Origin: an uncultured Prevotellaceae bacterium
GTDB taxonomy: Bacteria > Bacteroidota > Bacteroidia > Bacteroidales > Bacteroidaceae
DNA: 64,000 bases
Assembly: GCA_900318815.1 (NCBI GenBank)
Contig: ONMA01000002.1
Span: 1-64,000 of the forward strand
Reading direction: 5' to 3'
The notes under the pieces are model-generated. The model did no database searches, had not been told where the DNA came from, and saw only the letters and a program-made list of their open reading frames with translations. Shown in pieces: positions 1 through 64,000 of this stretch; position 1 is the stretch's first letter, and every line of letters begins with the position of its first letter. Both the position numbers and the translations under genes were made by a program.

Positions 1-1
1 C

Positions 2-388
2 CAGTCGCGCCAGGATCAGGGCAACAGCAAGCTGCTGAACATCGATGACTCGCTCTACGACCCCGATGATGCTGAGATGCAGCGCATACTGCTGCGCCTT
101 ACGGGTGCTGCCGCCGACGATGAGTTCCGTCGTCAGATGAACCTGGAGGACGAGATTTTCATGGAAATCAAGAACCGTGATGCCGAGATTCTTCAGCGCG
201 ACTATGCCATCGCCCAGCAGAAAGAGCAGCTGGAGCAGAAGGATGCACAGTTGGAACAGAAGGATGCACAGCTGGAGCAGAAGGATGCCCAGTTGCGTAA
301 GTCTATCGCATTGCTCCGCAAGGCAAACCTTTCTTCAGAAGCCATTGCGGACTGTTTAGGCATTGACATTGCCGAGATTGACAAGTAA
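2..388 (+). CDS. Rpn-family nuclease/transposase-like protein, C-terminal part (5' cut by window)
   Basis: The reading frame is open from the first bases and the internal Met at 77 is not a convincing start, so this is the tail of a larger gene. The visible 128 residues have an acidic helical region, then four heptads of the type LEQKDAQ encoded by a 21-bp tandem repeat (about 219-297), and end in a short helix-turn-helix-like tail (LSSEAIADCLGIDIAEIDK). That tail resembles the ends of Bacteroidales Rpn/PD-(D/E)XK recombination-promoting nuclease proteins. The nuclease core would lie upstream of the window, so the family call is inference. The heptads predict a short coiled coil whose length could vary by slippage. 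Confidence 0.5.
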   Translation, partial: QSRQDQGNSKLLNIDDSLYDPDDAEMQRILLRLTGAAADDEFRRQMNLEDEIFMEIKNRDAEILQRDYAIAQQKEQLEQKDAQLEQKDAQLEQKDAQLRKSIALLRKANLSSEAIADCLGIDIAEIDK

Positions 389-411
389 ATAAATAAAACA
401 ATATAACATAA

Positions 412-442
412 TTTCGTTTTCAGAAATTTTGTTGTACCTTTG
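412..442 (+). promoter_or_regulatory. Promoter of aroA
   Basis: A TTTC (-33-like, 412-415) and TACCTTTG (-7 box, 435-442) are separated by 19 bp, matching the Bacteroidetes TTTG/TAnnTTTG consensus. The predicted start of transcription is about 20 nt upstream of the aroA ATG. Confidence 0.6.
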
Positions 443-471
443 CACCGATTTTTTAAAAGGACAACAGCTAC

Positions 472-1734
472 ATGATTACCTATCATATTGAAAAACCCCT
501 TCGGATAGACGCCAGCATCAAGCTGCCGGCATCGAAGAGTATCTCTAATCGCGCGCTCATCATTCAGGCATTGCAGAATGGTGGGGTGAGCTTGGAGAAT
601 ATCAGCAATTGCGACGACACCGACGTCATCCTGCGCGCCATGAAGGACATGCCCGAGGTGATTGACATCAAGGCAGCAGGCACGGCCATGCGCTTCATGA
701 CCGCCTTCCTGAGCTGCACGGAGAACGGCACCCACGTACTTACGGGCACTAACCGCATGCGCCACCGCCCCATCAAACCGCTGGTCGATGCCCTGCTCCG
801 CTTAGGGGCCGACATCACGTACACAGGCCAGGAGGGCTACCCTCCCCTGCTCATCAAGGGACAAGCACTCAGCGGCGGCTATGTCGAGGTGCCAGGCAAC
901 GTCAGTTCACAGTATATCTCGGCCCTGCTGCTCGTCGCCCCCATGCTCAGGGGCGGCATGGAGCTGCACCTGCTGGGCGACATCACGTCGCGCCCCTACA
1001 TCGACCTGACCCTCTGCATGATGCGCGAGTTCGGTGCCGATGCCGACTGGAGTGCCGTAGACACCATCAGCGTGGCCCCCAGGCCCTACGCCGGACTCAC
1101 CTCTTATTATATAGAGAGCGACTGGAGTGCCGCCAGCTACTGGTATGAGATGGTGGCCCTGGCCAATGAGGACGACGCGGAGGTGAGGCTCGAAGGACTG
1201 ATGGACGGCTCGAAGCAGGGCGACTCGTCGGTGAGATACATCTTCAGCCTCTTAGGCGTGCGTACCATTTTCAAGTCGAGGAAGCCGGGCAAGCCCACCA
1301 CGGTGACCATCCGGAAGAACGGGCGACGGGTGGCCAAGCTGGAGTATGACTTCACCGGCCAGCCCGACCTGGCACAGACCTTCGTGGTGTGCTGCTGCCT
1401 GATGGGCGTGCCGTTCCGCTTCGAGGGCCTGCACACGCTGAAGATCAAAGAGACCGACCGCATCGAGGCCCTGAAGACCGAAATGCGCAAGCTGGGCTAC
1501 GTGCTCCACGATGCCAACGGATGCGAGCTGTCGTGGGATGGCGAGCGTTGCGCCCCAGAGCCCAGCGCGGCCATCGACACCTACGAAGACCACCGCATGG
1601 CACTGGCCTTTGCCCCCGTGGCCATGAAACAGCCAATAGACATCAACCACCCGAAGGTGGTGAGCAAGTCGTACCCCGGCTTCTGGGACGACCTGCGCTT
1701 GGCAGGATTCTCCATTCAATCGTCTAAGTCATGA
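472..1734 (+). CDS. aroA: 3-phosphoshikimate 1-carboxyvinyltransferase (EPSP synthase)
   Basis: This cytoplasmic enzyme joins shikimate-3-phosphate and phosphoenolpyruvate to give EPSP, the sixth step of the shikimate pathway to aromatic amino acids. At 420 residues it has the family length. Visible signatures are the N-terminal LPASKSISNRAL substrate loop, GTAMRFMTAF (phosphate-binding region), RMRHRPIKPLVDAL, and the C-terminal KETDRIEAL and YEDHRMALA motifs that carry the catalytic Asp/Glu/Arg/Lys residues. The start follows a purine-rich AAGGAC ribosome-binding sequence. The gene overlaps the next small gene by 4 bp (ATGA), so the two are probably translationally coupled. Confidence 0.96.
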   Translation: MITYHIEKPLRIDASIKLPASKSISNRALIIQALQNGGVSLENISNCDDTDVILRAMKDMPEVIDIKAAGTAMRFMTAFLSCTENGTHVLTGTNRMRHRPIKPLVDALLRLGADITYTGQEGYPPLLIKGQALSGGYVEVPGNVSSQYISALLLVAPMLRGGMELHLLGDITSRPYIDLTLCMMREFGADADWSAVDTISVAPRPYAGLTSYYIESDWSAASYWYEMVALANEDDAEVRLEGLMDGSKQGDSSVRYIFSLLGVRTIFKSRKPGKPTTVTIRKNGRRVAKLEYDFTGQPDLAQTFVVCCCLMGVPFRFEGLHTLKIKETDRIEALKTEMRKLGYVLHDANGCELSWDGERCAPEPSAAIDTYEDHRMALAFAPVAMKQPIDINHPKVVSKSYPGFWDDLRLAGFSIQSSKS

Positions 1735-1931
1735 ACTTCCTCCTGATAGCCGTCGGCTCCATCGTCGTGCTGGGCGTAGTGGCCGCCTTGCTGTCCATCG
1801 GTGGCAAGGACGAACCCATCGTGCAGGGTGAAGACTGCTCTACTTGCAGCAGTCTGAAGGACGGTTCGTGCAAGATTGCTTGCCTGATGGACGAGAAAAA
1901 GAAGCGCGAAAACAATAAAAAGCATGTATAG
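1731..1931 (+). CDS. Small membrane protein with Cys cluster
   Basis: The 66-residue protein starts within the aroA stop (ATGA overlap). It has one N-terminal transmembrane segment (about residues 2-22, NFLLIAVGSIVVLGVVAAL), then a cytoplasmic or periplasmic tail with four cysteines in the pattern CxxC-x8-CxxxC followed by a Lys/Arg-rich end. Family unknown to me. Short single-pass proteins with such Cys patterns are seen next to biosynthetic genes in Bacteroidales. The Cys pattern could bind a metal or an iron-sulfur cluster, but that is inference. It is real by coupling, length and codon use like its neighbours. Confidence 0.72.
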   Translation: MNFLLIAVGSIVVLGVVAALLSIGGKDEPIVQGEDCSTCSSLKDGSCKIACLMDEKKKRENNKKHV

Positions 1932-1977
1932 CGCGTTTCTTAAATAAGGCTCAAACCACATCAAGCCCATCGAACTC

Positions 1978-4941
1978 ATGCGCAGAACAAGCATCACATA
2001 TCTTCTCCTTGCCGTCATCGCCCTGATGACGGCCGCTTGCTCCACGCAGAAGAACACCGCCAAGAGTCGCTGGTGGCAGTCGTTCACTGCCCGCTACAAC
2101 ACTTACTACAACGGCAAGCAGGCCTATATCAGCGGTTCGTTAGAGAAGGAGAAGGGCAACAAGGACAACTTCACCGAGATGCTGCCCGTGAATACCGTGA
2201 GCAACAAGCAGAGCCAGCAGTTGGGCAAGGGCAATTTCGAACGCGCCGTGGAGAAGAGCGAGAAGACCATCAAGCAGCACAGCATCAAGGCAAAGCCCGA
2301 ATGGACCAAGAGCCGCCGCAAGACCGCCAAGGACAAGGAGTGGCTCTCGCGCCTGGAGTATAACCCCTTCCTGTGGAAAGCATGGCTGCTGCTGGGCAAG
2401 TCGCAGTTTATGAAGGGCGACTTCGACGAGGCCACCGCCACCTTCAACTACATGAGCCGACTCTACCAGAACCAGCCCCTGCAGAACTCCTTAGCACGTG
2501 CCTGGCTGACCCAGAGCTACTTGGAGCAGGACTGGATCTACGATGCCGAGGACATCATCCGCAACATGCACCGCGACTCCATACACTACCAGGCTCGCAG
2601 CGACTGGGACCTGACCATGGCCAACTACTACGTGAAGACCAAGGACTACCGGCAGGCCCTGCCCTACGTGCGCAAAGTCATCAAGCACGAGCACCGCAAG
2701 ACGCAGAAAGCGCGTCTGTGGTATCTCACCGGACAGATGGAGACCGAACTGGGACACCGCGACCTGGCCTACAAAGCCTACCGGCGGGTCATCGCCCAGA
2801 ACCCGCCCTACGAGATGGAGTTCAACGCGCGCATCGCCCAGACAGAGGTCATGGCCAAGGCCAACTCGAAGAAGATGATTGGCAAACTGAAGCGCATGGC
2901 TGCCAGCGACAAGAACAAGGACTACCTGGATCAGGTCTACTACGCCATCGGCAACATCTACCTGATGCGCAACGACACGGCGCAGGCCATTGCCGCCTAC
3001 GAGAAAGGCAACGAGAAAGCCACACGCAGCGGCATTGAGAAGGGCGTACTGCTGCTCAGGCTCGGCGGCCTGTACTGGGAGATGGAGAAGTATAACGATG
3101 CCCAGCGATGCTATGGCGAGGCCATCGGTCTGCTGGACAAGGACCGTCCCGACTACGAGGAGCTGTCGCGCCGCTCGAAGGTGCTCGACGAGCTGGTGCC
3201 CTTCACCGATGCCGTCCATCTGCAAGACTCTTTGCAGGCACTGGCCAAGATGCCGGAGAAGGAGCGCAACGAGGCCATCGACCGCGTAATCGAGGCCTTG
3301 AAGAAGAAGGAGAAGGAGGAGCGCGACAAGGCTCGCGAGGCCGAGGTGGAGAAGGCCCAGCAACGCCAGGGTGCCACGGGCAACCGCAACCAGCGCACCC
3401 CGGCAGCCACCAACACAGCGCAACAGCAGAAGGACGGCCAGTGGTACTTCTACAACCAGATGGCCGTGAACCAAGGAAAACAGCAGTTCCAGAAGCTCTG
3501 GGGCAAGCGCGAGAACGTGGACAACTGGCAGCGGCAGAACCAGACCGTGGTGAATCTGGATGCCGACACTTCACTTTCTTCGCCTGAAGGAGAGACGGCA
3601 GAACTACCCAACGACAGCACGGCTATAGAAGCTCCCTTGGAGACAGTAGGGGAGGTCTCGGCCAACGACTCCGTAGCTACCGACACGCTGGCCAACGACC
3701 CGCACAACCGCGAATACTACCTGGCTCAGATTCCCTTCACCGAGGAGCAGGTGCAGGAGAGCAACGTCATCATCATGGACGGACTCTACAACTCGGGCGT
3801 CATCTTCAAGGACAAGCTCGACAACCTGCACCTTTCGGAAAAGCAACTGCAACGGCTCACCACCCAGTATCCCGACTACGAGCAGATGGACCTGGCCTGG
3901 TATCACCTCTTCCTGTTATATTCGCGCATGGGCGACCACGCCACGGCAGCCAACTGCCTGGCCCGTCTGCAGGCCGACCACCCGGAGAGCGAGTGGACCA
4001 TCCTGCTGAGCGACCCCTTCTTTGAGGAGAACGCCCGCTTCGGCGAACACATCGAGGACTCGCTCTACGCTGCCACCTACGAGGCTTTCAAGCAAAGCCG
4101 CTATCAGGAGGTGGCGAGCAACGTGCGTATCTCGGCCGAGCGTTTCCCCCTGGGCGAGAACCGCCCGAAGTTCATCTTCATCGACGGTCTGAGCCTGCTG
4201 AACGAGGGCGATGCCAAGGGTTGCGTGGAACAGCTGAAGGAGGTGGTGAGCAAGTACCCCCAGAGCGAGGTATCGGAGATGGCCGGCATGATTATCAAGG
4301 GCGTACAGGAAGGACGGCAGCTCTATGGCGGCACGTTCGACCTGGACGACATCTGGTCAAGGCGCGACCTGACGCTGGCCGACGACTCGACCAATACCGA
4401 CACGCTTTCGGCCGAACGCAACACCGAGTTCCTCTTTATCCTGGCCTATCAGCCCGACTCGCTCACGCTGTTGCCCAGCCGCACACCCGTGGAAAACGAG
4501 AACCAGCTGCTGTTTGAGATGGCCCGCTACAACTTCTCCAACTTCTTAGTGCGCAACTTCGACATCAGCATTGAGCAGGTGCCGGGTCTTCATCGCATGA
4601 CCGTCAGCGGTTTCCTCAGCTACGACGAGGCCCTGCAGTATGCCCGCCAGCTCTATGCCGACGACCATATACGGGGCGTAGTAAAGTCGTGCCGCTCATT
4701 CGTCATCAGCCCACACAACCTCGCACTCATCGGCACGCGCTACAGCTATCGCGACTACGACGAGTTCTACGAACGCACGTTCCTGCCCCTGCAAATCAGC
4801 AACGAGGAACTGCTACAGATTCCCGAGACGCTCCCGCAACCCGAGGAGGACGACGAGGACTTCCTGCCTGGAGAGAAACCAACTGAACCCGCCAAGCAGC
4901 AGTCAGCCGATGACGACTTCGACTTCGACGACCTCTTCTAA
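1978..4941 (+). CDS. porW: PorW/SprE-like TPR lipoprotein of the type IX secretion system
   Basis: The 987-residue protein begins with a lipoprotein signal (lipobox MTAAC, Cys21). The adjacent segment WWQSFTARYNTYYNGKQAY is the hallmark N-terminus of the PorW/SprE group, an outer-membrane lipoprotein needed for type IX secretion and gliding in Bacteroidetes. Several TPR-type helical repeats follow (about residues 125-400), then a charged Gln/Lys-rich low-complexity linker (about 430-500), a second helical-repeat half (about 600-790) and a very acidic C-terminal tail ending DDDFDFDDLF. Role is inferred from homology. porX lies at 60.3 kb in the same window and one putative T9SS substrate at 25.1 kb. 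Confidence 0.82.
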   Translation: MRRTSITYLLLAVIALMTAACSTQKNTAKSRWWQSFTARYNTYYNGKQAYISGSLEKEKGNKDNFTEMLPVNTVSNKQSQQLGKGNFERAVEKSEKTIKQHSIKAKPEWTKSRRKTAKDKEWLSRLEYNPFLWKAWLLLGKSQFMKGDFDEATATFNYMSRLYQNQPLQNSLARAWLTQSYLEQDWIYDAEDIIRNMHRDSIHYQARSDWDLTMANYYVKTKDYRQALPYVRKVIKHEHRKTQKARLWYLTGQMETELGHRDLAYKAYRRVIAQNPPYEMEFNARIAQTEVMAKANSKKMIGKLKRMAASDKNKDYLDQVYYAIGNIYLMRNDTAQAIAAYEKGNEKATRSGIEKGVLLLRLGGLYWEMEKYNDAQRCYGEAIGLLDKDRPDYEELSRRSKVLDELVPFTDAVHLQDSLQALAKMPEKERNEAIDRVIEALKKKEKEERDKAREAEVEKAQQRQGATGNRNQRTPAATNTAQQQKDGQWYFYNQMAVNQGKQQFQKLWGKRENVDNWQRQNQTVVNLDADTSLSSPEGETAELPNDSTAIEAPLETVGEVSANDSVATDTLANDPHNREYYLAQIPFTEEQVQESNVIIMDGLYNSGVIFKDKLDNLHLSEKQLQRLTTQYPDYEQMDLAWYHLFLLYSRMGDHATAANCLARLQADHPESEWTILLSDPFFEENARFGEHIEDSLYAATYEAFKQSRYQEVASNVRISAERFPLGENRPKFIFIDGLSLLNEGDAKGCVEQLKEVVSKYPQSEVSEMAGMIIKGVQEGRQLYGGTFDLDDIWSRRDLTLADDSTNTDTLSAERNTEFLFILAYQPDSLTLLPSRTPVENENQLLFEMARYNFSNFLVRNFDISIEQVPGLHRMTVSGFLSYDEALQYARQLYADDHIRGVVKSCRSFVISPHNLALIGTRYSYRDYDEFYERTFLPLQISNEELLQIPETLPQPEEDDEDFLPGEKPTEPAKQQSADDDFDFDDLF

Positions 4942-4957
4942 TAAGACGACAGAAGTT

Positions 4958-5079
4958 TCCCAATTTTTCTTTTTAGCCACGAATTTCACTAATTTTACTA
5001 ATTTTTCGATGCAGTTTACTACTTATTGTCCGCATGGTAATTCGTGAAATTCGTGAAATTAGTGGTTAAAAAAAGTGGG
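4958..5079. repeat. Long imperfect inverted repeat between convergent genes
   Basis: Arms at about 4975-5001 and 5041-5067 are imperfect inverted copies built from short CGTGAAATT / AATTTCAC motifs. The pairing extends outward through AGCCAC/GTGGTT to T- and A-rich flanks. It sits between two genes that end towards each other, so it probably acts as a bidirectional terminator. The arrangement resembles the 29-bp-arm palindromes found at 29.1 and 42.3 kb but the sequence differs. Confidence 0.6.
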
Positions 5080-5133
5080 AAAGTCGAGTAAGACAAGGGG
5101 TTCTTCCTAAAGACAATGTTGTCCTTAGCAAGG

Positions 5134-6126
5134 TCACTCGTCATCAAGATGATTGAAATTAGAGTTGATGATGGTCTCGACCACCTGCGGCTGTTCGCCG
5201 TGGTCGTTGTAGAAGTCCAGGAAGACGATGCCGAAGTCCACGTAGTCCTTCAGTTCGACAAACTCGCGGAGCGTCTTGTTCATGGGCTTGCGGATGGCAC
5301 GCCCGCCCCAGGCATAGCTATAGGGCGTGTGTCGGCGGGGCGACCAGGCAATGGAGTTGAAGGTGATGTACCACTTGTTCGGATTCTCATTCTCGTAGGC
5401 TTCGCGTATGTTCTGCTCCACGAGCTTCACCTTCTTCCATGTCTTGTGCTCCTTGTACACGTCCTCCACACGGAAGCAGTCGTAGTCGAAGACGGCATTG
5501 TCGGCAAACTTCAGCAGCTTGCCGAAGGGGCAGTCCTCCTGACGGCGGATGACGAGAATCTTTCCGCGCACCTCGTCAATCCGCGTAGAAGCATCGAAGT
5601 CCTCGACAAACCGGTGAGGATATTTCTCAATGACGCTTCGATAGTTCCTCGCCAGCTCGTCGTTCCACTTGCCGCCCCCGTCACTGCCTATCATGGCCAC
5701 GATGCACTCCGTCGGGTGTTCGTCGAGGAAGCGGTCCCAGGCCACCATCGTGCTGTCGAAGGCATCGCGGGCGTTCAGCCAATGGCCGTATTTCAGGTCG
5801 ACGGTGACACCATAAAACAGCCAATTATAGCCAAAGTAAGGTCCCAGCCGGTTGCTCATCTGCGAGCGCATCTTAACGTCCATGCCCTCGGGCGACTCCA
5901 TCGTGAGCCACTCCTGCGTGGTGGTGTTCTGCAAATGGGCCGCCCAGTTATAGAAGGAAGGCACCGAGTAGCGCGGGTCGTAGTCGCTCCAGTTCTTGCC
6001 AACCCATTTCAGGGGTTTCAGCAGCCTCTCGCCCAAGCTCATGCACTTCACGGAGTCCCTTTCAGCCTGCTGTGGCCATGCCATCAGGGGGAAGGCCACA
6101 ACCAATAAGAGTATTGTCTTTCTCAT
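5134..6126 (-). CDS. Chimeric secreted protein: DUF4421 N-terminus fused to PI-PLC X-domain tail
   Basis: The 330-residue protein has a signal peptide (MRKTILLLVVAFPLMAWPQ). Residues about 25-105 (LKPLKWVGKNWSDYDPRYS to LGPYFGYNWLFYGVTVDL) match the first part of DUF4421 outer-membrane proteins. From about residue 110 the sequence changes to features of the second half of a phosphatidylinositol phospholipase C X domain: WDRFLDEHPTE, IDEVRGKILVIRR, an NSIAW strand and the closing GIVFLDF. The first half of the PLC domain, which should hold the first catalytic His, is absent, as is most of the DUF4421 barrel. It looks like an in-frame deletion fusion of two genes. It is probably inactive as a phospholipase. 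Only 1 bp separates it from the upstream gene at 6128. Confidence 0.7.
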   Translation of the reverse strand: MRKTILLLVVAFPLMAWPQQAERDSVKCMSLGERLLKPLKWVGKNWSDYDPRYSVPSFYNWAAHLQNTTTQEWLTMESPEGMDVKMRSQMSNRLGPYFGYNWLFYGVTVDLKYGHWLNARDAFDSTMVAWDRFLDEHPTECIVAMIGSDGGGKWNDELARNYRSVIEKYPHRFVEDFDASTRIDEVRGKILVIRRQEDCPFGKLLKFADNAVFDYDCFRVEDVYKEHKTWKKVKLVEQNIREAYENENPNKWYITFNSIAWSPRRHTPYSYAWGGRAIRKPMNKTLREFVELKDYVDFGIVFLDFYNDHGEQPQVVETIINSNFNHLDDE

Positions 6127-6127
6127 T

Positions 6128-7048
6128 TCAGTTGGTTTCTTTTGTCACCGCAACCAAGCGGAACCAGTCACGGAGAATGCCTTTATATTGGTCTTGCGAG
6201 TCGGCCACGAGCAGCAGCCAGCCAGGACAAGGACTGCAAAGCCCCTCAAAGTTGGCAAAGCGACGGCTCAGCAGGTTAAGCCTTGTGGTAAACTCGCAGA
6301 CGAGCCGCTTCTGCAGGGTGTCGCTCTCGGCTGGGCGCACCTCGTAGAGCCGTATCACCGTCTTGGCTCCTATCTTCAACCGTGGTATGCGCACTTGCCG
6401 CTCCAACACGTAGAGACGACCATCGCCCGGGGCACAAAGTCCGGCCACGCCGTAGATGTATTTCCGGGAGACAGGCTCGTCGGGAGGGTAAATGTATTGG
6501 CGTCCGGGCCGGAGGTCGTCGCCGAAGGAACAGAGGCGCAGCCACGACTCGCCGGGCAGGGGATGCTCGGTGGTGGTATAGAACCGGCGGGCCTGCACGT
6601 CGTAGGCCAGCGACTCCAGACCGTAGTTGGGGGCGGCCTGCTGCAGCTCCACAGGCACCAGCAACCGCCGTCCCGTGCGCTCTCCGTCAAGCCGGTACTC
6701 ATATACCTCATTGTCGGCCTCGCCGCTGATGAACAGGGTGCCGGTCGACGGGCGGTAGGCGATGCCTTCCATGTCGCGGTTAGGCAGTCCGCTGCTGCGG
6801 TAGCCCTCGTTCACGGCCTCCACGATGCGGCCCTGCACCGTGTCGATACGCAGGCGGAAGACGTAGAAGCCGTCGCCGGCAGCCTTGTCGCTCACCACGG
6901 CGTAGCGGTCATCGCCTATAGGGGCAATGCCGCTGTAGTTGCCAGCCGGCAGCTGGCGCTTGAAATGCTGAGGTTTCATCACTCTGACGGCTTGTGCCGC
7001 GGCCAGCATCGGCACCATAAGCGCAAGGAGAAGACACGTTTTCTTCAT
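6128..7048 (-). CDS. Secreted phytase-like (esterase-like beta-propeller) protein
   Basis: The 306-residue protein has an N-terminal signal peptide (MKKTCLLLALMVPMLAAAQA). The body matches the 'esterase-like activity of phytase' family: YSGIAPIGDDRYAVVSD, RDMEGIAYRP, LFISGEADNEVYEY, YGLESLAYD and the C-terminal FEGLCSPCPGWLLLVADSQ, each a propeller-blade motif. Known members are periplasmic or extracellular beta-propellers whose substrates are mostly untested. It is the first gene of a two-gene unit with the chimeric protein at 5134. Confidence 0.8.
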   Translation of the reverse strand: MKKTCLLLALMVPMLAAAQAVRVMKPQHFKRQLPAGNYSGIAPIGDDRYAVVSDKAAGDGFYVFRLRIDTVQGRIVEAVNEGYRSSGLPNRDMEGIAYRPSTGTLFISGEADNEVYEYRLDGERTGRRLLVPVELQQAAPNYGLESLAYDVQARRFYTTTEHPLPGESWLRLCSFGDDLRPGRQYIYPPDEPVSRKYIYGVAGLCAPGDGRLYVLERQVRIPRLKIGAKTVIRLYEVRPAESDTLQKRLVCEFTTRLNLLSRRFANFEGLCSPCPGWLLLVADSQDQYKGILRDWFRLVAVTKETN

Positions 7049-7131
7049 GCCATTGAGGGGGTTAAGTAAACTTTTAGGTACAAAGTTATTTAAAAAAACC
7101 GAAAATTGAAATAAATCCTTGCAATAAGTGC

Positions 7132-7160
7132 TTGTTTCTCGAAAGATTTCTGTAATTTTG
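7132..7160 (+). promoter_or_regulatory. Promoter of the class II aldolase gene
   Basis: TAATTTTG (7153-7160) fits the Bacteroidetes -7 consensus, with a TTG/TTTC -33-like element at 7132-7138. It lies about 40 nt upstream of the aldolase ATG. Confidence 0.55.
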
Positions 7161-7202
7161 CGGTCAATAATTTGTTTTTCTATTTAAAACTTTAAAACTA
7201 TT

Positions 7203-8207
7203 ATGGTAAACTACAAGGATTTGGGTCTCGTGAATACCCGCGAGATGTTTAAGAGAGCCGTTGCAGGCGGCTATGCCATCCCCGCTTTCAACTTTAACAC
7301 CATGGAGCAGATGCAGGCCATCGTCATGGCTGCCGTCGAGACAAAGTCACCCGTCATCATGCAGGTGTCGAAGGGTGCCCGTAACTATGCCAACGCTACC
7401 ATCCTCCGCTATATGGCCGAAGGTGCAGTGGCATACGCCAAGGAGCTGGGCTGCGCTCATCCCGAGATTGTGCTTCATCTGGACCACGGCGACAGCTTCG
7501 AGCTTTGCAAGGACTGCATCGACATGGGCTTCTCCAGCGTGATGATCGACGGTTCGCACCTCCCCTATGAGGAGAACATTGCTCTTGCCAAGAAGGTGGT
7601 CGACTATGCTCACCAGTTCGACGTGACCGTCGAGGCTGAGCTTGGCGTGCTCGCCGGTGTTGAGGACGAGGTCTCTGCTGCCGAGTCTCACTACACCAAG
7701 CCCGAGGAGGTCATCGACTTCTCTACCCGCACTGGCTGCGACTCTCTGGCTATTTCTATCGGCACTTCTCACGGTGCCCACAAGTTCACTCCCGCTCAGT
7801 GTACGCTCGTGAACGGCGTGCTCGTTCCGCCGCCATTGGCATTCGACATCCTGCACGAGATTGAGAAGAAGCTCCCCGGATTCCCCATCGTGCTCCACGG
7901 CTCTTCTTCTGTTCCCATGGACGAGGTGAACACCATCAATCAGTACGGTGGTCATCTGGAGGCCGCTATCGGTATCCCCGAGGAGCAGCTGCGTGAGGCT
8001 TCGAAGAGTGCAGTCTGCAAGATCAACATCGACTCCGACTCGCGTCTGGCCATGACGGCTGCCGTGCGCAAGCACCTGGCCGAGCATCCTGGAGACTTCG
8101 ATCCTCGCCAGTATCTGAAGCCCGCTCGCGACAACATGAAGAAGATGTACATCCACAAGATTGTGGAGGTACTCGGTTCCGACGGCAAGCTCGCCCAGCT
8201 TGACTAA
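7203..8207 (+). CDS. fba: Class II fructose-bisphosphate aldolase
   Basis: This zinc-dependent cytoplasmic enzyme splits fructose 1,6-bisphosphate into glyceraldehyde 3-phosphate and dihydroxyacetone phosphate (glycolysis/gluconeogenesis). It is 334 residues long. Signatures: AIPAFNFNTMEQMQAI, the metal-binding LHLDHGDS, the acidic VEAELGVLAGVEDEV, SIGTSHGAHK, and the phosphate-binding VLHGSSSVP and KINIDSDSR segments. It is a single-gene unit with its own promoter and a strong hairpin terminator 20 bp downstream. Codon use looks that of a highly expressed gene. Confidence 0.95.
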   Translation: MVNYKDLGLVNTREMFKRAVAGGYAIPAFNFNTMEQMQAIVMAAVETKSPVIMQVSKGARNYANATILRYMAEGAVAYAKELGCAHPEIVLHLDHGDSFELCKDCIDMGFSSVMIDGSHLPYEENIALAKKVVDYAHQFDVTVEAELGVLAGVEDEVSAAESHYTKPEEVIDFSTRTGCDSLAISIGTSHGAHKFTPAQCTLVNGVLVPPPLAFDILHEIEKKLPGFPIVLHGSSSVPMDEVNTINQYGGHLEAAIGIPEEQLREASKSAVCKINIDSDSRLAMTAAVRKHLAEHPGDFDPRQYLKPARDNMKKMYIHKIVEVLGSDGKLAQLD

Positions 8208-8222
8208 GCGACAAATCCCAAC

Positions 8223-8264
8223 TGACAAAAAAGGCTGCGCAACGGATGTTGCGCAGCCTTTTTG
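8223..8264. terminator. Bidirectional hairpin terminator after fba
   Basis: Arms 8228-8243 and 8248-8263 pair almost perfectly (AAGGCTGCGCAAC / GTTGCGCAGCCTT) around a GGAT loop, with A-run before and T-run after. It separates the convergent fba and DUF4831 genes and can terminate both. Confidence 0.9.
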
Positions 8265-8268
8265 TCAA

Positions 8269-9351
8269 TTACTTCGGCTGTTCGGCCTCCAGCCGCTCCA
8301 CGGCTCCGCTCACACCACTAATCCACAGACGGGTGGTATAGTGCTTGTCGAAGAGTTCGCCACTGAGCAGCTCTACCTGTCCGAACTGGGGAGCGGGCAG
8401 TTCGGCCGAGACAATCGTCTCGGTGTCGCGAACCACGGTCACGCGCATCTTCCCCGGCACATTGACGTAGATTCCCGCCTGCACCTTCTTCCTCTTCGCC
8501 TTGGCAGCAGCCTCCTCGTCGATGGCAGGCAGGTTGCTGATATTCTCTATATTAATATAATAAGGTGTACCTGAGAGGTCGTCGACATCCACCAGTCCCA
8601 TCCGTTGCGACAGGCGGAAGGCCACCTCGTTGCTGACGGCCTCCGTGGGCACTAACGTGATGACGTGCTCGGTCGTGTCGCGCGTGGTAACGCCTTGGAA
8701 CAGCTGCGTCAATGCCCGGTCCTGCTTGTCCAGCTGACTGAGCATCAGTTGCATCTGTGTGCCGTCGGTAGGCATGAAGTCGGCCTGCCCCTTGATGAGC
8801 AGGTTGCGGTTCTCGCGCAGGTCATAGATCTCGCGGGCAGTCAGCTCGGCCATCTTCGCCGTGCTTCCAGCGGTCAGTATTTCCTCGCTCATAAACTGTC
8901 GCGGGTTCACGGGTGCCGGTTTCTTGGCCGCCTCGAAGGCAGGCATCGCGGCTACGGGGCGCGCTTCGGCGTTGATAGCCAGCAGCAGACCGTCGTCGCT
9001 CAGTGCCAGGTTGGCAGCCACGGTCTTCGGGCTGAACTTCACCGAGTACACCTTCGTCGTGTCGGGCACGCCCTTCGGCCCTACTGTGATACTCGTCACG
9101 CGGTAGGTGGTACTGGGTTCCAAGGCCACGTCGTTCAGGCGCAGGTAGCGCTGGGCATAGCGGGCAAAGTCGCCCGGCTCGTAGCTCGTCTTCTCTACCA
9201 GCACCCTCAGCTGCACCGCCGTCTGCGGAAGATAGTACACCACTCCCTCAGCCGTCACGCCCGGCTGGTAGGCACTCAGCTGCGTCTGTGCCGTGCAAGG
9301 GGTAAAGGCCGCCAAGGCTATGCAGCCACACAAGAAATTCTTTATCGTCAT
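8269..9351 (-). CDS. DUF4831 family secreted protein
   Basis: Starting at the ATG at 9351 (the frame extends to 9372) the protein is 360 residues with a signal peptide MTIKNFLCGCIALAAFTPCTAQ. The rest matches Bacteroidales DUF4831 proteins: VVYYLPQTAVQLRV, YAQRYLRLND, DTTKVYSVKFSPKTVAANL, FLSEE-like TAGSTAKMAELTAREIYDLRENR, and the GIYVNVPGKM segment near the end. Function is unknown; probably periplasmic or outer membrane. It starts just downstream of the nnr stop (a few bp), so the two likely form an operon. The nearer start was preferred because it gives a standard signal peptide. Confidence 0.8.
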   Translation of the reverse strand: MTIKNFLCGCIALAAFTPCTAQTQLSAYQPGVTAEGVVYYLPQTAVQLRVLVEKTSYEPGDFARYAQRYLRLNDVALEPSTTYRVTSITVGPKGVPDTTKVYSVKFSPKTVAANLALSDDGLLLAINAEARPVAAMPAFEAAKKPAPVNPRQFMSEEILTAGSTAKMAELTAREIYDLRENRNLLIKGQADFMPTDGTQMQLMLSQLDKQDRALTQLFQGVTTRDTTEHVITLVPTEAVSNEVAFRLSQRMGLVDVDDLSGTPYYINIENISNLPAIDEEAAAKAKRKKVQAGIYVNVPGKMRVTVVRDTETIVSAELPAPQFGQVELLSGELFDKHYTTRLWISGVSGAVERLEAEQPK

Positions 9352-9361
9352 GCTCAGATAC

Positions 9362-10879
9362 TCAATTATCAATGGTCAATTTCCTAAACGCCTTCGGCAG
9401 ACAGGCAATGATGTCGCTGGCCACCATGCACTCCTGACCCATCTCCTCAGCGGCCAGGTCGCCAGCCAGCCCGTGCAGGTAGACACCCATCAGCGTAGCC
9501 TCCTGACGCGAATATCCGCGTGCCAGCAGTCCGGTGATGATGCCCGTCAGCACGTCGCCGCTACCCGCAGTGGCCATGCCGGGATTGCCCGTCGTGTTGA
9601 AGACCACATGGCCGTCGGGCATGCAGATGGCCGTATAGTGGCCTTTCAGCACCACGTAGCCCTGCAGTCGCTGGGCCAGTTCGCAGGCCTTCGTCAGCCG
9701 TTCGTAGCTGTCGTTGCACTCGCCCTCCATGCGTTCCAGCTCCTTGGGGTGAGGAGTCAGGATGATGCCCTTCGGCAACTGCTGCATCCAGGCCTGCCTG
9801 CTGCCGAAGATGTTCAGCGCGTCGGCATCGGCCACGATGGGGCACTGCGCCCGTCGCAGCTGTGCAATGAGGGCTATCCCCGTCTGGTCAGCCTGGCCTA
9901 TTCCCGGGCCTATGCCCAGTGCCTGGAAGCCCTCCACGGGTATCGGCTCCGTGAACGTCGTCTCCTCCTTGTCCAGGTCGAGCACGGCCTCGGGCACGGC
10001 CACCTGTAGCACGGCAACGTTGCGCTTGGGAGTATGGATGGTCAGCTTGCCTACGCCCGAACGCAGACAGGCACGGGCGGCCAGGACGGCAGCTCCGGCC
10101 ATGCCAAACGAGCCGGCCACCAGCAGGGCATGCCCCATCATTCCCTTATGGGCAAAGGGCGGGCGCGTCTTCAGCATCTTGGCTATCTCGCTGCCCTCCA
10201 AGAGGGTAAACTGGGCGTCGGTCTCTTCCATGCCCTGTCGGCTCAGCCCGATGTCCAAGATCTTCAGCTCGCCTATGAACGGCTGGTTCTCGGCAAAGAG
10301 AAACGCGAGCTTCAGCTGCTGCAGGGTGAGCGTCAGGGTGGCATTGATGATGTTGGCACTCACGTTGTAGGTGTTGTCCTCGGTCATCAGCCCCGAGGGC
10401 ACGTCGATGCTCACCACCTTGGCAGGCGAGGCATTGATGTATTTCACTAACGCGGCGAAGCCGCCCGCGAGGGGCTTGTTCAGGCCCGAGCCGAACAGGC
10501 CGTCGACGACCACCGTCTCCTCGGTCAACCGGGGCGGGTCGAACTCCTGAATCACCTCGACCAGATTGTTGGCATACTTGTCCATCAGTCGCTGCTTGTT
10601 CTCGCCGCAGTCGGCCGACAGCTTCCCGCCGATGTTAAACAGGTAGGCCTTCACCTTGTAGCTCTTGTCTATCAGCATGCGAGCCACGGCCAGTGCATCG
10701 CCGCCGTTGTTGCCCGGGCCGGCAAACACTACCACGGGAACCGTGTTGTTCCAGCGCTCGCAGATGGCCTGCGTCAGTGCCGTGGCAGCTCGTTCCATCA
10801 GGTCAATCGACTTGATAGGTTCATGCTCAATGGTGTACTTGTCCAGCTCATGAATTTGGGCCGATGTAAAGATTTTCAT
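9362..10879 (-). CDS. nnr: Bifunctional NAD(P)H-hydrate epimerase / ADP-dependent dehydratase
   Basis: This enzyme repairs hydrated NADH and NADPH: the N-terminal half (about 1-215) epimerises NAD(P)HX and the C-terminal half (about 225-505) dehydrates the S form using ADP. Visible motifs: VVFAGPGNNGGDALAVAR and SIDVPSGL in the epimerase half; AHKGMMGHALLVAGS, ALGIGPGIG, ILTPHPKELERM, VVLKGHYTAICMPDGHV and the nucleotide-binding NTTGNPGMATAGSGDVLTGII in the dehydratase half. The 505-residue length is normal for the fusion. A TATTTTTG -7 box lies about 35 nt upstream on the minus strand. Confidence 0.95.
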   Translation of the reverse strand: MKIFTSAQIHELDKYTIEHEPIKSIDLMERAATALTQAICERWNNTVPVVVFAGPGNNGGDALAVARMLIDKSYKVKAYLFNIGGKLSADCGENKQRLMDKYANNLVEVIQEFDPPRLTEETVVVDGLFGSGLNKPLAGGFAALVKYINASPAKVVSIDVPSGLMTEDNTYNVSANIINATLTLTLQQLKLAFLFAENQPFIGELKILDIGLSRQGMEETDAQFTLLEGSEIAKMLKTRPPFAHKGMMGHALLVAGSFGMAGAAVLAARACLRSGVGKLTIHTPKRNVAVLQVAVPEAVLDLDKEETTFTEPIPVEGFQALGIGPGIGQADQTGIALIAQLRRAQCPIVADADALNIFGSRQAWMQQLPKGIILTPHPKELERMEGECNDSYERLTKACELAQRLQGYVVLKGHYTAICMPDGHVVFNTTGNPGMATAGSGDVLTGIITGLLARGYSRQEATLMGVYLHGLAGDLAAEEMGQECMVASDIIACLPKAFRKLTIDN

Positions 10880-10912
10880 ACTTTTGTTGCGGAATGGTTC
10901 TTAATTACTTTG

Positions 10913-10920
10913 CAAAAATA
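10913..10920 (-). promoter_or_regulatory. -7 box of nnr promoter
   Basis: On the minus strand this reads TATTTTTG, the Bacteroidetes -7 consensus, 34 nt upstream of the nnr start. Confidence 0.5.
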
Positions 10921-10963
10921 GCAAAAAAAGCGCAATATGGCAAGAACTGACCCAAAATTTTTC

Positions 10964-11109
10964 GCGTTACCGCAGTATTATAAGTGTAATTATAATGAAG
11001 AAATTGATTATAATCTGCCGCACAATGTTAAAAACACAAACATTCGGCAGAATAAGACATATTATATTTTGCCGCAACAATACTTTTTTGAACCTTTGCG
11101 GCAGAATTA
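10964..11109. repeat. Cluster of GCCGCA half-sites next to the recombinase gene
   Basis: Five related sites with core TGCCGCA or its inverse occur at about 10966-10975, 11014-11022, 11043-11053 (inverted), 11067-11077 and 11095-11109 (inverted), surrounded by AT-rich sequence. A shared form is roughly TAATTCTGCCGCA. Two of the inverted pairs could form dyads. They lie just past the 3' end of the tyrosine recombinase gene, in an otherwise gene-free 256 bp, and may be binding sites for it or for another regulator. Confidence 0.5.
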
Positions 11110-11135
11110 AGCATAAAATCACCCCCGATGAGATT

Positions 11136-12182
11136 TCATACAGGGTGTTTCAGGTGCTCAATGACGCTTATGTTCGCTTGGTCAATGACGTTTCGGTCCA
11201 GCGTTTGTAGGTAAATCTGCGTCGTTTTCTCCGTGGTGTGGCCCAGTGCCTGACTGATGACGCTCATGGACACACCGATGCCTCGTGCAATGCTGGCCCA
11301 CGAATGCCGTGCCACATACAGCGTCAGTCCGTACTCCATGCCTATCCTCTTCGATATGCGCTTCAAGCCCTTGTTCACCAGCAACTGCATGCTCCTGCAT
11401 TGCCCACGCTCGTTCTTCTGCCCATGCTTGATCACAGGCAGGAGGTAAACACTGTCTTCATTGGCGTATGCCGACAGCCTGTCCACCACCTCCTGCATGT
11501 CCTTCTCCCATCTTACGGTCAGCCGCTGCCCCGTCTTTTTCCGCTGATAAGTCAGGTAGCCGCCCGCAAGGTCGGTCTTCTTCAGGTGAGCCATGTCGAC
11601 AAAAGGCATACCCCGCGTGTAGAAGCTGAAGAGGAAGAGTCCCTGCGCCAGCGTCTCCGTCCTGCCCTTTGGCTGGTAGTCCCTTATCTTCCTGATCATG
11701 TCTATGCCCACCGCCCGTTTCCGGGTGCTGCATCTCCCTGTGTACACGTCCTTGAAGGGCTTCACGTCGTCCACCAGTCCCTCCTCCACGGCACGGTTAT
11801 ACACGGCCCTCAACTTGCGCAGGTAGAACGAGCTGGTGTTCAGGGCTATACCCTTGCTCCTCATATCAGCCTCGTAGGCACGCATCATGTCCCTGTCCAT
11901 CTCCGACAGCAGGATTTCCCTGCCGTCCAAGAACCTGCTGAAGCTGCGCAGTGTACTCTGATAAGTCTCGGCAGTGCGCTCCTTGCCCATCGCCAGGTTT
12001 CTGTCTATCATCTTCTGCATACACGTACTGAGCTTGACCGCCTCCTTAGCCTGTACGGTTGGGCCGTCAGCCATAGCTACGGTCAAATCCGACAGCCGCA
12101 CCCTTATCACGCAGTCTTTTTCCAACTTGCTCAAATCATCCACATCAATTTCAATAGTGATTTTCGACATATCATTACTCAA
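11136..12182 (-). CDS. Tyrosine-type site-specific recombinase
   Basis: The 348-residue protein has an N-terminal extension (1-50), a SAM-like core-binding domain (about 52-150, TYQSTLRSFSRFLDG) and a catalytic domain (about 160-345). Catalytic residues visible: Arg190 (FYTRGM), a Lys near 216 (RKKTGQR), Arg292-His293 (YVARHSWAS), His315 (LGHT) and the nucleophile Tyr324 (QIYLQT). The usual first His of the HxxR box is Tyr289, a change common in Bacteroidales integrases. The gene is complete and looks active. It stands alone beside the mirror surface-protein locus without other phage or conjugation genes, which fits a DNA invertase better than an element integrase, though that is inference. 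Confidence 0.9.
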   Translation of the reverse strand: MSNDMSKITIEIDVDDLSKLEKDCVIRVRLSDLTVAMADGPTVQAKEAVKLSTCMQKMIDRNLAMGKERTAETYQSTLRSFSRFLDGREILLSEMDRDMMRAYEADMRSKGIALNTSSFYLRKLRAVYNRAVEEGLVDDVKPFKDVYTGRCSTRKRAVGIDMIRKIRDYQPKGRTETLAQGLFLFSFYTRGMPFVDMAHLKKTDLAGGYLTYQRKKTGQRLTVRWEKDMQEVVDRLSAYANEDSVYLLPVIKHGQKNERGQCRSMQLLVNKGLKRISKRIGMEYGLTLYVARHSWASIARGIGVSMSVISQALGHTTEKTTQIYLQTLDRNVIDQANISVIEHLKHPV

Positions 12183-12317
12183 ATTAGATACTAGTATTCA
12201 CTACTAACACGTAAGAAAAAGACAATTTATTGTGTTTTTCGACAGATTATAGAAACAAATTGGCAATAATTAAGAAAAATTCCCACCCGCATACAGACAA
12301 TTACGGGAAACGAAAGT

Positions 12318-12397
12318 TATCCTCAGTTGTCTGAGTTGTCTTTATAAAAACAATGCAGGTGGTTGTATTTTAAAGACAACAAAGACAACCAAGGATA
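12318..12397. terminator. Long hairpin with GTTGTC repeats
   Basis: Arms 12318-12344 and 12371-12397 pair (GTTGTC...GTTGTCTTTA against TAAAGACAAC...GACAAC). It lies after the OmpA gene stop on the minus strand and upstream of the recombinase gene, so it probably ends the left surface-protein operon. A hairpin of the same type follows the gene ending at 36924. Confidence 0.65.
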
Positions 12398-12424
12398 AAT
12401 GTCTTCCTAAGTTGAAAAATACAG

Positions 12425-13555
12425 TTACTCGGCGATGCAGATGCAGACGCGGTTCATGTCGTTCTCCTTGAACGGCTGCACGCGCGAACCCTTCGAGTCA
12501 TACTCGATACGGTCATCACTGATGCCATACTGCTCGCGCAGCACCTTCACCACGGCATCGGCACGCTGGGCGGCCAGCTTGTCGTTGATGCGGTTGTTGC
12601 CCGTACCCGCATCGGCATAGCCAATGACGCTCACCTTCGATTTCGGGTACTTCTTCATGTAGTCGGCCACCTCCTTGATCTTGTTCATCTCTGAGGAACG
12701 AATGACGGTCTGGTTCAGCTCGAAGGCAACGTCGCGGCGCAGCGGCTCCACCTTCGATGCCACAGGCTGCTCCACCACTTTCTGCTTCTCCACCACCACA
12801 GGCTTCTTCTCTTCCACTACGGGAGCCACCTCTATCACAGGGTCTGGATCAGCAACAGGAGCATCCACAATCTTCTCTATCTTGTTGTAGCTCTTGCCTA
12901 AGTTGATGCGCAGCCCCACCAAGCCGTTGAAGTACCAGTCGGGATTGCCTGCCTTCTTCGAGTTGTACTTATCGGTCATGATGTTAGCGTTACCCTCAAC
13001 AAGCAGGCTCACTGCATCATTCAGGCGGTAGCCAATTTCTATGCCTCCACGTCCGAAAGGACGCACTTTAGACCCATACCAAAGATACTCCAACAAATAA
13101 TCTGAGCGATTTCTCAAGCGTTTGGCAATATCAATCACCTCATCATTGCCCCAGGCGATGTTAGCACCACCACCTATAAAGGCAGTCACATTGAAGTTGC
13201 GCTGTGGATTCAAGCCCCAGAACAAATTCGTCAAGTTCAGCATGAAATCCACACCAGGTGCCACATAGTTGTACTTATAATTAGATGCAGTCAATGTGCT
13301 CCAACCGCCCTTCGACTGCCAGGCATTGGCCTGCACACGTGCCGCAAACAGCGGACTAAACTGATAGCCAAGTCCAAGTTGCACATTGGGCGACAACAAT
13401 CTACTGAACTTAGGCTCTCCCAATGTGTATTGAGTACCGACACCAATAGTTACAAAAGAATGTCTCTTAAAATAATAATTGTCAGAAGAAACATCCTGTG
13501 CTTGTGTTACTGTAGCACTAAGCAGTAAAGCTGTAATAATTAAAAAGTGTTTCAT
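12425..13555 (-). CDS. OmpA-family outer-membrane protein (left copy)
   Basis: The 376-residue protein has a signal peptide (to about residue 19), an outer-membrane beta-barrel of about 200 residues (LGLGYQFSPLFAARVQANAWQS, GGGANIAWGNDE, VSLLVEGNANIMTD), a Pro/Val/Glu-rich linker (VIEVAPVVEEKKPVVVEK) and a C-terminal OmpA-like peptidoglycan-binding domain with GYADAGTG and NDKLAAQRADAVV. It is a close paralogue of the protein at 27895-29037; the last 100 codons are nearly identical at DNA level, more alike than the barrels. It is the last gene of the left arm, 15 bp after the small lipoprotein gene. It probably anchors the surface complex to peptidoglycan. Confidence 0.92.
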   Translation of the reverse strand: MKHFLIITALLLSATVTQAQDVSSDNYYFKRHSFVTIGVGTQYTLGEPKFSRLLSPNVQLGLGYQFSPLFAARVQANAWQSKGGWSTLTASNYKYNYVAPGVDFMLNLTNLFWGLNPQRNFNVTAFIGGGANIAWGNDEVIDIAKRLRNRSDYLLEYLWYGSKVRPFGRGGIEIGYRLNDAVSLLVEGNANIMTDKYNSKKAGNPDWYFNGLVGLRINLGKSYNKIEKIVDAPVADPDPVIEVAPVVEEKKPVVVEKQKVVEQPVASKVEPLRRDVAFELNQTVIRSSEMNKIKEVADYMKKYPKSKVSVIGYADAGTGNNRINDKLAAQRADAVVKVLREQYGISDDRIEYDSKGSRVQPFKENDMNRVCICIAE

Positions 13556-13569
13556 ACGTTATTATTTTT

Positions 13570-13905
13570 TTATTCTTCCCATTCAATATGTATTGCCTGA
13601 CGCTTGGTCTTAATATTTTCAAAATGCCGATAAAGGGCATTATTGCAGAGGTAGAAATAAGCATCGTCACCATTGAAAGCTATCGTGGCATACTTCAGTC
13701 CATCCTTCTCACCTTCAGACCAAGTTGTCTCGAAAGGATCCATTCCAGCAAACTGTACAGTAGCAGAATGGTCAGCGCGCAGTTCAAACTTGTTTTCATA
13801 CTCATCAATAAACTTTCCCGTAAAAGTATCATGCCTGCTCTCACAACCTGTAAAAGCAAGGAAAAAGCAGAAAACAAATAAAATGTAATACTTACTTATC
13901 TTCAT
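13570..13905 (-). CDS. Small lipoprotein (left arm)
   Basis: The 111-residue protein has a lipoprotein signal with lipobox FTGC (Cys20). The mature part (DTFTGKFIDEYENKFELRADHSATVQF) looks like a small beta-rich domain of unknown family. It sits between the collagen-like lipoprotein and the OmpA gene, in the same relative place as the 164-residue lipoprotein of the right arm, although the two share little obvious sequence. The gene is AT-richer than its neighbours. Its start lies 29 bp after an intergenic hairpin. Confidence 0.8.
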   Translation of the reverse strand: MKISKYYILFVFCFFLAFTGCESRHDTFTGKFIDEYENKFELRADHSATVQFAGMDPFETTWSEGEKDGLKYATIAFNGDDAYFYLCNNALYRHFENIKTKRQAIHIEWEE

Positions 13906-13934
13906 TATAACAATGCACTACTAATTGAGTAAGA

Positions 13935-13969
13935 AGGAGGGCACATCCTTCTAAGAGACGTGCCCTCCT
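13935..13969. terminator. Intercistronic hairpin, left arm
   Basis: A 10-bp perfect stem (AGGAGGGCAC at 13935-13944, GTGCCCTCCT at 13960-13969) lies between the collagen-like lipoprotein stop and the small lipoprotein start, with no long T run. It may attenuate read-through or protect the 3' end of the upstream message. The right arm has a hairpin at the same position (24512-24558). Confidence 0.7.
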
Positions 13970-13992
13970 GAAATTGAACTATCGGAGTTTAC

Positions 13993-16900
13993 TTAGATAG
14001 TCTTCTTTACATCAACATAGATCCAATCGGTCTTGAAGTTACCCCATCCGTAGATGACACGGACCTTAATACGCATCTGAGTATCGCTATTCAAAGTCGT
14101 ACCGTTGTTCTTGTAGGTAACATATCCGTAAGGAGCCTCAGTCGCAGTGTCGTATCCGTAGTAATTCGTCTGATCAAGATCGACAACGATGGTTGCAGGA
14201 AGTGCCTGCCACTGACCGTTCAGTTTAATCTCGGCGTCACTCTTATCGAACTGGACATTGAAGGGTCCATAGAATCCCCAATAGTTGCCATACGTCGAGA
14301 AGTAGCGATTACGCCAATCCAGAGGTGCAATGAGGTTCTTGATGTTAATGTATGAACCATGCTCGCCAAAGTCAACACCATCAATGAAGTTATCAGCAGC
14401 CTGCTCGGCAACCTTGATAGGCTTCACATACTTCACAGTAAAGTATTCATTACCCTTGAAGGTAATCGACACTTCCTTACTGGTAGACGAACATACATAA
14501 CCAATAGCCATAATGTTCATCGTGAATGCCTCGGTGTTAAGCAACTCCTTAGCGATATCACTGTTCTTGTTGAGCAGCACCACATTCTGCACAGTATTCT
14601 GTCCCTTAGTAGTATAAGGAGCGTTTATAATCCGTGCAATAACTTGCGTACCAACTCTCAGTTGTAAGCCATCAGGAGTAACACTAAATGTCCTTGTAAC
14701 GTTACCGAACTTGTGACTACCAGCATTCGACGAGTGGAACTTGTAGATAATCTTAGTTACCTTACTATCAACATTGATGATACCTGCATTAGGATCGCCT
14801 GCGGGATAAGTGATGAACGGAGAGTTCAAGTCATTCTCGAACAAGCAATTGTCAGGATCAGCATCGGTGGTTGATGTAGGAACGTTCACATTGAAGTTGG
14901 CAATAGACTTATCGCTGTTCCAGTACTCACTAATGTACTTAGCTTCAACAACATTGTACACCTTTGGAATAGTATTCACATGACCCTTCAGACGAACAGT
15001 CAAATCACCACCACCAGCAATGTTCTTGTAAAGAACGTCATGGTAAATATCCTGACCTGACTTCTGCCACAAACGATCCTCAGAAACAGTCCATTTAATC
15101 AAGTGAGTAGTACCAGTCTCATCTGCGTCAGCTAAGTTCGTTACTGTTCCAATACGATTCTGTACTTTAATATCCTGTGCTATACTTGCAGTATTTTCGG
15201 CCAAAGTTGTACCATCGACTGCGTAGTCCGTATAGAACTTTTCACGGCTTATACCAAATTCCTGAAGCTTGTTATAAAGCTGAACATTAATATCCTCAAC
15301 GGTAGTAATTTCCTCCCAGTTAGCACAATTGAAGTTAATATTACCCATATTCAATTCAAACACTTCAGGGAGTTTAATTGGCTCTTGGCCAACAATCTTG
15401 ACTTTCAGGTATGCAACCTCAACAACCTTACTTCCAGAAAGCAGGCTCACGCGAATGATAGGAGTACGTCCAATAGCAGCAATACCAGTATCATCATACA
15501 CTCTAGCCTTAATAACACTTCCGTTAAGGGAAATAAATTTTTCCTGAGGAGTGTGGTTGCCACCAAGTTCGTAATTCTGGACAACTTCATACTTCAACGT
15601 CAAGTTAAGAGCATCAATGTCAGCTACACTATTGGTACACTCAGGTGTAAGAGCATCAAATACATGCACAGCAACAATATTCTTCAGGTCTTTCTCCTTG
15701 TCGTATTGTAACTCAATATCAATATCATCAAAACTTCCGTCATTATCACTGTCTTCACCATCCCAAACATAAGCGTCCTTGGTTTCGGCAGTCATATAAT
15801 CCTTGTCGTACTTAGCATCGCTATTAATAATCATACGGCGCAGATGAGCCTTGTGCTTCTTGCTATTGACTGTGACCTCCTTTTCGTTATTCACGAAACG
15901 AAGAGCATTCATATCATAATTGTAGATAGTAGCATAGTCGGAAGTAATAACCTCGTCATTGTTTTTCTTTGCCTGAAGAGCCACAACCGAAATGTTGTCA
16001 TCAGTAGCAGCCGTACCAGTCACAGAGACCTTCACCTTCAGAATACCATTGACAAAGTTGACGTACTCGGCCTTTACACTGAAGTTCTCAGAAGCCAAAG
16101 CACGGGTACTCTTGTACTCAGCATCCTTCTCAATGATATAAACAAGATTCTTCAGGTCGTTGACATCAGCGTTAGCAGGATTAACATGATAATAAGCGTA
16201 GGTAGCAGGATTAATCACACTTTCTGTGCTTTGCTCATTCCAGGTCTCACCTATGTTATCCTTAACTGTTGACTTAACATCCTTATACTTGAACGAGGCT
16301 ACACGGATTCCAGGAACGCCATCAATATAGACACGTCCCATGGCATCCTTCTGGAACACCAAGCTACGGACGCTATTGTTCAGAGCGATGGTCAGACCAT
16401 TCTCATAACCCTCGACACCATAAAGCTTCAGATTGTCATTGTCCATAACAGCAGTGATAGAACCGCCGCCAGTCAGGAATCGAATCTGAGTGGCCTCCTT
16501 AAAGGTGCCATCTGCATTGTAGATGTCAAAGCAGCCAGTCTCGGGGTTAGGAACATAGTAGACACCATCTTTGCCGTCCTTGCCGTCGACACCATCCTTG
16601 CCGTCAACGCCGTCCTTGCCGTCCTTGCCGTCAACGCCGTCCTTGCCGTCAACGCCATCCTTGCCGTCAACGCCGTCCTTGCCGTCAACTGCAGTATCTT
16701 TGCCGTCCTTGCCGTCCTTGCCGTCGATACCGTCCTTGCCGTCACGACCGTCACGACCATCCTTGCCGTCTACGCCGTCCTTACCATTGATACCGTCCTT
16801 GCCGTCTTTGCCGTCAATTCCGTCCTTACCGTCTTTGCCGTCAATTCCGTCCTTACCGTCAATTCCGTCCTTACCGTCCTTGCCGTCAATTCCGTCCTTA

Positions 16901-17376
16901 CCGTCAATTCCGTCCTTGCCGTCAATTCCGTCCTTACCGTCCTTGCCGTCAATTCCGTCCTTACCGTCCTTGCCGTCAATTCCGTCCTTACCGTCCTTGC
17001 CGTCAACGCCGTCCTTACCGTTGGCACCGTCTTTGCCATCAACGCCAATAGCCTTGTAGCCAGTCTTTACGCCATCTTTCTCCCAGTAGCCATCAGCACT
17101 GATAGTCCAAGTTGTACCCGGAGTACCATTGTCGATGGAATACGATTTTCCATTACTCAAGGTAATAGACACACCTGTGCTTGTGCGCTCAAGATTCGTA
17201 ATGACAGATCCCTTGGCAATGAGCGTATTAATCTGCTCAACGTCCTTGTTGACTTTGTCAATCTGACCCTGCAAGTCTTTGATGTCATCATCGTAGTCCT
17301 TACAAGACACAAACACACTTGTCGAAGCCATCAGAAGGGCTCCGAAAAGCAATGCACTTTTGATTTTTTTGTTCAT
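13993..17376 (-). CDS. Collagen-like surface lipoprotein
   Basis: The 1127-residue protein has a lipoprotein signal (lipobox FVSC, Cys25) followed by acidic KDYDDDIKDLQ and a short coiled coil resembling the DUF4988 type (about 30-60). A small beta domain (about 60-108) leads into about 54 Gly-X-Y triplets (residues 111-272), almost all GKD, GID or GVD with one interruption (DTAVDG). After that come beta-rich repeats to the C-terminus (VRVIYGWGNFKTDWIYVDV). Family knowledge: Gly-X-Y runs form triple helices; Lys-Asp rich ones can be stable without hydroxyproline. The lipoprotein's 5' end and leader are almost identical to those of the right-arm protein at 20394, and the C-terminal end is similar, but the stalks differ completely. 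Confidence 0.88.
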   Translation of the reverse strand: MNKKIKSALLFGALLMASTSVFVSCKDYDDDIKDLQGQIDKVNKDVEQINTLIAKGSVITNLERTSTGVSITLSNGKSYSIDNGTPGTTWTISADGYWEKDGVKTGYKAIGVDGKDGANGKDGVDGKDGKDGIDGKDGKDGIDGKDGKDGIDGKDGIDGKDGIDGKDGKDGIDGKDGIDGKDGKDGIDGKDGKDGINGKDGVDGKDGRDGRDGKDGIDGKDGKDGKDTAVDGKDGVDGKDGVDGKDGVDGKDGKDGVDGKDGVDGKDGKDGVYYVPNPETGCFDIYNADGTFKEATQIRFLTGGGSITAVMDNDNLKLYGVEGYENGLTIALNNSVRSLVFQKDAMGRVYIDGVPGIRVASFKYKDVKSTVKDNIGETWNEQSTESVINPATYAYYHVNPANADVNDLKNLVYIIEKDAEYKSTRALASENFSVKAEYVNFVNGILKVKVSVTGTAATDDNISVVALQAKKNNDEVITSDYATIYNYDMNALRFVNNEKEVTVNSKKHKAHLRRMIINSDAKYDKDYMTAETKDAYVWDGEDSDNDGSFDDIDIELQYDKEKDLKNIVAVHVFDALTPECTNSVADIDALNLTLKYEVVQNYELGGNHTPQEKFISLNGSVIKARVYDDTGIAAIGRTPIIRVSLLSGSKVVEVAYLKVKIVGQEPIKLPEVFELNMGNINFNCANWEEITTVEDINVQLYNKLQEFGISREKFYTDYAVDGTTLAENTASIAQDIKVQNRIGTVTNLADADETGTTHLIKWTVSEDRLWQKSGQDIYHDVLYKNIAGGGDLTVRLKGHVNTIPKVYNVVEAKYISEYWNSDKSIANFNVNVPTSTTDADPDNCLFENDLNSPFITYPAGDPNAGIINVDSKVTKIIYKFHSSNAGSHKFGNVTRTFSVTPDGLQLRVGTQVIARIINAPYTTKGQNTVQNVVLLNKNSDIAKELLNTEAFTMNIMAIGYVCSSTSKEVSITFKGNEYFTVKYVKPIKVAEQAADNFIDGVDFGEHGSYINIKNLIAPLDWRNRYFSTYGNYWGFYGPFNVQFDKSDAEIKLNGQWQALPATIVVDLDQTNYYGYDTATEAPYGYVTYKNNGTTLNSDTQMRIKVRVIYGWGNFKTDWIYVDVKKTI
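16566..17046. repeat. Tandem repeat coding for collagen-like triplets
   Basis: On the minus strand this is a long run of 9-bp units (GGCAAGGAC, GGAATTGAC, GGCGTTGAC and variants) that encode the Gly-Lys-Asp / Gly-Ile-Asp / Gly-Val-Asp triplets. Higher-order 18- and 27-bp units are visible, with identical blocks around 16800-17000, so copy number is likely to change by slippage in frame. Confidence 0.9.
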
Positions 17377-17482
17377 ACAATAATGAATTTAATTAAACTA
17401 AAAAAATGAAATAAAACTTCTTTCTCTAACATCTCACAGCGTGCTTATATGCACTTTTATAGCATCTCCCGGCGGGAGATAC
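17262..17482. repeat. Left arm of large inverted repeat (with 20287-20511)
   Basis: Read on the minus strand from 17482, the sequence matches 20287 onward: 109 bp of leader up to the start codon with one substitution and one single-base indel, then about 110 bp of coding sequence for the signal peptide and KDYDDD region with mostly silent changes. The outer end of the arm holds a 17-bp perfect dyad (17464-17480, ATCTCCCG-G-CGGGAGAT). Confidence 0.93.
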
Positions 17483-17495
17483 ATCAATTTTGGTG

Positions 17496-17527
17496 CAAAA
17501 ATAGACAAAATCTCTGAACCTTGCAAA
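17496..17527 (-). promoter_or_regulatory. Promoter of the collagen-like lipoprotein operon, inside the bracketed segment
   Basis: On the minus strand: TTTG (17524-17527), 20 bp, then TATTTTTG (17496-17503), an ideal Bacteroidetes promoter. Transcription would start near 17489, just before the inverted-repeat arm. It is therefore within the 2.8-kb segment between the repeats. No equivalent box is found at the mirrored place beside the right arm. Confidence 0.75.
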
Positions 17528-17591
17528 TATTCTTGAAGTTTTTTTTAAAAAATATTCCAAAATATGTTTTTATGTCAAGAAGAATTCTCTT

Positions 17592-17745
17592 TTAGACGGT
17601 TGAACGCTTCTTTTTGGACGGTTAGACGGATGAACGATTTTCTTTGGACGGATAGACGGATGGACGGTTTTGGGAGACGGTTAGACGGATGGACGGTTTT
17701 GGGAGACGGTTAGACGGATGAACGGTTTTAAGACGGTTTCTGGGT
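17592..17745. repeat. Minisatellite of about 29-31 bp units
   Basis: Roughly five tandem copies of a unit like GACGGTTAGACGGATGAACG plus a T/G-rich spacer, with the last three copies nearly identical (GGGAGACGGTTAGACGGATG). It is upstream of the promoter of the left lipoprotein operon and does not encode a convincing protein. Confidence 0.85.
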
Positions 17746-17998
17746 TTGCAGTTGTTATGATGGAGCGACCTCTTCCATGCGCACCAGGTGGTGATGGCAA
17801 AACTGCATGGCGATATCGTTTAGGTGTATCCTTTGATATTCTTCAAGTAAATAATTATATAATTGTACGCGAACATTATTATAAGGTATACTCAGCTTCG
17901 TCTTTAGCCCTCGTTTGCCTGAGATGGTCAGCATGCCAAGTCCTTCTTGATTCTGGGGGAAAAGGGGGATTTCTCGCCCTGTTTCATGGCGAATATCC
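17746..17998. other. Gene-free stretch in the bracketed segment
   Basis: I see no convincing gene in this stretch. A 123-residue open frame (17718-18089) crosses tandem repeats and has no family features or good ribosome-binding site. AT-rich, possibly degraded sequence. Confidence 0.5.
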
Positions 17999-18175
17999 CG
18001 TCACACCCAGGCGGTATATTCCGTTACACCTCATCGGATGTTTCGTTACACCTTGGTGCATTATTAATCACACTGTAATGAATGCTTAATCACGCTCTGA
18101 TTAATGCTCCGTCGAGGTGTGATGAAGCATCCGTCAGACTGTGATCTATGCTGCGCCTTGGTGAAAGGGAATATT
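17999..18175. repeat. Array of eight degenerate 22-bp units
   Basis: Eight consecutive 22-bp units can be written with one extra base after the first: they start with CGTYACACY or AATCACRCT in most units and end in GATG/AATGCTT-like sequence. Unit starts: 17999, 18022, 18044, 18066, 18088, 18110, 18132, 18154. Twenty-two bp is about two helical turns, as expected for phased binding sites. The array ends about 34 bp before the -33 box of the ATPase promoter. Confidence 0.6.
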
Positions 18176-18208
18176 AGTCGCAGATATTCTTATTTTTTGC
18201 GCGTATTA

Positions 18209-18240
18209 TTTGGTTTTGTCAAAATAATCCTATATATTTG
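18209..18240 (+). promoter_or_regulatory. Promoter of the ATPase gene
   Basis: TTTG (18209-18212), 20 bp, then TATATTTG (18233-18240): a consensus Bacteroidetes promoter. Expected start of transcription is near 18247, which supports the ATG at 18263 over the longer frame from 18104. Confidence 0.72.
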
Positions 18241-18262
18241 CAACAAAAATAGTATTACTGTT

Positions 18263-19492
18263 ATGATATACGATATTGAGTTTGAAAACATGTATTCTTT
18301 CAAGGAGAAGGTGGTCTTTTCTATGGAAGGTACTGCAACCAATGTGAAGAGTCAGAATTGTTTCCGCCTCAGTGACTCTGACAAGTGCCTGAAGGTTGGT
18401 GTCATATACGGTGCTAATGCGTCAGGAAAGACGAACTTGATTCGTGGTTTATTTTGGTTTCAAAGTTTGTTGGTGACCAATAGCCTTTCCGGGGAGAATG
18501 ATGGGGTAAGCGGGTATTTGCCTTTTGGACTAACAGAATCAACAATCAGTGCCCCTTCAACGATTAAAATCAGGTTAGTGCATAAGGATGGACATATATA
18601 CACGTATCTTCTTAAGGTTAATTCATACGAAGTTATAGAGGAATCACTCTCTAAATTGGTCGAAGGTGAAGACATCTTCTTATTTAAAAGAATTTACATA
18701 TCCAATGCCAAGCATCAATTAGAACTATGTGACGGTATAAGTGATTTTGTCCTTCCGCAGAATGAGATTCGCAGAAATCAACTTGGCATAAGCTTTCTTC
18801 AGACAGTCAATGTTCCTGTTGTGACGGATATTGCTTATGAATTGCTCAATATTCAACTGGCAAATTGTTACAATGAAAATATGGCAAGCCAATTATGGTA
18901 CAATGCGAAGAACCTTTTAGCAAAAAACAAAGATTACAGAAACAAACTGATATTGTTTCTTAAACATTTGGACACAGGGTTTAAGGACTTCAGGATTCCT
19001 AATGAGAAATCTGAGTTTAAAGACCTGATGTTCTTGCATGAAATGAAAATGAATGATGGCAGTATTCAGCCCGTAGAGTTCTATTCATTGATAGAATCAT
19101 TAGGCACTCAGAATCTATTTCTTTTGGGTGTAAAGATTATAGAGGCTTTAGACAAGGGCTATACGCTGTTCGTAGACGAACTTGACGCTTCTTTGCATAC
19201 CTATATCACGGAGTTTATTATCAAGATGTTCCAGAATGAACGCATTAACACCAAACATGCACAGCTAATCTTGACCACTCATGATATTAATCTCATGGAC
19301 GAAAAGAGTCTGAGGCTTGATCAGATCTGGCTGATGCAGAAGAAAGAGGATGGCTCTTCTGAATTGTACTCTTTGGCAGACTTTGATGGCATTGATGAAG
19401 ATACTACTATAAAAGAATGGTATATGGCCAAGCGTTTTGGCGGGCTTCCTAAAATTGAGTCGATTGAAAATTTGTTCGACCTGTACAGATAA
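18263..19492 (+). CDS. AAA-family (SMC/OLD-like) ATPase
   Basis: From the ATG at 18263 the protein has 409 residues; the frame opens at 18104 but the promoter at 18209-18240 excludes that start. It begins with MIYDIEFENMYSFKEKVVF, typical of AAA_15/AAA_21 ATPases. Walker A is YGANASGKTNLI (about residues 50-61). The C-terminal part has an ABC-like signature region, Walker B LFVDELDASLH and the H-loop LTTHD. This family pairs with effector proteins in several defence modules (for example AbiLii/RloB-type pairs). Its stop overlaps the start of the next gene by one base. The gene is clearly AT-richer than the surrounding genome, a sign of transfer. It lies within the inverted-repeat-bracketed segment. 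Confidence 0.85.
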   Translation: MIYDIEFENMYSFKEKVVFSMEGTATNVKSQNCFRLSDSDKCLKVGVIYGANASGKTNLIRGLFWFQSLLVTNSLSGENDGVSGYLPFGLTESTISAPSTIKIRLVHKDGHIYTYLLKVNSYEVIEESLSKLVEGEDIFLFKRIYISNAKHQLELCDGISDFVLPQNEIRRNQLGISFLQTVNVPVVTDIAYELLNIQLANCYNENMASQLWYNAKNLLAKNKDYRNKLILFLKHLDTGFKDFRIPNEKSEFKDLMFLHEMKMNDGSIQPVEFYSLIESLGTQNLFLLGVKIIEALDKGYTLFVDELDASLHTYITEFIIKMFQNERINTKHAQLILTTHDINLMDEKSLRLDQIWLMQKKEDGSSELYSLADFDGIDEDTTIKEWYMAKRFGGLPKIESIENLFDLYR

Positions 19493-20004
19493 TGCCGTTG
19501 CTGGGAAAGCCTGCGATGGGGACAGATGCATTAATGGCTATGCCAGAAGGCATGGTTATTGGCAGAACATACGAAAGAAACCCCTATCTGGATACTTATA
19601 GACTAACATTAAGATTGTTGGGATTACATTCACTGGAACACGGAGAGCTTGTATCTCACAAGGTAGGAAATGGACAGTCCTGGAATCTGCAAAGGAAAGG
19701 AAATACGCTGATTTTTAAGAACGACTCCGAATTAACAATGTCTGTTCCTGAAAAGGCCATCTCTATTATGAAAGTTTTGCCAGACGGCAAGCCCTTGATT
19801 GATGTCGAGTGGCAAATAAATGACTACCCAGAAGAAATCAAGGTCTCTGCCGGCGAACAATTTATTATGACGATAGATGACTTGTTGGCTTCTGATAATC
19901 AATATCTGAAGATTCATTGGTTTGGCGACATCTATTTTTGTGCGAGGGAAGATGGTATAAATGATGATTTTGATATGACTTTGTTTGACCTCTCTACATG
20001 CTAA
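19492..20004 (+). CDS. Unknown protein paired with the ATPase
   Basis: The 170-residue protein starts in a TAATG overlap with the ATPase stop, so the two are translationally coupled. No signal peptide or membrane segment is seen. It has mixed alpha/beta composition, with the N-terminus MPLLGKPAMGTDALMAMPEG and a C-terminal acidic stretch (REDGINDDFDMTLFDL). I do not recognise the family: the EGxTE-type start of RloB proteins and Toprim or HNH motifs are not visible. By position it is the likely effector or specificity partner of the ATPase. Same low GC as the ATPase gene. Confidence 0.75.
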   Translation: MPLLGKPAMGTDALMAMPEGMVIGRTYERNPYLDTYRLTLRLLGLHSLEHGELVSHKVGNGQSWNLQRKGNTLIFKNDSELTMSVPEKAISIMKVLPDGKPLIDVEWQINDYPEEIKVSAGEQFIMTIDDLLASDNQYLKIHWFGDIYFCAREDGINDDFDMTLFDLSTC

Positions 20005-20286
20005 GAGGCATTCTTCCTGTTTTCTAAATAATTGTGACCTGTAAGGTCGAATAAGTACGACTGTTACGGTTCGGCAGATGTCCTATCACACCAATCATTG
20101 AGGTATGATAGGACATCGGTTGAACTGTAAGGTGCTGTGCCGTAGGGTAAAATTTTTACAATGCATCTTTTCGTGTTTGTATTTTGGAGGATTGTAAAGA
20201 TATTTACTAATTATATCTGAATAAGGAAGTCCTGCCCTGCAGGGCTGGAATATTGGAAAAAGTAAGAAAGATTTACAGAAATCATT
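20005..20286. other. Non-coding stretch between ATPase cassette and right lipoprotein
   Basis: No gene seen. It contains a 12-bp perfect dyad (GATGTCCTATCA at 20078-20089 with its inverse at 20106-20117) and a palindrome GCCCTGCAGGGC near 20234-20245. A weak TATTTTG-like element near 20180 is the only possible promoter; no proper TTTG/TAnnTTTG pair lies just outside the right inverted-repeat arm. Confidence 0.6.
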
Positions 20287-20511
20287 GTATCTCCCGCCGG
20301 GAGATGCTATAAAAGTGCATATAAGGCACGCTGTGAGATGTTAGAGAAAGAAGTTTTATTTCATTTTTTTAGTTTAATTAAATTCATTAATGTATGAACA
20401 AAAAGTTAAGTAGTGCATTGCTTTTCGGAGCTCTTCTGATGGCTTCGACAAGCGTGTTCGTGTCCTGTAAGGACTATGACGATGATGTCAAGGACCTGCA
20501 GACTCAGATCA
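20287..20511. repeat. Right arm of large inverted repeat (with 17262-17482)
   Basis: Mirror copy of the left arm. It starts with the same 17-bp dyad (20289-20305), continues through the leader to the ATG at 20394 with one substitution and one single-base indel relative to the left, then about 110 bp of the lipoprotein signal sequence. The distance between the inner ends of the arms is about 2.8 kb. Confidence 0.93.
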
Positions 20512-23500
20512 ACAACCTGACCTCGGCTGTTGGCCAGAAAGAGACCACAATCAACACCTCGATTGTGAACCTCCGCACAGCCATCACCGCCCTTGAGGCC
20601 ATGGAAGAGGCTTACAAGAAGGCTGACGCAGCCGTTCTTGCTGAGGCCAAAGATGCCGTTGCCAAGGCAGAGGCAGCTCTGAAGGCTGCTTACGAGAGTG
20701 GCGACGCTGCTACACTCAATGCTGCAAAGGCTGCCCTGGCTGAGGCTGAGGCTGCCCTGAAGACTGCTTACCAGAATGCTGACGCTGAGGTACTTGCTGC
20801 TGCTCAGAAGGCTGTCAACGATGCCAAGTCCGCCCTTGAGGGTGAGATGTCGGCTGCCGACGCTGCCACACTGGCTTCTGCCTTAGAGGCTGTGAGCGAC
20901 GCCAAGACGAGCCTGCAGTCGGAGATGGCTGCTGCCGATGCCAACACATTGGCTGCTGCTAAGGAGGCTGTGAACCAGGCCAAGGCTGCTCTTGAGGCTG
21001 CCATCAATGCCAACTATGAGACCCTCGTGGCCAAGGACGCCGAGCTGAGCGCTGCTATCCTGAGCGCACAGACCGCTGTTGACCAGGCTATGACTCTCTT
21101 AGGCTCCAAGGCCGACAAGACCGAGCTCGCCAGCGTGAACAACGAGCTGCAGAACACCATTCAGAGCCTGAACACTCTGAACAGCACCGTTAGCGGAGCC
21201 GTGACCGACATCAAGTCGCTGCAGACCGCCCTCGCTGCACAGGAGGCTGCCCTGAATGCTCAGAAAGCTGAGCTTCAGAACCAGATTGATGCCCAGAGTG
21301 CTGCCTTAGGCCAGACCAACGAGAAGATGGCTGCTGCCCTTGAGCAGATCAACACCCTGCAGACCACTCTGGCTGAGAAGGAAGCTGCCCTTCGTCAGGC
21401 TATCGCCGACGAGGCTGCCCGCATCAGCGCTGAACTGAACAATATGGGCGTTTCCATCGAGGAGCTCCGTGCTGCCCACGAGACCTTCACCCTGAAGGAG
21501 GAGACCGCTATCATCAGGACTGACGTGGCTAAGATTCAGCAGGACACTGAGGCTCTGGCTATGTCGATCGACGAGATTGATGCCAAGCTCGACATGCTGA
21601 GCAAGCTGCTGGCCCAGAACCTGCGTTCGCTGGTCTACATGCCCAAGCTCTACATGGACGGTATCGAGACCATCGAGTATCCCTGGCTGACTGACACTAT
21701 CCTGATGAAGCAGACCCTTGCTCAGTATGTACGTGCTGCCGACGGCAAGACCATCAAGAGCGTGGAAGACTGGGTGAACACTGTTCCCATCAGAACCTTC
21801 ACGGTTTCGCCCGTATGGCCCATCGACTACCACATGAATCCCTCTATCTCTGCTACCAAGGCTGAGGACGTAAAGGGCTTCTATGGCTACAAGGTGGAGA
21901 CGATTACCCGTGCCACCAGCAACCAGGCTGGTTCACTCGGCATCACTTCGCCCGCTAAGTACCTTGACAACACCAATCTCTTCGCTAACAGCAATGGCAT
22001 CCTGACCACTGGTCTGAAGATTAACAATGCTGCTAACATCAAGAACGAGAAGGATGGTACGGAGAACGTGATTGTTGCCCTGCAGGTTGAGTCGCGCACC
22101 AGCGCCGACAAGGACACCCTCATCACCTCTGACTACGCTATGATTTATCCCGAGAAGACTTGGGTGGAAGGTCTGGTTTGGACGAAGACTGGTCTGAACA
22201 TCGGTTCTCCGATTAACAGTGACGAGGCTTGCACCATCAATGCTGCCCAGGTGGTTCACGTGTTTGACAATCCTGTGGAAGCTCTGGAGGACATCAAGGG
22301 CAATGCCGACGTACAGCTGATGTACAACAACCGCGCTGGCATCAACCTGAGCGAATACCTCGGTCTGCACTATGTGATTGAGGGTATCACGAAGAGTGCT
22401 AAGGCAAAGCGTCCCGGCACTTGGAAGTTCGGCGAGCAGACAAAGTGGGGTCTGTACTACTACTTTGACCTCGTTGACTATGAGGTTGACGGCAACGTTA
22501 CCCGCGACAGCCGCTACCTGAAGATTAATGCTACCACCGGTAACATCGTTGCTCAGAACGTTGACGACAACGGCAATATCCTTGACGTGGAGTCGGCTAC
22601 CTCTGTTGGCCGTGAGCCTCTGGTGCGTGTCCGCGTTTACTATGCTGACGCTCCTCAGACCTTCGCCAATGCAGCTGCTGCTGAGACCTATCTGGCCAAC
22701 CACACCGTTGTTGACGGCTACATCCTGGTTCACATCACGCAGACCGCTCCTACTCCCGATCCCGCACAGCAGCTCATCATCCGCGACTTCTTCAACAAGG
22801 ATGAGAACAATGTGTTCCACTTCAACCTCTGCGACGGCGACATGATTTGGGATAGCGACTGGGCCGAGTTCTCGTACTTCGTGCTGACCACGAACCTGAA
22901 GAACATGACCAAGGCACAGTTCGACCTCCAGTATGAGCCTGACTTCAGCGACGCTACCAACAACAAGCTGGCCATCTTCAAGAAGAGCGGCACTGGCTTC
23001 ACCACCACTGGTGCATACGGCGACGCTATCTACTCGCCCAACAGCGACACCCAGACCAACCACTGCTTCGAACTGAACCTCAGCAACACCGAGATGGAGC
23101 AGCTGACTCAGCACCAGACTCCTTGGAACAATGTAGTTCGCGACTCACTGTTCATCCGCTACAAGGCTATTGCCGGCACCGGTGCCCAGTATGAGTACAT
23201 CTACATCAAGATGCCTGTGACCATCGACCGCAAGCAGGGTCCGGAGTCTACTCTGAAGAACAAGAACGCCGAGTACTGGTACAAGATTGACGGTACTGAC
23301 AACGGTTGGGATGCTATCATCTTCAACGTGAACCAGCCTGTCGACGGCCGCAACACCACCGTGTTCAACCGCAGCATCAAGTCGACCTTCCTCGGCCCGA
23401 ACAACGTGACCTTCGGTGGCAACGCTCTGAACGCCTACAAGTTCTTCTTCGCTCCTATCGAGACCACCGTTGCTGGCTACACCATCACTCCGCAGAAGAG

Positions 23501-24482
23501 CGCAAGCGATGCTAACTACAACAGGTTCATCTGCAAGTACCACGTTGACGGAACTACCGTTCACAAGTGGGGTACTGCCGCTCAGAACAAGGAGATTATG
23601 CAGAAGTGCGCTATCGCTTACAACGAGGGTGTGTTCACCAACAAGGAACTGTATGCTAAGAAGGGTACCAGCTACACTAAGATTGCTGACATGAACCAGG
23701 TGACTGGCGAGATTAACCTCATCCAGAACGATGTGGCTAAGGAAGTACTCAATGCTATTGGCTATGTGGAGAACAACGCTAACGTCAACACTGAGCTCCG
23801 CACCTACGTGGCTGTCGTCGGTACAAGTGCAGCCTTCTGCAACGACCTCGCAGCTTACGTCTACGAGCAGAGCGATGACAAGAGTGAGGCATTCCTCGTA
23901 TCTTGGGCACGTCCTATCAACATGGTGACCGAGGTTCCCGCTCCTATTGCCGACGCTACCACCAACGGCCAGACCATCTACGTGCTCGAACTGCTCAAGT
24001 TCTATGACTTCCGCGGTCCTGTGGCCGGCGACATGGAAGGTGCCAACAAGTGGATGTGGGCTTACTACAACATCAAGGGTCTCAAGATCGACACCCGTCT
24101 GGATCAGGTCTACACCAACATGGGTCAGGCTAACACCAACACCTTCGTCAAGCTGAGCACTGTGACCAACGACCTGAAGTTCGGTATCCTCACAGCTACC
24201 AACTCTTACAGCAACAGCGTGTTCTCTTGCAACTTCGCCACCATCCTGCCTGGCTACCGCAACAACTACAATGCTGCCTCTAAGAGTGCTGATCTGCTGG
24301 CCGACATGGGTCTTTCTCCTGTTGACCGCGTCAAGCAGGCTCCGTTCGGTGTCCTCTACTATGAGAACATGGGTGACAAGGTGACTCAGTTCGACGTGAA
24401 GGTTCCCGTCACCGTTGAATACGAATGGGGTAGCTTCACCACCAACCTGACTATCCACATTGATCGCACGCTGGGTAACTAA
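20394..24482 (+). CDS. Coiled-coil surface lipoprotein
   Basis: The 1362-residue protein shares the lipoprotein signal and KDYDDDVKDLQ start of the collagen-like protein (Cys25). Residues about 60-215 hold five copies of a roughly 24-residue Ala-rich helical repeat (forms such as ADAATLASALEAVSDAKTSL), followed by more heptad-rich sequence to about 400, predicting a long coiled-coil stalk. The remaining thousand residues are beta-rich, ending VPVTVEYEWGSFTTNLTIHID, which resembles the end of the left protein. Codon use is strongly biased as in abundant proteins. It heads the right-arm operon: small lipoprotein, T9SS-type secreted protein, OmpA protein. Probably a surface fibre; function unknown. 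Confidence 0.87.
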   Translation: MNKKLSSALLFGALLMASTSVFVSCKDYDDDVKDLQTQINNLTSAVGQKETTINTSIVNLRTAITALEAMEEAYKKADAAVLAEAKDAVAKAEAALKAAYESGDAATLNAAKAALAEAEAALKTAYQNADAEVLAAAQKAVNDAKSALEGEMSAADAATLASALEAVSDAKTSLQSEMAAADANTLAAAKEAVNQAKAALEAAINANYETLVAKDAELSAAILSAQTAVDQAMTLLGSKADKTELASVNNELQNTIQSLNTLNSTVSGAVTDIKSLQTALAAQEAALNAQKAELQNQIDAQSAALGQTNEKMAAALEQINTLQTTLAEKEAALRQAIADEAARISAELNNMGVSIEELRAAHETFTLKEETAIIRTDVAKIQQDTEALAMSIDEIDAKLDMLSKLLAQNLRSLVYMPKLYMDGIETIEYPWLTDTILMKQTLAQYVRAADGKTIKSVEDWVNTVPIRTFTVSPVWPIDYHMNPSISATKAEDVKGFYGYKVETITRATSNQAGSLGITSPAKYLDNTNLFANSNGILTTGLKINNAANIKNEKDGTENVIVALQVESRTSADKDTLITSDYAMIYPEKTWVEGLVWTKTGLNIGSPINSDEACTINAAQVVHVFDNPVEALEDIKGNADVQLMYNNRAGINLSEYLGLHYVIEGITKSAKAKRPGTWKFGEQTKWGLYYYFDLVDYEVDGNVTRDSRYLKINATTGNIVAQNVDDNGNILDVESATSVGREPLVRVRVYYADAPQTFANAAAAETYLANHTVVDGYILVHITQTAPTPDPAQQLIIRDFFNKDENNVFHFNLCDGDMIWDSDWAEFSYFVLTTNLKNMTKAQFDLQYEPDFSDATNNKLAIFKKSGTGFTTTGAYGDAIYSPNSDTQTNHCFELNLSNTEMEQLTQHQTPWNNVVRDSLFIRYKAIAGTGAQYEYIYIKMPVTIDRKQGPESTLKNKNAEYWYKIDGTDNGWDAIIFNVNQPVDGRNTTVFNRSIKSTFLGPNNVTFGGNALNAYKFFFAPIETTVAGYTITPQKSASDANYNRFICKYHVDGTTVHKWGTAAQNKEIMQKCAIAYNEGVFTNKELYAKKGTSYTKIADMNQVTGEINLIQNDVAKEVLNAIGYVENNANVNTELRTYVAVVGTSAAFCNDLAAYVYEQSDDKSEAFLVSWARPINMVTEVPAPIADATTNGQTIYVLELLKFYDFRGPVAGDMEGANKWMWAYYNIKGLKIDTRLDQVYTNMGQANTNTFVKLSTVTNDLKFGILTATNSYSNSVFSCNFATILPGYRNNYNAASKSADLLADMGLSPVDRVKQAPFGVLYYENMGDKVTQFDVKVPVTVEYEWGSFTTNLTIHIDRTLGN

Positions 24483-24511
24483 TCCATCGTAGCAACCAAT
24501 CAAGTAAACTC

Positions 24512-24558
24512 TTAATAAGGGAGTGCGCCTAAAGAGAGTGGCGCGCTCCCTTTATTAA
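24512..24558. terminator. Intercistronic hairpin, right arm
   Basis: Arms 24512-24529 and 24540-24558 pair (AAGGGAGTGCGCC / GGCGCGCTCCCTT) with T-rich 3' flank. It lies between the large lipoprotein and the small lipoprotein gene, at the same place as the 13935-13969 hairpin on the left, and probably reduces expression of the downstream genes relative to the first. Confidence 0.75.
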
Positions 24559-24568
24559 TTCTTACAAA

Positions 24569-25063
24569 ATGAAGAAACTTACCTATTTTCTGTTCGCTAC
24601 GCTTGCAATGCTTGCCATCGCCTCCTGCCAGAACAGCAAGGCACCCAAGGATGCCAGCACATCGCAGGGGTTCCAGGGCACCCTGGCAGAGACCGACACC
24701 ACCGACATGCTGAAGCTATCCGAAGACTGCATGACCCTGTTGCAAGCATCGAAAATCGACGAGGCACTCGATATGCTGTATGAATATGATGACAGCACCC
24801 ACAGCGTGACACCGCTGAGCGAAGAAACACGCAGTGCCTACAAAAAGAAGTTCACGATGTTTCCCGTCGTGAAGTACACACGCGCCTATTACTCCTTCAA
24901 TGCAGAAGGATGCAACGACGTGAAATACAACGTCTCCTTTGGCGAAGATTTCGACGGCCAGTCGCCCAAGACGGCCTTCATGTTCAATCCGGTAAAGATC
25001 GACGGACAATGGTATCTCTCTGTGAAGAGGAGCGACCAGAGCCTCGACGAAATGAACCGATAG
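24569..25063 (+). CDS. Small lipoprotein (right arm)
   Basis: The 164-residue protein has a lipoprotein signal MKKLTYFLFATLAMLAIASC (Cys20). The mature part has helical segments (LKLSEDCMTLLQASKIDEALDMLYEYDD) and a beta-rich C-terminal half (YTRAYYSFNAEGCNDVKYNVSF). No family recognised. It begins 86 bp after the large lipoprotein and 33 bp before the next gene, within the right-arm operon. Confidence 0.82.
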   Translation: MKKLTYFLFATLAMLAIASCQNSKAPKDASTSQGFQGTLAETDTTDMLKLSEDCMTLLQASKIDEALDMLYEYDDSTHSVTPLSEETRSAYKKKFTMFPVVKYTRAYYSFNAEGCNDVKYNVSFGEDFDGQSPKTAFMFNPVKIDGQWYLSVKRSDQSLDEMNR

Positions 25064-25096
25064 CTGCGTCCTTATACAAACCAACCACACATAGCA

Positions 25097-27874
25097 ATGA
25101 GAAAAGCTTTTTCTTTCCTTCTCCTGCTTTTGTCGCTCGCTGCCGGGGCACAGCACAGGCAGTACGTCTTCGACTTTACAGAGCCAGGCAAACTCGACGG
25201 CCCGGTCATCCAGCAATCGCCCAGCGATGTGAAGGTGTTGGTGGTCGACAGCGTTTTCCGCAGTGACGACGGCCACCTGCAGCTTAGCTTCCAGCTTGGC
25301 GACACGCCAGGCGGATCATTCATGTACTTTTATCAAGAACAGCCCTCTTTCCTCGCCATTGAGCCGCCTGTCCGTTTTTTGGTGGATGCCATCGGCGCAG
25401 CGATTACAGAAATCAGAATCTCGGAAGACAGTCGTTGTGGCGACCTAAACATCCTGTCGCCTAATGTTCCGGAGGGTTACTACGACTATTTCGGCCACTA
25501 CTGGTCGGGTGAACAAAGCCAGGTAAGAAACGTCACCTTTGTCAATATGGGTTCTCCCACCCTGCTCTACCAGTTAATCATTGACTATGACATTGACCGC
25601 GACGTGCTGGCCCCCACCGCTGCCATGCTGAACGACGTTACCTACGCTGAAGGAGCTGAAGTCTATGATTTCGCTTCGCTGAAGCTACAGTTCGGCCAGC
25701 AAGTGAAGTTAGGCAACGAAGCCGCCTTCACCCTGCATTGTCCCGACAACACTACACTGCCATTAGATGGCGTGCTCAATAATAACATGCTGGCCATTTC
25801 GCTGCCCGCCAACGTGCAGCAGCCCACAGAGCTGGGCGAATACACCATCGAAGTGGCAGTCCAGTCGGTTGTCACCGACGACGAAGTGGAGCAGTACAAC
25901 AAGACGCTGACCTATAAGTTTAACAAGATTCAGAATTGCGCCACCTTCGAATATGCCACGGTGACGCCCTCCACGGAAGGCATCATCGATGTCCTGCCCA
26001 GTCAATTCTCCCTAACCTTCCCGTCCTACGCCCGTATCGTGGCCAATGCATTGCCACTTACCATCATACGAATGAGTGACGGAAGCCCGGAGCGTCAGGT
26101 GACGGCACGTCTTGATGATACCGACTATAAGAAGGTCATCTTCGATTTCCAGTCTGACATGCCCGCAGACATCGACCAAAAGGATGTCTACATCCTGGAG
26201 GTACCCGAGGGTTACTTCTGGAACAACGCCTATAAACCAGAAGCTGCCGACCAAGGGCGCGCCGATGGTGCCCGCTACAACCCGGCCTTCACGCTGGCTT
26301 GGAACGTGGGCGGCGTGAAGTTCGTCTCCGACGAGATGCTGGCCAAGGCCACGGAATGGATAGGCCATACGGGCGTGGGCTATCCCACGGCAACGAGTAC
26401 GGCACGCTCGGCCTTAGCTGCACTGATAGCCAACCATAACGACAAGGACGATGCCGACATGCAGGCTGCCATCGATGCCTTCCTTGCCGAGACCGACGTC
26501 ATGCTGCCAGAGAACAAAGTCTACTATGAGATTGCTGCGAAGAACAGCGAGGGCACCCTGCTCTACCTGAGCTTCGACGATGAGAACGGCATAGGACTTA
26601 CCACCGACGAGACCGGCGCAGCCCGCTTCCGTGCCGAGACGAAGGATGGCGGCATGGCCTTCAAAATCAACGGCAACAAGTACTTGCACCAGTTAGTCAA
26701 GAACGATGACTATACAGGCACGTCGGCTTACGGCGTAACCAACGAATACACACCTCTGCTGAACGACCTGACACTGGCACGCGCCGACGTGGCCGATGCA
26801 GTGGAGGGCACCTTCGGCCTGCTGAGCATCTATGGCTGCATGGGCCATAACGACGACGAAGCAGAGGTTTATGAGTATGCCTACATAGACTTCAGCAACC
26901 AACGAATCAGCACCTCGGAATCGCACAACAAGAACCAGTACTTCGACGCCAAACGTTCGACCGCCTTCCAGTTTGTTGAAGTGGAGGCTCCCGAAATCAG
27001 CGTAGCCTACGAGCTGTCGCCTGCCGATGGCAGCGAGACCCTGTCGCTCAACCAGATTACGGTGACATTCCCCACGCTCGATGCCGTTACCTTGGTCGAT
27101 AAGAACGTCATCAGTCTGACGGGCGCAACGAGCTACACTCCCGTTACGGTGACAGCCGTTTCAGGAAAGACCAATGCCTACAACCTGAACTTCAGCGGGG
27201 TCATGCCCACAGGCAACTACACGCTGACCATCGGCAAGGGTGCCTTCAGCTATCAGCTGGACGATGAGGTGAGGACGGTGCAGGCCATCACGGCCCATTA
27301 CACACTGAACGAGCTGCAGTTCGTCTACGACTTCATGAGCATGGTGTATTTCTATGAAGGCTACAACGCCTGGGATCCCATCGCGCCCGAGGACGTGAAC
27401 CACTGGACCTACTGGAATGAAGGCTCCTTCGGCGCAAAGGATACGGATGTGGTCATCATTGAGCGCAACCGCCGCAACCGCGTGCATGTGCATGGCAAGT
27501 TCGTGGTGAACAATAAATTCGTCAATGAATTTGGTGCCAAGCTGAAAGCCGTGCAGTTCAAGCCCGACCATACCATTACCGATGCCGAACTGCCCACGGG
27601 CAACTACCAGATGGTGATTCCCGCCGAGAGCTTTGGCGACGGTAACTATGCCAAGTATCTGGCCAATCCCAGTTCGATAGCCAAGAACCAGTGTCACGTG
27701 AACGCTGAGTACGTGAAGGATTTCTGCGTCGTGGACCTGGTAACGGGTATCAACATCACGCTGGACGATGACGCACAGCCGAAGGAGGTCTTCGACCTGC
27801 AGGGCCGTCGCGTGGAGGGCAAGGCGAAGTCGGGTGTGTACATCGTAAACGGACGTAAAGTAATCATCAAATAA
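25097..27874 (+). CDS. Secreted multidomain protein with T9SS-type C-terminal sorting signal
   Basis: The 925-residue protein has a signal peptide (MRKAFSFLLLLLSLAAGAQ). It contains several Ig-like or bacterial adhesin-type beta domains (for example residues about 300-390 and 640-740, LSPADGSETLSLNQITVTFPT) and a helical FIVAR-like stretch near 430-475. The C-terminus VFDLQGRRVEGKAKSGVYIV followed by NGRKVIIK matches the short type A type IX secretion sorting domain common in Prevotella. It has no counterpart in the left arm. Probably exported by T9SS and placed on the surface with the partner lipoproteins. No enzymatic motif seen. Confidence 0.82.
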   Translation: MRKAFSFLLLLLSLAAGAQHRQYVFDFTEPGKLDGPVIQQSPSDVKVLVVDSVFRSDDGHLQLSFQLGDTPGGSFMYFYQEQPSFLAIEPPVRFLVDAIGAAITEIRISEDSRCGDLNILSPNVPEGYYDYFGHYWSGEQSQVRNVTFVNMGSPTLLYQLIIDYDIDRDVLAPTAAMLNDVTYAEGAEVYDFASLKLQFGQQVKLGNEAAFTLHCPDNTTLPLDGVLNNNMLAISLPANVQQPTELGEYTIEVAVQSVVTDDEVEQYNKTLTYKFNKIQNCATFEYATVTPSTEGIIDVLPSQFSLTFPSYARIVANALPLTIIRMSDGSPERQVTARLDDTDYKKVIFDFQSDMPADIDQKDVYILEVPEGYFWNNAYKPEAADQGRADGARYNPAFTLAWNVGGVKFVSDEMLAKATEWIGHTGVGYPTATSTARSALAALIANHNDKDDADMQAAIDAFLAETDVMLPENKVYYEIAAKNSEGTLLYLSFDDENGIGLTTDETGAARFRAETKDGGMAFKINGNKYLHQLVKNDDYTGTSAYGVTNEYTPLLNDLTLARADVADAVEGTFGLLSIYGCMGHNDDEAEVYEYAYIDFSNQRISTSESHNKNQYFDAKRSTAFQFVEVEAPEISVAYELSPADGSETLSLNQITVTFPTLDAVTLVDKNVISLTGATSYTPVTVTAVSGKTNAYNLNFSGVMPTGNYTLTIGKGAFSYQLDDEVRTVQAITAHYTLNELQFVYDFMSMVYFYEGYNAWDPIAPEDVNHWTYWNEGSFGAKDTDVVIIERNRRNRVHVHGKFVVNNKFVNEFGAKLKAVQFKPDHTITDAELPTGNYQMVIPAESFGDGNYAKYLANPSSIAKNQCHVNAEYVKDFCVVDLVTGINITLDDDAQPKEVFDLQGRRVEGKAKSGVYIVNGRKVIIK

Positions 27875-27894
27875 CAAACAAAACTGTAGTATTT

Positions 27895-29037
27895 ATGAAA
27901 TTCAAGAATGTTTTTCTCGCAGCACTGCTCTTCATGGGCGCAGCTGCTGTACAAGCCCAGGAAGAGGGCGCGGAGTATGAGTTTCAGAAGCATGCCTTTC
28001 TGAATGTCGAGGCAGGCGCACAGCACACGCTGGGCGAGGCCAAGTTCAAGGACCTGATGTCGCCCAACGTGCAGCTCGGCCTGGGCTACCAGTTCAGCCC
28101 CGTACTCGCTGCCCGCCTGCAGGCCAATGCCTGGCAGTCGAAGGGCGGCTGGAGCAACTTCCGCAAGAACGCCGGCGACCCTCCCTACACGGGCAAGTAC
28201 AAGTTCAACTACGTGGCACCGGGCGTTGACGTGATGGTGAACCTGTCGAACCTGATTTGCGGCTGGAACCCGAAGCGCGTGTTCAACGTGACGGCCTTTG
28301 TGGGTGGCGGTGCCAACATCGCCTGGGGCAACGACGAAGTGAACGACATTGCCAAGACGCTGAAGTCGCTCGACAACTATGACCTACAAAATCTCTGGGA
28401 CGGCTCGAAGGTGAACCTCTTCGGACGTGGCGGCGTGGAGTTAGGCTTCCGCCTGAGCGATGCCGTGAGCCTGCTGGTCGAGGGTAACGCCAACATCCTC
28501 AGCGACAAGTACAACTCGAAGAAGGCCGATAATGCCGACTGGTACTTCAACGGTCTGGTGGGCGTGCGCGTGAACTTAGGCAAGAGCTACCGCAAGATTG
28601 AGAAGGTGGTGGAAGCTCCTGTTGCCGAGCCTGAGCCTGTGATTGAGGTGGCTCCCGTGGTGGAAGAGAAGAAGCCCGTGGTGGTGGAGAAGCAGCCCGT
28701 AACACCGAAGGTGGGCAAGATTCAGCGCGACGTGACCTTCGAACTGAACAAGGCCGTGGTGCGTTCCTCCGAGATGAACAAGATCAAGGAGGTGGCCGAC
28801 TACATGAAGAAGTACCCGAAGTCGAAGGTGAGCGTGATTGGCTATGCCGATGCCGGCACGGGCAACGACCGCATCAACGACAAGCTGGCCGCCCAGCGTG
28901 CCGACGCCGTGGTGAAGGTGCTGCGCGAGCAGTATGGCATCAGTGACGACCGTATCGAGTACGACTCGAAGGGTTCGCGCGTGCAGCCGTATCAGGTGAA
29001 CGACATGAACCGCGTCTGCATCTGCATCGCCGAGTAA
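27895..29037 (+). CDS. OmpA-family outer-membrane protein (right copy)
   Basis: The 380-residue protein has a signal peptide (to about 22, AAAVQAQ), a beta-barrel domain, a Pro/Val/Glu linker (VIEVAPVVEEKKPVVVEKQ) and a C-terminal OmpA peptidoglycan-binding domain (DVTFELNKAVVRSSEMNKI, GYADAGTG, NDKLAAQRADA). It is a close paralogue of the protein at 12425-13555, with C-terminal domains almost identical. It ends the right-arm operon, 20 bp after the secreted protein gene. Confidence 0.93.
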   Translation: MKFKNVFLAALLFMGAAAVQAQEEGAEYEFQKHAFLNVEAGAQHTLGEAKFKDLMSPNVQLGLGYQFSPVLAARLQANAWQSKGGWSNFRKNAGDPPYTGKYKFNYVAPGVDVMVNLSNLICGWNPKRVFNVTAFVGGGANIAWGNDEVNDIAKTLKSLDNYDLQNLWDGSKVNLFGRGGVELGFRLSDAVSLLVEGNANILSDKYNSKKADNADWYFNGLVGVRVNLGKSYRKIEKVVEAPVAEPEPVIEVAPVVEEKKPVVVEKQPVTPKVGKIQRDVTFELNKAVVRSSEMNKIKEVADYMKKYPKSKVSVIGYADAGTGNDRINDKLAAQRADAVVKVLREQYGISDDRIEYDSKGSRVQPYQVNDMNRVCICIAE

Positions 29038-29090
29038 CAGTCCTTCTCGCTAACTAAGGCACATTAAACACAACGGATTTCCTATTAACT

Positions 29091-29176
29091 ACAACGGATT
29101 TCACGGATTAAACGGATTTTCTAAGCTGCTGACTATCAGTTAAGCTTAAATCCGTTTAATCCGTGAAATCCGTTGT
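29091..29176. repeat. Palindromic element with 29-bp arms, copy 1
   Basis: Perfect 29-bp inverted arms (29091-29119 and 29148-29176), made of CGGATTTCACGG/ATTAAACGG-type words, flank a 28-bp centre (AAGCTGCTGACTATCAGTT). A second copy lies at 42315-42399 with the same arms and the centre in the opposite orientation. A half copy (ACAACGGATTTCC) precedes it near 29071. Confidence 0.9.
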
Positions 29177-29199
29177 TTTAAAAAAAAAGATGATTTTTC

Positions 29200-29230
29200 T
29201 TTGTTTTGCACTTGTTTTTTCGTAACTTTG
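29200..29230 (+). promoter_or_regulatory. Promoter of hpt
   Basis: TTTG (29200-29203), 19 bp, TAACTTTG (29223-29230). It places transcription start near 29237 and supports a start codon at 29254/29257 rather than the upstream ATG at 29206. Confidence 0.72.
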
Positions 29231-29253
29231 CAAAAATTATATCTATTAACACT

Positions 29254-29796
29254 ATGATGAAGAAAGTTACTATTAAGGACAAAACGTTCGGCGTGTCTAT
29301 GCCAGAGGCACAAATCAAGGAGCGCGTAAAGGAACTGGCACAGCAAATCAGCAAGGACATGGAGGGGAAGACCCCGCTGTTCCTGGCCGTGCTGAACGGT
29401 GCATTCATCTTCGCCGCTGACCTGATGCGCGAGATGACCATCCCCTGTGAAATATCGTTCGTGAAGCTGGCCTCCTACCAGGGCACCACCTCGACAGGAA
29501 AAATCAAGGAGGTGCTGGGCATCAACGAGAACCTGGCCGGGCGCACGGTCATCATCCTGGAAGATATTGTGGAGACGGGCCTGACCATCAAGCAGATGAT
29601 AGAGTCGCTCGGCACCCGCAACCCCGCATCCGTGCATGTGTGTACGCTCTTCTTCAAGCCCGAACGGCTAAAGGAAGACCTGAAACTGGACTACGTGGCT
29701 TTCGAGATTCCCAACGACTTCATCCTTGGCTACGGACTGGACTACGACCAGCTGGGACGCGGCCTGAAAGACTTGTACACTCTGGTCGATGAATAA
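29254..29796 (+). CDS. hpt: Hypoxanthine phosphoribosyltransferase
   Basis: This cytoplasmic purine salvage enzyme converts hypoxanthine (and guanine) plus PRPP to IMP (GMP). About 180 residues from the ATG at 29254, the family length; the frame to 29206 would start before the promoter. Motifs: NGAFIFAADL, the PRPP-binding VIILEDIVETGLTIK, CTLFFKPERLK and DYVAFEIPNDFILGYGLDY (base-binding C-terminal segment). Monocistronic promoter; adk follows after 69 bp, so purine salvage and nucleotide homeostasis genes are adjacent. Confidence 0.93.
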   Translation: MMKKVTIKDKTFGVSMPEAQIKERVKELAQQISKDMEGKTPLFLAVLNGAFIFAADLMREMTIPCEISFVKLASYQGTTSTGKIKEVLGINENLAGRTVIILEDIVETGLTIKQMIESLGTRNPASVHVCTLFFKPERLKEDLKLDYVAFEIPNDFILGYGLDYDQLGRGLKDLYTLVDE

Positions 29797-29865
29797 GCGT
29801 GCAGACTGTGCCCGCACCTCTGAATGAACCCATGTTATTATTAAACTATTACTAAACTTATCAAT

Positions 29866-30438
29866 ATGAAGAACATCGTGATTTTCGGTGCTCCCGGCTC
29901 AGGCAAGGGCACCCAGAGCGACAAGCTCATTGAGAAATATGGACTGGAGCACATCTCCACGGGCGACGTGCTGCGTGCAGAGATCAAGAAAGGTTCGGAA
30001 CTTGGCAAGACTGCCAAGCAGTTTATCGACAATGGCCAGCTCATCCCCGACGACCTGATGGTGAGCATCCTCGCTTCGGTCTACGACTCGTTCGGCCGCG
30101 AGCATGCGGGCGTCATCTTCGACGGGTTCCCCCGCACCATCCCGCAGGCCGAGGCCCTGAAGACCATGCTGGCCGAGCGCGGCGACTGCGTGGCCGCCAT
30201 GCTGGAGTTAGACGTGCCCGAGGACGAGCTGATGAAGCGCCTGCTGCTGCGCGGACAGATGAGCGGACGCGCCGACGACAACGAGGAGACCATCAAGAAG
30301 CGCCTCGTGGTCTATCACTCACAGACCCAGCCCCTCATCGAGTGGTACAAGCAGGAAGGCGTACACCACCACATCAACGGCCTGGGCGAGCTGGACCGCA
30401 TCTTCGCAGATATATGTACTGTTATTGACAACATTTAA
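29866..30438 (+). CDS. adk: Adenylate kinase
   Basis: It interconverts ATP + AMP and 2 ADP in the cytoplasm. At 190 residues it is the short form without a zinc-finger LID. P-loop GAPGSGKGTQS (residues 8-18), AMP-binding STGDVLRAEIKKGS, FDGFPRT, LLLRGQMSGRADD with catalytic/LID arginines, and the final VYHSQTQPL-type helix are all present. Downstream, the spacer before obg carries three copies of the CCTCC palindromic repeat. Confidence 0.95.
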   Translation: MKNIVIFGAPGSGKGTQSDKLIEKYGLEHISTGDVLRAEIKKGSELGKTAKQFIDNGQLIPDDLMVSILASVYDSFGREHAGVIFDGFPRTIPQAEALKTMLAERGDCVAAMLELDVPEDELMKRLLLRGQMSGRADDNEETIKKRLVVYHSQTQPLIEWYKQEGVHHHINGLGELDRIFADICTVIDNI

Positions 30439-30450
30439 AAAAACCTAAAG

Positions 30451-30497
30451 AGCCTACCCAAGCCCTCCCAAAGGGAGGGATGTTTAGATAGATAATT
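30451..30497. repeat. CCTCC palindromic repeat, adk-obg copy A (forward)
   Basis: AGCCTACCCAAGCCCTCCC followed by AAAGGGAGGGATGTTTAG and GATAGATAATT. The internal stem CCCTCCC/GGGAGGG around AAA is intact. It lies 12 bp after the adk stop and may terminate adk. Confidence 0.88.
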
Positions 30498-30530
30498 AAC
30501 ACATAAATCATTTCATCATATCATGTAACC

Positions 30531-30565
30531 AAACATCCCTCCCTTTGGGAGGGCTTGGGTAGGCT
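30531..30565. repeat. CCTCC palindromic repeat, adk-obg copy B (inverted)
   Basis: Inverted copy, starting AAACATCCCTCCC and ending GCTTGGGTAGGCT. With copy A it forms a pair of terminal inverted repeats around a 33-bp centre. Confidence 0.88.
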
Positions 30566-30586
30566 ATTGAAATCAAATATGTAACT

Positions 30587-30621
30587 AAACATCCCTCCCT
30601 TTGGGAGGGCTTGGGTAGGCT
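30587..30621. repeat. CCTCC palindromic repeat, adk-obg copy C (inverted)
   Basis: Second inverted copy, same orientation as copy B and 56 bp downstream of it, the same period as the tandem array at 47.8 kb. It ends in a T run 14 bp before the obg start codon, so the obg leader is made of this repeat. Confidence 0.88.
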
Positions 30622-30634
30622 TTTTTTTATTAAT

Positions 30635-31840
30635 ATGGAATCGAATTTCGTAGACTATGTGAAGATTGTGTGTCGCTCGGGCAAGGGCGGGCGCGGGTCT
30701 ATGCACCTGCGCCATGTGAAGTACAACCCCAACGGCGGCCCCGACGGCGGGGACGGCGGCAAGGGCGGCAGCATCATCCTGCGCGGCAACCACAACTACT
30801 GGACGCTGCTGCACCTGAAATATGAGCGCCACATCTTTGCGGAGCACGGGGGCAACGGCGGCAAGGACAAGTGCCACGGCACCGACGGCAAAGACATCTA
30901 TATTGACGTGCCGCCGGGTACGGTGGTGTATAATGCCGAGACGGGCAAGTTCGTGTGCGACGTGGCCTACGACGGTCAGGAGGTGCTGCTACTAAAAGGC
31001 GGACGCGGCGGGCTGGGCAACTTCCAGTTCCGCACCGCTACCAACCAGGCACCCCGCTACGCCCAGCCCGGCGAGCCCATGCAGGAGATGACCATCATCA
31101 TGGAGCTGAAGCTGCTGGCCGATGTGGGACTGGTAGGTTTCCCCAATGCAGGCAAGTCGACGCTGGTCTCAGCCCTATCGAACGCCAAGCCAAAGATAGC
31201 CAACTACCCGTTCACCACGATGGAGCCTTCATTAGGCATCGTAGGCTATCGCGACGGGAAATCGTTTGTCATGGCCGACATACCGGGCATCATCGAGGGG
31301 GCCAGCGAAGGGCGCGGACTGGGGCTGCGCTTCCTGCGGCACATAGAGCGCAACTCGCTGCTGCTCTTCATGGTGCCCGGCGACACCGACAACATCAGGC
31401 ACGAATATGAGGTGCTGCTCAACGAGCTACGCAAGTTCAACCCCGAGATGCTCGACAAGCACCGCGTGCTGGCCGTGACGAAGTGCGACCTATTGGACGA
31501 CGAGCTGATCGAGATGCTACGGGAAGAACTGTCGGCCCCTACCGAAAAGACCGAAGAGGCCCCCTCGGGGACAGTTGGTGGCACGCCGGTCGTCTTCATC
31601 TCTGCTGCCACGGGCTACGGCTTAGAAGAGCTAAAAGATGTTTTATGGCGAGAGTTAAATTCCGAAAGTAACAAACTACAGGCCGCCATGGCCGAGGACA
31701 CGCTCGTACACCGCGACAAGGACATGAGCAAGCTGGCCAAGGAGATGGAAGATGAGGGTGCGACAGACGACATCGAGTACATCGACGAAGATGAGATTGA
31801 GGACGTAGAAGAACTCGACGATTACGAATATGAGGAGTGA
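30635..31840 (+). CDS. obg: Obg GTPase
   Basis: This essential ribosome-associated GTPase acts in 50S assembly and stress control. From the ATG at 30635 (MESNFVDYVKIVCRSGKGG) it has 401 residues; the ORF opens at 30611 inside a repeat. The N-terminal Obg domain is Gly-rich (GGPDGGDGGKGGS), followed by the G domain with G1 GFPNAGKST, G3 DIPGIIEGA, G4 TKCD and a G5-like ISAATG. The C-terminal tail is very acidic (DEDEIEDVEELDDYEYEE). The start and leader derive from CCTCC repeat copy C. Confidence 0.95.
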   Translation: MESNFVDYVKIVCRSGKGGRGSMHLRHVKYNPNGGPDGGDGGKGGSIILRGNHNYWTLLHLKYERHIFAEHGGNGGKDKCHGTDGKDIYIDVPPGTVVYNAETGKFVCDVAYDGQEVLLLKGGRGGLGNFQFRTATNQAPRYAQPGEPMQEMTIIMELKLLADVGLVGFPNAGKSTLVSALSNAKPKIANYPFTTMEPSLGIVGYRDGKSFVMADIPGIIEGASEGRGLGLRFLRHIERNSLLLFMVPGDTDNIRHEYEVLLNELRKFNPEMLDKHRVLAVTKCDLLDDELIEMLREELSAPTEKTEEAPSGTVGGTPVVFISAATGYGLEELKDVLWRELNSESNKLQAAMAEDTLVHRDKDMSKLAKEMEDEGATDDIEYIDEDEIEDVEELDDYEYEE

Positions 31841-31919
31841 AAAAATTGATTTTCACTCCTTATTTCATGTTTCTTGCATTTTTCTCGCGAAAAAATGCGA
31901 ATCTTTCAAAAATTTTATT

Positions 31920-31927
31920 TAAATTTG
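31920..31927 (+). promoter_or_regulatory. -7 box of TonB-dependent receptor promoter
   Basis: TAAATTTG fits the Bacteroidetes -7 consensus. It lies 72 nt upstream of the receptor ATG; a clear -33 TTTG at the right distance is not seen. Confidence 0.5.
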
Positions 31928-31999
31928 CGCCGTAAACTGTATTTAGCAAGGGAACATTCCCAAGCAAGCATTTATTAATTAAAAATTTTTTAATTTCTT

Positions 32000-34900
32000 A
32001 TGCAGAAAAGATTTATCTTTCTGATGGCTATGCTGTTGACAATTTCGCTAACAGCTGTGGCACAAATCACAACTTCAAGTTTGGCAGGTCAGGTGACCTT
32101 CGAGGGCAGCGACGAGGCTATCATCGGAGCTACGGTGCAGGCCGTACACGAGCCTTCGGGTACCCGCTACAATGCCGTGACCAACGTCAACGGACGCTTC
32201 TCCATCCAGGGTATGCGTACCGGCGGCCCGTATGCTGTGACCGTGAGTTATGTGGGTTATCAGCCCAAGGTGCTGAAGAACATCATCCTTCAGCTGGGCG
32301 AAACCTATCACCTGGATCTCTGGCTGTCGGAAAATGCCACCGAGCTGACTGAGGTCGTGGTCAGCGGCAAGGCCTCGAAGTTCACCGCAGAAAAGACGGG
32401 TGCTTCTACCAACATCACCGCCGCACAGATTACCAACCTACCCACGGTGAGCCGTTCGATTACCGACGTGACACGCCTCTCTCCCTACGGCGGCAACGGC
32501 ATGAGCTTTGCCGGCAGCGACGGACGCACGGCCAACTTCACGGTGGACGGTGCCAACTTCAACAACAACTTCGGCCTGAGCGACAAGCTGCCCGGCGGCG
32601 GCAACCCCATCTCGCTCGATGCCATTGAGGAGTTGCAGGTGGTCATCTCGCCCTTCGACGTGCGCCAGACCAACTTCATCGGCGGCGGCGTGAACGCCAT
32701 CACCAAGTCGGGTACGAACACGTTCCGTGGCACGGCCTACCTCTATCACCAGAACGAGAACCTGCGCGGCGACGCCGTGGAACGCGAACAGCTCAGCGGT
32801 GCCCGCGAGAAGGACCAGAAGACCACCTACGGATTCACCTTAGGCGGCCCGATTTTGAAGGACAAGCTGTTCTTCTTCGTCAACGGCGAAATGTCGAAGA
32901 TTCCCTCGGTGGTCAACCGCTGGCGCGGCTCTGAGGACGGCGTGGCCGACGAAGACCTGAACATCTCGCGCACCACAAACAGCGACCTGCAGGCCGTTTC
33001 GCAGTACATGGCCAACAAGTATGGCTACAACACAGGCTCTTGGACCAGCTTCCCTGCCGACGAGGACAACTACAAGATCCTGGCCCGCTTAGACTGGAAC
33101 ATTACCGACCAGCACCACCTGGCCCTGCGCTACAACTACACGAAGAACCGCTACTGGAGCTCGCCCAACGCCACCTCGATGGACGGCGGCACCCGCATGA
33201 GCGGCGCACGTATGAGCCAGTACTCCATGTCGTATGCCAACTCCATGTATGCCATGGACAACCTGGTACACTCCTTCACCCTCGACCTGAACAGCCGTCT
33301 GACAGAGAACCTCTCTAACCAGTTGCTGGCCACCTACTCTAAACTCGACGACATCCGCGCCACCGACTCTTCACAGTTCCCCTTCATCGACATTACCAAG
33401 GACGGCAACAACTACATGGCCCTCGGCTTGGAGCTCTTCACATGGAACAATGCCGTACACAACACCATCTGGAACGTGAAGGACGACGTGACCTACTACA
33501 TGGGCAAGCACAAGATTACAGGCGGAGTGACCTTTGAGCACCAGATGGCCGACAACCAGTACATGCGCAATGGTACGGGCTATTACCGCTACAACTGGGA
33601 AGACGGCATGACCGTTGACCAGCTGTTCAGCCAGACTCCCGAAATATTCTGCCTGACCTACGGCTACGACGGCGAGTCGGAGCCTGCTGCCCGCGTGCAG
33701 TTCAACAAGGCCGGCATCTATGCCCAGGACGACTGGAACATCACCGAGAAGTTCAAGCTGACCTACGGCATCCGCTTCGACGGCCTGTTCTTCAACAACA
33801 GCGACCTGCTGACCAACAATGCCATCTACGACATTGACTATGACGGTCGTCACATCGACACCGGCAAGTGGCCTGCCAACAGCCTCACCGTGTCGCCTCG
33901 CGTGGGCTTCACCTACGACGTCTTTGGCGACAAGTCGCTCAAGGTGCGCGGTGGTACCGGCCTCTTCTCGGGCCGTCTGCCCTTGGTGTTCTTCACCAAC
34001 ATGCCCACCAACGGCGGTCTGGTGCAGTATCAGGCACAGCTCAACAGCAAGACAAAGGTGTGGGACGGCAAGAGCAACAAGGCTGCTAAGGGCTACGAGA
34101 ACTATACCGGCACCTACACCTCCGACAACAACGGCAACCGCTATATCGACATGAGTCAGTTTGCCGGCGGCCCGATGACCTCTATCGCCCAGATGCAGGA
34201 GAAACTGTTCGGCATGGGCTTCCCCTCGACCGTTACGTCCGACATGGGTACTGTTCCTTCGGCCATCTCGGCTGTCGATCCCGACTTCAAGATGCCGCAG
34301 GTGTGGAAGTCGAGCATCGCTGTGGACTACCAGATTCCCGTCTCGTTCCCCTTCACGGCTACGGGCGAGTTCATCTTCAACAAGACCCTCAACGGCGTGT
34401 GCATCTCCGACTGGAGCATTCCTTCGGTGGCAGGCTTCTCGCGCTTCAACGGCGTGGACAACCGCCCCATCTATCCCGCAGGATTCCGCACGGGCACCAA
34501 GGCCTTCGTGCTTGAGAACACCTCGAAGGGCTACGGCTGGAGTGCCAACGTGACGCTGAACGCCCAGCCCGCTGAGTGGATCAGCCTGATGGCTGCCTAC
34601 ACCCACACGGTGTCGAAGGAAATCACGGGTATGCCTGGTTCGGCTGCCGAGAGTGCCTTCACCTACGTGCCCACGAGCCAGGGTCCGAACAACATCCCCC
34701 TGCACAACTCGCAGTATGTCACTCCCGACCGTATCGTGGCCAATGCCACCATCCACGACAAGAGCGGCAACCACTACTCGTTCATCTATGAGACCTGGCG
34801 CGGAGGCTACAACTACTCGTATATGATGGTCAACGACATCAACAGCGACGGCTACAACTACGATGCCATCTACGTGCCCACCGACGGCGAGGTGGCCTCG

Positions 34901-35338
34901 AACCAGTTCCGCTTCGTCAGCGAGGACGACAAGACCCGCTTCATGGACTATGTACACAAGGACAGCTATCTGAAGAATCATCAGGGCGAATATGCCGAGG
35001 CCTACAGCGTCTACTCTCCCTGGGTACACCGCATTGACTTCAGCTACAAGCACGACTTCAAGCTGGCCGTGGGCAACACCAAGCACACCCTGCAGCTGAG
35101 CTGCGACATCAAGAACGTGCTCAACCTCTTCAACTCGGCTTGGGGCGTCAGCAAGTACCTGAATCCTGCCATCGGCTCTGAGGCACGCATCCTGAAATAT
35201 GAAGGCGTCGATGCCGACGGCTATGCCACCTTCTCTACTCCGGCTGCCATCAGCGGCGACACCAAGACCTACGTGCCCAACCACAGCCTCGGCCAGTGCT
35301 GGTACGCATCGGTGGGCGTGAAGTACTTCTTTAATTGA
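32000..35338 (+). CDS. TonB-dependent outer-membrane receptor (Oar-like)
   Basis: The 1112-residue protein has a signal peptide (to about 22), a carboxypeptidase regulatory-like domain (about 25-112, LAGQVTFEGSDEAIIGATVQ) and a plug domain (about 125-240, LPTVSRSITDVTRLSPYGG, VDGANFNNNFGL, IEELQVVISPFDVRQTNFIG). The long 22-strand barrel ends in aromatic YASVGVKYFFN. GGVNAITKSGTNTFRGTAY is characteristic of the Oar/carboxypeptidase-regulatory group of TonB receptors. The substrate is unknown; no SusD partner follows. Instead a BACON/OB-fold lipoprotein begins 32 bp downstream, probably co-expressed and possibly its surface partner. Confidence 0.93.
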   Translation: MQKRFIFLMAMLLTISLTAVAQITTSSLAGQVTFEGSDEAIIGATVQAVHEPSGTRYNAVTNVNGRFSIQGMRTGGPYAVTVSYVGYQPKVLKNIILQLGETYHLDLWLSENATELTEVVVSGKASKFTAEKTGASTNITAAQITNLPTVSRSITDVTRLSPYGGNGMSFAGSDGRTANFTVDGANFNNNFGLSDKLPGGGNPISLDAIEELQVVISPFDVRQTNFIGGGVNAITKSGTNTFRGTAYLYHQNENLRGDAVEREQLSGAREKDQKTTYGFTLGGPILKDKLFFFVNGEMSKIPSVVNRWRGSEDGVADEDLNISRTTNSDLQAVSQYMANKYGYNTGSWTSFPADEDNYKILARLDWNITDQHHLALRYNYTKNRYWSSPNATSMDGGTRMSGARMSQYSMSYANSMYAMDNLVHSFTLDLNSRLTENLSNQLLATYSKLDDIRATDSSQFPFIDITKDGNNYMALGLELFTWNNAVHNTIWNVKDDVTYYMGKHKITGGVTFEHQMADNQYMRNGTGYYRYNWEDGMTVDQLFSQTPEIFCLTYGYDGESEPAARVQFNKAGIYAQDDWNITEKFKLTYGIRFDGLFFNNSDLLTNNAIYDIDYDGRHIDTGKWPANSLTVSPRVGFTYDVFGDKSLKVRGGTGLFSGRLPLVFFTNMPTNGGLVQYQAQLNSKTKVWDGKSNKAAKGYENYTGTYTSDNNGNRYIDMSQFAGGPMTSIAQMQEKLFGMGFPSTVTSDMGTVPSAISAVDPDFKMPQVWKSSIAVDYQIPVSFPFTATGEFIFNKTLNGVCISDWSIPSVAGFSRFNGVDNRPIYPAGFRTGTKAFVLENTSKGYGWSANVTLNAQPAEWISLMAAYTHTVSKEITGMPGSAAESAFTYVPTSQGPNNIPLHNSQYVTPDRIVANATIHDKSGNHYSFIYETWRGGYNYSYMMVNDINSDGYNYDAIYVPTDGEVASNQFRFVSEDDKTRFMDYVHKDSYLKNHQGEYAEAYSVYSPWVHRIDFSYKHDFKLAVGNTKHTLQLSCDIKNVLNLFNSAWGVSKYLNPAIGSEARILKYEGVDADGYATFSTPAAISGDTKTYVPNHSLGQCWYASVGVKYFFN

Positions 35339-35370
35339 TAAGTCGTGTTATCAGTCGCAATAAACAAAAA

Positions 35371-36924
35371 ATGAACATTATGAACAAGATAACGAAAATT
35401 TTCTGCGGACTGGCCTGCTGCGCCATCGCCGCAACCATGACCAGCTGCTCTGCCGATGACGATCCCGTCTATCTGGGCGAGGTGCATGTATCATCGTCCT
35501 ACGTGGGCATTCCCCAGAGCGGTGGTTCCACAGAAATCACCCTGAATGCCACCACCGACTGGGCTTTCGCTACGCAGACCTGGATTGCCGGTAAGGACAC
35601 CACGAAGGCCGCTGCCCCCAAATGGCTCACAATCAATGCCACGTCGGGCACTGCCGGCGAGACCACCATCAAGTTCAGTGCTGAGAACACACTCGACGGC
35701 CGCACCTGCGAACTGCTGCTGGAATGTGGCGGCAAGGTACAGCACATCAACGTCATCCAGGGACTCTCCACGGTCTCGAATGCCACTTGTGCCGAAGTCA
35801 TCGCCGGACCCGACTCGAAGACCTATCGCGTCACGGGTACGGTGACCTCTATCGCCAACACGACCTACGGCAACTGGTATCTGGACGACGGTACGGGCCA
35901 AATATATATCTATGGTACGCTCGATGCCAAGGGCAATGAGAAGAACTTCCTCAGCTTAGGTCTTGAGGTGGGCGACGAGGTGACCGTCGAAGGTCCAAAG
36001 ACCACCTACAACACGACCGTTGAGCTGGTGAACGTCACGGTAATCAAGATCAACAAGTCGCTCATCAAGTGCGACTCGCTCTCCACCAACGAGGCGCTGC
36101 CCGTTGAGGGCGGCGACATCATGGCCTACGTCACCTGCAAAGGCGACGGCATGAATGTCGAGATTGCCGAGGATGCCAAGGACTGGCTCTTCATGTCGGC
36201 CCTCACCGCCAACACGGTGACCTTCCACGCCCTGCCCAACGAGGGCGGCGACCGCTCTACCACCGTCGTCTTCAAGACCTCTAAAGATGGCAAAAACTAC
36301 ACCTCCGAGGTCAGCATCTCGCAGAAGGGTGCCATTGTTACGGCTTCTGTGGCTGAGTTCTTAGACGCAGCAGTGGGCAACACGCAGTATCGCATTACGG
36401 GCATCATCACACAGGTGGCCAAGCCTGCCTACGGCAATATCTACATCCGCGACTACAGCGGCGAGGTCTACGTCTATGGCGTTGGTGCCAAGGGCGACTT
36501 CGAGAAGCTGGGTCTGAAGGAGGGCGATGTCATTACGCTGGTGGGTAAGCGCGGCGAGTACAACGGTACTGCCCAGATGACGGGTGCCGTGTGCGAGGAG
36601 TCCATCTCGGTGACTAAGGTGACGATTGCCGAGTTCCTGGCCAAGGAAGACAACCCCAACGTCTACTACAAGGTGTCTGGCACGGTCGACGAGATTGCCC
36701 ATGCCACCTACGGCAACCTTTACATAAAGGATGGCGACAACAGGCTTTACGTCTATGGCTGCTATCCCGGCTGGGGTGCCACGGGCGATGCCCGCAAGAA
36801 CTGCGTGGCCGATAAGGACATTGCCGTCGGCGACAAGCTCACGGTTATCGGTGTCAAGTCGACTTACAATAACACGCCGCAGGTGAACGGCGGCATCTAC
36901 TTCTCGCACGAGAAGGCCGAGTAA
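35371..36924 (+). CDS. Lipoprotein with BACON and repeated OB-fold domains
   Basis: From the ATG at 35371 (MNIMNKITKIFCGLACCAI) the protein has 517 residues; the open frame begins with a poor TTG at the receptor stop. Lipobox TMTSC. After it come a BACON-type domain (about 30-120, ending VQHINVIQGLS), an OB-fold (YRVTGTVTSIANTTYGNWYL), a second beta domain (about 225-320), and two further OB-folds with the recurring motif YRITGIITQVAKPAYGNIYI / YKVSGTVDEIAHATYGNLYI. Such domains are seen in surface lipoproteins of polysaccharide or nucleic-acid-binding systems. Ligand unknown. Paired with the TonB receptor at 32000. Confidence 0.85.
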   Translation: MNIMNKITKIFCGLACCAIAATMTSCSADDDPVYLGEVHVSSSYVGIPQSGGSTEITLNATTDWAFATQTWIAGKDTTKAAAPKWLTINATSGTAGETTIKFSAENTLDGRTCELLLECGGKVQHINVIQGLSTVSNATCAEVIAGPDSKTYRVTGTVTSIANTTYGNWYLDDGTGQIYIYGTLDAKGNEKNFLSLGLEVGDEVTVEGPKTTYNTTVELVNVTVIKINKSLIKCDSLSTNEALPVEGGDIMAYVTCKGDGMNVEIAEDAKDWLFMSALTANTVTFHALPNEGGDRSTTVVFKTSKDGKNYTSEVSISQKGAIVTASVAEFLDAAVGNTQYRITGIITQVAKPAYGNIYIRDYSGEVYVYGVGAKGDFEKLGLKEGDVITLVGKRGEYNGTAQMTGAVCEESISVTKVTIAEFLAKEDNPNVYYKVSGTVDEIAHATYGNLYIKDGDNRLYVYGCYPGWGATGDARKNCVADKDIAVGDKLTVIGVKSTYNNTPQVNGGIYFSHEKAE

Positions 36925-36936
36925 GACATAGCAATT

Positions 36937-37009
36937 AAGTTGTCCCAAGTTGTTTGAGTTGTCTCTTTAATACGTTTTGTATGACAACTGAAACAACTTG
37001 GGGCAACTT
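36937..37009. terminator. Long hairpin terminator with GTTGTC repeats
   Basis: Arms 36937-36963 and 36983-37009 match at nearly all 27 positions and are followed by a T run. Same sequence style as the 12318-12397 hairpin, so a dispersed element. It lies between the lipoprotein and the oppositely oriented small gene. Confidence 0.85.
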
Positions 37010-37025
37010 TTTTACAGAATCCTAT

Positions 37026-37187
37026 TTATAACAGTTGTCTTGCAGGAATGCGCTGGATATTATTGTTATCGTCACAGACGATAACATCTTGACCTCTCAA
37101 AGCCTTTTCTTCCAGCATCTCCCTCTCGGCTATCTCCAGGCCATCCCTAATTCTCTCAGCTAATGCCAGCACTTCTTTATTTGACAT
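37026..37187 (-). CDS. Small protein, conserved in Bacteroidales
   Basis: From the ATG at 37187 (MSNKEVLALAERIRDGLEI) it has 53 residues; the longer frame to 37256 adds an unlikely hydrophobic lead. It is a helical N-terminal half followed by a short beta segment GQDVIVCDDNNNIQRIPARQLL. Such short proteins occur widely in Bacteroidales with unknown function. Downstream of the Fic gene on the same strand, 165 bp from its stop. Confidence 0.6.
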   Translation of the reverse strand: MSNKEVLALAERIRDGLEIAEREMLEEKALRGQDVIVCDDNNNIQRIPARQLL

Positions 37188-37352
37188 AGTTCTGTATTTC
37201 TTGATATAATGTATTATTGAAAACAATAGTATCAGCCTCTCTACCACCCAATGCAATTTGTATGCGCGGTTTCTGACCTATACATAAAAAAAGTGATAGA
37301 GGCTTCAAAGTCCCGTTCTTTCAAGTTGTTGTTGCCCATATCGTATTTCTTT

Positions 37353-38360
37353 CTATTCAATGTTTACTTTCCAATATCCAGTCTTGTTGCTGCCTACACG
37401 GGTTATTATTCCCAATGATTTCAGCAAAGAAATGTGTTTGTACACTTGTCGTTCCTTGATAGACAGTTGTTCACATATATCATTTACAGTTGATTTGGGG
37501 TTCTGGTGAATAATGTCGTATACAGCCCAAGTAGATTCAGACACCTCAGGAAATTTATCCTGCACTTTAACCTGCACTTTATCCTGCACTTCTTCATCTT
37601 CCTGCGGTTCGTAGTTTACCATCGCATCGAGGAGACAATCCAGCATGAACTCGACGAATACGGTACTTTCGCCAGCTGCATCGCTATTTGCAATGGCATT
37701 GTAATAGTCCTGCTGATGATCTTTGACGATAGTCTCTACAGGGAGCCACGAAAACAGCCCTTTCCACCGTGAAAGAAGCATTGTCTGCCAGTAGCGCCCC
37801 ATGCGTCCGTTGCCATCTACAAAAGGATGGATAAACTCAAACTCATAATGGAACACACATGAATGAATCAAAGGGTGAACGTCCGTAGATTTCACCCACT
37901 GAAAGAGGTCGCCCATCAGACGCGGCACCTGGTCGGCTGGTGGAGCCATGTGCAACAGCTGCTCACCATTGAATACGCCAACTCCTTCCTGGCGGTAGTG
38001 GCCTGCAGTCCTAACCAAGTCCTTCATCATCAGTCCGTGAGCCTTCAGCAGGTCTTTCTCCTTGAAAGCATCTAACTCTGGCATCAGTCTGTACACCTCA
38101 ATAGCATTCTTCACCTCCTGTATCTCATCAGGGGCACCTAAAACCCGTTTGCCGTCAATGATGTCAGTTACCTGCTTCAGCGACAAACTGTTGTGTTCGA
38201 TAGCCAGTGACGAGTGAATGGTCTTTATCTGGTTCTTCTTCCTTAGCATCGGCGAAGGTGCATTCTCTCCTAACTGAGCGATAAGGATGCCCAGTTGTTC
38301 TGAAATGTCTGCAATCTGATGCAGCATTCTCGCCGTTATATTGAATGGTGGTTTGTACAT
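37353..38360 (-). CDS. Fic family protein with C-terminal winged helix
   Basis: The 335-residue protein has a Fic_N region with an inhibitory-helix motif of the SxxxE type (S51-LAI-E55, with His rather than Gly next), the Fic core HPFVDGNGRMGR (residues 178-189) with catalytic His178, the flap GHYRQEGVGVFNG, and a C-terminal winged helix (about 270-335, STVNDICEQLSIKERQVYKHISLLKSLGII). Fic proteins transfer AMP to target proteins; the inhibitory helix within the same chain marks class II. The linker contains a VQDKVQVKVQDK repeat. Targets unknown. No toxin-antitoxin partner is obvious. Confidence 0.92.
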   Translation of the reverse strand: MYKPPFNITARMLHQIADISEQLGILIAQLGENAPSPMLRKKNQIKTIHSSLAIEHNSLSLKQVTDIIDGKRVLGAPDEIQEVKNAIEVYRLMPELDAFKEKDLLKAHGLMMKDLVRTAGHYRQEGVGVFNGEQLLHMAPPADQVPRLMGDLFQWVKSTDVHPLIHSCVFHYEFEFIHPFVDGNGRMGRYWQTMLLSRWKGLFSWLPVETIVKDHQQDYYNAIANSDAAGESTVFVEFMLDCLLDAMVNYEPQEDEEVQDKVQVKVQDKFPEVSESTWAVYDIIHQNPKSTVNDICEQLSIKERQVYKHISLLKSLGIITRVGSNKTGYWKVNIE

Positions 38361-38612
38361 GATGCTTTGTTTTTACTCGATGTTACCTTTATACCTTATT
38401 ATAATAATGGGCAAATATACGAAAAATCCATGAATATTTGCTACCTTTGTAGCCAATTATTACTTATCCACACGAACATTACAGACCGGCTGGCAGAGAT
38501 TGCTCCACATGGGCCACATCAATACGCCATCCTTTAAACTCAGTTAAACAATCGGGGGCCTTTGGGAAAATCCCCATGAAAGTTTAGGGATTCTGGAATC
38601 ACAGAATAGGAC

Positions 38613-39569
38613 TTACACTGCATTCTGCGTCTTGCAGTTGATGAATGCACGAACATTGTCTGTAGCTATCTGAATCAATCTTACACGCGCTTCGGTGGAT
38701 GCCCATGCAATGTGAGGAGTGATAAAGGCATTCGGTTGCGAGAGCAGGGGATTGTTGCTGGCGGGCGGCTCTGTGGTGAGCACATCGGCGCAGAATGCCC
38801 CTAACCGTCCTTCCTGCAAAGCATTGGCCACTGCCTGGTCGTCAATCAATGGTCCTCGGCCTGTGTTGATGAGGATTGCTGTGGGTTTCATCTTCAGTAG
38901 CGTTTCAGCATCGATGAGGTGGCGTGTCTTGTCGGTCAGCGGACAATGAAGCGACAGCACGTCCGAAGAAGACAGTAACGTCTGGATGTCGGCCTTCTCA
39001 ATGCCGGTGGGTAGCTGGTCTTGGCTCTTGCTGGTCAAGGCTTTCACCTTCATGCCGAAGGCGAGGGCTATCTCAGCCACACGTCGACCGATATTGCCCA
39101 GTCCAACGATGCCGAAGGTCTTTCCTGCCAGTTCCATGTGGGGAAAGTCCCAATAGCAGAAGTCTGGATTGCTGCTCCATCGTCCCTTTCTGTTCTGTAT
39201 CGCATAATGCTCCGTGCGGTTCGTAACGGTCAGCAGATGGGCGAAAACCATCTGTGCTACACTCTCCGTACTATAGGCAGGTACGTTGGTCACGATGACG
39301 CCGCGCTGGTGGGCAGCCTCTATGTCAACCACGTTATAGCCCGTTGCCAGCACACCTATATATTTAAGACGTGGCAGCTGGGCAATCTTTTCACGATCGA
39401 GCACGACCTTGTTGGTCAACACGATGTCTGCATCAGCAGCTCTCTGAATAGTCTCACTCGGGCTGGTACGGTCGTACACCGTCACCTCGCCCATCTGCTC
39501 CAGCTCCTTCCACGAGAGGTCGCCTGGATTGGCTGAATAGCCGTCAAGAATAACAATCTTCAAAATCAT
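38613..39569 (-). CDS. D-2-hydroxyacid dehydrogenase
   Basis: The 318-residue NAD(P)-dependent oxidoreductase belongs to the glycerate/hydroxypyruvate reductase group. It has an N-terminal catalytic domain, the Rossmann motif FGIVGLGNIGRRVAEIA (about 150-166), the catalytic Arg in NTGRGPLIDD, the Glu in TTEPPASNNPLL and the His in TPHIAWAS. A TATCTTTG -7 box only 5-12 bp upstream of the ATG suggests a near-leaderless transcript. It is followed downstream only by spacer. Substrate not decidable from the sequence. Confidence 0.9.
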   Translation of the reverse strand: MILKIVILDGYSANPGDLSWKELEQMGEVTVYDRTSPSETIQRAADADIVLTNKVVLDREKIAQLPRLKYIGVLATGYNVVDIEAAHQRGVIVTNVPAYSTESVAQMVFAHLLTVTNRTEHYAIQNRKGRWSSNPDFCYWDFPHMELAGKTFGIVGLGNIGRRVAEIALAFGMKVKALTSKSQDQLPTGIEKADIQTLLSSSDVLSLHCPLTDKTRHLIDAETLLKMKPTAILINTGRGPLIDDQAVANALQEGRLGAFCADVLTTEPPASNNPLLSQPNAFITPHIAWASTEARVRLIQIATDNVRAFINCKTQNAV

Positions 39570-39573
39570 AGGG

Positions 39574-39581
39574 CAAAGATA
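39574..39581 (-). promoter_or_regulatory. -7 box of the hydroxyacid dehydrogenase gene
   Basis: Minus-strand TATCTTTG, a few bp before the ATG at 39569. Confidence 0.5.
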
Positions 39582-39715
39582 GTCAAAAAGCCTATATTTC
39601 CTGTATATTTGCAGCGAATATTAGGATAGTTTAGGATTTATGGCAAAACGAGGTCAGCGAAGAACTAAATATCGAAATACTATGACTGATTGCCTCTCAA
39701 AATGTTAAAAAGTGG

Positions 39716-39766
39716 CGATACCACTTCCGTTTCTGCAAAAAAAATGGTGTTTCGGAAGTGGTATCG
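39716..39766. promoter_or_regulatory. 14-bp inverted repeat upstream of the ATPase gene
   Basis: CGATACCACTTCCG (39716-39729) and its perfect inverse (39753-39766) are separated by 23 bp, followed by a T run. It lies directly before the -7 box TATTTTTG (39778-39785), so it covers the -33 region. It could be an operator or an attenuating hairpin. Confidence 0.65.
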
Positions 39767-39777
39767 CGATTTTTTTG

Positions 39778-39785
39778 TATTTTTG
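39778..39785 (+). promoter_or_regulatory. -7 box of DUF234-type ATPase gene
   Basis: TATTTTTG, 18 bp upstream of the ATG at 39804. The -33 region is covered by the inverted repeat. Confidence 0.5.
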
Positions 39786-39803
39786 CAGCAAATATCAAAG
39801 ATA

Positions 39804-41258
39804 ATGGACTATAAGACAACGATCATAGGACGTCGGCATGAGCAGGATTTGATAAGGGAGTACTATGACTCTCCCAAAGCTGAACTTGTAGCTGTCTATG
39901 GGCGCAGACGTGTCGGCAAGACTTATCTCATCAAACAGTGTTTCGATGAAACGTTCGACTTCTACTTCACTGGTTCTTTCGAGACCTCACGAAGTACCCA
40001 GCTGGGTCTATTCAAAAAAGAGCTGGAGAGATACTCTGGATGCAAACAGCGTAAGCCCAAGGACTGGCACGAAGCATTCGATGCTTTGCGGGAGTATATA
40101 TCTTCGCTTCATAAAGAACGCATCGTGGTGTTTCTTGACGAGTTACCCTGGATGGACACTCCCAAGTCTGGCTTCCTCTCTGCTTTCAGTTACTTCTGGA
40201 ACAGTTGGGCATCCTCTGTTCCTGGATTGAAACTGTTCGTCTGCGGCTCTGCCACGACATGGATGCTCTCCAAGTTCATCGGTGACAAGGGAGGTATGCA
40301 TGGCCGTGTGAACCGTCAGATATATCTTCGTCCGTTCACACTCTACGAGACTCAGCAGTTCCTGAGGAGCAAGAATATTGACTGGGAGATGTATCAAGTC
40401 ACAGAGGCTTATATGACGATGGGAGGCATACCTTATTATATAGATATGCTAGAAAGAAATCTGTCACTCAACGAGAATATAGACCACCTGTTCTTTCAGG
40501 AAGGGGCCGCCCTGCGTGCAGAATATGACTTCATCTTCAGGTCGCTGTTCCGTAACTCCAAAGTTTACCGTTCTGTCGTAGAGTTGCTTGCCAATAGCTC
40601 CGTTGGTATGAGCCGACAGGAGATACAGGAAACGATGAAGATGGAAGATGGCGGTTTTCTGACAGAGGTGCTTGACAATCTGTGCAAGTGCGACTTCCTG
40701 CGACAGTATGCTGCATTCGGGAAGAAAGAACAAGGCAAGATGTACCAGTTGATAGACCTCTTCTCGCTGTTCCACCTACAGTTCGTCAGTAAGTTCAGTG
40801 GTCAGGATAGCCATTACTGGAGCAATATGCAGGACAATCCGCGTCGGATGACATGGCAGGGATATGCGTTCGAACAGGTCTGTCTGCATCATATCCCGCA
40901 AATCAAACTGAAGTTGGGAATCAGCGGTGTATTGAGCGAAGTCTGTTCATGGTCTTGCAAAGCATTCACAGACAAAGATGGTACACGGCACAAAGGCACG
41001 CAGATAGATTTGATTATTGACCGTCGTGACGAGACTGTCAACCTCTGTGAGTGTAAGTTCTCCACAGATGCATATATCATCAGCCAGGACTATGCCGAAC
41101 GGCTGAACTCACGCAAGGAAACTTTCCGTGCTTTGACAGGGACACGTAAGTCGCTTCACACTACGATGGTTACCACATACGGGCTGAAACGCAACAAATA
41201 TAGCGATGTTGTTCAGCGTGAGGTGACAATGGACGACCTGTTCAGAGATGTGGAATAG
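39804..41258 (+). CDS. AAA ATPase with C-terminal DUF234/nuclease-like domain
   Basis: From the ATG at 39804 (MDYKTTIIGRRHEQDLIRE) the protein has 484 residues. The N-terminal ATPase domain has P-loop GRRRVGKTYLIKQ and Walker B IVVFLDELPWMD, a sensor SATTWM and the arginine-rich YGRRR typical of the archaeal-type ATPase group (PF01637). A winged helix follows (about 275-330), and the C-terminal domain carries GTQIDLIIDRRDETVNLCECKF, which has the D-(D/E)xK spacing of PD-(D/E)XK nucleases as in DUF234. These genes are widespread and move between Bacteroidetes. Function unknown. Single gene. Confidence 0.88.
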   Translation: MDYKTTIIGRRHEQDLIREYYDSPKAELVAVYGRRRVGKTYLIKQCFDETFDFYFTGSFETSRSTQLGLFKKELERYSGCKQRKPKDWHEAFDALREYISSLHKERIVVFLDELPWMDTPKSGFLSAFSYFWNSWASSVPGLKLFVCGSATTWMLSKFIGDKGGMHGRVNRQIYLRPFTLYETQQFLRSKNIDWEMYQVTEAYMTMGGIPYYIDMLERNLSLNENIDHLFFQEGAALRAEYDFIFRSLFRNSKVYRSVVELLANSSVGMSRQEIQETMKMEDGGFLTEVLDNLCKCDFLRQYAAFGKKEQGKMYQLIDLFSLFHLQFVSKFSGQDSHYWSNMQDNPRRMTWQGYAFEQVCLHHIPQIKLKLGISGVLSEVCSWSCKAFTDKDGTRHKGTQIDLIIDRRDETVNLCECKFSTDAYIISQDYAERLNSRKETFRALTGTRKSLHTTMVTTYGLKRNKYSDVVQREVTMDDLFRDVE

Positions 41259-41303
41259 AGCAGACAATAGAATAAAAGGTGTATGTAGGGTGTATGTAAA
41301 ATG

Positions 41304-41338
41304 AAACCCAAGCTATTGAAAGTCAATAACTTGGGTTT
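41304..41338. terminator. Hairpin terminator between ATPase gene and tRNA-Pro
   Basis: AAACCCAAG (41304-41312) pairs with CTTGGGTTT (41330-41338) with an inner stem TATTGA/TCAATA, followed by T-rich sequence. It can end both the ATPase gene and the tRNA transcript on the opposite strand. Confidence 0.85.
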
Positions 41339-41346
41339 TCTTTCTG

Positions 41347-41419
41347 TCGGGATTACTGGACTCGAACCAGCGACCTCGCGCCCCCCAGACGTGTGCGCTA
41401 CCAACTGCGCTAAATCCCG
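41347..41419 (-). tRNA. tRNA-Pro (anticodon GGG)
   Basis: 73 nt on the minus strand. Acceptor CGGGATT/AATCCCG, D arm GCGC-AGTTGGTA-GCGC, anticodon loop CTGGGGG with GGG at the anticodon positions, T arm GCTGG-TTCGAGT-CCAG(T), discriminator A. CCA is not encoded. The A-C pair in the anticodon stem is the only mismatch. No integrated element is seen at its 3' end. Confidence 0.95.
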
Positions 41420-41555
41420 AACACTTGCATCAGCTGTTTTGCTTTTGCGGGTGCAAAGGTACAGACTATTTGTGAAATATGCAAATTTTTCGGTAAGTTT
41501 TTTTGCCAAGAACAAAAAAAAGTGCCAAAAGAGCCGTAAAACGAAAAGTTATTTG

Positions 41556-41563
41556 TAAATTTG
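41556..41563 (+). promoter_or_regulatory. -7 box of the GH43_C2-like gene
   Basis: TAAATTTG, 49 nt upstream of the GTG start; -33 not clear. Confidence 0.45.
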
Positions 41564-41612
41564 CACCATACTTTTAAGAACATTACTGTTACCAAGAAAC
41601 AACAGAAGAATT

Positions 41613-42275
41613 GTGAAAAAACATTTTATTTGTCTATTTGTCTCGATGCTGTGTACATGGACATTTGCACAGCAGCATCATACATTTGAGAAAGGCACAC
41701 TGGGTCCGGAATGGTGCTTCATTGGCGAACCCGACTCGTCGAAGTACACCTTCATGGACGGACGACTGAGACTCTTCGGCAGCATCTATGAGCTTTACGA
41801 AGATAAGCCCGTCACGTTCACCGGTTTCCGTCAGCAATCGACCCAGTTTGAAGCCACCACCAAGCTGACGCTCTTAGACACCGAATACGGCGACGAGGCA
41901 GGCCTCTGTGTCTATCGTTCGCCCAAAGGCTATATACAGCTCTGCATTGAGGGCCTGCAGAGCGGACACCGGCTGAAGCTCAAGATGCGGCTACTAAGTC
42001 ACAATATGCAGATGGCCGAGCAGTACATAGGCAGCAACAAGGATGTGTGGCTGCGCGTGAAGTCGGACAGCGAGAAGATAGCGTTCCTCTATTCAACCAA
42101 CGGCACCAATTTCCGTCAGATAGGCTTCGTGGAGCAACGGCTGATAGCTCCCGACATCGTTGGCGGCGAACAGTATACCTACACTGGCATGTATGCCTAT
42201 ACGGGCAGCACAAAATACAGCGCAGGCTACACTTTTGCCGACTTTGACTTCTTCGACTACGACGAAACAAAATGA
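41613..42275 (+). CDS. Secreted stand-alone GH43_C2 (concanavalin-like) domain protein
   Basis: The 220-residue protein starts at GTG after a purine-rich AACAGAAGAA. Signal peptide MKKHFICLFVSMLCTWTFAQ. The body matches the C-terminal beta-sandwich of GH43 beta-xylosidases: AGLCVYRSPKGYIQLCI, VWLRVKSDSEKIAFLYSTNG and DFDFFDY at the end. The GH43 catalytic propeller is absent. Presumably a carbohydrate-binding module protein, or a remnant of a larger enzyme; no PUL genes adjoin. Confidence 0.78.
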   Translation: MKKHFICLFVSMLCTWTFAQQHHTFEKGTLGPEWCFIGEPDSSKYTFMDGRLRLFGSIYELYEDKPVTFTGFRQQSTQFEATTKLTLLDTEYGDEAGLCVYRSPKGYIQLCIEGLQSGHRLKLKMRLLSHNMQMAEQYIGSNKDVWLRVKSDSEKIAFLYSTNGTNFRQIGFVEQRLIAPDIVGGEQYTYTGMYAYTGSTKYSAGYTFADFDFFDYDETK

Positions 42276-42314
42276 TACTTCGGTCTTGACACAGCGGGTG
42301 TGACATAATAAACC

Positions 42315-42399
42315 ACAACGGATTTCACGGATTAAACGGATTTAGCCCAACTGATAATCAGCAGCTTATAAAATCCGTTTAATCCGTGAAATCCGTTGT
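42315..42399. repeat. Palindromic element with 29-bp arms, copy 2
   Basis: Perfect 29-bp arms (42315-42343 and 42371-42399) identical to the element at 29091-29176. The 27-bp centre reads in the opposite orientation (AACTGATAATCAGCAGCTT). It lies between convergent genes. Confidence 0.9.
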
Positions 42400-42418
42400 T
42401 TTAAAATTGCCCTGCAGG

Positions 42419-43174
42419 TTAGCTGCGACGGTCGCCAAAGAGGCGCAACAGATAGAGGAACAGGTTAATGAAGTCGAGATAGAGAGTCAGGGCACCCAAC
42501 AGAGCCATCTTCTGTCCCACCTCGCCCGCATCAGGAGCCATCAGCAGCATCTCCTTAATCTTCTGCGAGTCGTAGGCCGTCAGTCCCACGAAGACCAGCA
42601 CGCCCAAGTAGTTCAGAATCATGGCCAGGCCAGAACTCTGCATGAAGATATTGACCACCGTGGCAATAATAATGCCGATGAGAGCCATAAAGAGAATCTT
42701 GCCCAAGGACGAAAGGTCGGTCTTGGTGAAATAGCCAAAAGCAGCCATAGCAGCAAACGTGCCTGCAGTAATGAAGAACACGCTCGCAATGCTCGATTCC
42801 GAATAAATCAAGCAGATACTGGACAGCGTGGCACCATTGACAACCGAATAGAGTACGAACATCAGTGTGGCCATGGTCAGCGACAGACGGTTGATGGCTG
42901 CCGTGACACCCACCACAAGGGCAAACTCTGCGATAAGCAAGCCCCAGAACACCACTTTGTTAGCAAAGATAAGTCCCATGAGGGCAGGACTCGTAGCCAC
43001 ATAATAAGCCGTAAAACCCGTGATAATCAGTGCGAGTGTCATCCACGTGTAGACTTTACGCATCAGTATCGGAAAAGCCTCCGAGATTTCAAATTCACGC
43101 TCACGAGACCTACTTCCCGACAACCCATAATTGAGGTCGGAAGACGAATAATCTCCAAATTTCTTCAAATCCAT
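42419..43174 (-). CDS. Bax inhibitor-1/YccA family membrane protein
   Basis: The 251-residue protein has seven predicted transmembrane segments (from about residue 45: VYTWMTLALIITGFTAYYVA to ALTLYLDFINLFLYLLRLFG). The motif ALTLYLDFINLF and GLTAYDSQKIKEM are diagnostic of the BI-1/YccA family, whose members are membrane proteins with calcium-leak or protease-modulating roles. Inner membrane. Stand-alone gene with a TACCTTTG -7 box upstream. Confidence 0.94.
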   Translation of the reverse strand: MDLKKFGDYSSSDLNYGLSGSRSREREFEISEAFPILMRKVYTWMTLALIITGFTAYYVATSPALMGLIFANKVVFWGLLIAEFALVVGVTAAINRLSLTMATLMFVLYSVVNGATLSSICLIYSESSIASVFFITAGTFAAMAAFGYFTKTDLSSLGKILFMALIGIIIATVVNIFMQSSGLAMILNYLGVLVFVGLTAYDSQKIKEMLLMAPDAGEVGQKMALLGALTLYLDFINLFLYLLRLFGDRRS

Positions 43175-43223
43175 ATTACAATCTTTATTAATTAAAAGTT
43201 GAACATTCAGATGAATATGGGGG

Positions 43224-43231
43224 CAAAGGTA
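43224..43231 (-). promoter_or_regulatory. -7 box of Bax inhibitor-1 gene
   Basis: Minus-strand TACCTTTG about 50 nt upstream of the start. Confidence 0.5.
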
Positions 43232-43290
43232 CGAAAAAAATAAATAACAGGTGCGTTAAGAGTGAAAAATTAACTACAGTCAATAATTTT

Positions 43291-43548
43291 TCACTTTTCC
43301 TCTTCATCCTTCTTCTTGTCAGCAGACACTTTCTGTTTCTTTTCCTTGCCAAACGTCTCTGACGACAGTTCAGCAAAGAAATCGTGTTCAAGGATAATGG
43401 AAATATTGGTGAGCAGATTGACACTGATGTCACTCCGCCTGAATATATCATAGACATTAGTGCGCTCGCATTTCAACTGTTCTGCAAGCCACATCGCCGT
43501 ATGTCCCTTGCTGAAAAGCACATTCTTTATTCGCTGCCCAATTTTCAT
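43291..43548 (-). CDS. XRE-like HTH protein
   Basis: From the ATG at 43548 (MKIGQRIKNVLFSKGHTAM) it has 85 residues; a GTG three codons upstream is possible. An N-terminal helix-turn-helix (WLAEQLKCERTNVYDIFRRSDISVNLLTNISIILEHDFFAEL) is followed by a highly charged Lys/Glu tail. Such XRE-type regulators without effector domain are common in Bacteroidales. Predicted DNA binding; targets unknown. Alone on its strand. Confidence 0.8.
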   Translation of the reverse strand: MKIGQRIKNVLFSKGHTAMWLAEQLKCERTNVYDIFRRSDISVNLLTNISIILEHDFFAELSSETFGKEKKQKVSADKKKDEEEK

Positions 43549-43679
43549 ATCTCCCACGACTGATTTGTGTGTGCAAAATTACTCAGAATTTTGCACACGC
43601 ACAACCCCGGAAAATGTCACAAACGAACAGGATGGCTTTTCCGACGTACAAAAGGGATAAAAAGGTGAATAAGCGGGTA

Positions 43680-44209
43680 AAAAAAATCAAGTAAATTACG
43701 AGTTACAGGCTTTCACCTGATAGTATTTATCTCGAAAAGGACAACAGGGAGACTGAAGGATGACAGGCTAACAGAGGAAGTAAGCTGGATGCGACTCAAT
43801 TCTCTCGAGAATTGAGCAGTAAGTATGCCATTTTGCATAGGAAAAGATGTGCATTACGCCTCAATTCTCTCGAGAATTTAAGTGCAAACAGGCTTGATTC
43901 CTGTCACCCTTCTGTCACCCTTGTCACCCTTTAAATAGGGTGCAAACGCCCTATTTATCGGCATTCTGTCACCCTGTCACCCTTAAAGAAGAAAATTCCT
44001 ATATATATAACGATTTCTTTTCTATCGGAAACGAATTGCCTTCGCTCGACCTTTGGTCGCTTTGCTCGCAAAGAATTGACCGTAATTTTATCCACAAATT
44101 TTCTTTTTTTGGAAACGAATTGCCTTAATTGGCCTTAATTTTTTCCAAGTGCCGAGCGCGTGATAAAAATTAGATTCAATTAGAATAATTCGTTTCCAGA
44201 AGAAGAAGA
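43680..44209. other. Gene-free repeat-rich region (probable mobile element relic)
   Basis: No gene seen. It contains two copies of the palindrome-like CAATTCTCTCGAGAATT (about 43797-43815 and 43862-43880), a run of TGTCACCCTT units (about 43904-43985) interrupted by the hairpin TAAATAGGGTGC / GCCCTATTTA, and GGAAACGAATTGCC twice (about 44028 and 44110) with an inverse near 44190. TGTCACCC repeats of this sort are, to my knowledge, found beside VirE/primase-type mobile genes in Bacteroidales. Confidence 0.55.
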
Positions 44210-44210
44210 A

Positions 44211-45152
44211 TTACGGGAGATTCCACTCGTAGGTGTCGTAGCAAATGGTACGACCGCCGTAGCCCTCCTTATGGGCAATAAGCCCTTCATTGAGGATGCG
44301 TCCGCCCTCTTCGTTCGACGTTCCGAAATCCAGGTAGCGGCAATGAGTAAAGTCATGGTACATCACCTGTTCGTAGATGGCTTCCATAGCACCCGACTGT
44401 TTGCCCTCGTCGGTGGTTCCGCTATATTGGCCATGAAGCACATGGCCCATGACGTAGAAGGTAATGCCGCCCACAATCTTGTCGCCTAAATAGGCGTTAT
44501 ACTGAACAATCTCATTGGGGAAACGCGACTTCAACAGCTCTATTTCCTCCAGCGTATGTACCGACTGTGCCTGAAACTTGCGCTGGAGGTTATCGTTGAG
44601 TACTGGCCAGAACTCGGCAAGGCTGGCATTGCGCTCCACCCGAATGGCTGCTGCCTGTGCCTGCCGCAAGCGTCGCCGATGGTCTTTCCGCCAGCGCAGG
44701 TGTTCGTCCATGAAGATGACGGTGCCCGACATGCGCTGCTGTAACCGTGCCCCGCACTTCCAGAACATGGCATACAGGTCTTCCTCAGCAGGCAGACGAT
44801 GATAGACCCACGGAATGGCACGATAGAGCACCCGACGGAAGCCCTGCTGACGCAGATAGACGTTCAGCTCCTCAAAGAGCGTGAGCACATCGGCCGTGGT
44901 AACGTCATTGTCCATCAGCAAGCCGCCGTATGTCAGGCCGCGATGCGAACAGAATATCTCGCCCACCTCATGGGCAGGAAGGACGGAATGCAGATGGTTG
45001 CCCACGAAGAAGAGGAGCGAATGGTCATGGAACCTATCTGCATGATAGTCCATGTAGTCACGACGGAAGAGGAACGTGGCATTGCGGGCCTTGGCCACAT
45101 AGCGGTCCCAAAGCGGCTTGTCGGCTGGTGTGTATCGTCTTATCTCAAACAT
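44211..45152 (-). CDS. FemAB/GNAT-like acyltransferase
   Basis: From the ATG at 45152 (MFEIRRYTPADKPLWDRYV) it has 313 residues. It matches the BioF2-like/Acetyltransf_6 group: an N-terminal GNAT-like half, the basic helix RWRKDHRRRLRQA in the middle, and the C-terminal acetyltransferase motif IVGGITFYVMGHVLHGQYSG with RYLDFGTSNE. Members transfer amino acids or acyl groups to peptidoglycan or sugars. It overlaps the 3' end of the FdtA-like gene by about 13 bp, so it probably acts on a nucleotide sugar or surface glycan product of that operon. Confidence 0.82.
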   Translation of the reverse strand: MFEIRRYTPADKPLWDRYVAKARNATFLFRRDYMDYHADRFHDHSLLFFVGNHLHSVLPAHEVGEIFCSHRGLTYGGLLMDNDVTTADVLTLFEELNVYLRQQGFRRVLYRAIPWVYHRLPAEEDLYAMFWKCGARLQQRMSGTVIFMDEHLRWRKDHRRRLRQAQAAAIRVERNASLAEFWPVLNDNLQRKFQAQSVHTLEEIELLKSRFPNEIVQYNAYLGDKIVGGITFYVMGHVLHGQYSGTTDEGKQSGAMEAIYEQVMYHDFTHCRYLDFGTSNEEGGRILNEGLIAHKEGYGGRTICYDTYEWNLP

Positions 45153-45556
45153 CGCACGTCCTCCAAGAACTCGTCGTAGTCGTACCAATAATCGTCCTCG
45201 TCGAAAAGGTCGCTGGCCAGCACCAAGCAGACGGCACCCGAAGAGAAGTCATCGAGCGTGCGCCAGATGCGGGTCTCGACGAGCAGGCCCTGATAGGGAT
45301 GGTTCAGATGGAAAGTCTCGCGGGTGCCGCGTCCGTTGTCGAGCGTCACGTCGAACGAGCCGCTCACGGCGATGATAAACTCGCGGCAATGCTTATGGGC
45401 ATGCCCGCCACGGCTCTCGCCCGAAGGCACGTCGTAGGTCCAGTACACCCGCGACACCTTGAAGGGAATGTTCTTCATCTCCTCGGCCACCGTCAGGTTG
45501 CCCCGTGGGTCAACCAGCTTGGGCAGGTCTATCAGTCTTGCTTCATCTGGATTCAT
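45140..45556 (-). CDS. fdtA: dTDP-4-oxo-6-deoxyglucose 3,4-ketoisomerase-like cupin (FdtA/QdtA/WxcM family)
   Basis: The 138-residue single cupin has the diagnostic DPRGNLTVAE start, ESRGGHAHKHCREFIIAVSG with the metal/catalytic histidines, LDNGRGTRETFHLNHPYQGL and IWRTLDDFSSGAVCLVLAS. Family enzymes isomerise the RmlB product dTDP-4-keto-6-deoxyglucose to a 3-keto sugar, which is then aminated by FdtB/QdtB. rmlB is 3 kb upstream on the same strand, but no aminotransferase is in this region, so the pathway is incomplete here. Confidence 0.88.
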   Translation of the reverse strand: MNPDEARLIDLPKLVDPRGNLTVAEEMKNIPFKVSRVYWTYDVPSGESRGGHAHKHCREFIIAVSGSFDVTLDNGRGTRETFHLNHPYQGLLVETRIWRTLDDFSSGAVCLVLASDLFDEDDYWYDYDEFLEDVRCLR

Positions 45557-45586
45557 ATCAATAGAACGTGTAAAGGGCGGTTTTTA

Positions 45587-46546
45587 TTATCTTTTACGCT
45601 CAATTAGTTGCAAAAACAGGCGGTCGGCACACCAACTGAGCAGCACCACGGCCATGAAGCAGGCCGCAAGCATCAGGGGATAAGGCAGCACGGGGAGGTG
45701 GTGCATCAGCACCTCGAAGGTCATGGGGTGCAGCAGGAACACGGGCATGCTCAGCGACCCAAGCCAGAGCAACGGCCTCTTCCTCAGCAGGCTTGACAGC
45801 GGGCCGTCCTCCTTGGCAAAGACCAGTATCAACGGCATGAGTACCAGCCAGAAGAGCGGTGCATTGCGCCATTTCTCGTCGGCGTAAGGATAAGCCGCCA
45901 AAGCCAGTACTAACAGCAATGCCAACAACGGCTCTGCCCATCGGGGAAAGGACATCCCGGGCCGCCGTTCATAGAAGCGGGCCAGCATCACGCCGAGATA
46001 GAAATCGACAGAGCGTAGCAGCGGATTGACGTACAGGATGCTGTTCACGCGGTCGTAGGGCACCACCCAGTAGACAACACCGCATGCGACGAGCATAATG
46101 ACCAACAATGACCGCGAGGCATGCCGGTAGAGCCACGGAAAGACGGCATAGCAGAAGAGCAGGCACGAGAGGAACCACGACACGCCGTTGCAAGAGAAAT
46201 AGTAGACCCTATCAGGCACCCACGACTGCAACAGCAAAGCATTGAGCAACGCCCGGAGGTCGAACGCCTGCCTACTGAGGACAAGGAACACGGCCAGACA
46301 AAGCAGATGCAGCGGATAGACCTTGAGCAGCCTGCGGCGCAGGAAACGCCAATAACTGAAGGTGCCCTGACGCAACTGCCGTCCGTAGCCCAGCGAAAGG
46401 CCAAAGCCGCTCAACAGGAAAAAGAAGGCAACGCCGCAATCACCCCCGGCATCGAATGCGCCCACCCCCTGATAGGTGAAATGCGACATGAAAATCATCA
46501 TCACAAAGATGAAGCGGAGTGATTGCAGCGTTGCTATCATCAGCAC
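45587..46546 (-). CDS. Acyltransferase 3 family membrane protein
   Basis: The 319-residue protein has about ten transmembrane segments. N-terminal LQSLRFIFVMMIFMSHF with the catalytic His of the acyltransferase-3 family, and GVAFFFLLSGFGLSLGYG, WRFLRRRLLKVYPLHL are typical. Such enzymes O-acetylate surface glycans or lipids. Same strand as the FdtA-like and FemAB-like genes, 30 bp apart, so one operon of surface-sugar modification is likely. The start may be the Met two codons downstream. Confidence 0.9.
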   Translation of the reverse strand: MLMIATLQSLRFIFVMMIFMSHFTYQGVGAFDAGGDCGVAFFFLLSGFGLSLGYGRQLRQGTFSYWRFLRRRLLKVYPLHLLCLAVFLVLSRQAFDLRALLNALLLQSWVPDRVYYFSCNGVSWFLSCLLFCYAVFPWLYRHASRSLLVIMLVACGVVYWVVPYDRVNSILYVNPLLRSVDFYLGVMLARFYERRPGMSFPRWAEPLLALLLVLALAAYPYADEKWRNAPLFWLVLMPLILVFAKEDGPLSSLLRKRPLLWLGSLSMPVFLLHPMTFEVLMHHLPVLPYPLMLAACFMAVVLLSWCADRLFLQLIERKR

Positions 46547-46582
46547 GGATATTCGTACAACTCAGTCGAAAAGCAAAAGAAA

Positions 46583-47788
46583 CTAATGTTTCAAGATGGC
46601 GTAGGGGTCGGTGCCTAAGACGGTCTTCGCCAGCCGCTTGGCCTTGTCGCGCAGAGCCGTCGTGTCGTCGGTCACGTCGCCGTAGCAGAGCACCACACCC
46701 ATGCGGCGGCCCTTGTGGGCCTCGGGCTTGCCGAAGATGCGGATGCGGGTACGGTCTTCCTTCAATGCATCCTCCAGGTTGTAGGGCAGCAGCGAACGGT
46801 CGACGGGCGTGTTGGCCTCAACGGGCGAAAGGATGACCGCCGAGGCACCGGCATGCTCTAAGTGAATACCGGCAATGGGCAGGCCAAGCACGGCACGCAG
46901 ATGTAACTCGAACTCAGAGAGGTTAGTGGTATGACCCAGCGTCACCATGCCCGTGTCGTGCGGACGGGGCGACAGTTCGCTGAAAATGACCTCGCCCTGC
47001 TTGGTCAGGAAGAACTCCACGCCCCAGATACCGGCACCCGTCAAGGCACGAGTCACCTTGTCGGCCATCGCCTGTGCCTGCTTCAGGGCCTCATCGCTGA
47101 TCTTGTACGGCTGCCACGACTCGCGGTAGTCGCCACTCTTCTGCACATGCCCGATGGGCGGGCAGAACAGCGTGGGCCAGCCATGCTGCTGGGTCACGGT
47201 GAGCAGGGTGAACTCGGAGTCGAAGTCGATGAACTCCTCAATGATGACTTCCTTCACGTCGCCACGCGAGCCTTCCATGGCCTCGCGGAAGGCCTGTTCC
47301 AGCTCGCCGTCGTTGTGTACGTAGCTCTGGCCGTGGCCGGAAGACGACATCAAGGGCTTTACCACACAGGGGAAGCCAATCTCGTCGGCAGCCTTCTTAA
47401 ACTCGTCGAAGGTCTTGGCATAGAAATACTTGGCTGTACGTAGTCCGAGTTCCTTTGCAGCCAGGTCGCGAATGGCGCGGCGGTTCATGGTGTAGTTCAC
47501 GGCACGGGCACTCGGCACCACCTGGATGCCCTCTTCCTCAAACTTAAACAACCGCTCGGTGCGGATGGCCTCAATCTCCGGCACGATGATGTCGGGCTGG
47601 TGCTTCTTGACGACGGCCTCGAGGGCATCGCCGTCCAGCATGTTAAACACTTCGCGCTCGTCGGCCACCTGCATAGCCGGTGCATTGTCATAACGGTCGC
47701 AGGCTATCACATACTGTCCTGCACGCATGGCGGCAATCACGAACTCCTTGCCCAGTTCGCCTGAGCCTAATAATAAAATCTTTTTCAT
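46583..47788 (-). CDS. purT: Formate-dependent phosphoribosylglycinamide formyltransferase
   Basis: The 401-residue ATP-grasp enzyme makes formyl-GAR from formate, ATP and GAR in purine synthesis. N-terminal [57 protein letters not shown]-binding [44 protein letters not shown] and [14 protein letters not shown] are all present. It is oriented with the sugar genes but has an unrelated role. Upstream of its start is the six-copy CCTCC repeat array, so its promoter region is built from repeats. Confidence 0.95.
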
Positions 47789-47793
47789 TTTAA

Positions 47794-48118
47794 AGCCTCC
47801 CCAAGCCCCTCCAAAGGAGGGGATGTTTGGTTACATAATTTATTTATATGGCCCATCCAAGCCCCTCCAAAGGAGGGGATGTTTGGTTACATAATTTATT
47901 TATATAGCCCACCCAAGCCCCTCCAAAGGAGGGGATGTTTGGTTTCATAATTTATTTATATTGGCCTACCCAAGCCCCTCCAAAGGAGGGGATGTTTGGT
48001 TACATAATTTATTTATATGGCCCACCCAAGCCCTCCCAAAGGGAGGGATGTTTGGTTTCATAATTTATTTATATGGCCTACCCAAGCCCTCCCAAAGGGA
48101 GGGATGTTTGGTTACATA
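47794..48118. repeat. Six tandem ~56-bp units of the CCTCC palindromic repeat
   Basis: Six copies with period 56-57 bp (common CCAAG at 47801, 47857, 47913, 47970, 48026, 48082). Each is GCCYACCCAAGCCC plus a hairpin and ATGTTTGGTT(A/T)CATAATTTATTTATAT. In copies 1-4 the hairpin is CCCCTCC-AAA-GGAGGGG; in copies 5-6 it is CCCTCCC-AAA-GGGAGGG, so both sides changed together and the stem is kept. It lies between purT and the DUF559 gene. Confidence 0.95.
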
Positions 48119-48125
48119 ATACTAC

Positions 48126-48515
48126 TTATTCTATTAATGACTTAATGATAATTGACATGACAGATTCTATGTCTGTCTCTACTTGATGATTTGTAAAACG
48201 CAAGATGCGATAGCCTTTTCCCCGTAGATAGTCTGAGCGATATTGGTCTGCCAACTGCTGCGCTGACTCACAATGGTATTCGCCATCCACTTCGACGACA
48301 AGATGATTTTTAAGAGATACGAAATCTGCAATATACATTCCAATGACATGCTGACGACGGAAATGAACTCCAAGTTTGTTTCCCTTTAGTTCTTCCCATA
48401 ACCTCTTTTCAGCCGATGTCATAGCATGCCGATTTTTCACCGCATTGTTTTCTACTGTTGTATATGCCAATGCGTCGGCGGTTTCCCAGCCCATTCTCTT
48501 TGAATCCTCTTCCAT
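48126..48515 (-). CDS. DUF559 endonuclease-domain protein
   Basis: The 129-residue protein has the DUF559 (Vsr/PD-(D/E)XK-like) fold pattern: MTSAEKRLWEELKGNKLGV, HFRRQHVIGMYIADFVSLKNHLVVEVDGEYH and YLRGKGYRILRFTNHQVE, with the acidic catalytic Asp/Glu and Gln-containing motif. DNA nicking or cleaving activity is inference. It is bracketed by inverted copies of the CCTCC repeat: the tandem array downstream and a single copy (48521-48567) that starts only 6 bp from the start codon. It interrupts the purT-rmlB gene order. Codon use is AT-richer than neighbours. It looks like the coding part of a small mobile element. Confidence 0.88.
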   Translation of the reverse strand: MEEDSKRMGWETADALAYTTVENNAVKNRHAMTSAEKRLWEELKGNKLGVHFRRQHVIGMYIADFVSLKNHLVVEVDGEYHCESAQQLADQYRSDYLRGKGYRILRFTNHQVETDIESVMSIIIKSLIE

Positions 48516-48520
48516 CGACC

Positions 48521-48567
48521 ATTATCTATCTAAACACCCCCTCCTTTGGAGGGGCTTGGGGAGGCTC
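48521..48567. repeat. CCTCC palindromic repeat, inverted copy flanking DUF559
   Basis: Read on the minus strand: GAGCCTCCCCAAGCCCCTCC, the stem partner GGAGGGG, TGTTTAGATAGATAAT. It is inverted with respect to the array at 47794-48118 and thereby makes terminal inverted repeats around the DUF559 gene. Confidence 0.9.
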
Positions 48568-48568
48568 T

Positions 48569-49699
48569 TTATCCGTACATTTTCTCGTAGTACTTCTGGT
48601 AGTCGCCCGAGGTGACGTTGTCCAGCCACTCCTGGTTGTCGAGATACCAGCGGACGGTCTTCTCGATGCCTTCCTCGAACTGGAGTGAAGGCTCCCAGCC
48701 AAGTTCGCGCTGCAACTTCGACGAGTCGATGGCGTAGCGCAGGTCGTGGCCAGCACGGTCGGTGACATAGGTAATCAAGTCCATGTCCTCGCCCTCCTTG
48801 CGGCCTAAGAGACGGTCAACGGTGTTGATGAGCACCTTGATGATGTCAATGTTCTTCCATTCGTTGAAGCCGCCAATGTTGTAGGTGTCGGCAATCTTGC
48901 CCTCATGGAAAATCAGGTCGATGGCACGGGCATGATCTACCACATAGAGCCAGTCGCGCACGTTCTCGCCCTTGCCGTAGACGGGCAGCGGCTTGCGGTG
49001 ACGGATGTTATTAATAAATAAAGGTATCAGCTTCTCGGGGAACTGGTAGGGGCCGTAGTTGTTCGAGCAGTTGGTCACCACGACAGGCATGCCGTAGGTG
49101 TCGTGGAAGGCACGCACGAAGTGGTCGCTACTGGCCTTCGAAGCCGAATAAGGTGAGTGGGGATTATACTTTGTGGTCTCGAGGAAGAACTTGTCGCCGT
49201 AGGCCAGATGGTGCTCGGCACTCGATGCGGTCGTGGTGAACGGCGGCTCAATACCTTCGGGATGCGTCAGCTCCAAGGCGCCATATACCTCATCGGTCGA
49301 GATGTGGTAGAAGCGCTTGCCCTCGTACTTCTCGGGCAGGCTCTCCCAATAGAGCTTGGCGGCCTGCAGGAGCGACAGCGTGCCCATGACATTGGTCTTG
49401 GCAAACGTAAACGGATCCTTGATGCTGCGGTCCACATGCGATTCAGCAGCGAGATGAATGATGCCGTCGACCTTCCTGTCCTGCATCAGCTGGTAGAAGG
49501 CTTCGAAGTCGCAGATGTCCATCTTCACGAACTCGTAGTTGGGTTTGTCCTCAATGTCCTTCAGGTTTGCCAGGTTGCCGGCATACGTCAGTTTGTCGAG
49601 GTTGATGATGTGATACTCGGGATATTTGTTCACAAACAGGCGCACCACGTGACTTCCTATGAAGCCTGCGCCACCAGTAATAACGATTGTTCTCTTCAT
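48569..49699 (-). CDS. rmlB: dTDP-glucose 4,6-dehydratase
   Basis: The 376-residue NAD-dependent SDR enzyme converts dTDP-glucose to dTDP-4-keto-6-deoxyglucose for rhamnose and other deoxysugars. N-terminal ITGGAGFIGSHVVRLF (Rossmann), LAAESHVDRSI, HISTDEVYG, the catalytic YSASKASSDHFVRAF (Tyr/Lys) and NCSNNYGPYQFPEKLIPLFI are visible. The length includes the ordinary Bacteroidetes insert. It shares the strand with the FdtA-like gene 3 kb away, which uses its product. The 59-residue membrane protein begins upstream, 13 bp away. Confidence 0.96.
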   Translation of the reverse strand: MKRTIVITGGAGFIGSHVVRLFVNKYPEYHIINLDKLTYAGNLANLKDIEDKPNYEFVKMDICDFEAFYQLMQDRKVDGIIHLAAESHVDRSIKDPFTFAKTNVMGTLSLLQAAKLYWESLPEKYEGKRFYHISTDEVYGALELTHPEGIEPPFTTTASSAEHHLAYGDKFFLETTKYNPHSPYSASKASSDHFVRAFHDTYGMPVVVTNCSNNYGPYQFPEKLIPLFINNIRHRKPLPVYGKGENVRDWLYVVDHARAIDLIFHEGKIADTYNIGGFNEWKNIDIIKVLINTVDRLLGRKEGEDMDLITYVTDRAGHDLRYAIDSSKLQRELGWEPSLQFEEGIEKTVRWYLDNQEWLDNVTSGDYQKYYEKMYG

Positions 49700-49711
49700 A
49701 ACTTCTATGAT

Positions 49712-49891
49712 TTATTCTTTTGATTTCTTATTCTTCAGGAAGATTCCCACCACAAACATGGTAAGAAAGGCAATGCCAAAAGTATTGGCTGCCGACTGCC
49801 ACGACTCTTCAAGCCCCAGCAGGTAACTGACCAGCGTGCAGAGGGCTGCCACCACGGTACAAAGAGCCAGTTCTATGAGATAATCCTTCAT
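49712..49891 (-). CDS. Small membrane protein (59 aa)
   Basis: The gene begins MKDYLIELALCTVVAALCTL and has a second hydrophobic segment (TFGIAFLTMFVVGIFL) before a basic KNKKSKE end: two transmembrane helices are likely. Its ATG overlaps the stop of the phosphodiesterase gene (ATGA), and rmlB follows 13 bp downstream, so it is part of the same operon. No family recognised. Confidence 0.72.
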   Translation of the reverse strand: MKDYLIELALCTVVAALCTLVSYLLGLEESWQSAANTFGIAFLTMFVVGIFLKNKKSKE

Positions 49892-50391
49892 TCTTTGCGC
49901 GGGTCTGAGAGGGTGATTACTTCCAGGTCTTTAAACGTAGCGCCATCGATGACGAGTCGCATCAGCGTGCGCTCCTTATGCCACCCCTGCAGTCCTGCGG
50001 CACCGGGGTTCAGGTGCAGCAGGTTCAGCGTGCGGTCATACTTCACCTTTAATATATGGGAGTGGCCTGCAACGAAGAGCTGGGGCGGATTGGCAAAGAG
50101 CGTGGAGCGCACCGACGCATCGTAGTTGCCGGGATAGCCGCCAATATGCTTGATAAGCACGTCGACGTCCTCGCACTTGAAGCGGTTCAGCTCGCGGTAC
50201 ATCAGGCGCAGGTCGCCGCCGTCGCAGTTGCCGCAGACGGCACGCAGCGGGCGGAACTCGGCCAGCCGCTCGGCCACCTCCACCGAACCGATGTCGCCTG
50301 CGTGCCATATCTCGTCGCAAGGCTCAAAGTAATGCAGATATTTCGGATCCCAGTAGGAATGCGTGTCGCTGATAATGCCTATTTTCTTCAT
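49888..50391 (-). CDS. YfcE/MJ0936-type metallophosphoesterase
   Basis: The 167-residue protein has all motifs of the calcineurin-like YfcE/MJ0936 family: ISDTHSYWDP (Asp/His metal ligands), HAGDIGSVE, VCGNCDGGDLR, GGYPGNYDA, VAGHSHILK and LNPGAAG. Members are small cytoplasmic phosphodiesterases with Mn or Ni; natural substrates are mostly unknown. It is coupled to the 59-residue membrane protein and separated by 15 bp from the upstream kinase-like gene. Confidence 0.92.
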   Translation of the reverse strand: MKKIGIISDTHSYWDPKYLHYFEPCDEIWHAGDIGSVEVAERLAEFRPLRAVCGNCDGGDLRLMYRELNRFKCEDVDVLIKHIGGYPGNYDASVRSTLFANPPQLFVAGHSHILKVKYDRTLNLLHLNPGAAGLQGWHKERTLMRLVIDGATFKDLEVITLSDPRKE

Positions 50392-50406
50392 GTCATGTGC
50401 GGAATA

Positions 50407-51048
50407 CTATTGCTTGAGGTCGGTATGGGCTAAGCGTCGGCGGATGAAGTCGGCAATGAAATGCCCGGTCTCTGCGATGCCCAACAACGAAGAGTCGATG
50501 CAGAGGTCGTAGCTGGAGGCCTGCCCCCACTTCTTGCCCGTATAATAATTATAATAGGTGGCGCGGCGGTGTTCCACCTGTTCAATACGCCTGATGGCTT
50601 CCTCGCGAGAGACATTCTTCTCCTTCATGAACAACTGGACACGGTCGTCCATCGAGGCGGTGACGAACACATTGACCACGTTGGGGAAGTCGCGCAGCAC
50701 ATAGTCGGCACAACGGCCCACGAACACACAAGACCCCTGTGAGGCCACCTTGCGAATGACGTCGCTCTGAATCTTGAACAGCGACTCCTGCGTGAAGTTG
50801 TTCTGATAGAAGCTGGTATTCGAGGTAACGTGGTTGATGGGGAGCTGCAAGAACGAACGCCAGAAGCCTTTCTTCTCGTCGCTCTGTTTCAGGAACTCTT
50901 TCGAGAAACCACTCTCCTCGGCAGCCAGCCCGAGTAGTTCGCGGTCGTAGTAGGTGGCATGGAACTCATCGGCCAGCATCCGGCCTATCTCCAGTCCGCC
51001 GGCGCATACTTGCCGGCCAATGTTAATGATGACGTGGTTGTTGTTCAT
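50407..51048 (-). CDS. Cytidylate kinase-like family protein
   Basis: From the ATG at 51048 (MNNNHVIINIGRQVCAGGLE) it has 213 residues; the longer frame to 51135 is rejected because the ATG here overlaps the MATE stop. The NIGRQVCAGGLEIGRMLA region takes the place of the P-loop (degenerate in this family, cytidylate_kin2, PF13189), and FVGRCADYVLRDFPNVVNVFV is the second signature. Function unknown; a nucleotide or other small-molecule kinase is likely. Confidence 0.84.
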   Translation of the reverse strand: MNNNHVIINIGRQVCAGGLEIGRMLADEFHATYYDRELLGLAAEESGFSKEFLKQSDEKKGFWRSFLQLPINHVTSNTSFYQNNFTQESLFKIQSDVIRKVASQGSCVFVGRCADYVLRDFPNVVNVFVTASMDDRVQLFMKEKNVSREEAIRRIEQVEHRRATYYNYYTGKKWGQASSYDLCIDSSLLGIAETGHFIADFIRRRLAHTDLKQ

Positions 51049-52391
51049 TGTTTCTTTAGTTTCTTCAAATACCACATAAGCACCGGGATGGTTAGCACAA
51101 ATGCTATAAAGTCGCTGGCAGGCATGGAATACCACACGCCGTCAAGACCGTATGCAAGCGGAAAGAGGTAGGCCATGGGCAGCAGGAGGAACAACTGTCG
51201 CGAGAGCGAAAGGAAGATGCTGATGCGCACCTTGCCTATGCACTGGAAGAAGTTGGTGATGATGGCCTGCGAAGCCACGACGAAGAACACCAGCATGTCG
51301 ATCTTCAGACCGCGTGCCGAGAGTTCAAGAAGTGTCTCGTCGGTAGTGAAGATGCGGGCAATCTCGCGCGGGAACAGCATGCTGAGCGCCCATCCCATCA
51401 AGAGAATGGCCGTGCCTACGGCAATGGAGAGCCACACACAGCGCAACATGCGGTCGTACTTCCGTGCCCCGTAGTTATAGCCCACGATGGGCTGCATGCC
51501 CTGCGTGACACCCATCACGAACATGAAGAACACCATCACCATCGAGTTGGCTATAGAGTAGGCCCCGACGGCCATGTCTCCGCCATAGCGCACGAACTGA
51601 TTATTCATGAAGATGACGATGACGCACGAGGTGGTCTGCATCAGGAAGGGCGAGATGCCGATGGCAACGATGTTGCGCACGAGGTCGGACTCCAGCCGGT
51701 AGATGCCGCGCTCCAAATGAAGCAGCTCCTGCGGACGGCTGAACAGCCACATCTGCCAGCACAGGGCAAGCGACTGTGAGGTAACGGTGGCCAGTGCCGC
51801 CCCCCTGATTCCCCAATGGAACCACCAGACAAAGGCTATGACCAGCACGATGTTGCACCCCACGGTGAAGAGCACCGAGTACATGGCATGCCGGGGCTTG
51901 CCGCTGGCACGCAGCACGGCGTTCATGCCAAAGTACATGTGGGTGACCATGTTGCCGGCCAGGATGACCTGCATAAACTCGCGGGCGTAGGGCAGCGTCA
52001 CGTCGCTGGCTCCGAAGAAACGGAGAATGGGGTCAAGGAAGATGAGGCACACCACCATGAACACAAAACCGACAATCAGGTTCAGCGTCACGGTGTTGCC
52101 CAACAGGTGCTGCGCCGTCGTGTAGTCCCTCTGGCCCAGCTTCACCGAGATGCACGTCGAGGCTCCCACACCCACGGCTGCACCGAAGGCCGCGCTCAGG
52201 TTCATGAAGGGGAAGGTGATGCCCAGGCCGGCAATGGCCTCGGGGCCTACTACCTGCCCGATGACCGAGCGGTCGATGATATTATACAGGGAGTTGGCCA
52301 CCATGGCTACCATGGCAGGCAAGGCATACTGCCAAAGCAATGCGCCTACGGGCTTCGTGCCCAGTTCCAAAGCTGCTTTCTTATTATCCAT
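51045..52391 (-). CDS. MATE family efflux transporter
   Basis: From the ATG at 52391 (MDNKKAALELGTKPVGALLW) it has 448 residues and twelve predicted transmembrane segments. Typical MATE signatures: PAMVAMVANSLYNIIDRSVIG, GPEAIAGLGITFPFMNL, NTVTLNLIVGFVF, and in the second half MVVMFMFVMG-like GVTQGMQPIVGYNYGA. It exports drugs or metabolites using a cation gradient. Own promoter (TTTG-N20-TATCTTTG on the minus strand). Its stop overlaps the next gene by 4 bp. It heads a run of genes on this strand. Confidence 0.94.
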   Translation of the reverse strand: MDNKKAALELGTKPVGALLWQYALPAMVAMVANSLYNIIDRSVIGQVVGPEAIAGLGITFPFMNLSAAFGAAVGVGASTCISVKLGQRDYTTAQHLLGNTVTLNLIVGFVFMVVCLIFLDPILRFFGASDVTLPYAREFMQVILAGNMVTHMYFGMNAVLRASGKPRHAMYSVLFTVGCNIVLVIAFVWWFHWGIRGAALATVTSQSLALCWQMWLFSRPQELLHLERGIYRLESDLVRNIVAIGISPFLMQTTSCVIVIFMNNQFVRYGGDMAVGAYSIANSMVMVFFMFVMGVTQGMQPIVGYNYGARKYDRMLRCVWLSIAVGTAILLMGWALSMLFPREIARIFTTDETLLELSARGLKIDMLVFFVVASQAIITNFFQCIGKVRISIFLSLSRQLFLLLPMAYLFPLAYGLDGVWYSMPASDFIAFVLTIPVLMWYLKKLKKQ

Positions 52392-52403
52392 ACTAATATG
52401 GCG

Positions 52404-52435
52404 CAAAGATACAAACAATTTCCGATTTAACCAAA
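52404..52435 (-). promoter_or_regulatory. Promoter of MATE transporter operon
   Basis: Minus strand TTTG (52432-52435), 20 bp, TATCTTTG (52404-52411), a consensus Bacteroidetes promoter immediately upstream of the ATG at 52391. Confidence 0.7.
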
Positions 52436-52526
52436 TAGACATCGCCCTTGATGCAAATTTTGGCCAAAATCATATAAATTTTAGTCAAAATAAAATGAAA
52501 AGATACTGTTTTTCACGATAATTCAC

Positions 52527-52534
52527 TATCTTTG
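52527..52534 (+). promoter_or_regulatory. -7 box of S8 peptidase gene
   Basis: TATCTTTG, about 70 nt upstream of the chosen ATG. No clear -33 at 19-21 bp. Confidence 0.5.
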
Positions 52535-52548
52535 CCCTGTGCAAACAG

Positions 52549-52607
52549 CATGTTTACTGAATGCAAGTAGCATGTTTACCTCATGTAAGTATCATGTTTA
52601 CCTAATG
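52549..52607 (+). repeat. Three 22-bp direct repeats in the S8 peptidase leader
   Basis: CATGTTTAC starts at 52549, 52571 and 52593, period exactly 22 bp; each unit also has an ATG (xATG) at its end, the last being the start codon at 52605. They lie in the expected 5' leader. Confidence 0.85.
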
Positions 52608-54020
52608 AAAGAATATTGTTTCCTAATACTATGTGCCGTCCTATGGGCTGGCGACGCCTGTGCTGCCAAGGTGAAATACCCTGGTGGTCGGCAATACATT
52701 TTCCGTTACTACCTGCACGACAAGCAGGGATGTGGCCGTTCGCTTGACCGCCCGTCGCAGTTTCTCTCGCCGAAAGCCATTGAGCGCCGCAAGCACCAGC
52801 GGCTGAAGGTTGACTCGACCGACCTGCCCGTCAGTTCCCGCTATATCGAACTGCTACAGACGGAAAAGACCGAGATACTGGGCACCAGCCGGTGGAACAA
52901 CACCGTGGTAGTGCGCTCGCACGACTCCCTGCACCTGAAACTGCTGGCCAGTCTGCCTTGCGTGCGCGAGGCAAGGATGGTGTGGCAGTCGCCCGACTCG
53001 GTGGAACAGAAGGAAGACGTGCGATGGAACGTGCGCGAGCACTTTCAGCGGTGGGACTCGGTGAAGTACGACCCCTACGGCATGAGTCGCCCGCAGGTAG
53101 AGATGCTGGGCGGCGAGCGACTGCACGAGATAGGACTGCGCGGCGAGGGCATGACCATCGCCGTACTCGACGGCGGATTCCAGAGTGTCGACCGAATACC
53201 CTGCCTGCAACGAACCAAAATCGTGGGGGTACACAACTTCGTGCCTGCACGCAACAGCAAGGGAACAGCTACCGATGAACACTTCTTCGACGGCATTGAC
53301 CACGGGACAAAGGTGCTATCGGTGCTGTCGGCCGATGCGCCCGAGGTCATCTTAGGCACAGCCCCCGAAGCCTGCTACTGGCTGCTGCGGTGTGAAGACA
53401 CGGAGACGGAGATGCCCGTAGAGGAAGACTACTGGGCCATGGCAGCCGAGTTTGCCGACTCCGTAGGGGCAGACATCATCAGCTCGTCGCTGGGCTACAC
53501 AGAATATGACAATGACTTAGGCAGCTACCGGCTGCAAGACCTTGACGGACAGACAGCCATGATTTCGCACACCGCCTCGATGCTGGCCCGCAAAGGTATC
53601 GTACTCTGCAACTCGGCGGGCAATTCGGGCATGGGCACCTGGAAGAAGATTGGCGTGCCCGCCGACGCCCGTGACATCCTTACCGTAGGGGCCGTGAGCC
53701 AGAACGGAAGGATTTCGGCCTTCTCCAGCGTAGGCCCGTCGCAGGACGGACGGGTAAAACCCGACGTGGTGGCCATGGGGGCACCCACCACCCTGCTCAA
53801 CGGCAAGGGCATGCTGGCCCGCGACATGGGCACGTCGTTCTCCACGCCGCTCATCTCGGGCCTCGTGGCCTGCCTGTGGCAGGGACTGCGCCAGAAGACA
53901 GCTCTCGAAATCATGGAGCTGGTGCGGCAGAGTACCCTGCAATTCGAAAATCCCGACAACGTCTACGGCTACGGCACGCCCGACTTCTGGAGGGCCTACA
54001 TGGTAGGACTGTCGCAATAA
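52605..54020 (+). CDS. Secreted subtilisin-family (S8) serine protease
   Basis: From the ATG at 52605 (MKEYCFLILCAVLWAGDACA) it has 471 residues with a signal peptide; upstream in-frame starts lie in the repeated leader. Catalytic triad visible: Asp189 (TIAVLDGGF), His233 (IDHGTKVLSVL), Ser411 (GTSFSTPLISG), with oxyanion-hole Asn340 (NSAGN). The roughly 140-residue region before the catalytic domain (RPSQFLSPKAIERRKHQRL) is the Bacteroidetes S8 N-terminal domain. No T9SS C-terminal sorting signal is seen. xseA follows 13 bp downstream, so they may share a transcript. Confidence 0.92.
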   Translation: MKEYCFLILCAVLWAGDACAAKVKYPGGRQYIFRYYLHDKQGCGRSLDRPSQFLSPKAIERRKHQRLKVDSTDLPVSSRYIELLQTEKTEILGTSRWNNTVVVRSHDSLHLKLLASLPCVREARMVWQSPDSVEQKEDVRWNVREHFQRWDSVKYDPYGMSRPQVEMLGGERLHEIGLRGEGMTIAVLDGGFQSVDRIPCLQRTKIVGVHNFVPARNSKGTATDEHFFDGIDHGTKVLSVLSADAPEVILGTAPEACYWLLRCEDTETEMPVEEDYWAMAAEFADSVGADIISSSLGYTEYDNDLGSYRLQDLDGQTAMISHTASMLARKGIVLCNSAGNSGMGTWKKIGVPADARDILTVGAVSQNGRISAFSSVGPSQDGRVKPDVVAMGAPTTLLNGKGMLARDMGTSFSTPLISGLVACLWQGLRQKTALEIMELVRQSTLQFENPDNVYGYGTPDFWRAYMVGLSQ

Positions 54021-54033
54021 TCCACTCACCACT

Positions 54034-55338
54034 ATGCCATCACCCACCCTATCCCTCTTCGAACTGAACAACCTCGTGCGTCAGGTCATTGAGCAAGACT
54101 TGGCACGCGAATACTGGGTAGAAGCCGAACTGGCCGAATGTCGCGAGAGCCGCGGCCATTGCTACATGGAACTGATCCAGAAGGACGAGCAGAACAACAC
54201 GCCCATCGCCCGGGCATCGGCCAAGTGCTGGCGGTCGGCATGGGCCATGCTCCAGCCCTATTTCGAGCGCACCACGGGCCAGCGACTGCATGCGGGCCTG
54301 AAAGTGAGGCTGAAAGTCTATGCACAGTTCCATGAGGCCTACGGTTTCTCATGGATAGTGACCGACATCGACCCGACCTTCACGCTGGGCGACATGGCCC
54401 GCCGCCGACAGGAGATTATCCGTCAACTGAAGGAAGAGGGGGTGTTCGACTTGCAGCGCGAGCTCTCGCTGCCCTTGTTCTGCCAGCGCATCGCCGTGAT
54501 TTCGGCTCCCACGGCAGCAGGCTACGGCGATTTCGTCAACCAGTTGACCGACAACGAATACGGTTTCAAGTTCCAGGTACAGCTCTTTCCCGCCATCATG
54601 CAGGGCGAGCAGGTGGAGCCGAGCATCATCCATGCGCTGAATGAGATATACTCTTCACTCCCTTTCGACTGTGTGGTTATTATTCGCGGCGGCGGCTCCA
54701 CCAGCGACCTCTCCGGCTTCGACACACTGGCACTGGCCGAGAACGTGGCGCAGTTCCCGCTGCCCATCATCACCGGCATAGGGCACGACCGTGACGAGAG
54801 CGTACTCGACATGGTGAGCCACACCCGTGTCAAGACCCCCACGGCGGCGGCGGCCTTCCTCATTGCCCACCTGAAGCAGACGCTCGACCGCGTTGAGACG
54901 TGCGAAGAACGCATCGGACGACATGTACAGACCACGATGGAGGTGGAGCGACTGCGGTTAGCACGTCTTTCGGAACGCATACCCACCCTCTTCTCGTTAG
55001 TCAGCACCCGGCAGCAGGCTCGCCTCGACTCGCTGTCGCAACGCCTCTCCACCGCTATCCTCCGGCAACTGGAACGCGAGCAGTCGCGCTTCCCCATCCT
55101 GCAGTCCCGCCTGTCGGCTTCCATCGAGCGTCAACTGCTCAAGAACCGACACCTGATTGAACTTCTTGAACAGCGGGCCTCGTCGCTCGACCCTGCCCTA
55201 TTGCTCCAACGCGGCTACAGCATCACGCTACACGAAGGCAAGGCCGTGCGCAACGCCGCCCTCCTAAAGCCCGGCGACCAGATTGAGACCCGCCTGCAGG
55301 AAGGCACTATCCACTCGCAAGTAATCCCAACCCCATAA
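54034..55338 (+). CDS. xseA: Exodeoxyribonuclease VII large subunit
   Basis: The 434-residue catalytic subunit degrades single-stranded DNA from both ends. N-terminal OB-fold (LSLFELNNLVRQVIEQDLAREYWVEAELAECRESRGHCYMEL), catalytic domain with VIRGGGSTSDLSGFDTLALAENVAQFPLPIITGIGHDRDESVLDMV and the TRVKTPTAAAAFLI motif, a long coiled-coil segment and the C-terminal RGYSITLHEGKAV barrel strand are visible. xseB follows 19 bp downstream. Confidence 0.95.
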   Translation: MPSPTLSLFELNNLVRQVIEQDLAREYWVEAELAECRESRGHCYMELIQKDEQNNTPIARASAKCWRSAWAMLQPYFERTTGQRLHAGLKVRLKVYAQFHEAYGFSWIVTDIDPTFTLGDMARRRQEIIRQLKEEGVFDLQRELSLPLFCQRIAVISAPTAAGYGDFVNQLTDNEYGFKFQVQLFPAIMQGEQVEPSIIHALNEIYSSLPFDCVVIIRGGGSTSDLSGFDTLALAENVAQFPLPIITGIGHDRDESVLDMVSHTRVKTPTAAAAFLIAHLKQTLDRVETCEERIGRHVQTTMEVERLRLARLSERIPTLFSLVSTRQQARLDSLSQRLSTAILRQLEREQSRFPILQSRLSASIERQLLKNRHLIELLEQRASSLDPALLLQRGYSITLHEGKAVRNAALLKPGDQIETRLQEGTIHSQVIPTP

Positions 55339-55357
55339 CACCTAACCCCCAACACCT

Positions 55358-55537
55358 ATGAAATACGAAGAAGCACTCCAACAGCTCGAAACCATCGTCC
55401 GCAAAATGGAAGCCGGCGAATACGACATCGACGAACTCTCTGAACAGCTGAAGCAATCGCAGAAGCTCATCAAGCTCTGCAAGGACAAGCTGACAAAGAC
55501 CGATGCAGACATCAAAAAACTGCTTGACAAAGAATAA
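55358..55537 (+). CDS. xseB: Exodeoxyribonuclease VII small subunit
   Basis: The 59-residue protein begins MKYEEALQQLETIVRKMEAG and contains the family pattern EYDIDELSEQLKQSQKLIKLCKDKL. Two helices expected; four to six copies bind each large subunit. It directly follows xseA, as in most bacteria. The gene is short enough to be missed by length filters. Confidence 0.93.
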   Translation: MKYEEALQQLETIVRKMEAGEYDIDELSEQLKQSQKLIKLCKDKLTKTDADIKKLLDKE

Positions 55538-55591
55538 CTGCAAGTTTATGCGCACCTTTATGCACTTTACACATAATTGTGTAGGGAAATA

Positions 55592-55623
55592 TTTGGTGGT
55601 TTCGCAATTTTGCCGTAATTTTG
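55592..55623 (+). promoter_or_regulatory. Promoter of ilvE
   Basis: TTTG (55592-55595), 20 bp, TAATTTTG (55616-55623). Transcription would start near 55630 and give a leader of over 200 nt that contains the long inverted repeat at 55694-55809. Confidence 0.65.
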
Positions 55624-55693
55624 CGCGTTGAATCAGTAGAAACAACTCAATTAATAGCAACTTAGTAACATGCAAAAAATAAAAATGGTACGA

Positions 55694-55809
55694 TTTCGGA
55701 GGTACGAAGGTACGAGGGTACGGAGGTACGAGGATAGACTCTTCGCGAAAATTGGGCGTGAAAACTATTCTCGAACCCCCGTACCTCCGTACCCCCGCAC
55801 CCCCGAAAT
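55694..55809. repeat. Long imperfect inverted repeat of GGTACGRRG words
   Basis: Left arm (about 55694-55733) and right arm (about 55776-55809) pair over about 34 bp and each consists of three to four GGTACGAGG-type units. It lies in the ilvE leader and could fold as an RNA hairpin or be another dispersed palindromic element. Confidence 0.75.
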
Positions 55810-55843
55810 ATCCCAAATTATTATTTAACGATTACTTAACAAT

Positions 55844-56860
55844 ATGAAAAATTTAGATTGGGCTAACCTTTCCTTCGGCTACATGCCGACCGACTACAAC
55901 GTCCGTTGCTACTACCGCGACGGCAAGTGGGGTGAAATTGAAGTCTGTTCAGACGAGTACATCAAGATGCACATGGCAGCCGTATGCCTGCACTACGGCC
56001 AAGAGGCTTTCGAGGGCCTGAAGGCCTACCGCTGTCCCGACGGCAAGGTGCGCCTGTTCCGCGTGAAGGACAACGCCGAGCGCCTGCAGTCTACCAGCCG
56101 CGGCATCATGATGCCCGAAGTGCCCACCGAGCTGTTCGTCGAGATGGCCAAGAAGGTGGTACGCCTGAACCAGGAATGGATTCCCACCTACGAGAGCGGT
56201 GCCACGCTCTATCTGCGTCCGCTGCTCATCGGCACCAGCCCACAGGTGGGCGTGCATCCGTCGAAGGAGTACTTGTTCCTTATCTTCGTCACACCCGTAG
56301 GCCCCTACTTCAAGGGCGGATTCGCCTCTAACCCCTACGTCATCGTGCGCGACCATGACCGTTCGGCTCCCCTCGGCACGGGCTGCTACAAGGTGGGTGG
56401 CAACTACGCAGCCAGCCTCTTTGCCAACAACCTGGCTCACGAGAAGGGCTATGCCTGCGAGTTCTACTTGGATGCCAAGGAGAAGAAGTACATCGACGAA
56501 TGCGGTGCCGCCAACTTCTTCGGTATCAAGGACAACACCTACGTCACGCCAAAGTCGACCTCTATCCTGCCCTCCATCACCAACCGCTCACTGATGCAGG
56601 TGGCCGAGGACTTGGGCCTGAAGGTGGAGCGCCGCCCCATCCCCGAGGAAGAGTTGGAGACCTTCGAGGAGGCAGGTGCCTGCGGAACGGCAGCCGTCAT
56701 CAGCCCCATCAGCTACATCGATGACTTGGAGACCGGCAAGCGCTACTCGTTCGGCGAGAAGCCCGGCCCCATCTCGAAGAAGCTCTTCGACACGCTGCGC
56801 GGCATACAGTACGGCGAGATTGAGGACAAGCATGGCTGGACAACAGTTGTCATTGAATAA
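55844..56860 (+). CDS. ilvE: Branched-chain amino acid aminotransferase
   Basis: This PLP enzyme, 338 residues of class IV, transfers the amino group between glutamate and branched-chain 2-oxo acids. Motifs: CLHYGQEAFEGLKAYR, the PLP-Lys segment YKVGGNYAASL, ECGAANFFGIKDN and SILPSITNRSLMQVAEDLGLKV. The second half has the GTAAVISPI substrate-loop sequence. DUF975 gene follows 15 bp downstream. Its long leader carries the GGTACG inverted repeat, so regulation by RNA structure is possible. Confidence 0.95.
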   Translation: MKNLDWANLSFGYMPTDYNVRCYYRDGKWGEIEVCSDEYIKMHMAAVCLHYGQEAFEGLKAYRCPDGKVRLFRVKDNAERLQSTSRGIMMPEVPTELFVEMAKKVVRLNQEWIPTYESGATLYLRPLLIGTSPQVGVHPSKEYLFLIFVTPVGPYFKGGFASNPYVIVRDHDRSAPLGTGCYKVGGNYAASLFANNLAHEKGYACEFYLDAKEKKYIDECGAANFFGIKDNTYVTPKSTSILPSITNRSLMQVAEDLGLKVERRPIPEEELETFEEAGACGTAAVISPISYIDDLETGKRYSFGEKPGPISKKLFDTLRGIQYGEIEDKHGWTTVVIE

Positions 56861-56875
56861 AACAAAGCTTACACC

Positions 56876-57499
56876 ATGGATACATCATCTGGATATAAAG
56901 ACAGGGCACTCTCTTCGCTGAACGGCAACTGGGGCAATGGGGCCATTGCCTGCTTAGTGACCTATTTAATTATGCTGGCACCCTCGTATGGCATCGTAGC
57001 GGTTATCCCAGGTGACCCAATCTGGGGCAATCTGAGTAATCTTTGGTCGATAGCCATGCTGCCGTTGGCATGGGGACTGGCCATCTTCTTCTTGACCATT
57101 GCACGAGGACAGAAAGCCGACATAGGACAGCTGTTCGATGGCTTCAAGGACTATTGGCACATCTTTGCCACCATGTTCCTCCGGCAAATCTTCACTTTCC
57201 TGTGGACATTGCTGTTCATCGTGCCGGGCATCATCAAGTACTATTCGTATTCCATGACCGACTACATCCTGAAGGACGAGCCGGAGGTAGGAGCCAACGA
57301 GGCCATTGAGAAGAGCATGAAAATGATGGAAGGCCACAAGATGGACCTGTTCCTCCTGCACCTGAGTTTCATTGGCTGGGCCATCCTCGCAATATGTACG
57401 CTGGGATTGGGATTCCTGTTGCTCATTCCCTACGTCTGCACAGCCGAAGCCCACTTCTACGAGGACTTGAAAGCTGAGAAGGCTGAGAGACTGGCGTAA
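56876..57499 (+). CDS. DUF975 family membrane protein
   Basis: The 207-residue protein has about five transmembrane helices; pattern NWGNGAIACLVTYLIMLA, GQKADIGQLFDGFKDYWHIFATMFLRQIFTFLWTLLFIVPGIIKYYSYSMTDYILKDEP is the DUF975 core. The function is unknown. It lies 15 bp after ilvE, so co-transcribed. A hairpin terminator follows. Confidence 0.85.
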   Translation: MDTSSGYKDRALSSLNGNWGNGAIACLVTYLIMLAPSYGIVAVIPGDPIWGNLSNLWSIAMLPLAWGLAIFFLTIARGQKADIGQLFDGFKDYWHIFATMFLRQIFTFLWTLLFIVPGIIKYYSYSMTDYILKDEPEVGANEAIEKSMKMMEGHKMDLFLLHLSFIGWAILAICTLGLGFLLLIPYVCTAEAHFYEDLKAEKAERLA

Positions 57500-57550
57500 T
57501 AGCTATACGAGCCGCATTAGGATTAAAAACAGAATCATCATCGAACCTGG

Positions 57551-57586
57551 AAAGAGGTGGAAATGGAGAGTCATTTCCACCTCTTT
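57551..57586. terminator. Hairpin terminator after the DUF975 gene
   Basis: AAAGAGGTGGAAATG (57551-57565) and its perfect inverse (57572-57586) around a 6-nt loop, followed by a T-rich tail. Confidence 0.9.
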
Positions 57587-57616
57587 ATTAATTAAACCAA
57601 AATATCAATATCATTT

Positions 57617-57648
57617 TTTGTTCAATCGGAAAGTATTCATTATCTTTG
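57617..57648 (+). promoter_or_regulatory. Promoter of trmB
   Basis: TTTG (57617-57620), 20 bp, TATCTTTG (57641-57648), about 25 nt upstream of the ATG. Confidence 0.75.
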
Positions 57649-57673
57649 CAACAAATACGTATTTTGACAAGAA

Positions 57674-58441
57674 ATGAGTAAAGGAAAACTGGCAAAGTTT
57701 GCCGATTTGGATACCTACGAGAACGTTTTCCAGTATCCCTACCACGCGATGGAGAACGTTGAGTTCGCTATGCGTGGCCACTGGAACGAACAATACTTCC
57801 ACAACGACCACCCCATCGTCTTGGAACTTGGCTGCGGCAAGGGTGAATATGCCGTGGAGCTGGCCAAGCAACACCCCGACAAGAACTTCATTGGCGTCGA
57901 CATCAAGGGCGCACGCCTCTGGACGGGTGCCACGCTGGCCCTGCGCGAAAGTCTGAAAAACGTGGCCTTCCTGCGTACCAACATCGAGATTATCGACCGC
58001 TTCTTCGGCCCTGGCGAGGTCAGCGAGCTTTGGCTCACCTTCAGCGACCCGCAGATGAAGAATCCCCGCAAGCGGCTTACCTCCACCTTCTTCTTAGAAC
58101 GCTATCGACACTTCCTGACCGATGGCGGCATCATCCACCTGAAGACCGACTCCAACTTCCTTTTCACCTATACCACTTACATGGTGGAAAAGAACGGCCT
58201 GCCCCTCGACATCCGCACCGAAGACCTGTACCACGCACCATGTACTGCCGACATAGCAGAGGCGAGCGCTATACAGACCTACTACGAGCAGATGTGGCTG
58301 GCCCGTGGCCTCAACATCCGCTACATGAAGTTCCGCCTGCCCCACGAAGGCCAGCTACAGGAGCCAGACATTGAGATTGAACTCGACGACTACCGCAGCT
58401 ATCACCGCACCAAGCGCAGTTCGCTGGAAACAAGGAAGTGA
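57674..58441 (+). CDS. trmB: tRNA (guanine-46-N7)-methyltransferase
   Basis: The 255-residue SAM-dependent enzyme methylates G46 of tRNAs. SAM-binding motif [16 protein letters not shown], then [29 protein letters not shown] (active-site Asp-Pro), [13 protein letters not shown] and the C-terminal YMKFRLP. The Bacteroidetes version carries a somewhat extended tail. A CCTCC repeat copy begins directly after the stop. Confidence 0.93.
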
Positions 58442-58442
58442 A

Positions 58443-58488
58443 AGCCTACCCAAGCCCTCCCAAAGGGAGGGATGTTTGGATAGATAAT
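58443..58488. repeat. CCTCC palindromic repeat, single copy after trmB
   Basis: Same unit as at 30451: AGCCTACCCAAGCCCTCCC, stem partner GGGAGGG, ATGTTTGGATAGATAAT. Forward orientation, immediately downstream of trmB. Confidence 0.9.
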
Positions 58489-58490
58489 GC

Positions 58491-58557
58491 AAAGTGAAGA
58501 GTGAAGAGTGAAGAGTGAAGAGTGAAGAGTGAAGAGTGAAGAATGAAGAGTGAAGAA
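58491..58557. repeat. Heptanucleotide microsatellite (GTGAAGA)n
   Basis: About nine tandem GTGAAGA/ATGAAGA units directly after the CCTCC repeat and 15 bp before the start of the LRR surface-protein gene. A 7-bp unit can change the spacer length and so the expression of the gene behind it. Confidence 0.9.
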
Positions 58558-58571
58558 TTAAATTAAGAACT

Positions 58572-60320
58572 ATGCATACAAAACGCTTACTGATAACCTT
58601 ATCGTTTATCATCTTTCATTTGTCAGTTTGTCTGGCACAACAGCTTACGATTACGGTCGACTCCGTTGGGACACTCGCCCGTCAGCTGAACGACAACGTT
58701 AAGAACGCTATCTCTGAACTGAAGATCAGCGGCCCCTTGAACAGCGCCGACATCAAGGTGCTGCAACAGTTTGTCGGTCGTTCGAAAGGCAAGAACAACG
58801 CAGAGATGCTATTGACCGAACTGGATCTTTCGGAAGTCAGGATGCAGGAGTCGAAGGGTATCTACCGCAACATGGCCAATCAGTTGCCCGTCTCGGTCTT
58901 TGCCAACTGCAAGACATTAGAGGTGGTCATCCTGCCCGACAGCCTTGAGGCCATCAGCAAGAGCTGCTTCAGCGGATGCGCCAATCTCCGAGAGATTACC
59001 ATCCCCGAGAGCGTCGCCCTCATCGACGACTATGCCTTCAACGGCTGCAAGGCACTCACGTCTATCAAGTTGCCATCGGGACTCAGAAAGATTGAGAACC
59101 ACGCCTTCGACGGCTGTTCCTCCCTCACCGAGATAGAAGTGCCCAGTCTGGTGGACGTTATCAACAGCCACGCCTTCGCCGATTGCACCAACCTCGAGGA
59201 AATCAGCCTTGACTGCAACATCGACCGCATAGCAAGCTCCGTCTTCGCCCAATGCGAACGGCTCGGCTCCATCAAGCTCCCGGCCACCATCAGCAGTATT
59301 GCCACCGATGCCTTCAACGGCTGCCGCAGCCTCAGCACGGTGACGTTTCCCGAGACCCTTTCCAAGATTGAGCACAGGGCCTTCCTGGACTGTGCATCCC
59401 TTAAAAGTGTGACCATCGACCATGTAGGCACGCTGGGCAACGACGTGTTCAAAGGATGCACCATGCTCAGTAGCGTCAGCCTCGGCGAAGTGGCCAAGAT
59501 GGGCGAAAGCACCTTCGAGAAATGCACCAGCCTGTCGACGGTCGTCATCAGCGGCACGCTCACCGAACTGGACGAGAAGACTTTTTCCGAATGCGTCAGC
59601 CTGACCTCCGTCAGTCTGCCATCGTCCATCAAGACGTTGGGCGACTATGCGTTCTTCAACTGCAAGCTCCTGCCCAAGATAGAGCTGCCGTCGTCGCTGA
59701 CAAAGATAGGCGAGCACGTGTTCCAGAACTGTGGGAACCTACAGAACATACGGGTGCCGAACCTGGTGAAGCAGATAGGCAACGACACCTTCAACGGTTG
59801 CATCAGCCTTGACAGCGTACTCATCAGCGGATTCGTGGAAAAGATAGAGAGCAACCTCTTCCGCTATTGCCACTCGCTGCGCACCGTCACGCTGCCCGTC
59901 TCGGTGAAGAGCATTGGCAGCAACGTCTTCGAGCAATGCTCCCTGTTGCGCGAAATCACGCTCCCCATCTCCGTCACGAGCATTGGCGACAATGCCTTCG
60001 AGAAGTGCGTCAGCCTGACGAGCATCGTCATCCCGCCAGCCTGCACCAACATCGGCAGTTCGGCCTTCCGCGAGTGCAATAGCATCAACCGCGTCGAACT
60101 GCCCTCCTCGCTGAAGAAGGTAGGCGGCAATGCCTTCGCACGCTGCACCTCGCTGGGCGAAGTGGTGTGCAGCTCACCCACCCCATGCAACATCACCAAC
60201 AGCACTTTCAAAGGCACCAACCTGGGCACCTGCAAGCTCATCGTGCCCAAAGGGGCAAAGGACAACTACCGGAACCATAAGGCGTGGGGGAAGTTCGTTG
60301 TCATCGTAGACCAATTTTAA
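58572..60320 (+). CDS. BspA-like leucine-rich repeat secreted protein
   Basis: The 582-residue protein has a signal peptide (MHTKRLLITLSFIIFHLSVC LAQ). Residues about 95-560 are some twenty TpLRR/LRR_5 repeats of 23 residues (pattern SIGDNAFEKCVSLTSIVIP), as in BspA-type surface proteins that bind host proteins or other cells. The last 25 residues have no visible T9SS sorting signal. The gene is preceded by a heptanucleotide repeat. porX follows 12 bp downstream. Confidence 0.92.
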   Translation: MHTKRLLITLSFIIFHLSVCLAQQLTITVDSVGTLARQLNDNVKNAISELKISGPLNSADIKVLQQFVGRSKGKNNAEMLLTELDLSEVRMQESKGIYRNMANQLPVSVFANCKTLEVVILPDSLEAISKSCFSGCANLREITIPESVALIDDYAFNGCKALTSIKLPSGLRKIENHAFDGCSSLTEIEVPSLVDVINSHAFADCTNLEEISLDCNIDRIASSVFAQCERLGSIKLPATISSIATDAFNGCRSLSTVTFPETLSKIEHRAFLDCASLKSVTIDHVGTLGNDVFKGCTMLSSVSLGEVAKMGESTFEKCTSLSTVVISGTLTELDEKTFSECVSLTSVSLPSSIKTLGDYAFFNCKLLPKIELPSSLTKIGEHVFQNCGNLQNIRVPNLVKQIGNDTFNGCISLDSVLISGFVEKIESNLFRYCHSLRTVTLPVSVKSIGSNVFEQCSLLREITLPISVTSIGDNAFEKCVSLTSIVIPPACTNIGSSAFRECNSINRVELPSSLKKVGGNAFARCTSLGEVVCSSPTPCNITNSTFKGTNLGTCKLIVPKGAKDNYRNHKAWGKFVVIVDQF

Positions 60321-60332
60321 ACAAAAGACATT

Positions 60333-61886
60333 ATGACGAACGGACAGCTACTCTGGGTCGACGACGAGATAGAACTGCTACGCGCCCACATCATCTTCCT
60401 CCAGAAAAAAGGCTATGAGGTAACGACGGTTTCCAATGGCACCGATGCCATTGACCTCTGCCGCGAACACTCGTTCGACCTGGTCTTGCTCGACGAGCAG
60501 ATGCCGGGCCTCAGCGGACTGGAGACCTTGCAGCAAATCAAGGAGGTTTCGCCCTCTACCCCCATCGTCATGGTGACCAAGAGCGAAGAGGAAGACATCA
60601 TGGAAGAGGCCATCGGCCAGAAGATTGCCGACTACCTCATCAAGCCCGTCAACCCCAATCAGATCCTGCTCACGCTGAAGAAGAATATACACCGCCGCGA
60701 AATCGAGACCGAGGTCACGCAGACCAAGTATCAGCAGAACTTCTCGCAGATAAGCATGCAAATCATGGACTGCAAGACTTGGCAGGACTGGATTGACCTC
60801 TACAAGCGGCTCGTACACTGGGAGTTGCAGCTCAGCTCCACCGACTCGCAGATGACCGACATGCTGGCCATGCAGAAGGAAGAAGCCAACCTGGGCTTTG
60901 CCAAGTTCGTGAAAAAGAACTACCTGAGCAGCCTCAACCCCGCCGGCGCTGAGGCCCCTATGTTTTCCCACCAACTCTTCAAGCGCAAGGTGTTCCCCTT
61001 GCTCAGCGAAGGCAAGAAGGTGTTCCTCGTCGTCCTGGACAACTTCCGCTACGACCAGTGGCGCATGCTCAGCCAGGAGATTGGCGACCAGTTCGACATG
61101 GACGAAGACCTGTACTTCTCCATCCTGCCCACGGCTACGCAATATGCCCGCAATGCCATCTTCAGCGGTCTCATGCCCGACCAGATAGCCCACATGTTCC
61201 CGGAGCTATGGGTCGACGAGGACGAGGACGAAGGCAAGAACCTGAACGAGGGGCCGCTCATTGCCACGCAGTTAGAGCGATACCGCCGCAAGGTGGATTT
61301 CTCTTACCACAAAGTGAACAACTCGACCGAGGCCGACCACCTGATGCAGCAACTGAACACGCTACAACGCAACCCACTGAACGTCGTGGTGTTCAACTTC
61401 ATCGACATGCTCTCGCATGCCCGCACGGAGAGCCGCATGGTGCGCGAGCTGGCCAACAACGAGTCGGCCTACCGCAGCATCACGCTCTCCTGGTTCCGTC
61501 ACTCGGTCATCGCCGACTTCTTCCGCTGGTTGGCACAGACCGACTACAGCATCATCGTCACCACCGACCACGGCTCCATTCGCTGCACCAAGCCCGTGAA
61601 AATCATTGGCGACCGCAACACCAACACCAACCTGCGATACAAATTAGGCAAGAACCTGAGCTACGACTCCAAGGACCTTTTCGTCATCCGCGACCCCAAA
61701 CAGGCTCAGCTGCCCTCGCCCAACCTGTCGACGAGCTACGTCTTTGCCACAGGCGACTCGTTTTTCGCCTACCCCAACAACTACAACTATTACGTCAGCT
61801 ACTACAAAGACACCTTCCAGCACGGAGGCATTTCCATGGAAGAGATGATTATCCCCTTAGTAACGCTGACACCCAAGAAAAGATAA
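60333..61886 (+). CDS. porX: PorX response regulator with PglZ domain (T9SS regulator)
   Basis: The 517-residue protein has an N-terminal receiver domain: acidic pair near residue 10-11, phosphoacceptor Asp54 (LVLLDEQMPG), Thr82 (VTKS) and Lys104 (LIKPVNP). A helical linker (about 125-215) is followed by a PglZ/alkaline-phosphatase-type domain with VVLDNFRYDQ, LPTATQYARNAIFSG (probable nucleophile Thr) and TTDHGSI. This is the architecture of PorX, the orphan regulator that with PorY controls T9SS genes and has zinc-dependent phosphodiesterase activity. It lies 12 bp after the LRR gene. Confidence 0.94.
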   Translation: MTNGQLLWVDDEIELLRAHIIFLQKKGYEVTTVSNGTDAIDLCREHSFDLVLLDEQMPGLSGLETLQQIKEVSPSTPIVMVTKSEEEDIMEEAIGQKIADYLIKPVNPNQILLTLKKNIHRREIETEVTQTKYQQNFSQISMQIMDCKTWQDWIDLYKRLVHWELQLSSTDSQMTDMLAMQKEEANLGFAKFVKKNYLSSLNPAGAEAPMFSHQLFKRKVFPLLSEGKKVFLVVLDNFRYDQWRMLSQEIGDQFDMDEDLYFSILPTATQYARNAIFSGLMPDQIAHMFPELWVDEDEDEGKNLNEGPLIATQLERYRRKVDFSYHKVNNSTEADHLMQQLNTLQRNPLNVVVFNFIDMLSHARTESRMVRELANNESAYRSITLSWFRHSVIADFFRWLAQTDYSIIVTTDHGSIRCTKPVKIIGDRNTNTNLRYKLGKNLSYDSKDLFVIRDPKQAQLPSPNLSTSYVFATGDSFFAYPNNYNYYVSYYKDTFQHGGISMEEMIIPLVTLTPKKR

Positions 61887-61932
61887 ACAACCCCTTCCGC
61901 TCCCAAAAGGAGGGGATAATAAAGACAAAAAT
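61887..61932. repeat. Degenerate CCTCC repeat between porX and tsaE
   Basis: ACCCCTTCCGCTCCCAAAAGG followed by AGGGGATAATAAAGACAA; the stem is still partly palindromic but mutated relative to the other copies. Confidence 0.55.
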
Positions 61933-62400
61933 ATGGAAATCGTAATCAAGAACTTAGAAAGCATCCACGAAACCGCCCGCGAGTTCATCAACCATATCGG
62001 CAAGCACACGGTCTTCGCCTTCTACGGGAAGATGGGGGCAGGCAAGACCACCCTCATCAAGGCCATCTGCGAGGAGTTGGGGGTAAAGGATGTTATCACC
62101 TCACCCACCTTCGCCATCGTCAACGAATACGAAGTGAAAAAAACAGAAACAGAAGCTCCTCTATCCTCTCTCCCCTCTCCTCTCTCCACTCTCCACTCTT
62201 CCCTCATCTACCACTTCGACTTCTACCGCATCAAGAAGCTGGAAGAGGTCTACGACATGGGCTACGAGGACTACTTCTACAGTGGTGCCCTCTGCTTCAT
62301 CGAGTGGCCTGAACTCATTGAGGAACTCCTACCCGACGATGCCGTGCGCGTCAACATCGACGAACTCCCCGACGGCACCCGCCGCCTCGCTTGGGAGTAA
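61933..62400 (+). CDS. tsaE: tRNA t6A biosynthesis ATPase TsaE with simple-repeat insert
   Basis: The 155-residue P-loop protein drives the TsaBDE cycle for N6-threonylcarbamoyl adenosine in tRNAs. Walker A GKMGAGKTTLIKA (residues 32-44), VITSPTFAIVNEY, YHFDFYRIKKLEEVYDMGYEDYFYSG and CFIEWPELIEELLP are standard. Between NEY (66) and YHFDFYR there are about 23 extra residues (KKTETEAPLSSLPSPLSTL and beyond) that normal TsaE proteins lack. They come from a pyrimidine-rich simple repeat (62137-62205, TCCACTCTCCACTCT). The protein probably still folds as the insert lies in a loop. Confidence 0.93.
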   Translation: MEIVIKNLESIHETAREFINHIGKHTVFAFYGKMGAGKTTLIKAICEELGVKDVITSPTFAIVNEYEVKKTETEAPLSSLPSPLSTLHSSLIYHFDFYRIKKLEEVYDMGYEDYFYSGALCFIEWPELIEELLPDDAVRVNIDELPDGTRRLAWE

Positions 62401-62520
62401 TCGTCTAAGGATTCAGGGATTTTAGGAAGATTCCGCTTCGCGGGCTGAAAAAAAACAAAACAAAACCATTGTTTTTTGCGGTTTTGTTTTGTTTTTTTTC
62501 AGCCCGCGAAGCGGAAATAA
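62401..62520. terminator. Inverted repeat between tsaE and gpmI
   Basis: CCGCTTCGCGGGCTGAAAAA near 62431-62450 and its inverse TTTCAGCCCGCGAAGCGGAA at 62498-62516 form a long stem with A/T-rich loop (AACAAAAC / GTTTTGTT inside). It lies between convergent genes and probably terminates both. Confidence 0.85.
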
Positions 62521-64000
62521 TCAGTCACAGATAAGACATTTGCCCGTCATGTCCTTCGGCTGCTCCAGTCCCATGATGTGCAGGATGCTGGGAGCCACGT
62601 CGGCCAGGCGTCCGTCCTTCACCGTGGCCGAGTTGTTGTTGGTCACGTAGATGAAAGGCACGGGATTCAGCGAGTGAGCCGTGTTGGGCGTGCCGTCGGG
62701 GTTGATGGCATTGTCGGCATTGCCGTGGTCGGCAATGATGATGGCCTCATAGTCATTCTTCTTGGCTGCCTCAATCACCTCGCGCACGCAGTTGTCCACA
62801 GCATGCACGGCCTTGGCGATGGCATTGTAGACACCCGTATGGCCCACCATGTCGCCGTTAGCGAAGTTCACCACGATGAAGTCATACTGCTGAGTGCCGA
62901 TGGCAGCCACCAGCTTGTCCTTCACCTCGTAGGCACTCATCTCGGGCTTCAGGTCGTAGGTAGCCACCTTGGGGCTGGCCACGAGGATGCGGTCCTCATT
63001 GTCGAAGGGAGCCTCGCGTCCGCCATTGAAGAAGAAGGTCACATGGGCATACTTCTCTGTCTCAGCCGTATGCAGCTGCTTCTTTCCCTGGCGCGAGAGA
63101 TATTCGCCCAGCGTGTCCTCGACATTCTCCTTGGGGAAGAGGATATGTACGCCCGTGAACTTGGCATCGTAGGGTGTCATGCAGTAGTACTGCAGGCCGG
63201 GGATGGTCGCCATTCCCTGCTCGGGCATATCCTCCTGCGTCAGCGCGATGGTCAGCTCCTTGGCACGGTCGTTGCGGAAGTTGATGAAGATGACCACGTC
63301 GCCCTCCTCAATGCAGCCGTTTACCGTAGCGTTGTGGATAGGCTTGATAAACTCGTCGGTCACACCCTCTTCGTAGCTTTCCTGCATGGCCTGCACCATG
63401 TCGGTGGCCTGCTTGCCCTCGCCTTTCACAATCAGGTCGTAGCCCTCCTTCACGCGCTCCCAGCGCTTGTCGCGGTCCATGGCGTAGAAGCGGCCCACGA
63501 TAGAGGCAATGGCAGCGTCGTTGGCGGCACATACCTCCGTGACCTGCTCAATGAAGCCCTTTCCGCTGTGCGGGTCGGTGTCGCGACCGTCCATGAAGCA
63601 ATGTACGAACGTCTGGTTCTTCAGCCCGTAGTGCTTGCCCACCTCTATCAGCTTGAACAGGTGGTCCAGGCTGGAGTGTACGCCGCCGTCGCTGCACAAG
63701 CCCATTAGGTGCAGTTTCTTGCCTTTCTCCTTGGCGTAGGTGTAGGCTGCCTTCACCTGCGGGTTCTCCACAATCGATCCATCCTTGCAGGCACGATTAA
63801 TCTTCACCAGGTCCTGATAGACGATGCGGCCGGCACCGATATTCAGATGTCCCACTTCCGAATTACCCATCTGTCCGTCGGGTAGGCCCACGTCCTCGCC
63901 GCTGGCCTGCAGCTGCGAGTGAGCCGATACGGCTGTCAGGTAGTCGAGATAAGGTGTAGGCGTATTGAAAATCACGTCGCCTCGTCCGTGCTGTCCGATT
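62521..64000 (-). CDS. gpmI: 2,3-bisphosphoglycerate-independent phosphoglycerate mutase, 5' end cut by window
   Basis: This Mn-dependent enzyme interconverts 3- and 2-phosphoglycerate in glycolysis. The frame is open to the window edge ([20 protein letters not shown]), so the first 20 or so residues with the DGWG metal motif are outside. Visible: [107 protein letters not shown] and [12 protein letters not shown] (metal ligands). Opposite in orientation to tsaE, with a shared terminator. Confidence 0.95.

What the first reader, a model, noticed from the sequence alone, without database searches (positions are those of the whole stretch)
12425..29037. Mirror-image surface-protein locus with two alternative stalk types
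Two paralogous operons run outward from a common centre. Left: collagen-like lipoprotein, small lipoprotein, OmpA protein. Right: coiled-coil lipoprotein, small lipoprotein, T9SS-type secreted protein, OmpA protein. The lipoprotein signal regions, the C-terminal strands and the OmpA proteins are shared, while the stalks are a collagen-like triple helix on one side and an Ala-rich coiled coil on the other. This looks like a locus that can present one of two fibres on a common anchor. I know no described system with this arrangement.
Basis: partly seen in the sequence, partly recalled or inferred. Interest (0 to 1): 0.93.

Follow-up and report, generated by a model that had tools for sequence, protein, structure and literature searches.

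The report
Flip switch between two surface coats
Two back-to-back operons, each for a large surface-type lipoprotein and an OmpA-family protein, flank a DNA segment with matching inverted ends and a promoter motif beside only one of them, and in two related species the equivalent segment lies in opposite directions; the segment therefore likely flips to make the cell wear one of two different protein coats.

Summary
Two paralogous operons run outward from a common centre. Leaders are nearly identical (105/107 bases), the OmpA proteins are 70% identical, and the stalks differ (collagen-like versus Ala-rich). The lipoprotein bodies are also homologous by profile. The leaders form an inverted repeat beginning at a palindrome found exactly twice in the held 4.1 Mb genome. 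A Bacteroidota-type promoter motif faces only the collagen arm, just inside the repeat. A tyrosine recombinase gene lies beside the locus. Of 15 testable pairs (window and relatives), 12 have the motif on exactly one arm, 3 on neither, none on both. In two related species, with left flank and right arm collinear, the promoter-plus-recombinase segment is inverted, with its breakpoint at this palindrome. The best reading is a promoter-inversion switch between two S-layer-like lipoprotein operons: a two-armed variant of the Bacteroides BT1926-27 phase-variable S-layer, working like the Campylobacter fetus sap switch. Inversion within a strain, the invertase, exclusive expression and the kind of coat are inferred. 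Against it: the opposite state of the window's own locus was not found, and an AbiL-like gene inside the segment could read through into the right arm.

The parts
11136..12182 (-). tyrosine recombinase (candidate invertase), next gene after the left OmpA gene on the same strand
   Evidence: Phage_integrase and Phage_int_SAM_5. Relatives of at least 80 bits in 8 of 8 other paired loci of the genus set against 4 of 45 other loci of at least 12 kb; in 4 of 8 further pairs.
12425..13555 (-). left-arm OmpA-family protein
   Evidence: OmpA domain; 70% identical to the right one; sister in tree
13570..13905 (-). left-arm small lipoprotein
   Evidence: lipobox-like FTGC seen in the sequence; homologs beside left-type lipoproteins in L105 and L243
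13993..17376 (-). left-arm lipoprotein: SCKDYDDD anchor, collagen-like stalk (39 G-X-Y triplets in residues 111-227), beta-rich body
17377..17483 (-). left leader (shared inverted repeat, left copy)
   Evidence: 105/107 identical to the right leader
17462..17482 (-). palindrome GTATCTCCCGCCGGGAGATGC, left copy: predicted inversion site
   Evidence: exactly two exact copies in the held 4.1 Mb genome, inverted; the equivalent site is the inversion breakpoint in relatives
17496..17526 (-). promoter motif TTG-N20-TATTTTTG facing the left arm
   Evidence: the only full motif in the centre that abuts an arm leader (the other, 18210-18240 +, precedes the ATPase gene)
17484..20285 (.). predicted invertible segment between the two leaders
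   Evidence: bounded by the inverted repeat
18104..19492 (+). AbiLi-like ATPase gene; start likely at 18263, because its own promoter motif lies at 18210-18240
   Evidence: PADLOC AbiLi E 3.9e-79; AAA_21; motif
19492..20004 (+). 170-aa ORF, directly after the ATPase; unknown
   Evidence: no family hit
20286..20393 (+). right leader (shared inverted repeat, right copy), without an upstream promoter motif within 400 bases of the start codon
20287..20307 (+). palindrome, right copy: predicted inversion site
20394..24482 (+). right-arm lipoprotein: SCKDYDDD anchor, Ala-rich (27%), Pro-free stalk region (residues 56-402), beta-rich body
24569..25063 (+). right-arm small lipoprotein
   Evidence: PG1828-type signal region, partial and below cut-off
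25097..27874 (+). 925-aa secreted-type protein of the right arm; T9SS tail not confirmed by model
   Evidence: homologs in the same place in L099, L101, L102
27895..29037 (+). right-arm OmpA-family protein

Best explanation
This is a pair of back-to-back operons for two paralogous surface-type lipoproteins with different stalks, separated by a DNA segment bounded by inverted repeats that has a promoter motif beside only one of them, and it likely works as a two-way switch: a tyrosine recombinase is predicted to flip the segment at the leader palindrome so that only one coat operon would be transcribed at a time. Shown directly: the two operons, the near-identical inverted leaders with a palindrome found only twice in the held genome, the one-sided promoter motif, the adjacent recombinase gene, recurrence of the pattern in relatives, and an inverted promoter-plus-recombinase segment between two related species whose left flank and right arm are collinear. 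Inferred: that the window's segment flips within a strain, that this recombinase does it, that the arm without the motif is silent, that the lipoproteins are on the surface, and that they form S-layer-like coats held by the co-encoded OmpA barrels. In the assembled state the promoter motif faces the collagen-stalk arm.
For: Inverted repeat 17261-17483 / 20286-20509; leader 105/107 identical against 104/126 in the adjoining coding DNA and chance upstream. Palindrome present exactly twice in the held genome, inverted. Full promoter motif upstream of the left leader only. The same rule in relatives: of 15 pairs that could be tested, 12 have the motif on exactly one arm (window, L092, L094, L127, L241, L242, L093, L243, L168, L183, L138; G181), 3 on neither (L145, L154, L149), 0 on both; L244 and L195 could not be tested because their contigs end there. 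Related species G076 and G333: left flank 92% and right arm 87% on the same strand, promoter plus recombinase 84% on the opposite strand, breakpoint within CTCCCCGGCGGAGATTGCA. One-armed relatives L184 and L189 differ by inversion of about 700 bp between perfect 25-bp palindromic repeats. Recombinase relatives in 8 of 8 other paired loci of the genus set versus 4 of 45 other loci of at least 12 kb, and in 4 of 8 further pairs. The Bacteroides oleiciplenus pair L138 has a palindromic repeat one copy of which fits exactly, and the other with one mismatch, the consensus CCGTTACCTABVRAGTAAC reported for BT1927 and seven other loci close to integrase, surface-protein and OmpA genes (PMC12118408, passages).
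Against: No genome with the window's own locus in the opposite state was found (397 genomes searched with the start of the right arm; an exact leader scan of viral contigs found nothing). In the window the recombinase lies outside the segment, unlike 8 of the 9 other divergent pairs. At 80 bits or more no recombinase relative was found in the held DNA of L154 (weak hits only), L149, L195 or G181. The AbiLi gene has its own promoter motif pointing toward the right arm, and the scan shows no terminator on that strand between 20004 and 20286, so the right arm may not be silent. The leader hairpin is also present in unpaired loci with a promoter motif and varies in sequence there, so it may act in the mRNA as well. 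In L242 the arm without the full motif still has -7-like boxes, as does the left arm of L094. The left arms of G076 and G333 are not collinear: that of G076 is short. Some unfaced arms look decayed: the left lipoprotein of G076 has an in-frame stop, and the right one of G166 lacks the SCKDYDDD stretch. Three Phocaeicola pairs show no motif on either arm.
Confidence: 0.77

Rival explanations
1. Fixed paralogs: an old duplication left two operons; the shared leader is an mRNA 5' stem-loop kept by selection or gene conversion, the left arm is expressed and the right arm is off, or driven by read-through from the AbiLi promoter, with no flipping.
For: The leader hairpin recurs in unpaired loci with a promoter motif and the left leader folds somewhat better than shuffles (z -2.1, 3 of 200 shuffles as good). 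AbiLi promoter motif and no terminator found before the right arm. The recombinase lies outside the segment. No opposite state of this locus was found.
Against: In two related species the promoter segment is inverted with its breakpoint at this palindrome, and again in one-armed loci. In L094 the palindrome and the bases before the start codon are identical in the two leaders while the stretch between them has diverged. The promoter motif is never on both arms (0 of 15). Recombinase association 8/8 versus 4/45.
Confidence: 0.15
2. The segment does invert, but by RecA-type homologous recombination between the roughly 220-bp repeats (or the OmpA genes) rather than by the tyrosine recombinase; switching would be rare and unregulated.
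For: The repeat includes coding DNA and the OmpA genes are inverted copies too; OmpA pairs are sisters in the window and in L127, as gene conversion would give. No recombinase relative of 80 bits was found in 4 of 16 non-window pairs.
Against: The breakpoint maps to a short palindrome rather than the whole repeat; 25-bp repeats suffice in L184/L189; recombinase enrichment at paired loci.
Confidence: 0.2
3. The arms are co-expressed and build one composite structure, with the two lipoproteins as partners.
For: Both operons are intact in the window and each has its own OmpA; read-through into the right arm is possible.
Against: The two lipoproteins are full-length paralogs rather than complementary parts; single-armed loci are common; the promoter motif sits on one arm only.
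Confidence: 0.08

Closest known systems
Bacteroides thetaiotaomicron BT1926-27 phase-variable S-layer lipoprotein locus and its seven related loci
   Same: Surface lipoprotein plus a partner predicted as an 8-stranded barrel, invertible promoter, palindromic inverted repeats near a site-specific integrase (PMC12578637, PMC12118408, PMC12548429: passages only). The B. oleiciplenus pair L138 carries a repeat fitting the reported consensus, one copy exactly and one with a mismatch.
   Different: As described there it is one operon switched ON or OFF; here the segment lies between two different operons, so both states would give a coat. The palindrome sequence differs, and the stalks are of two kinds. 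The BT1927 protein sequence was not at hand, so homology to it was not tested.
Campylobacter fetus sap S-layer switch (Dworkin and Blaser 1996)
   Same: A single promoter on an invertible segment generating S-layer diversity. Only the title was seen, in a reference list; the rest is recalled.
   Different: Unrelated proteins; recalled as RecA-dependent with a repertoire of genes; here a tyrosine recombinase gene and two lipoprotein-plus-OmpA operons.
Lactobacillus acidophilus slp segment inversion (Boot 1996)
   Same: Interchange of active and silent S-layer genes by inversion of the chromosomal segment; resembles the convergent pairs such as L093 and L243. Only the title was seen.
   Different: Gram-positive S-layer proteins; gene inversion rather than promoter inversion as in the window.
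AbiL abortive-infection system
   Same: The ATPase in the centre matches AbiLi.
   Different: The 170-aa partner matches no model; its place inside a surface-coat switch is unexplained.

Membership tests
BT1926-27-type phase-variable S-layer lipoprotein loci | large surface-type lipoprotein co-encoded with an OmpA-family protein | tested here: met
   both arms; surface exposure itself not tested
BT1926-27-type phase-variable S-layer lipoprotein loci | promoter motif between palindromic inverted repeats | tested here: met
BT1926-27-type phase-variable S-layer lipoprotein loci | tyrosine or site-specific recombinase gene next to the locus | tested here: met
   11136-12182
BT1926-27-type phase-variable S-layer lipoprotein loci | inverted repeat matching CCGTTACCTABVRAGTAAC | tested here: not met
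   the window palindrome is GTATCTCCCGCCGGGAGATGC; the published form occurs at the B. oleiciplenus relative L138
BT1926-27-type phase-variable S-layer lipoprotein loci | sequence homology of the lipoprotein to BT1927 | not tested
   BT1927 sequence not at hand; Bacteroides-named homologs of the left body at about 41-42% identity
BT1926-27-type phase-variable S-layer lipoprotein loci | crystalline surface layer on cells with the promoter ON | not testable with these tools
   needs electron microscopy
two-way promoter-inversion switch (sap-like logic) | one promoter serving two divergent genes | tested here: met
   one full motif abutting one arm; by motif only, no expression data
two-way promoter-inversion switch (sap-like logic) | both orientations observed | tested here: inconclusive
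   seen between related species G076 and G333; not seen for the window locus
AbiL | AbiLi plus AbiLii pair | tested here: inconclusive
   AbiLi E 3.9e-79; the 170-aa ORF matches nothing
type IX secretion substrate (25097-27874) | Por secretion C-terminal tail | tested here: not met
   no model hit; the motif-like C terminus was seen by eye only

The most novel reading that the evidence does not exclude
Prevotella, Bacteroides and Phocaeicola carry a coat-swapping switch in two topologies, one promoter flipped between two divergent S-layer-like operons or two convergent operons flipped past one fixed promoter, so that a cell is never bare but always wears one of two coats with different stalks, which would change phage and immune recognition without an OFF state; in this window the switch segment also carries an anti-phage AbiL-like gene.
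Probability: 0.55. Interest if true: 0.75.

Novelty: new variant of a known kind. Interest (0 to 1): 0.66.

Why it matters
Phase-variable S-layers are reported to change phage and complement sensitivity in Bacteroides thetaiotaomicron, but BT1927 is an ON/OFF switch seen in about 1 in 1,000 wild-type cells in vitro (PMC12548429, passages). A two-way version would be a coat exchange rather than a coat gain, here with a stalk change from collagen-like to Ala-rich. The layout recurs in rumen and gut Bacteroidales, can be read from genome sequence by the one-sided promoter rule, and can be tested in an isolate with one orientation PCR. The two topologies, divergent and convergent, offer a natural experiment on how such switches evolve from single-armed ones.

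Tried and rejected
Tried without result: a close relative of the window's own locus in the opposite state (397 genomes; exact leader scan of viral contigs); solved structures by sequence for the left body (none at E 1); Foldseek against PDB, whose 50 listed matches per model are generic Ig, cadherin and other multi-domain proteins with TM scores of 0.25 or less, so no fold-based function is claimed; Pfam for the bodies.

Rejected or downgraded: the T9SS substrate label; 'only the C-terminal strands are shared'; G438 as a switch pair, because its two genes lie about 20 kb apart with a weak leader match (69% over 137 bases) and a distant partner, so it was dropped from the pair counts; the sigma-70 scan, with 27 sites against a shuffled mean of 20.5, sd 5.1. 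The leader repeat of the L154 pair is only 22 bp, so that pair is weaker than the others. The mRNA-hairpin reading of the palindrome is kept as a rival.

Literature: of ten searches, six looked for such a locus in Bacteroidales, two for the Campylobacter precedent, one for BT1927 (23) and one for a known title (62). Their listings, some capped, showed no title or abstract start about a two-armed S-layer or lipoprotein switch of Bacteroidales. Passages were read in PMC12548429, PMC12578637, PMC12118408, PMC11868660 and PMC4902306; no paper was read whole. The papers on BT1927 by Taketani (2015) and Porter (2020) are recalled and were not read.
Full report
What is there. Two operons run outward from 17.4 kb and 20.4 kb. 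Each begins with a large lipoprotein whose signal and anchor region reads SCKDYDDD, and each ends with an OmpA-family protein. The left stalk is collagen-like (39 G-X-Y triplets, residues 111-227); the right stalk region (56-402) is 27% Ala with no Pro. The two OmpA proteins are 70% identical and sister rows in a tree of 39 rows. The two bodies, which BLASTP joins only weakly, align by profile over 748 columns with E 1.5e-56, while reversed and shuffled control profiles give nothing. Both are predicted as beta-rich multi-domain proteins (mean pLDDT 85 and 83), with only generic Ig- and cadherin-type matches in the PDB. The arms are therefore deep paralogs of one lipoprotein family with different stalks.

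The start regions form an inverted repeat, 17261-17483 and 20286-20509. Its non-coding leader is more alike (105/107) than the coding DNA next to it (104/126), and identity falls to chance upstream. The repeat begins at the palindrome GTATCTCCCGCCGGGAGATGC, which occurs exactly twice in the held genome (4.1 Mb, about 94% complete), once per arm and inverted. Just inside the left copy lies a Bacteroidota promoter motif (TTG-N20-TATTTTTG; the motif itself is recalled knowledge) facing the left arm; none abuts the right copy. A tyrosine recombinase gene follows the left OmpA gene. The segment between the leaders carries an AbiLi-like ATPase gene (PADLOC E 3.9e-79), with its own promoter motif, and a 170-aa ORF.

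Relatives. An alignment of the first 70 residues matched at E 0.001 or better in 241 of 398 genomes of the genus and at 443 places in GTDB genomes, of which 79 loci were kept. The genus is taken to be Prevotella: G078 and G079 carry contigs of the same length as those matched in Prevotella sp. P5-92 and P2-180. Divergent pairs with inverted leaders: the window, L092, L094, L127, L241, L242, L168, L183, L138 and L145. Convergent pairs: L093, L243, L244, L154, L149, L195. G181 has two such genes at the two ends of one 30.6-kb contig. In 8 of the 10 divergent pairs the recombinase gene lies inside the segment; the window and L145 are the exceptions. Relatives of the window's recombinase (80 bits or more) were found in 8 of 8 other paired loci of the genus set but in 4 of 45 other loci of at least 12 kb (two of the 45 are the ends of the G181 pair). 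Of the 8 further pairs, L168, L183, L138 and L145 have one, L154 has weak hits only, and L149, L195 and G181 have none in the DNA held.

The one-sided promoter rule. Of 15 pairs that could be tested (330 bases upstream), 12 have the full motif on exactly one arm, 3 (L145, L154, L149, all Phocaeicola) on neither and none on both (14 pairs; G181). L244 and L195 could not be tested because their contigs end within the leaders. Among 115 of 132 distinct lipoprotein genes that have 330 bases upstream, 60 have the motif against a mean of 2.7 (maximum 9) in 50 shuffles. In L242 and L094 the arm without the full motif has -7-like boxes alone.

Inversion seen by comparison. G076 (L094) and G333 (L242) are related loci: the left flank (92%) and the right arm from the palindrome onward (87%) are collinear, while the promoter and recombinase (84% over 1.48 kb of alignment) lie on the opposite strand. 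The overlap of the two alignments is the palindrome. The left arms differ, that of G076 being short and with an in-frame stop. The promoter motif faces the arm without collagen repeats in G076 and the collagen-type arm in G333. Independently, the one-armed loci L184 and L189 differ by inversion of about 700 bp between perfect 25-bp palindromic repeats, and L182 and L190 behave alike at lower identity. The palindrome is thus the inversion site in relatives; for the window this is inferred. A further hint is that contigs tend to end at these leaders: by my count in the table, 13 of 79 loci have the match starting within 134 bases of a contig end, and the contigs of L244 and L195 are bounded at both ends by the leader repeat. 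Repeats alone would also cause this.

How it most likely works. In the assembled state the promoter would drive the collagen-stalk operon. The recombinase would invert 17484-20285 at the palindromes, moving the promoter in front of the other operon. Since transcription would pass through a nearly equal leader and anchor region in either state, mainly the coat changes. Inferred and untested: inversion in this strain, the identity of the invertase, silence of the unfaced arm, surface exposure and S-layer assembly. The main doubt on exclusivity is the AbiLi promoter motif (18210-18240, +), which points at the right arm with no terminator found on that strand before its leader. The opposite state of this locus was not found.

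What it is like. The Bacteroides thetaiotaomicron BT1926-27 locus has a phase-variable S-layer lipoprotein, a partner predicted as an 8-stranded barrel and an invertible promoter (passages of PMC12578637 and PMC12548429). Its repeat consensus, reported also for seven other loci close to integrase, surface-protein and OmpA genes, is CCGTTACCTABVRAGTAAC (passages of PMC12118408). The Bacteroides oleiciplenus pair L138 carries this repeat at the same place, one copy exact and one with a mismatch, which ties the paired loci to that kind of system. The window's own palindrome is different in sequence. The two-way logic resembles the Campylobacter fetus sap switch, and the convergent pairs resemble the Lactobacillus acidophilus slp inversion; I saw only the titles of those two papers in a reference list. 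I class the locus as a new variant of a known kind: a two-armed BT1926-27-like switch.

Noticed in passing
window 18104-20004: An AbiLi-like anti-phage ATPase gene with its own promoter motif and a 170-aa ORF sit inside the predicted invertible segment, where most divergent relatives carry the recombinase.
   Followed up: partly
L127 11626-14736: The promoterless right lipoprotein of G166 shares 92 identical bases with its partner but lacks the SCKDYDDD stretch, as if the silent arm were decaying or had lost its anchor.
   Followed up: no
L094 9135-9526: The promoterless collagen-type arm of G076 has an in-frame stop early in the lipoprotein.
   Followed up: no
L093 versus L250: L250 (G385) looks like a single-armed version of the two-armed convergent locus L093 (G080), with flanks at 87-95% identity: a possible view of how a second arm is gained.
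   Followed up: partly
L145, L136: In these Phocaeicola loci a gene of 165-166 aa lies directly upstream of each such lipoprotein; no Prevotella-type promoter motif was found within 330 bases of the L145 pair's start codons.
   Followed up: no
L101, L102, L112, L115, L125 and others: Three or more genes of about 450-510 aa often lie upstream of single-armed loci; not identified.
   Followed up: no
window 30446-30623, 47783-48571, 58441-58556: A family of repeated intergenic elements (about 82-100% alike, both orientations) recurs in the window; not identified.
   Followed up: no
window 29084-29183 and 42308-42406: A pair of about 86 bp, 94% identical, each also partly its own reverse complement; one copy lies right after the right OmpA gene.
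   Followed up: no
window 17610-17740: Short tandem repeats of the type GACGGTTAGACGGATGGACGG between the promoter motif and the AbiLi gene.
   Followed up: no
G000:C33:805-1668 and G000:C47:5246-5641: Two further recombinases related to the window's (43% and 48%, the second partial); near the first only short imperfect inverted repeats were found, near the second none.
   Followed up: partly
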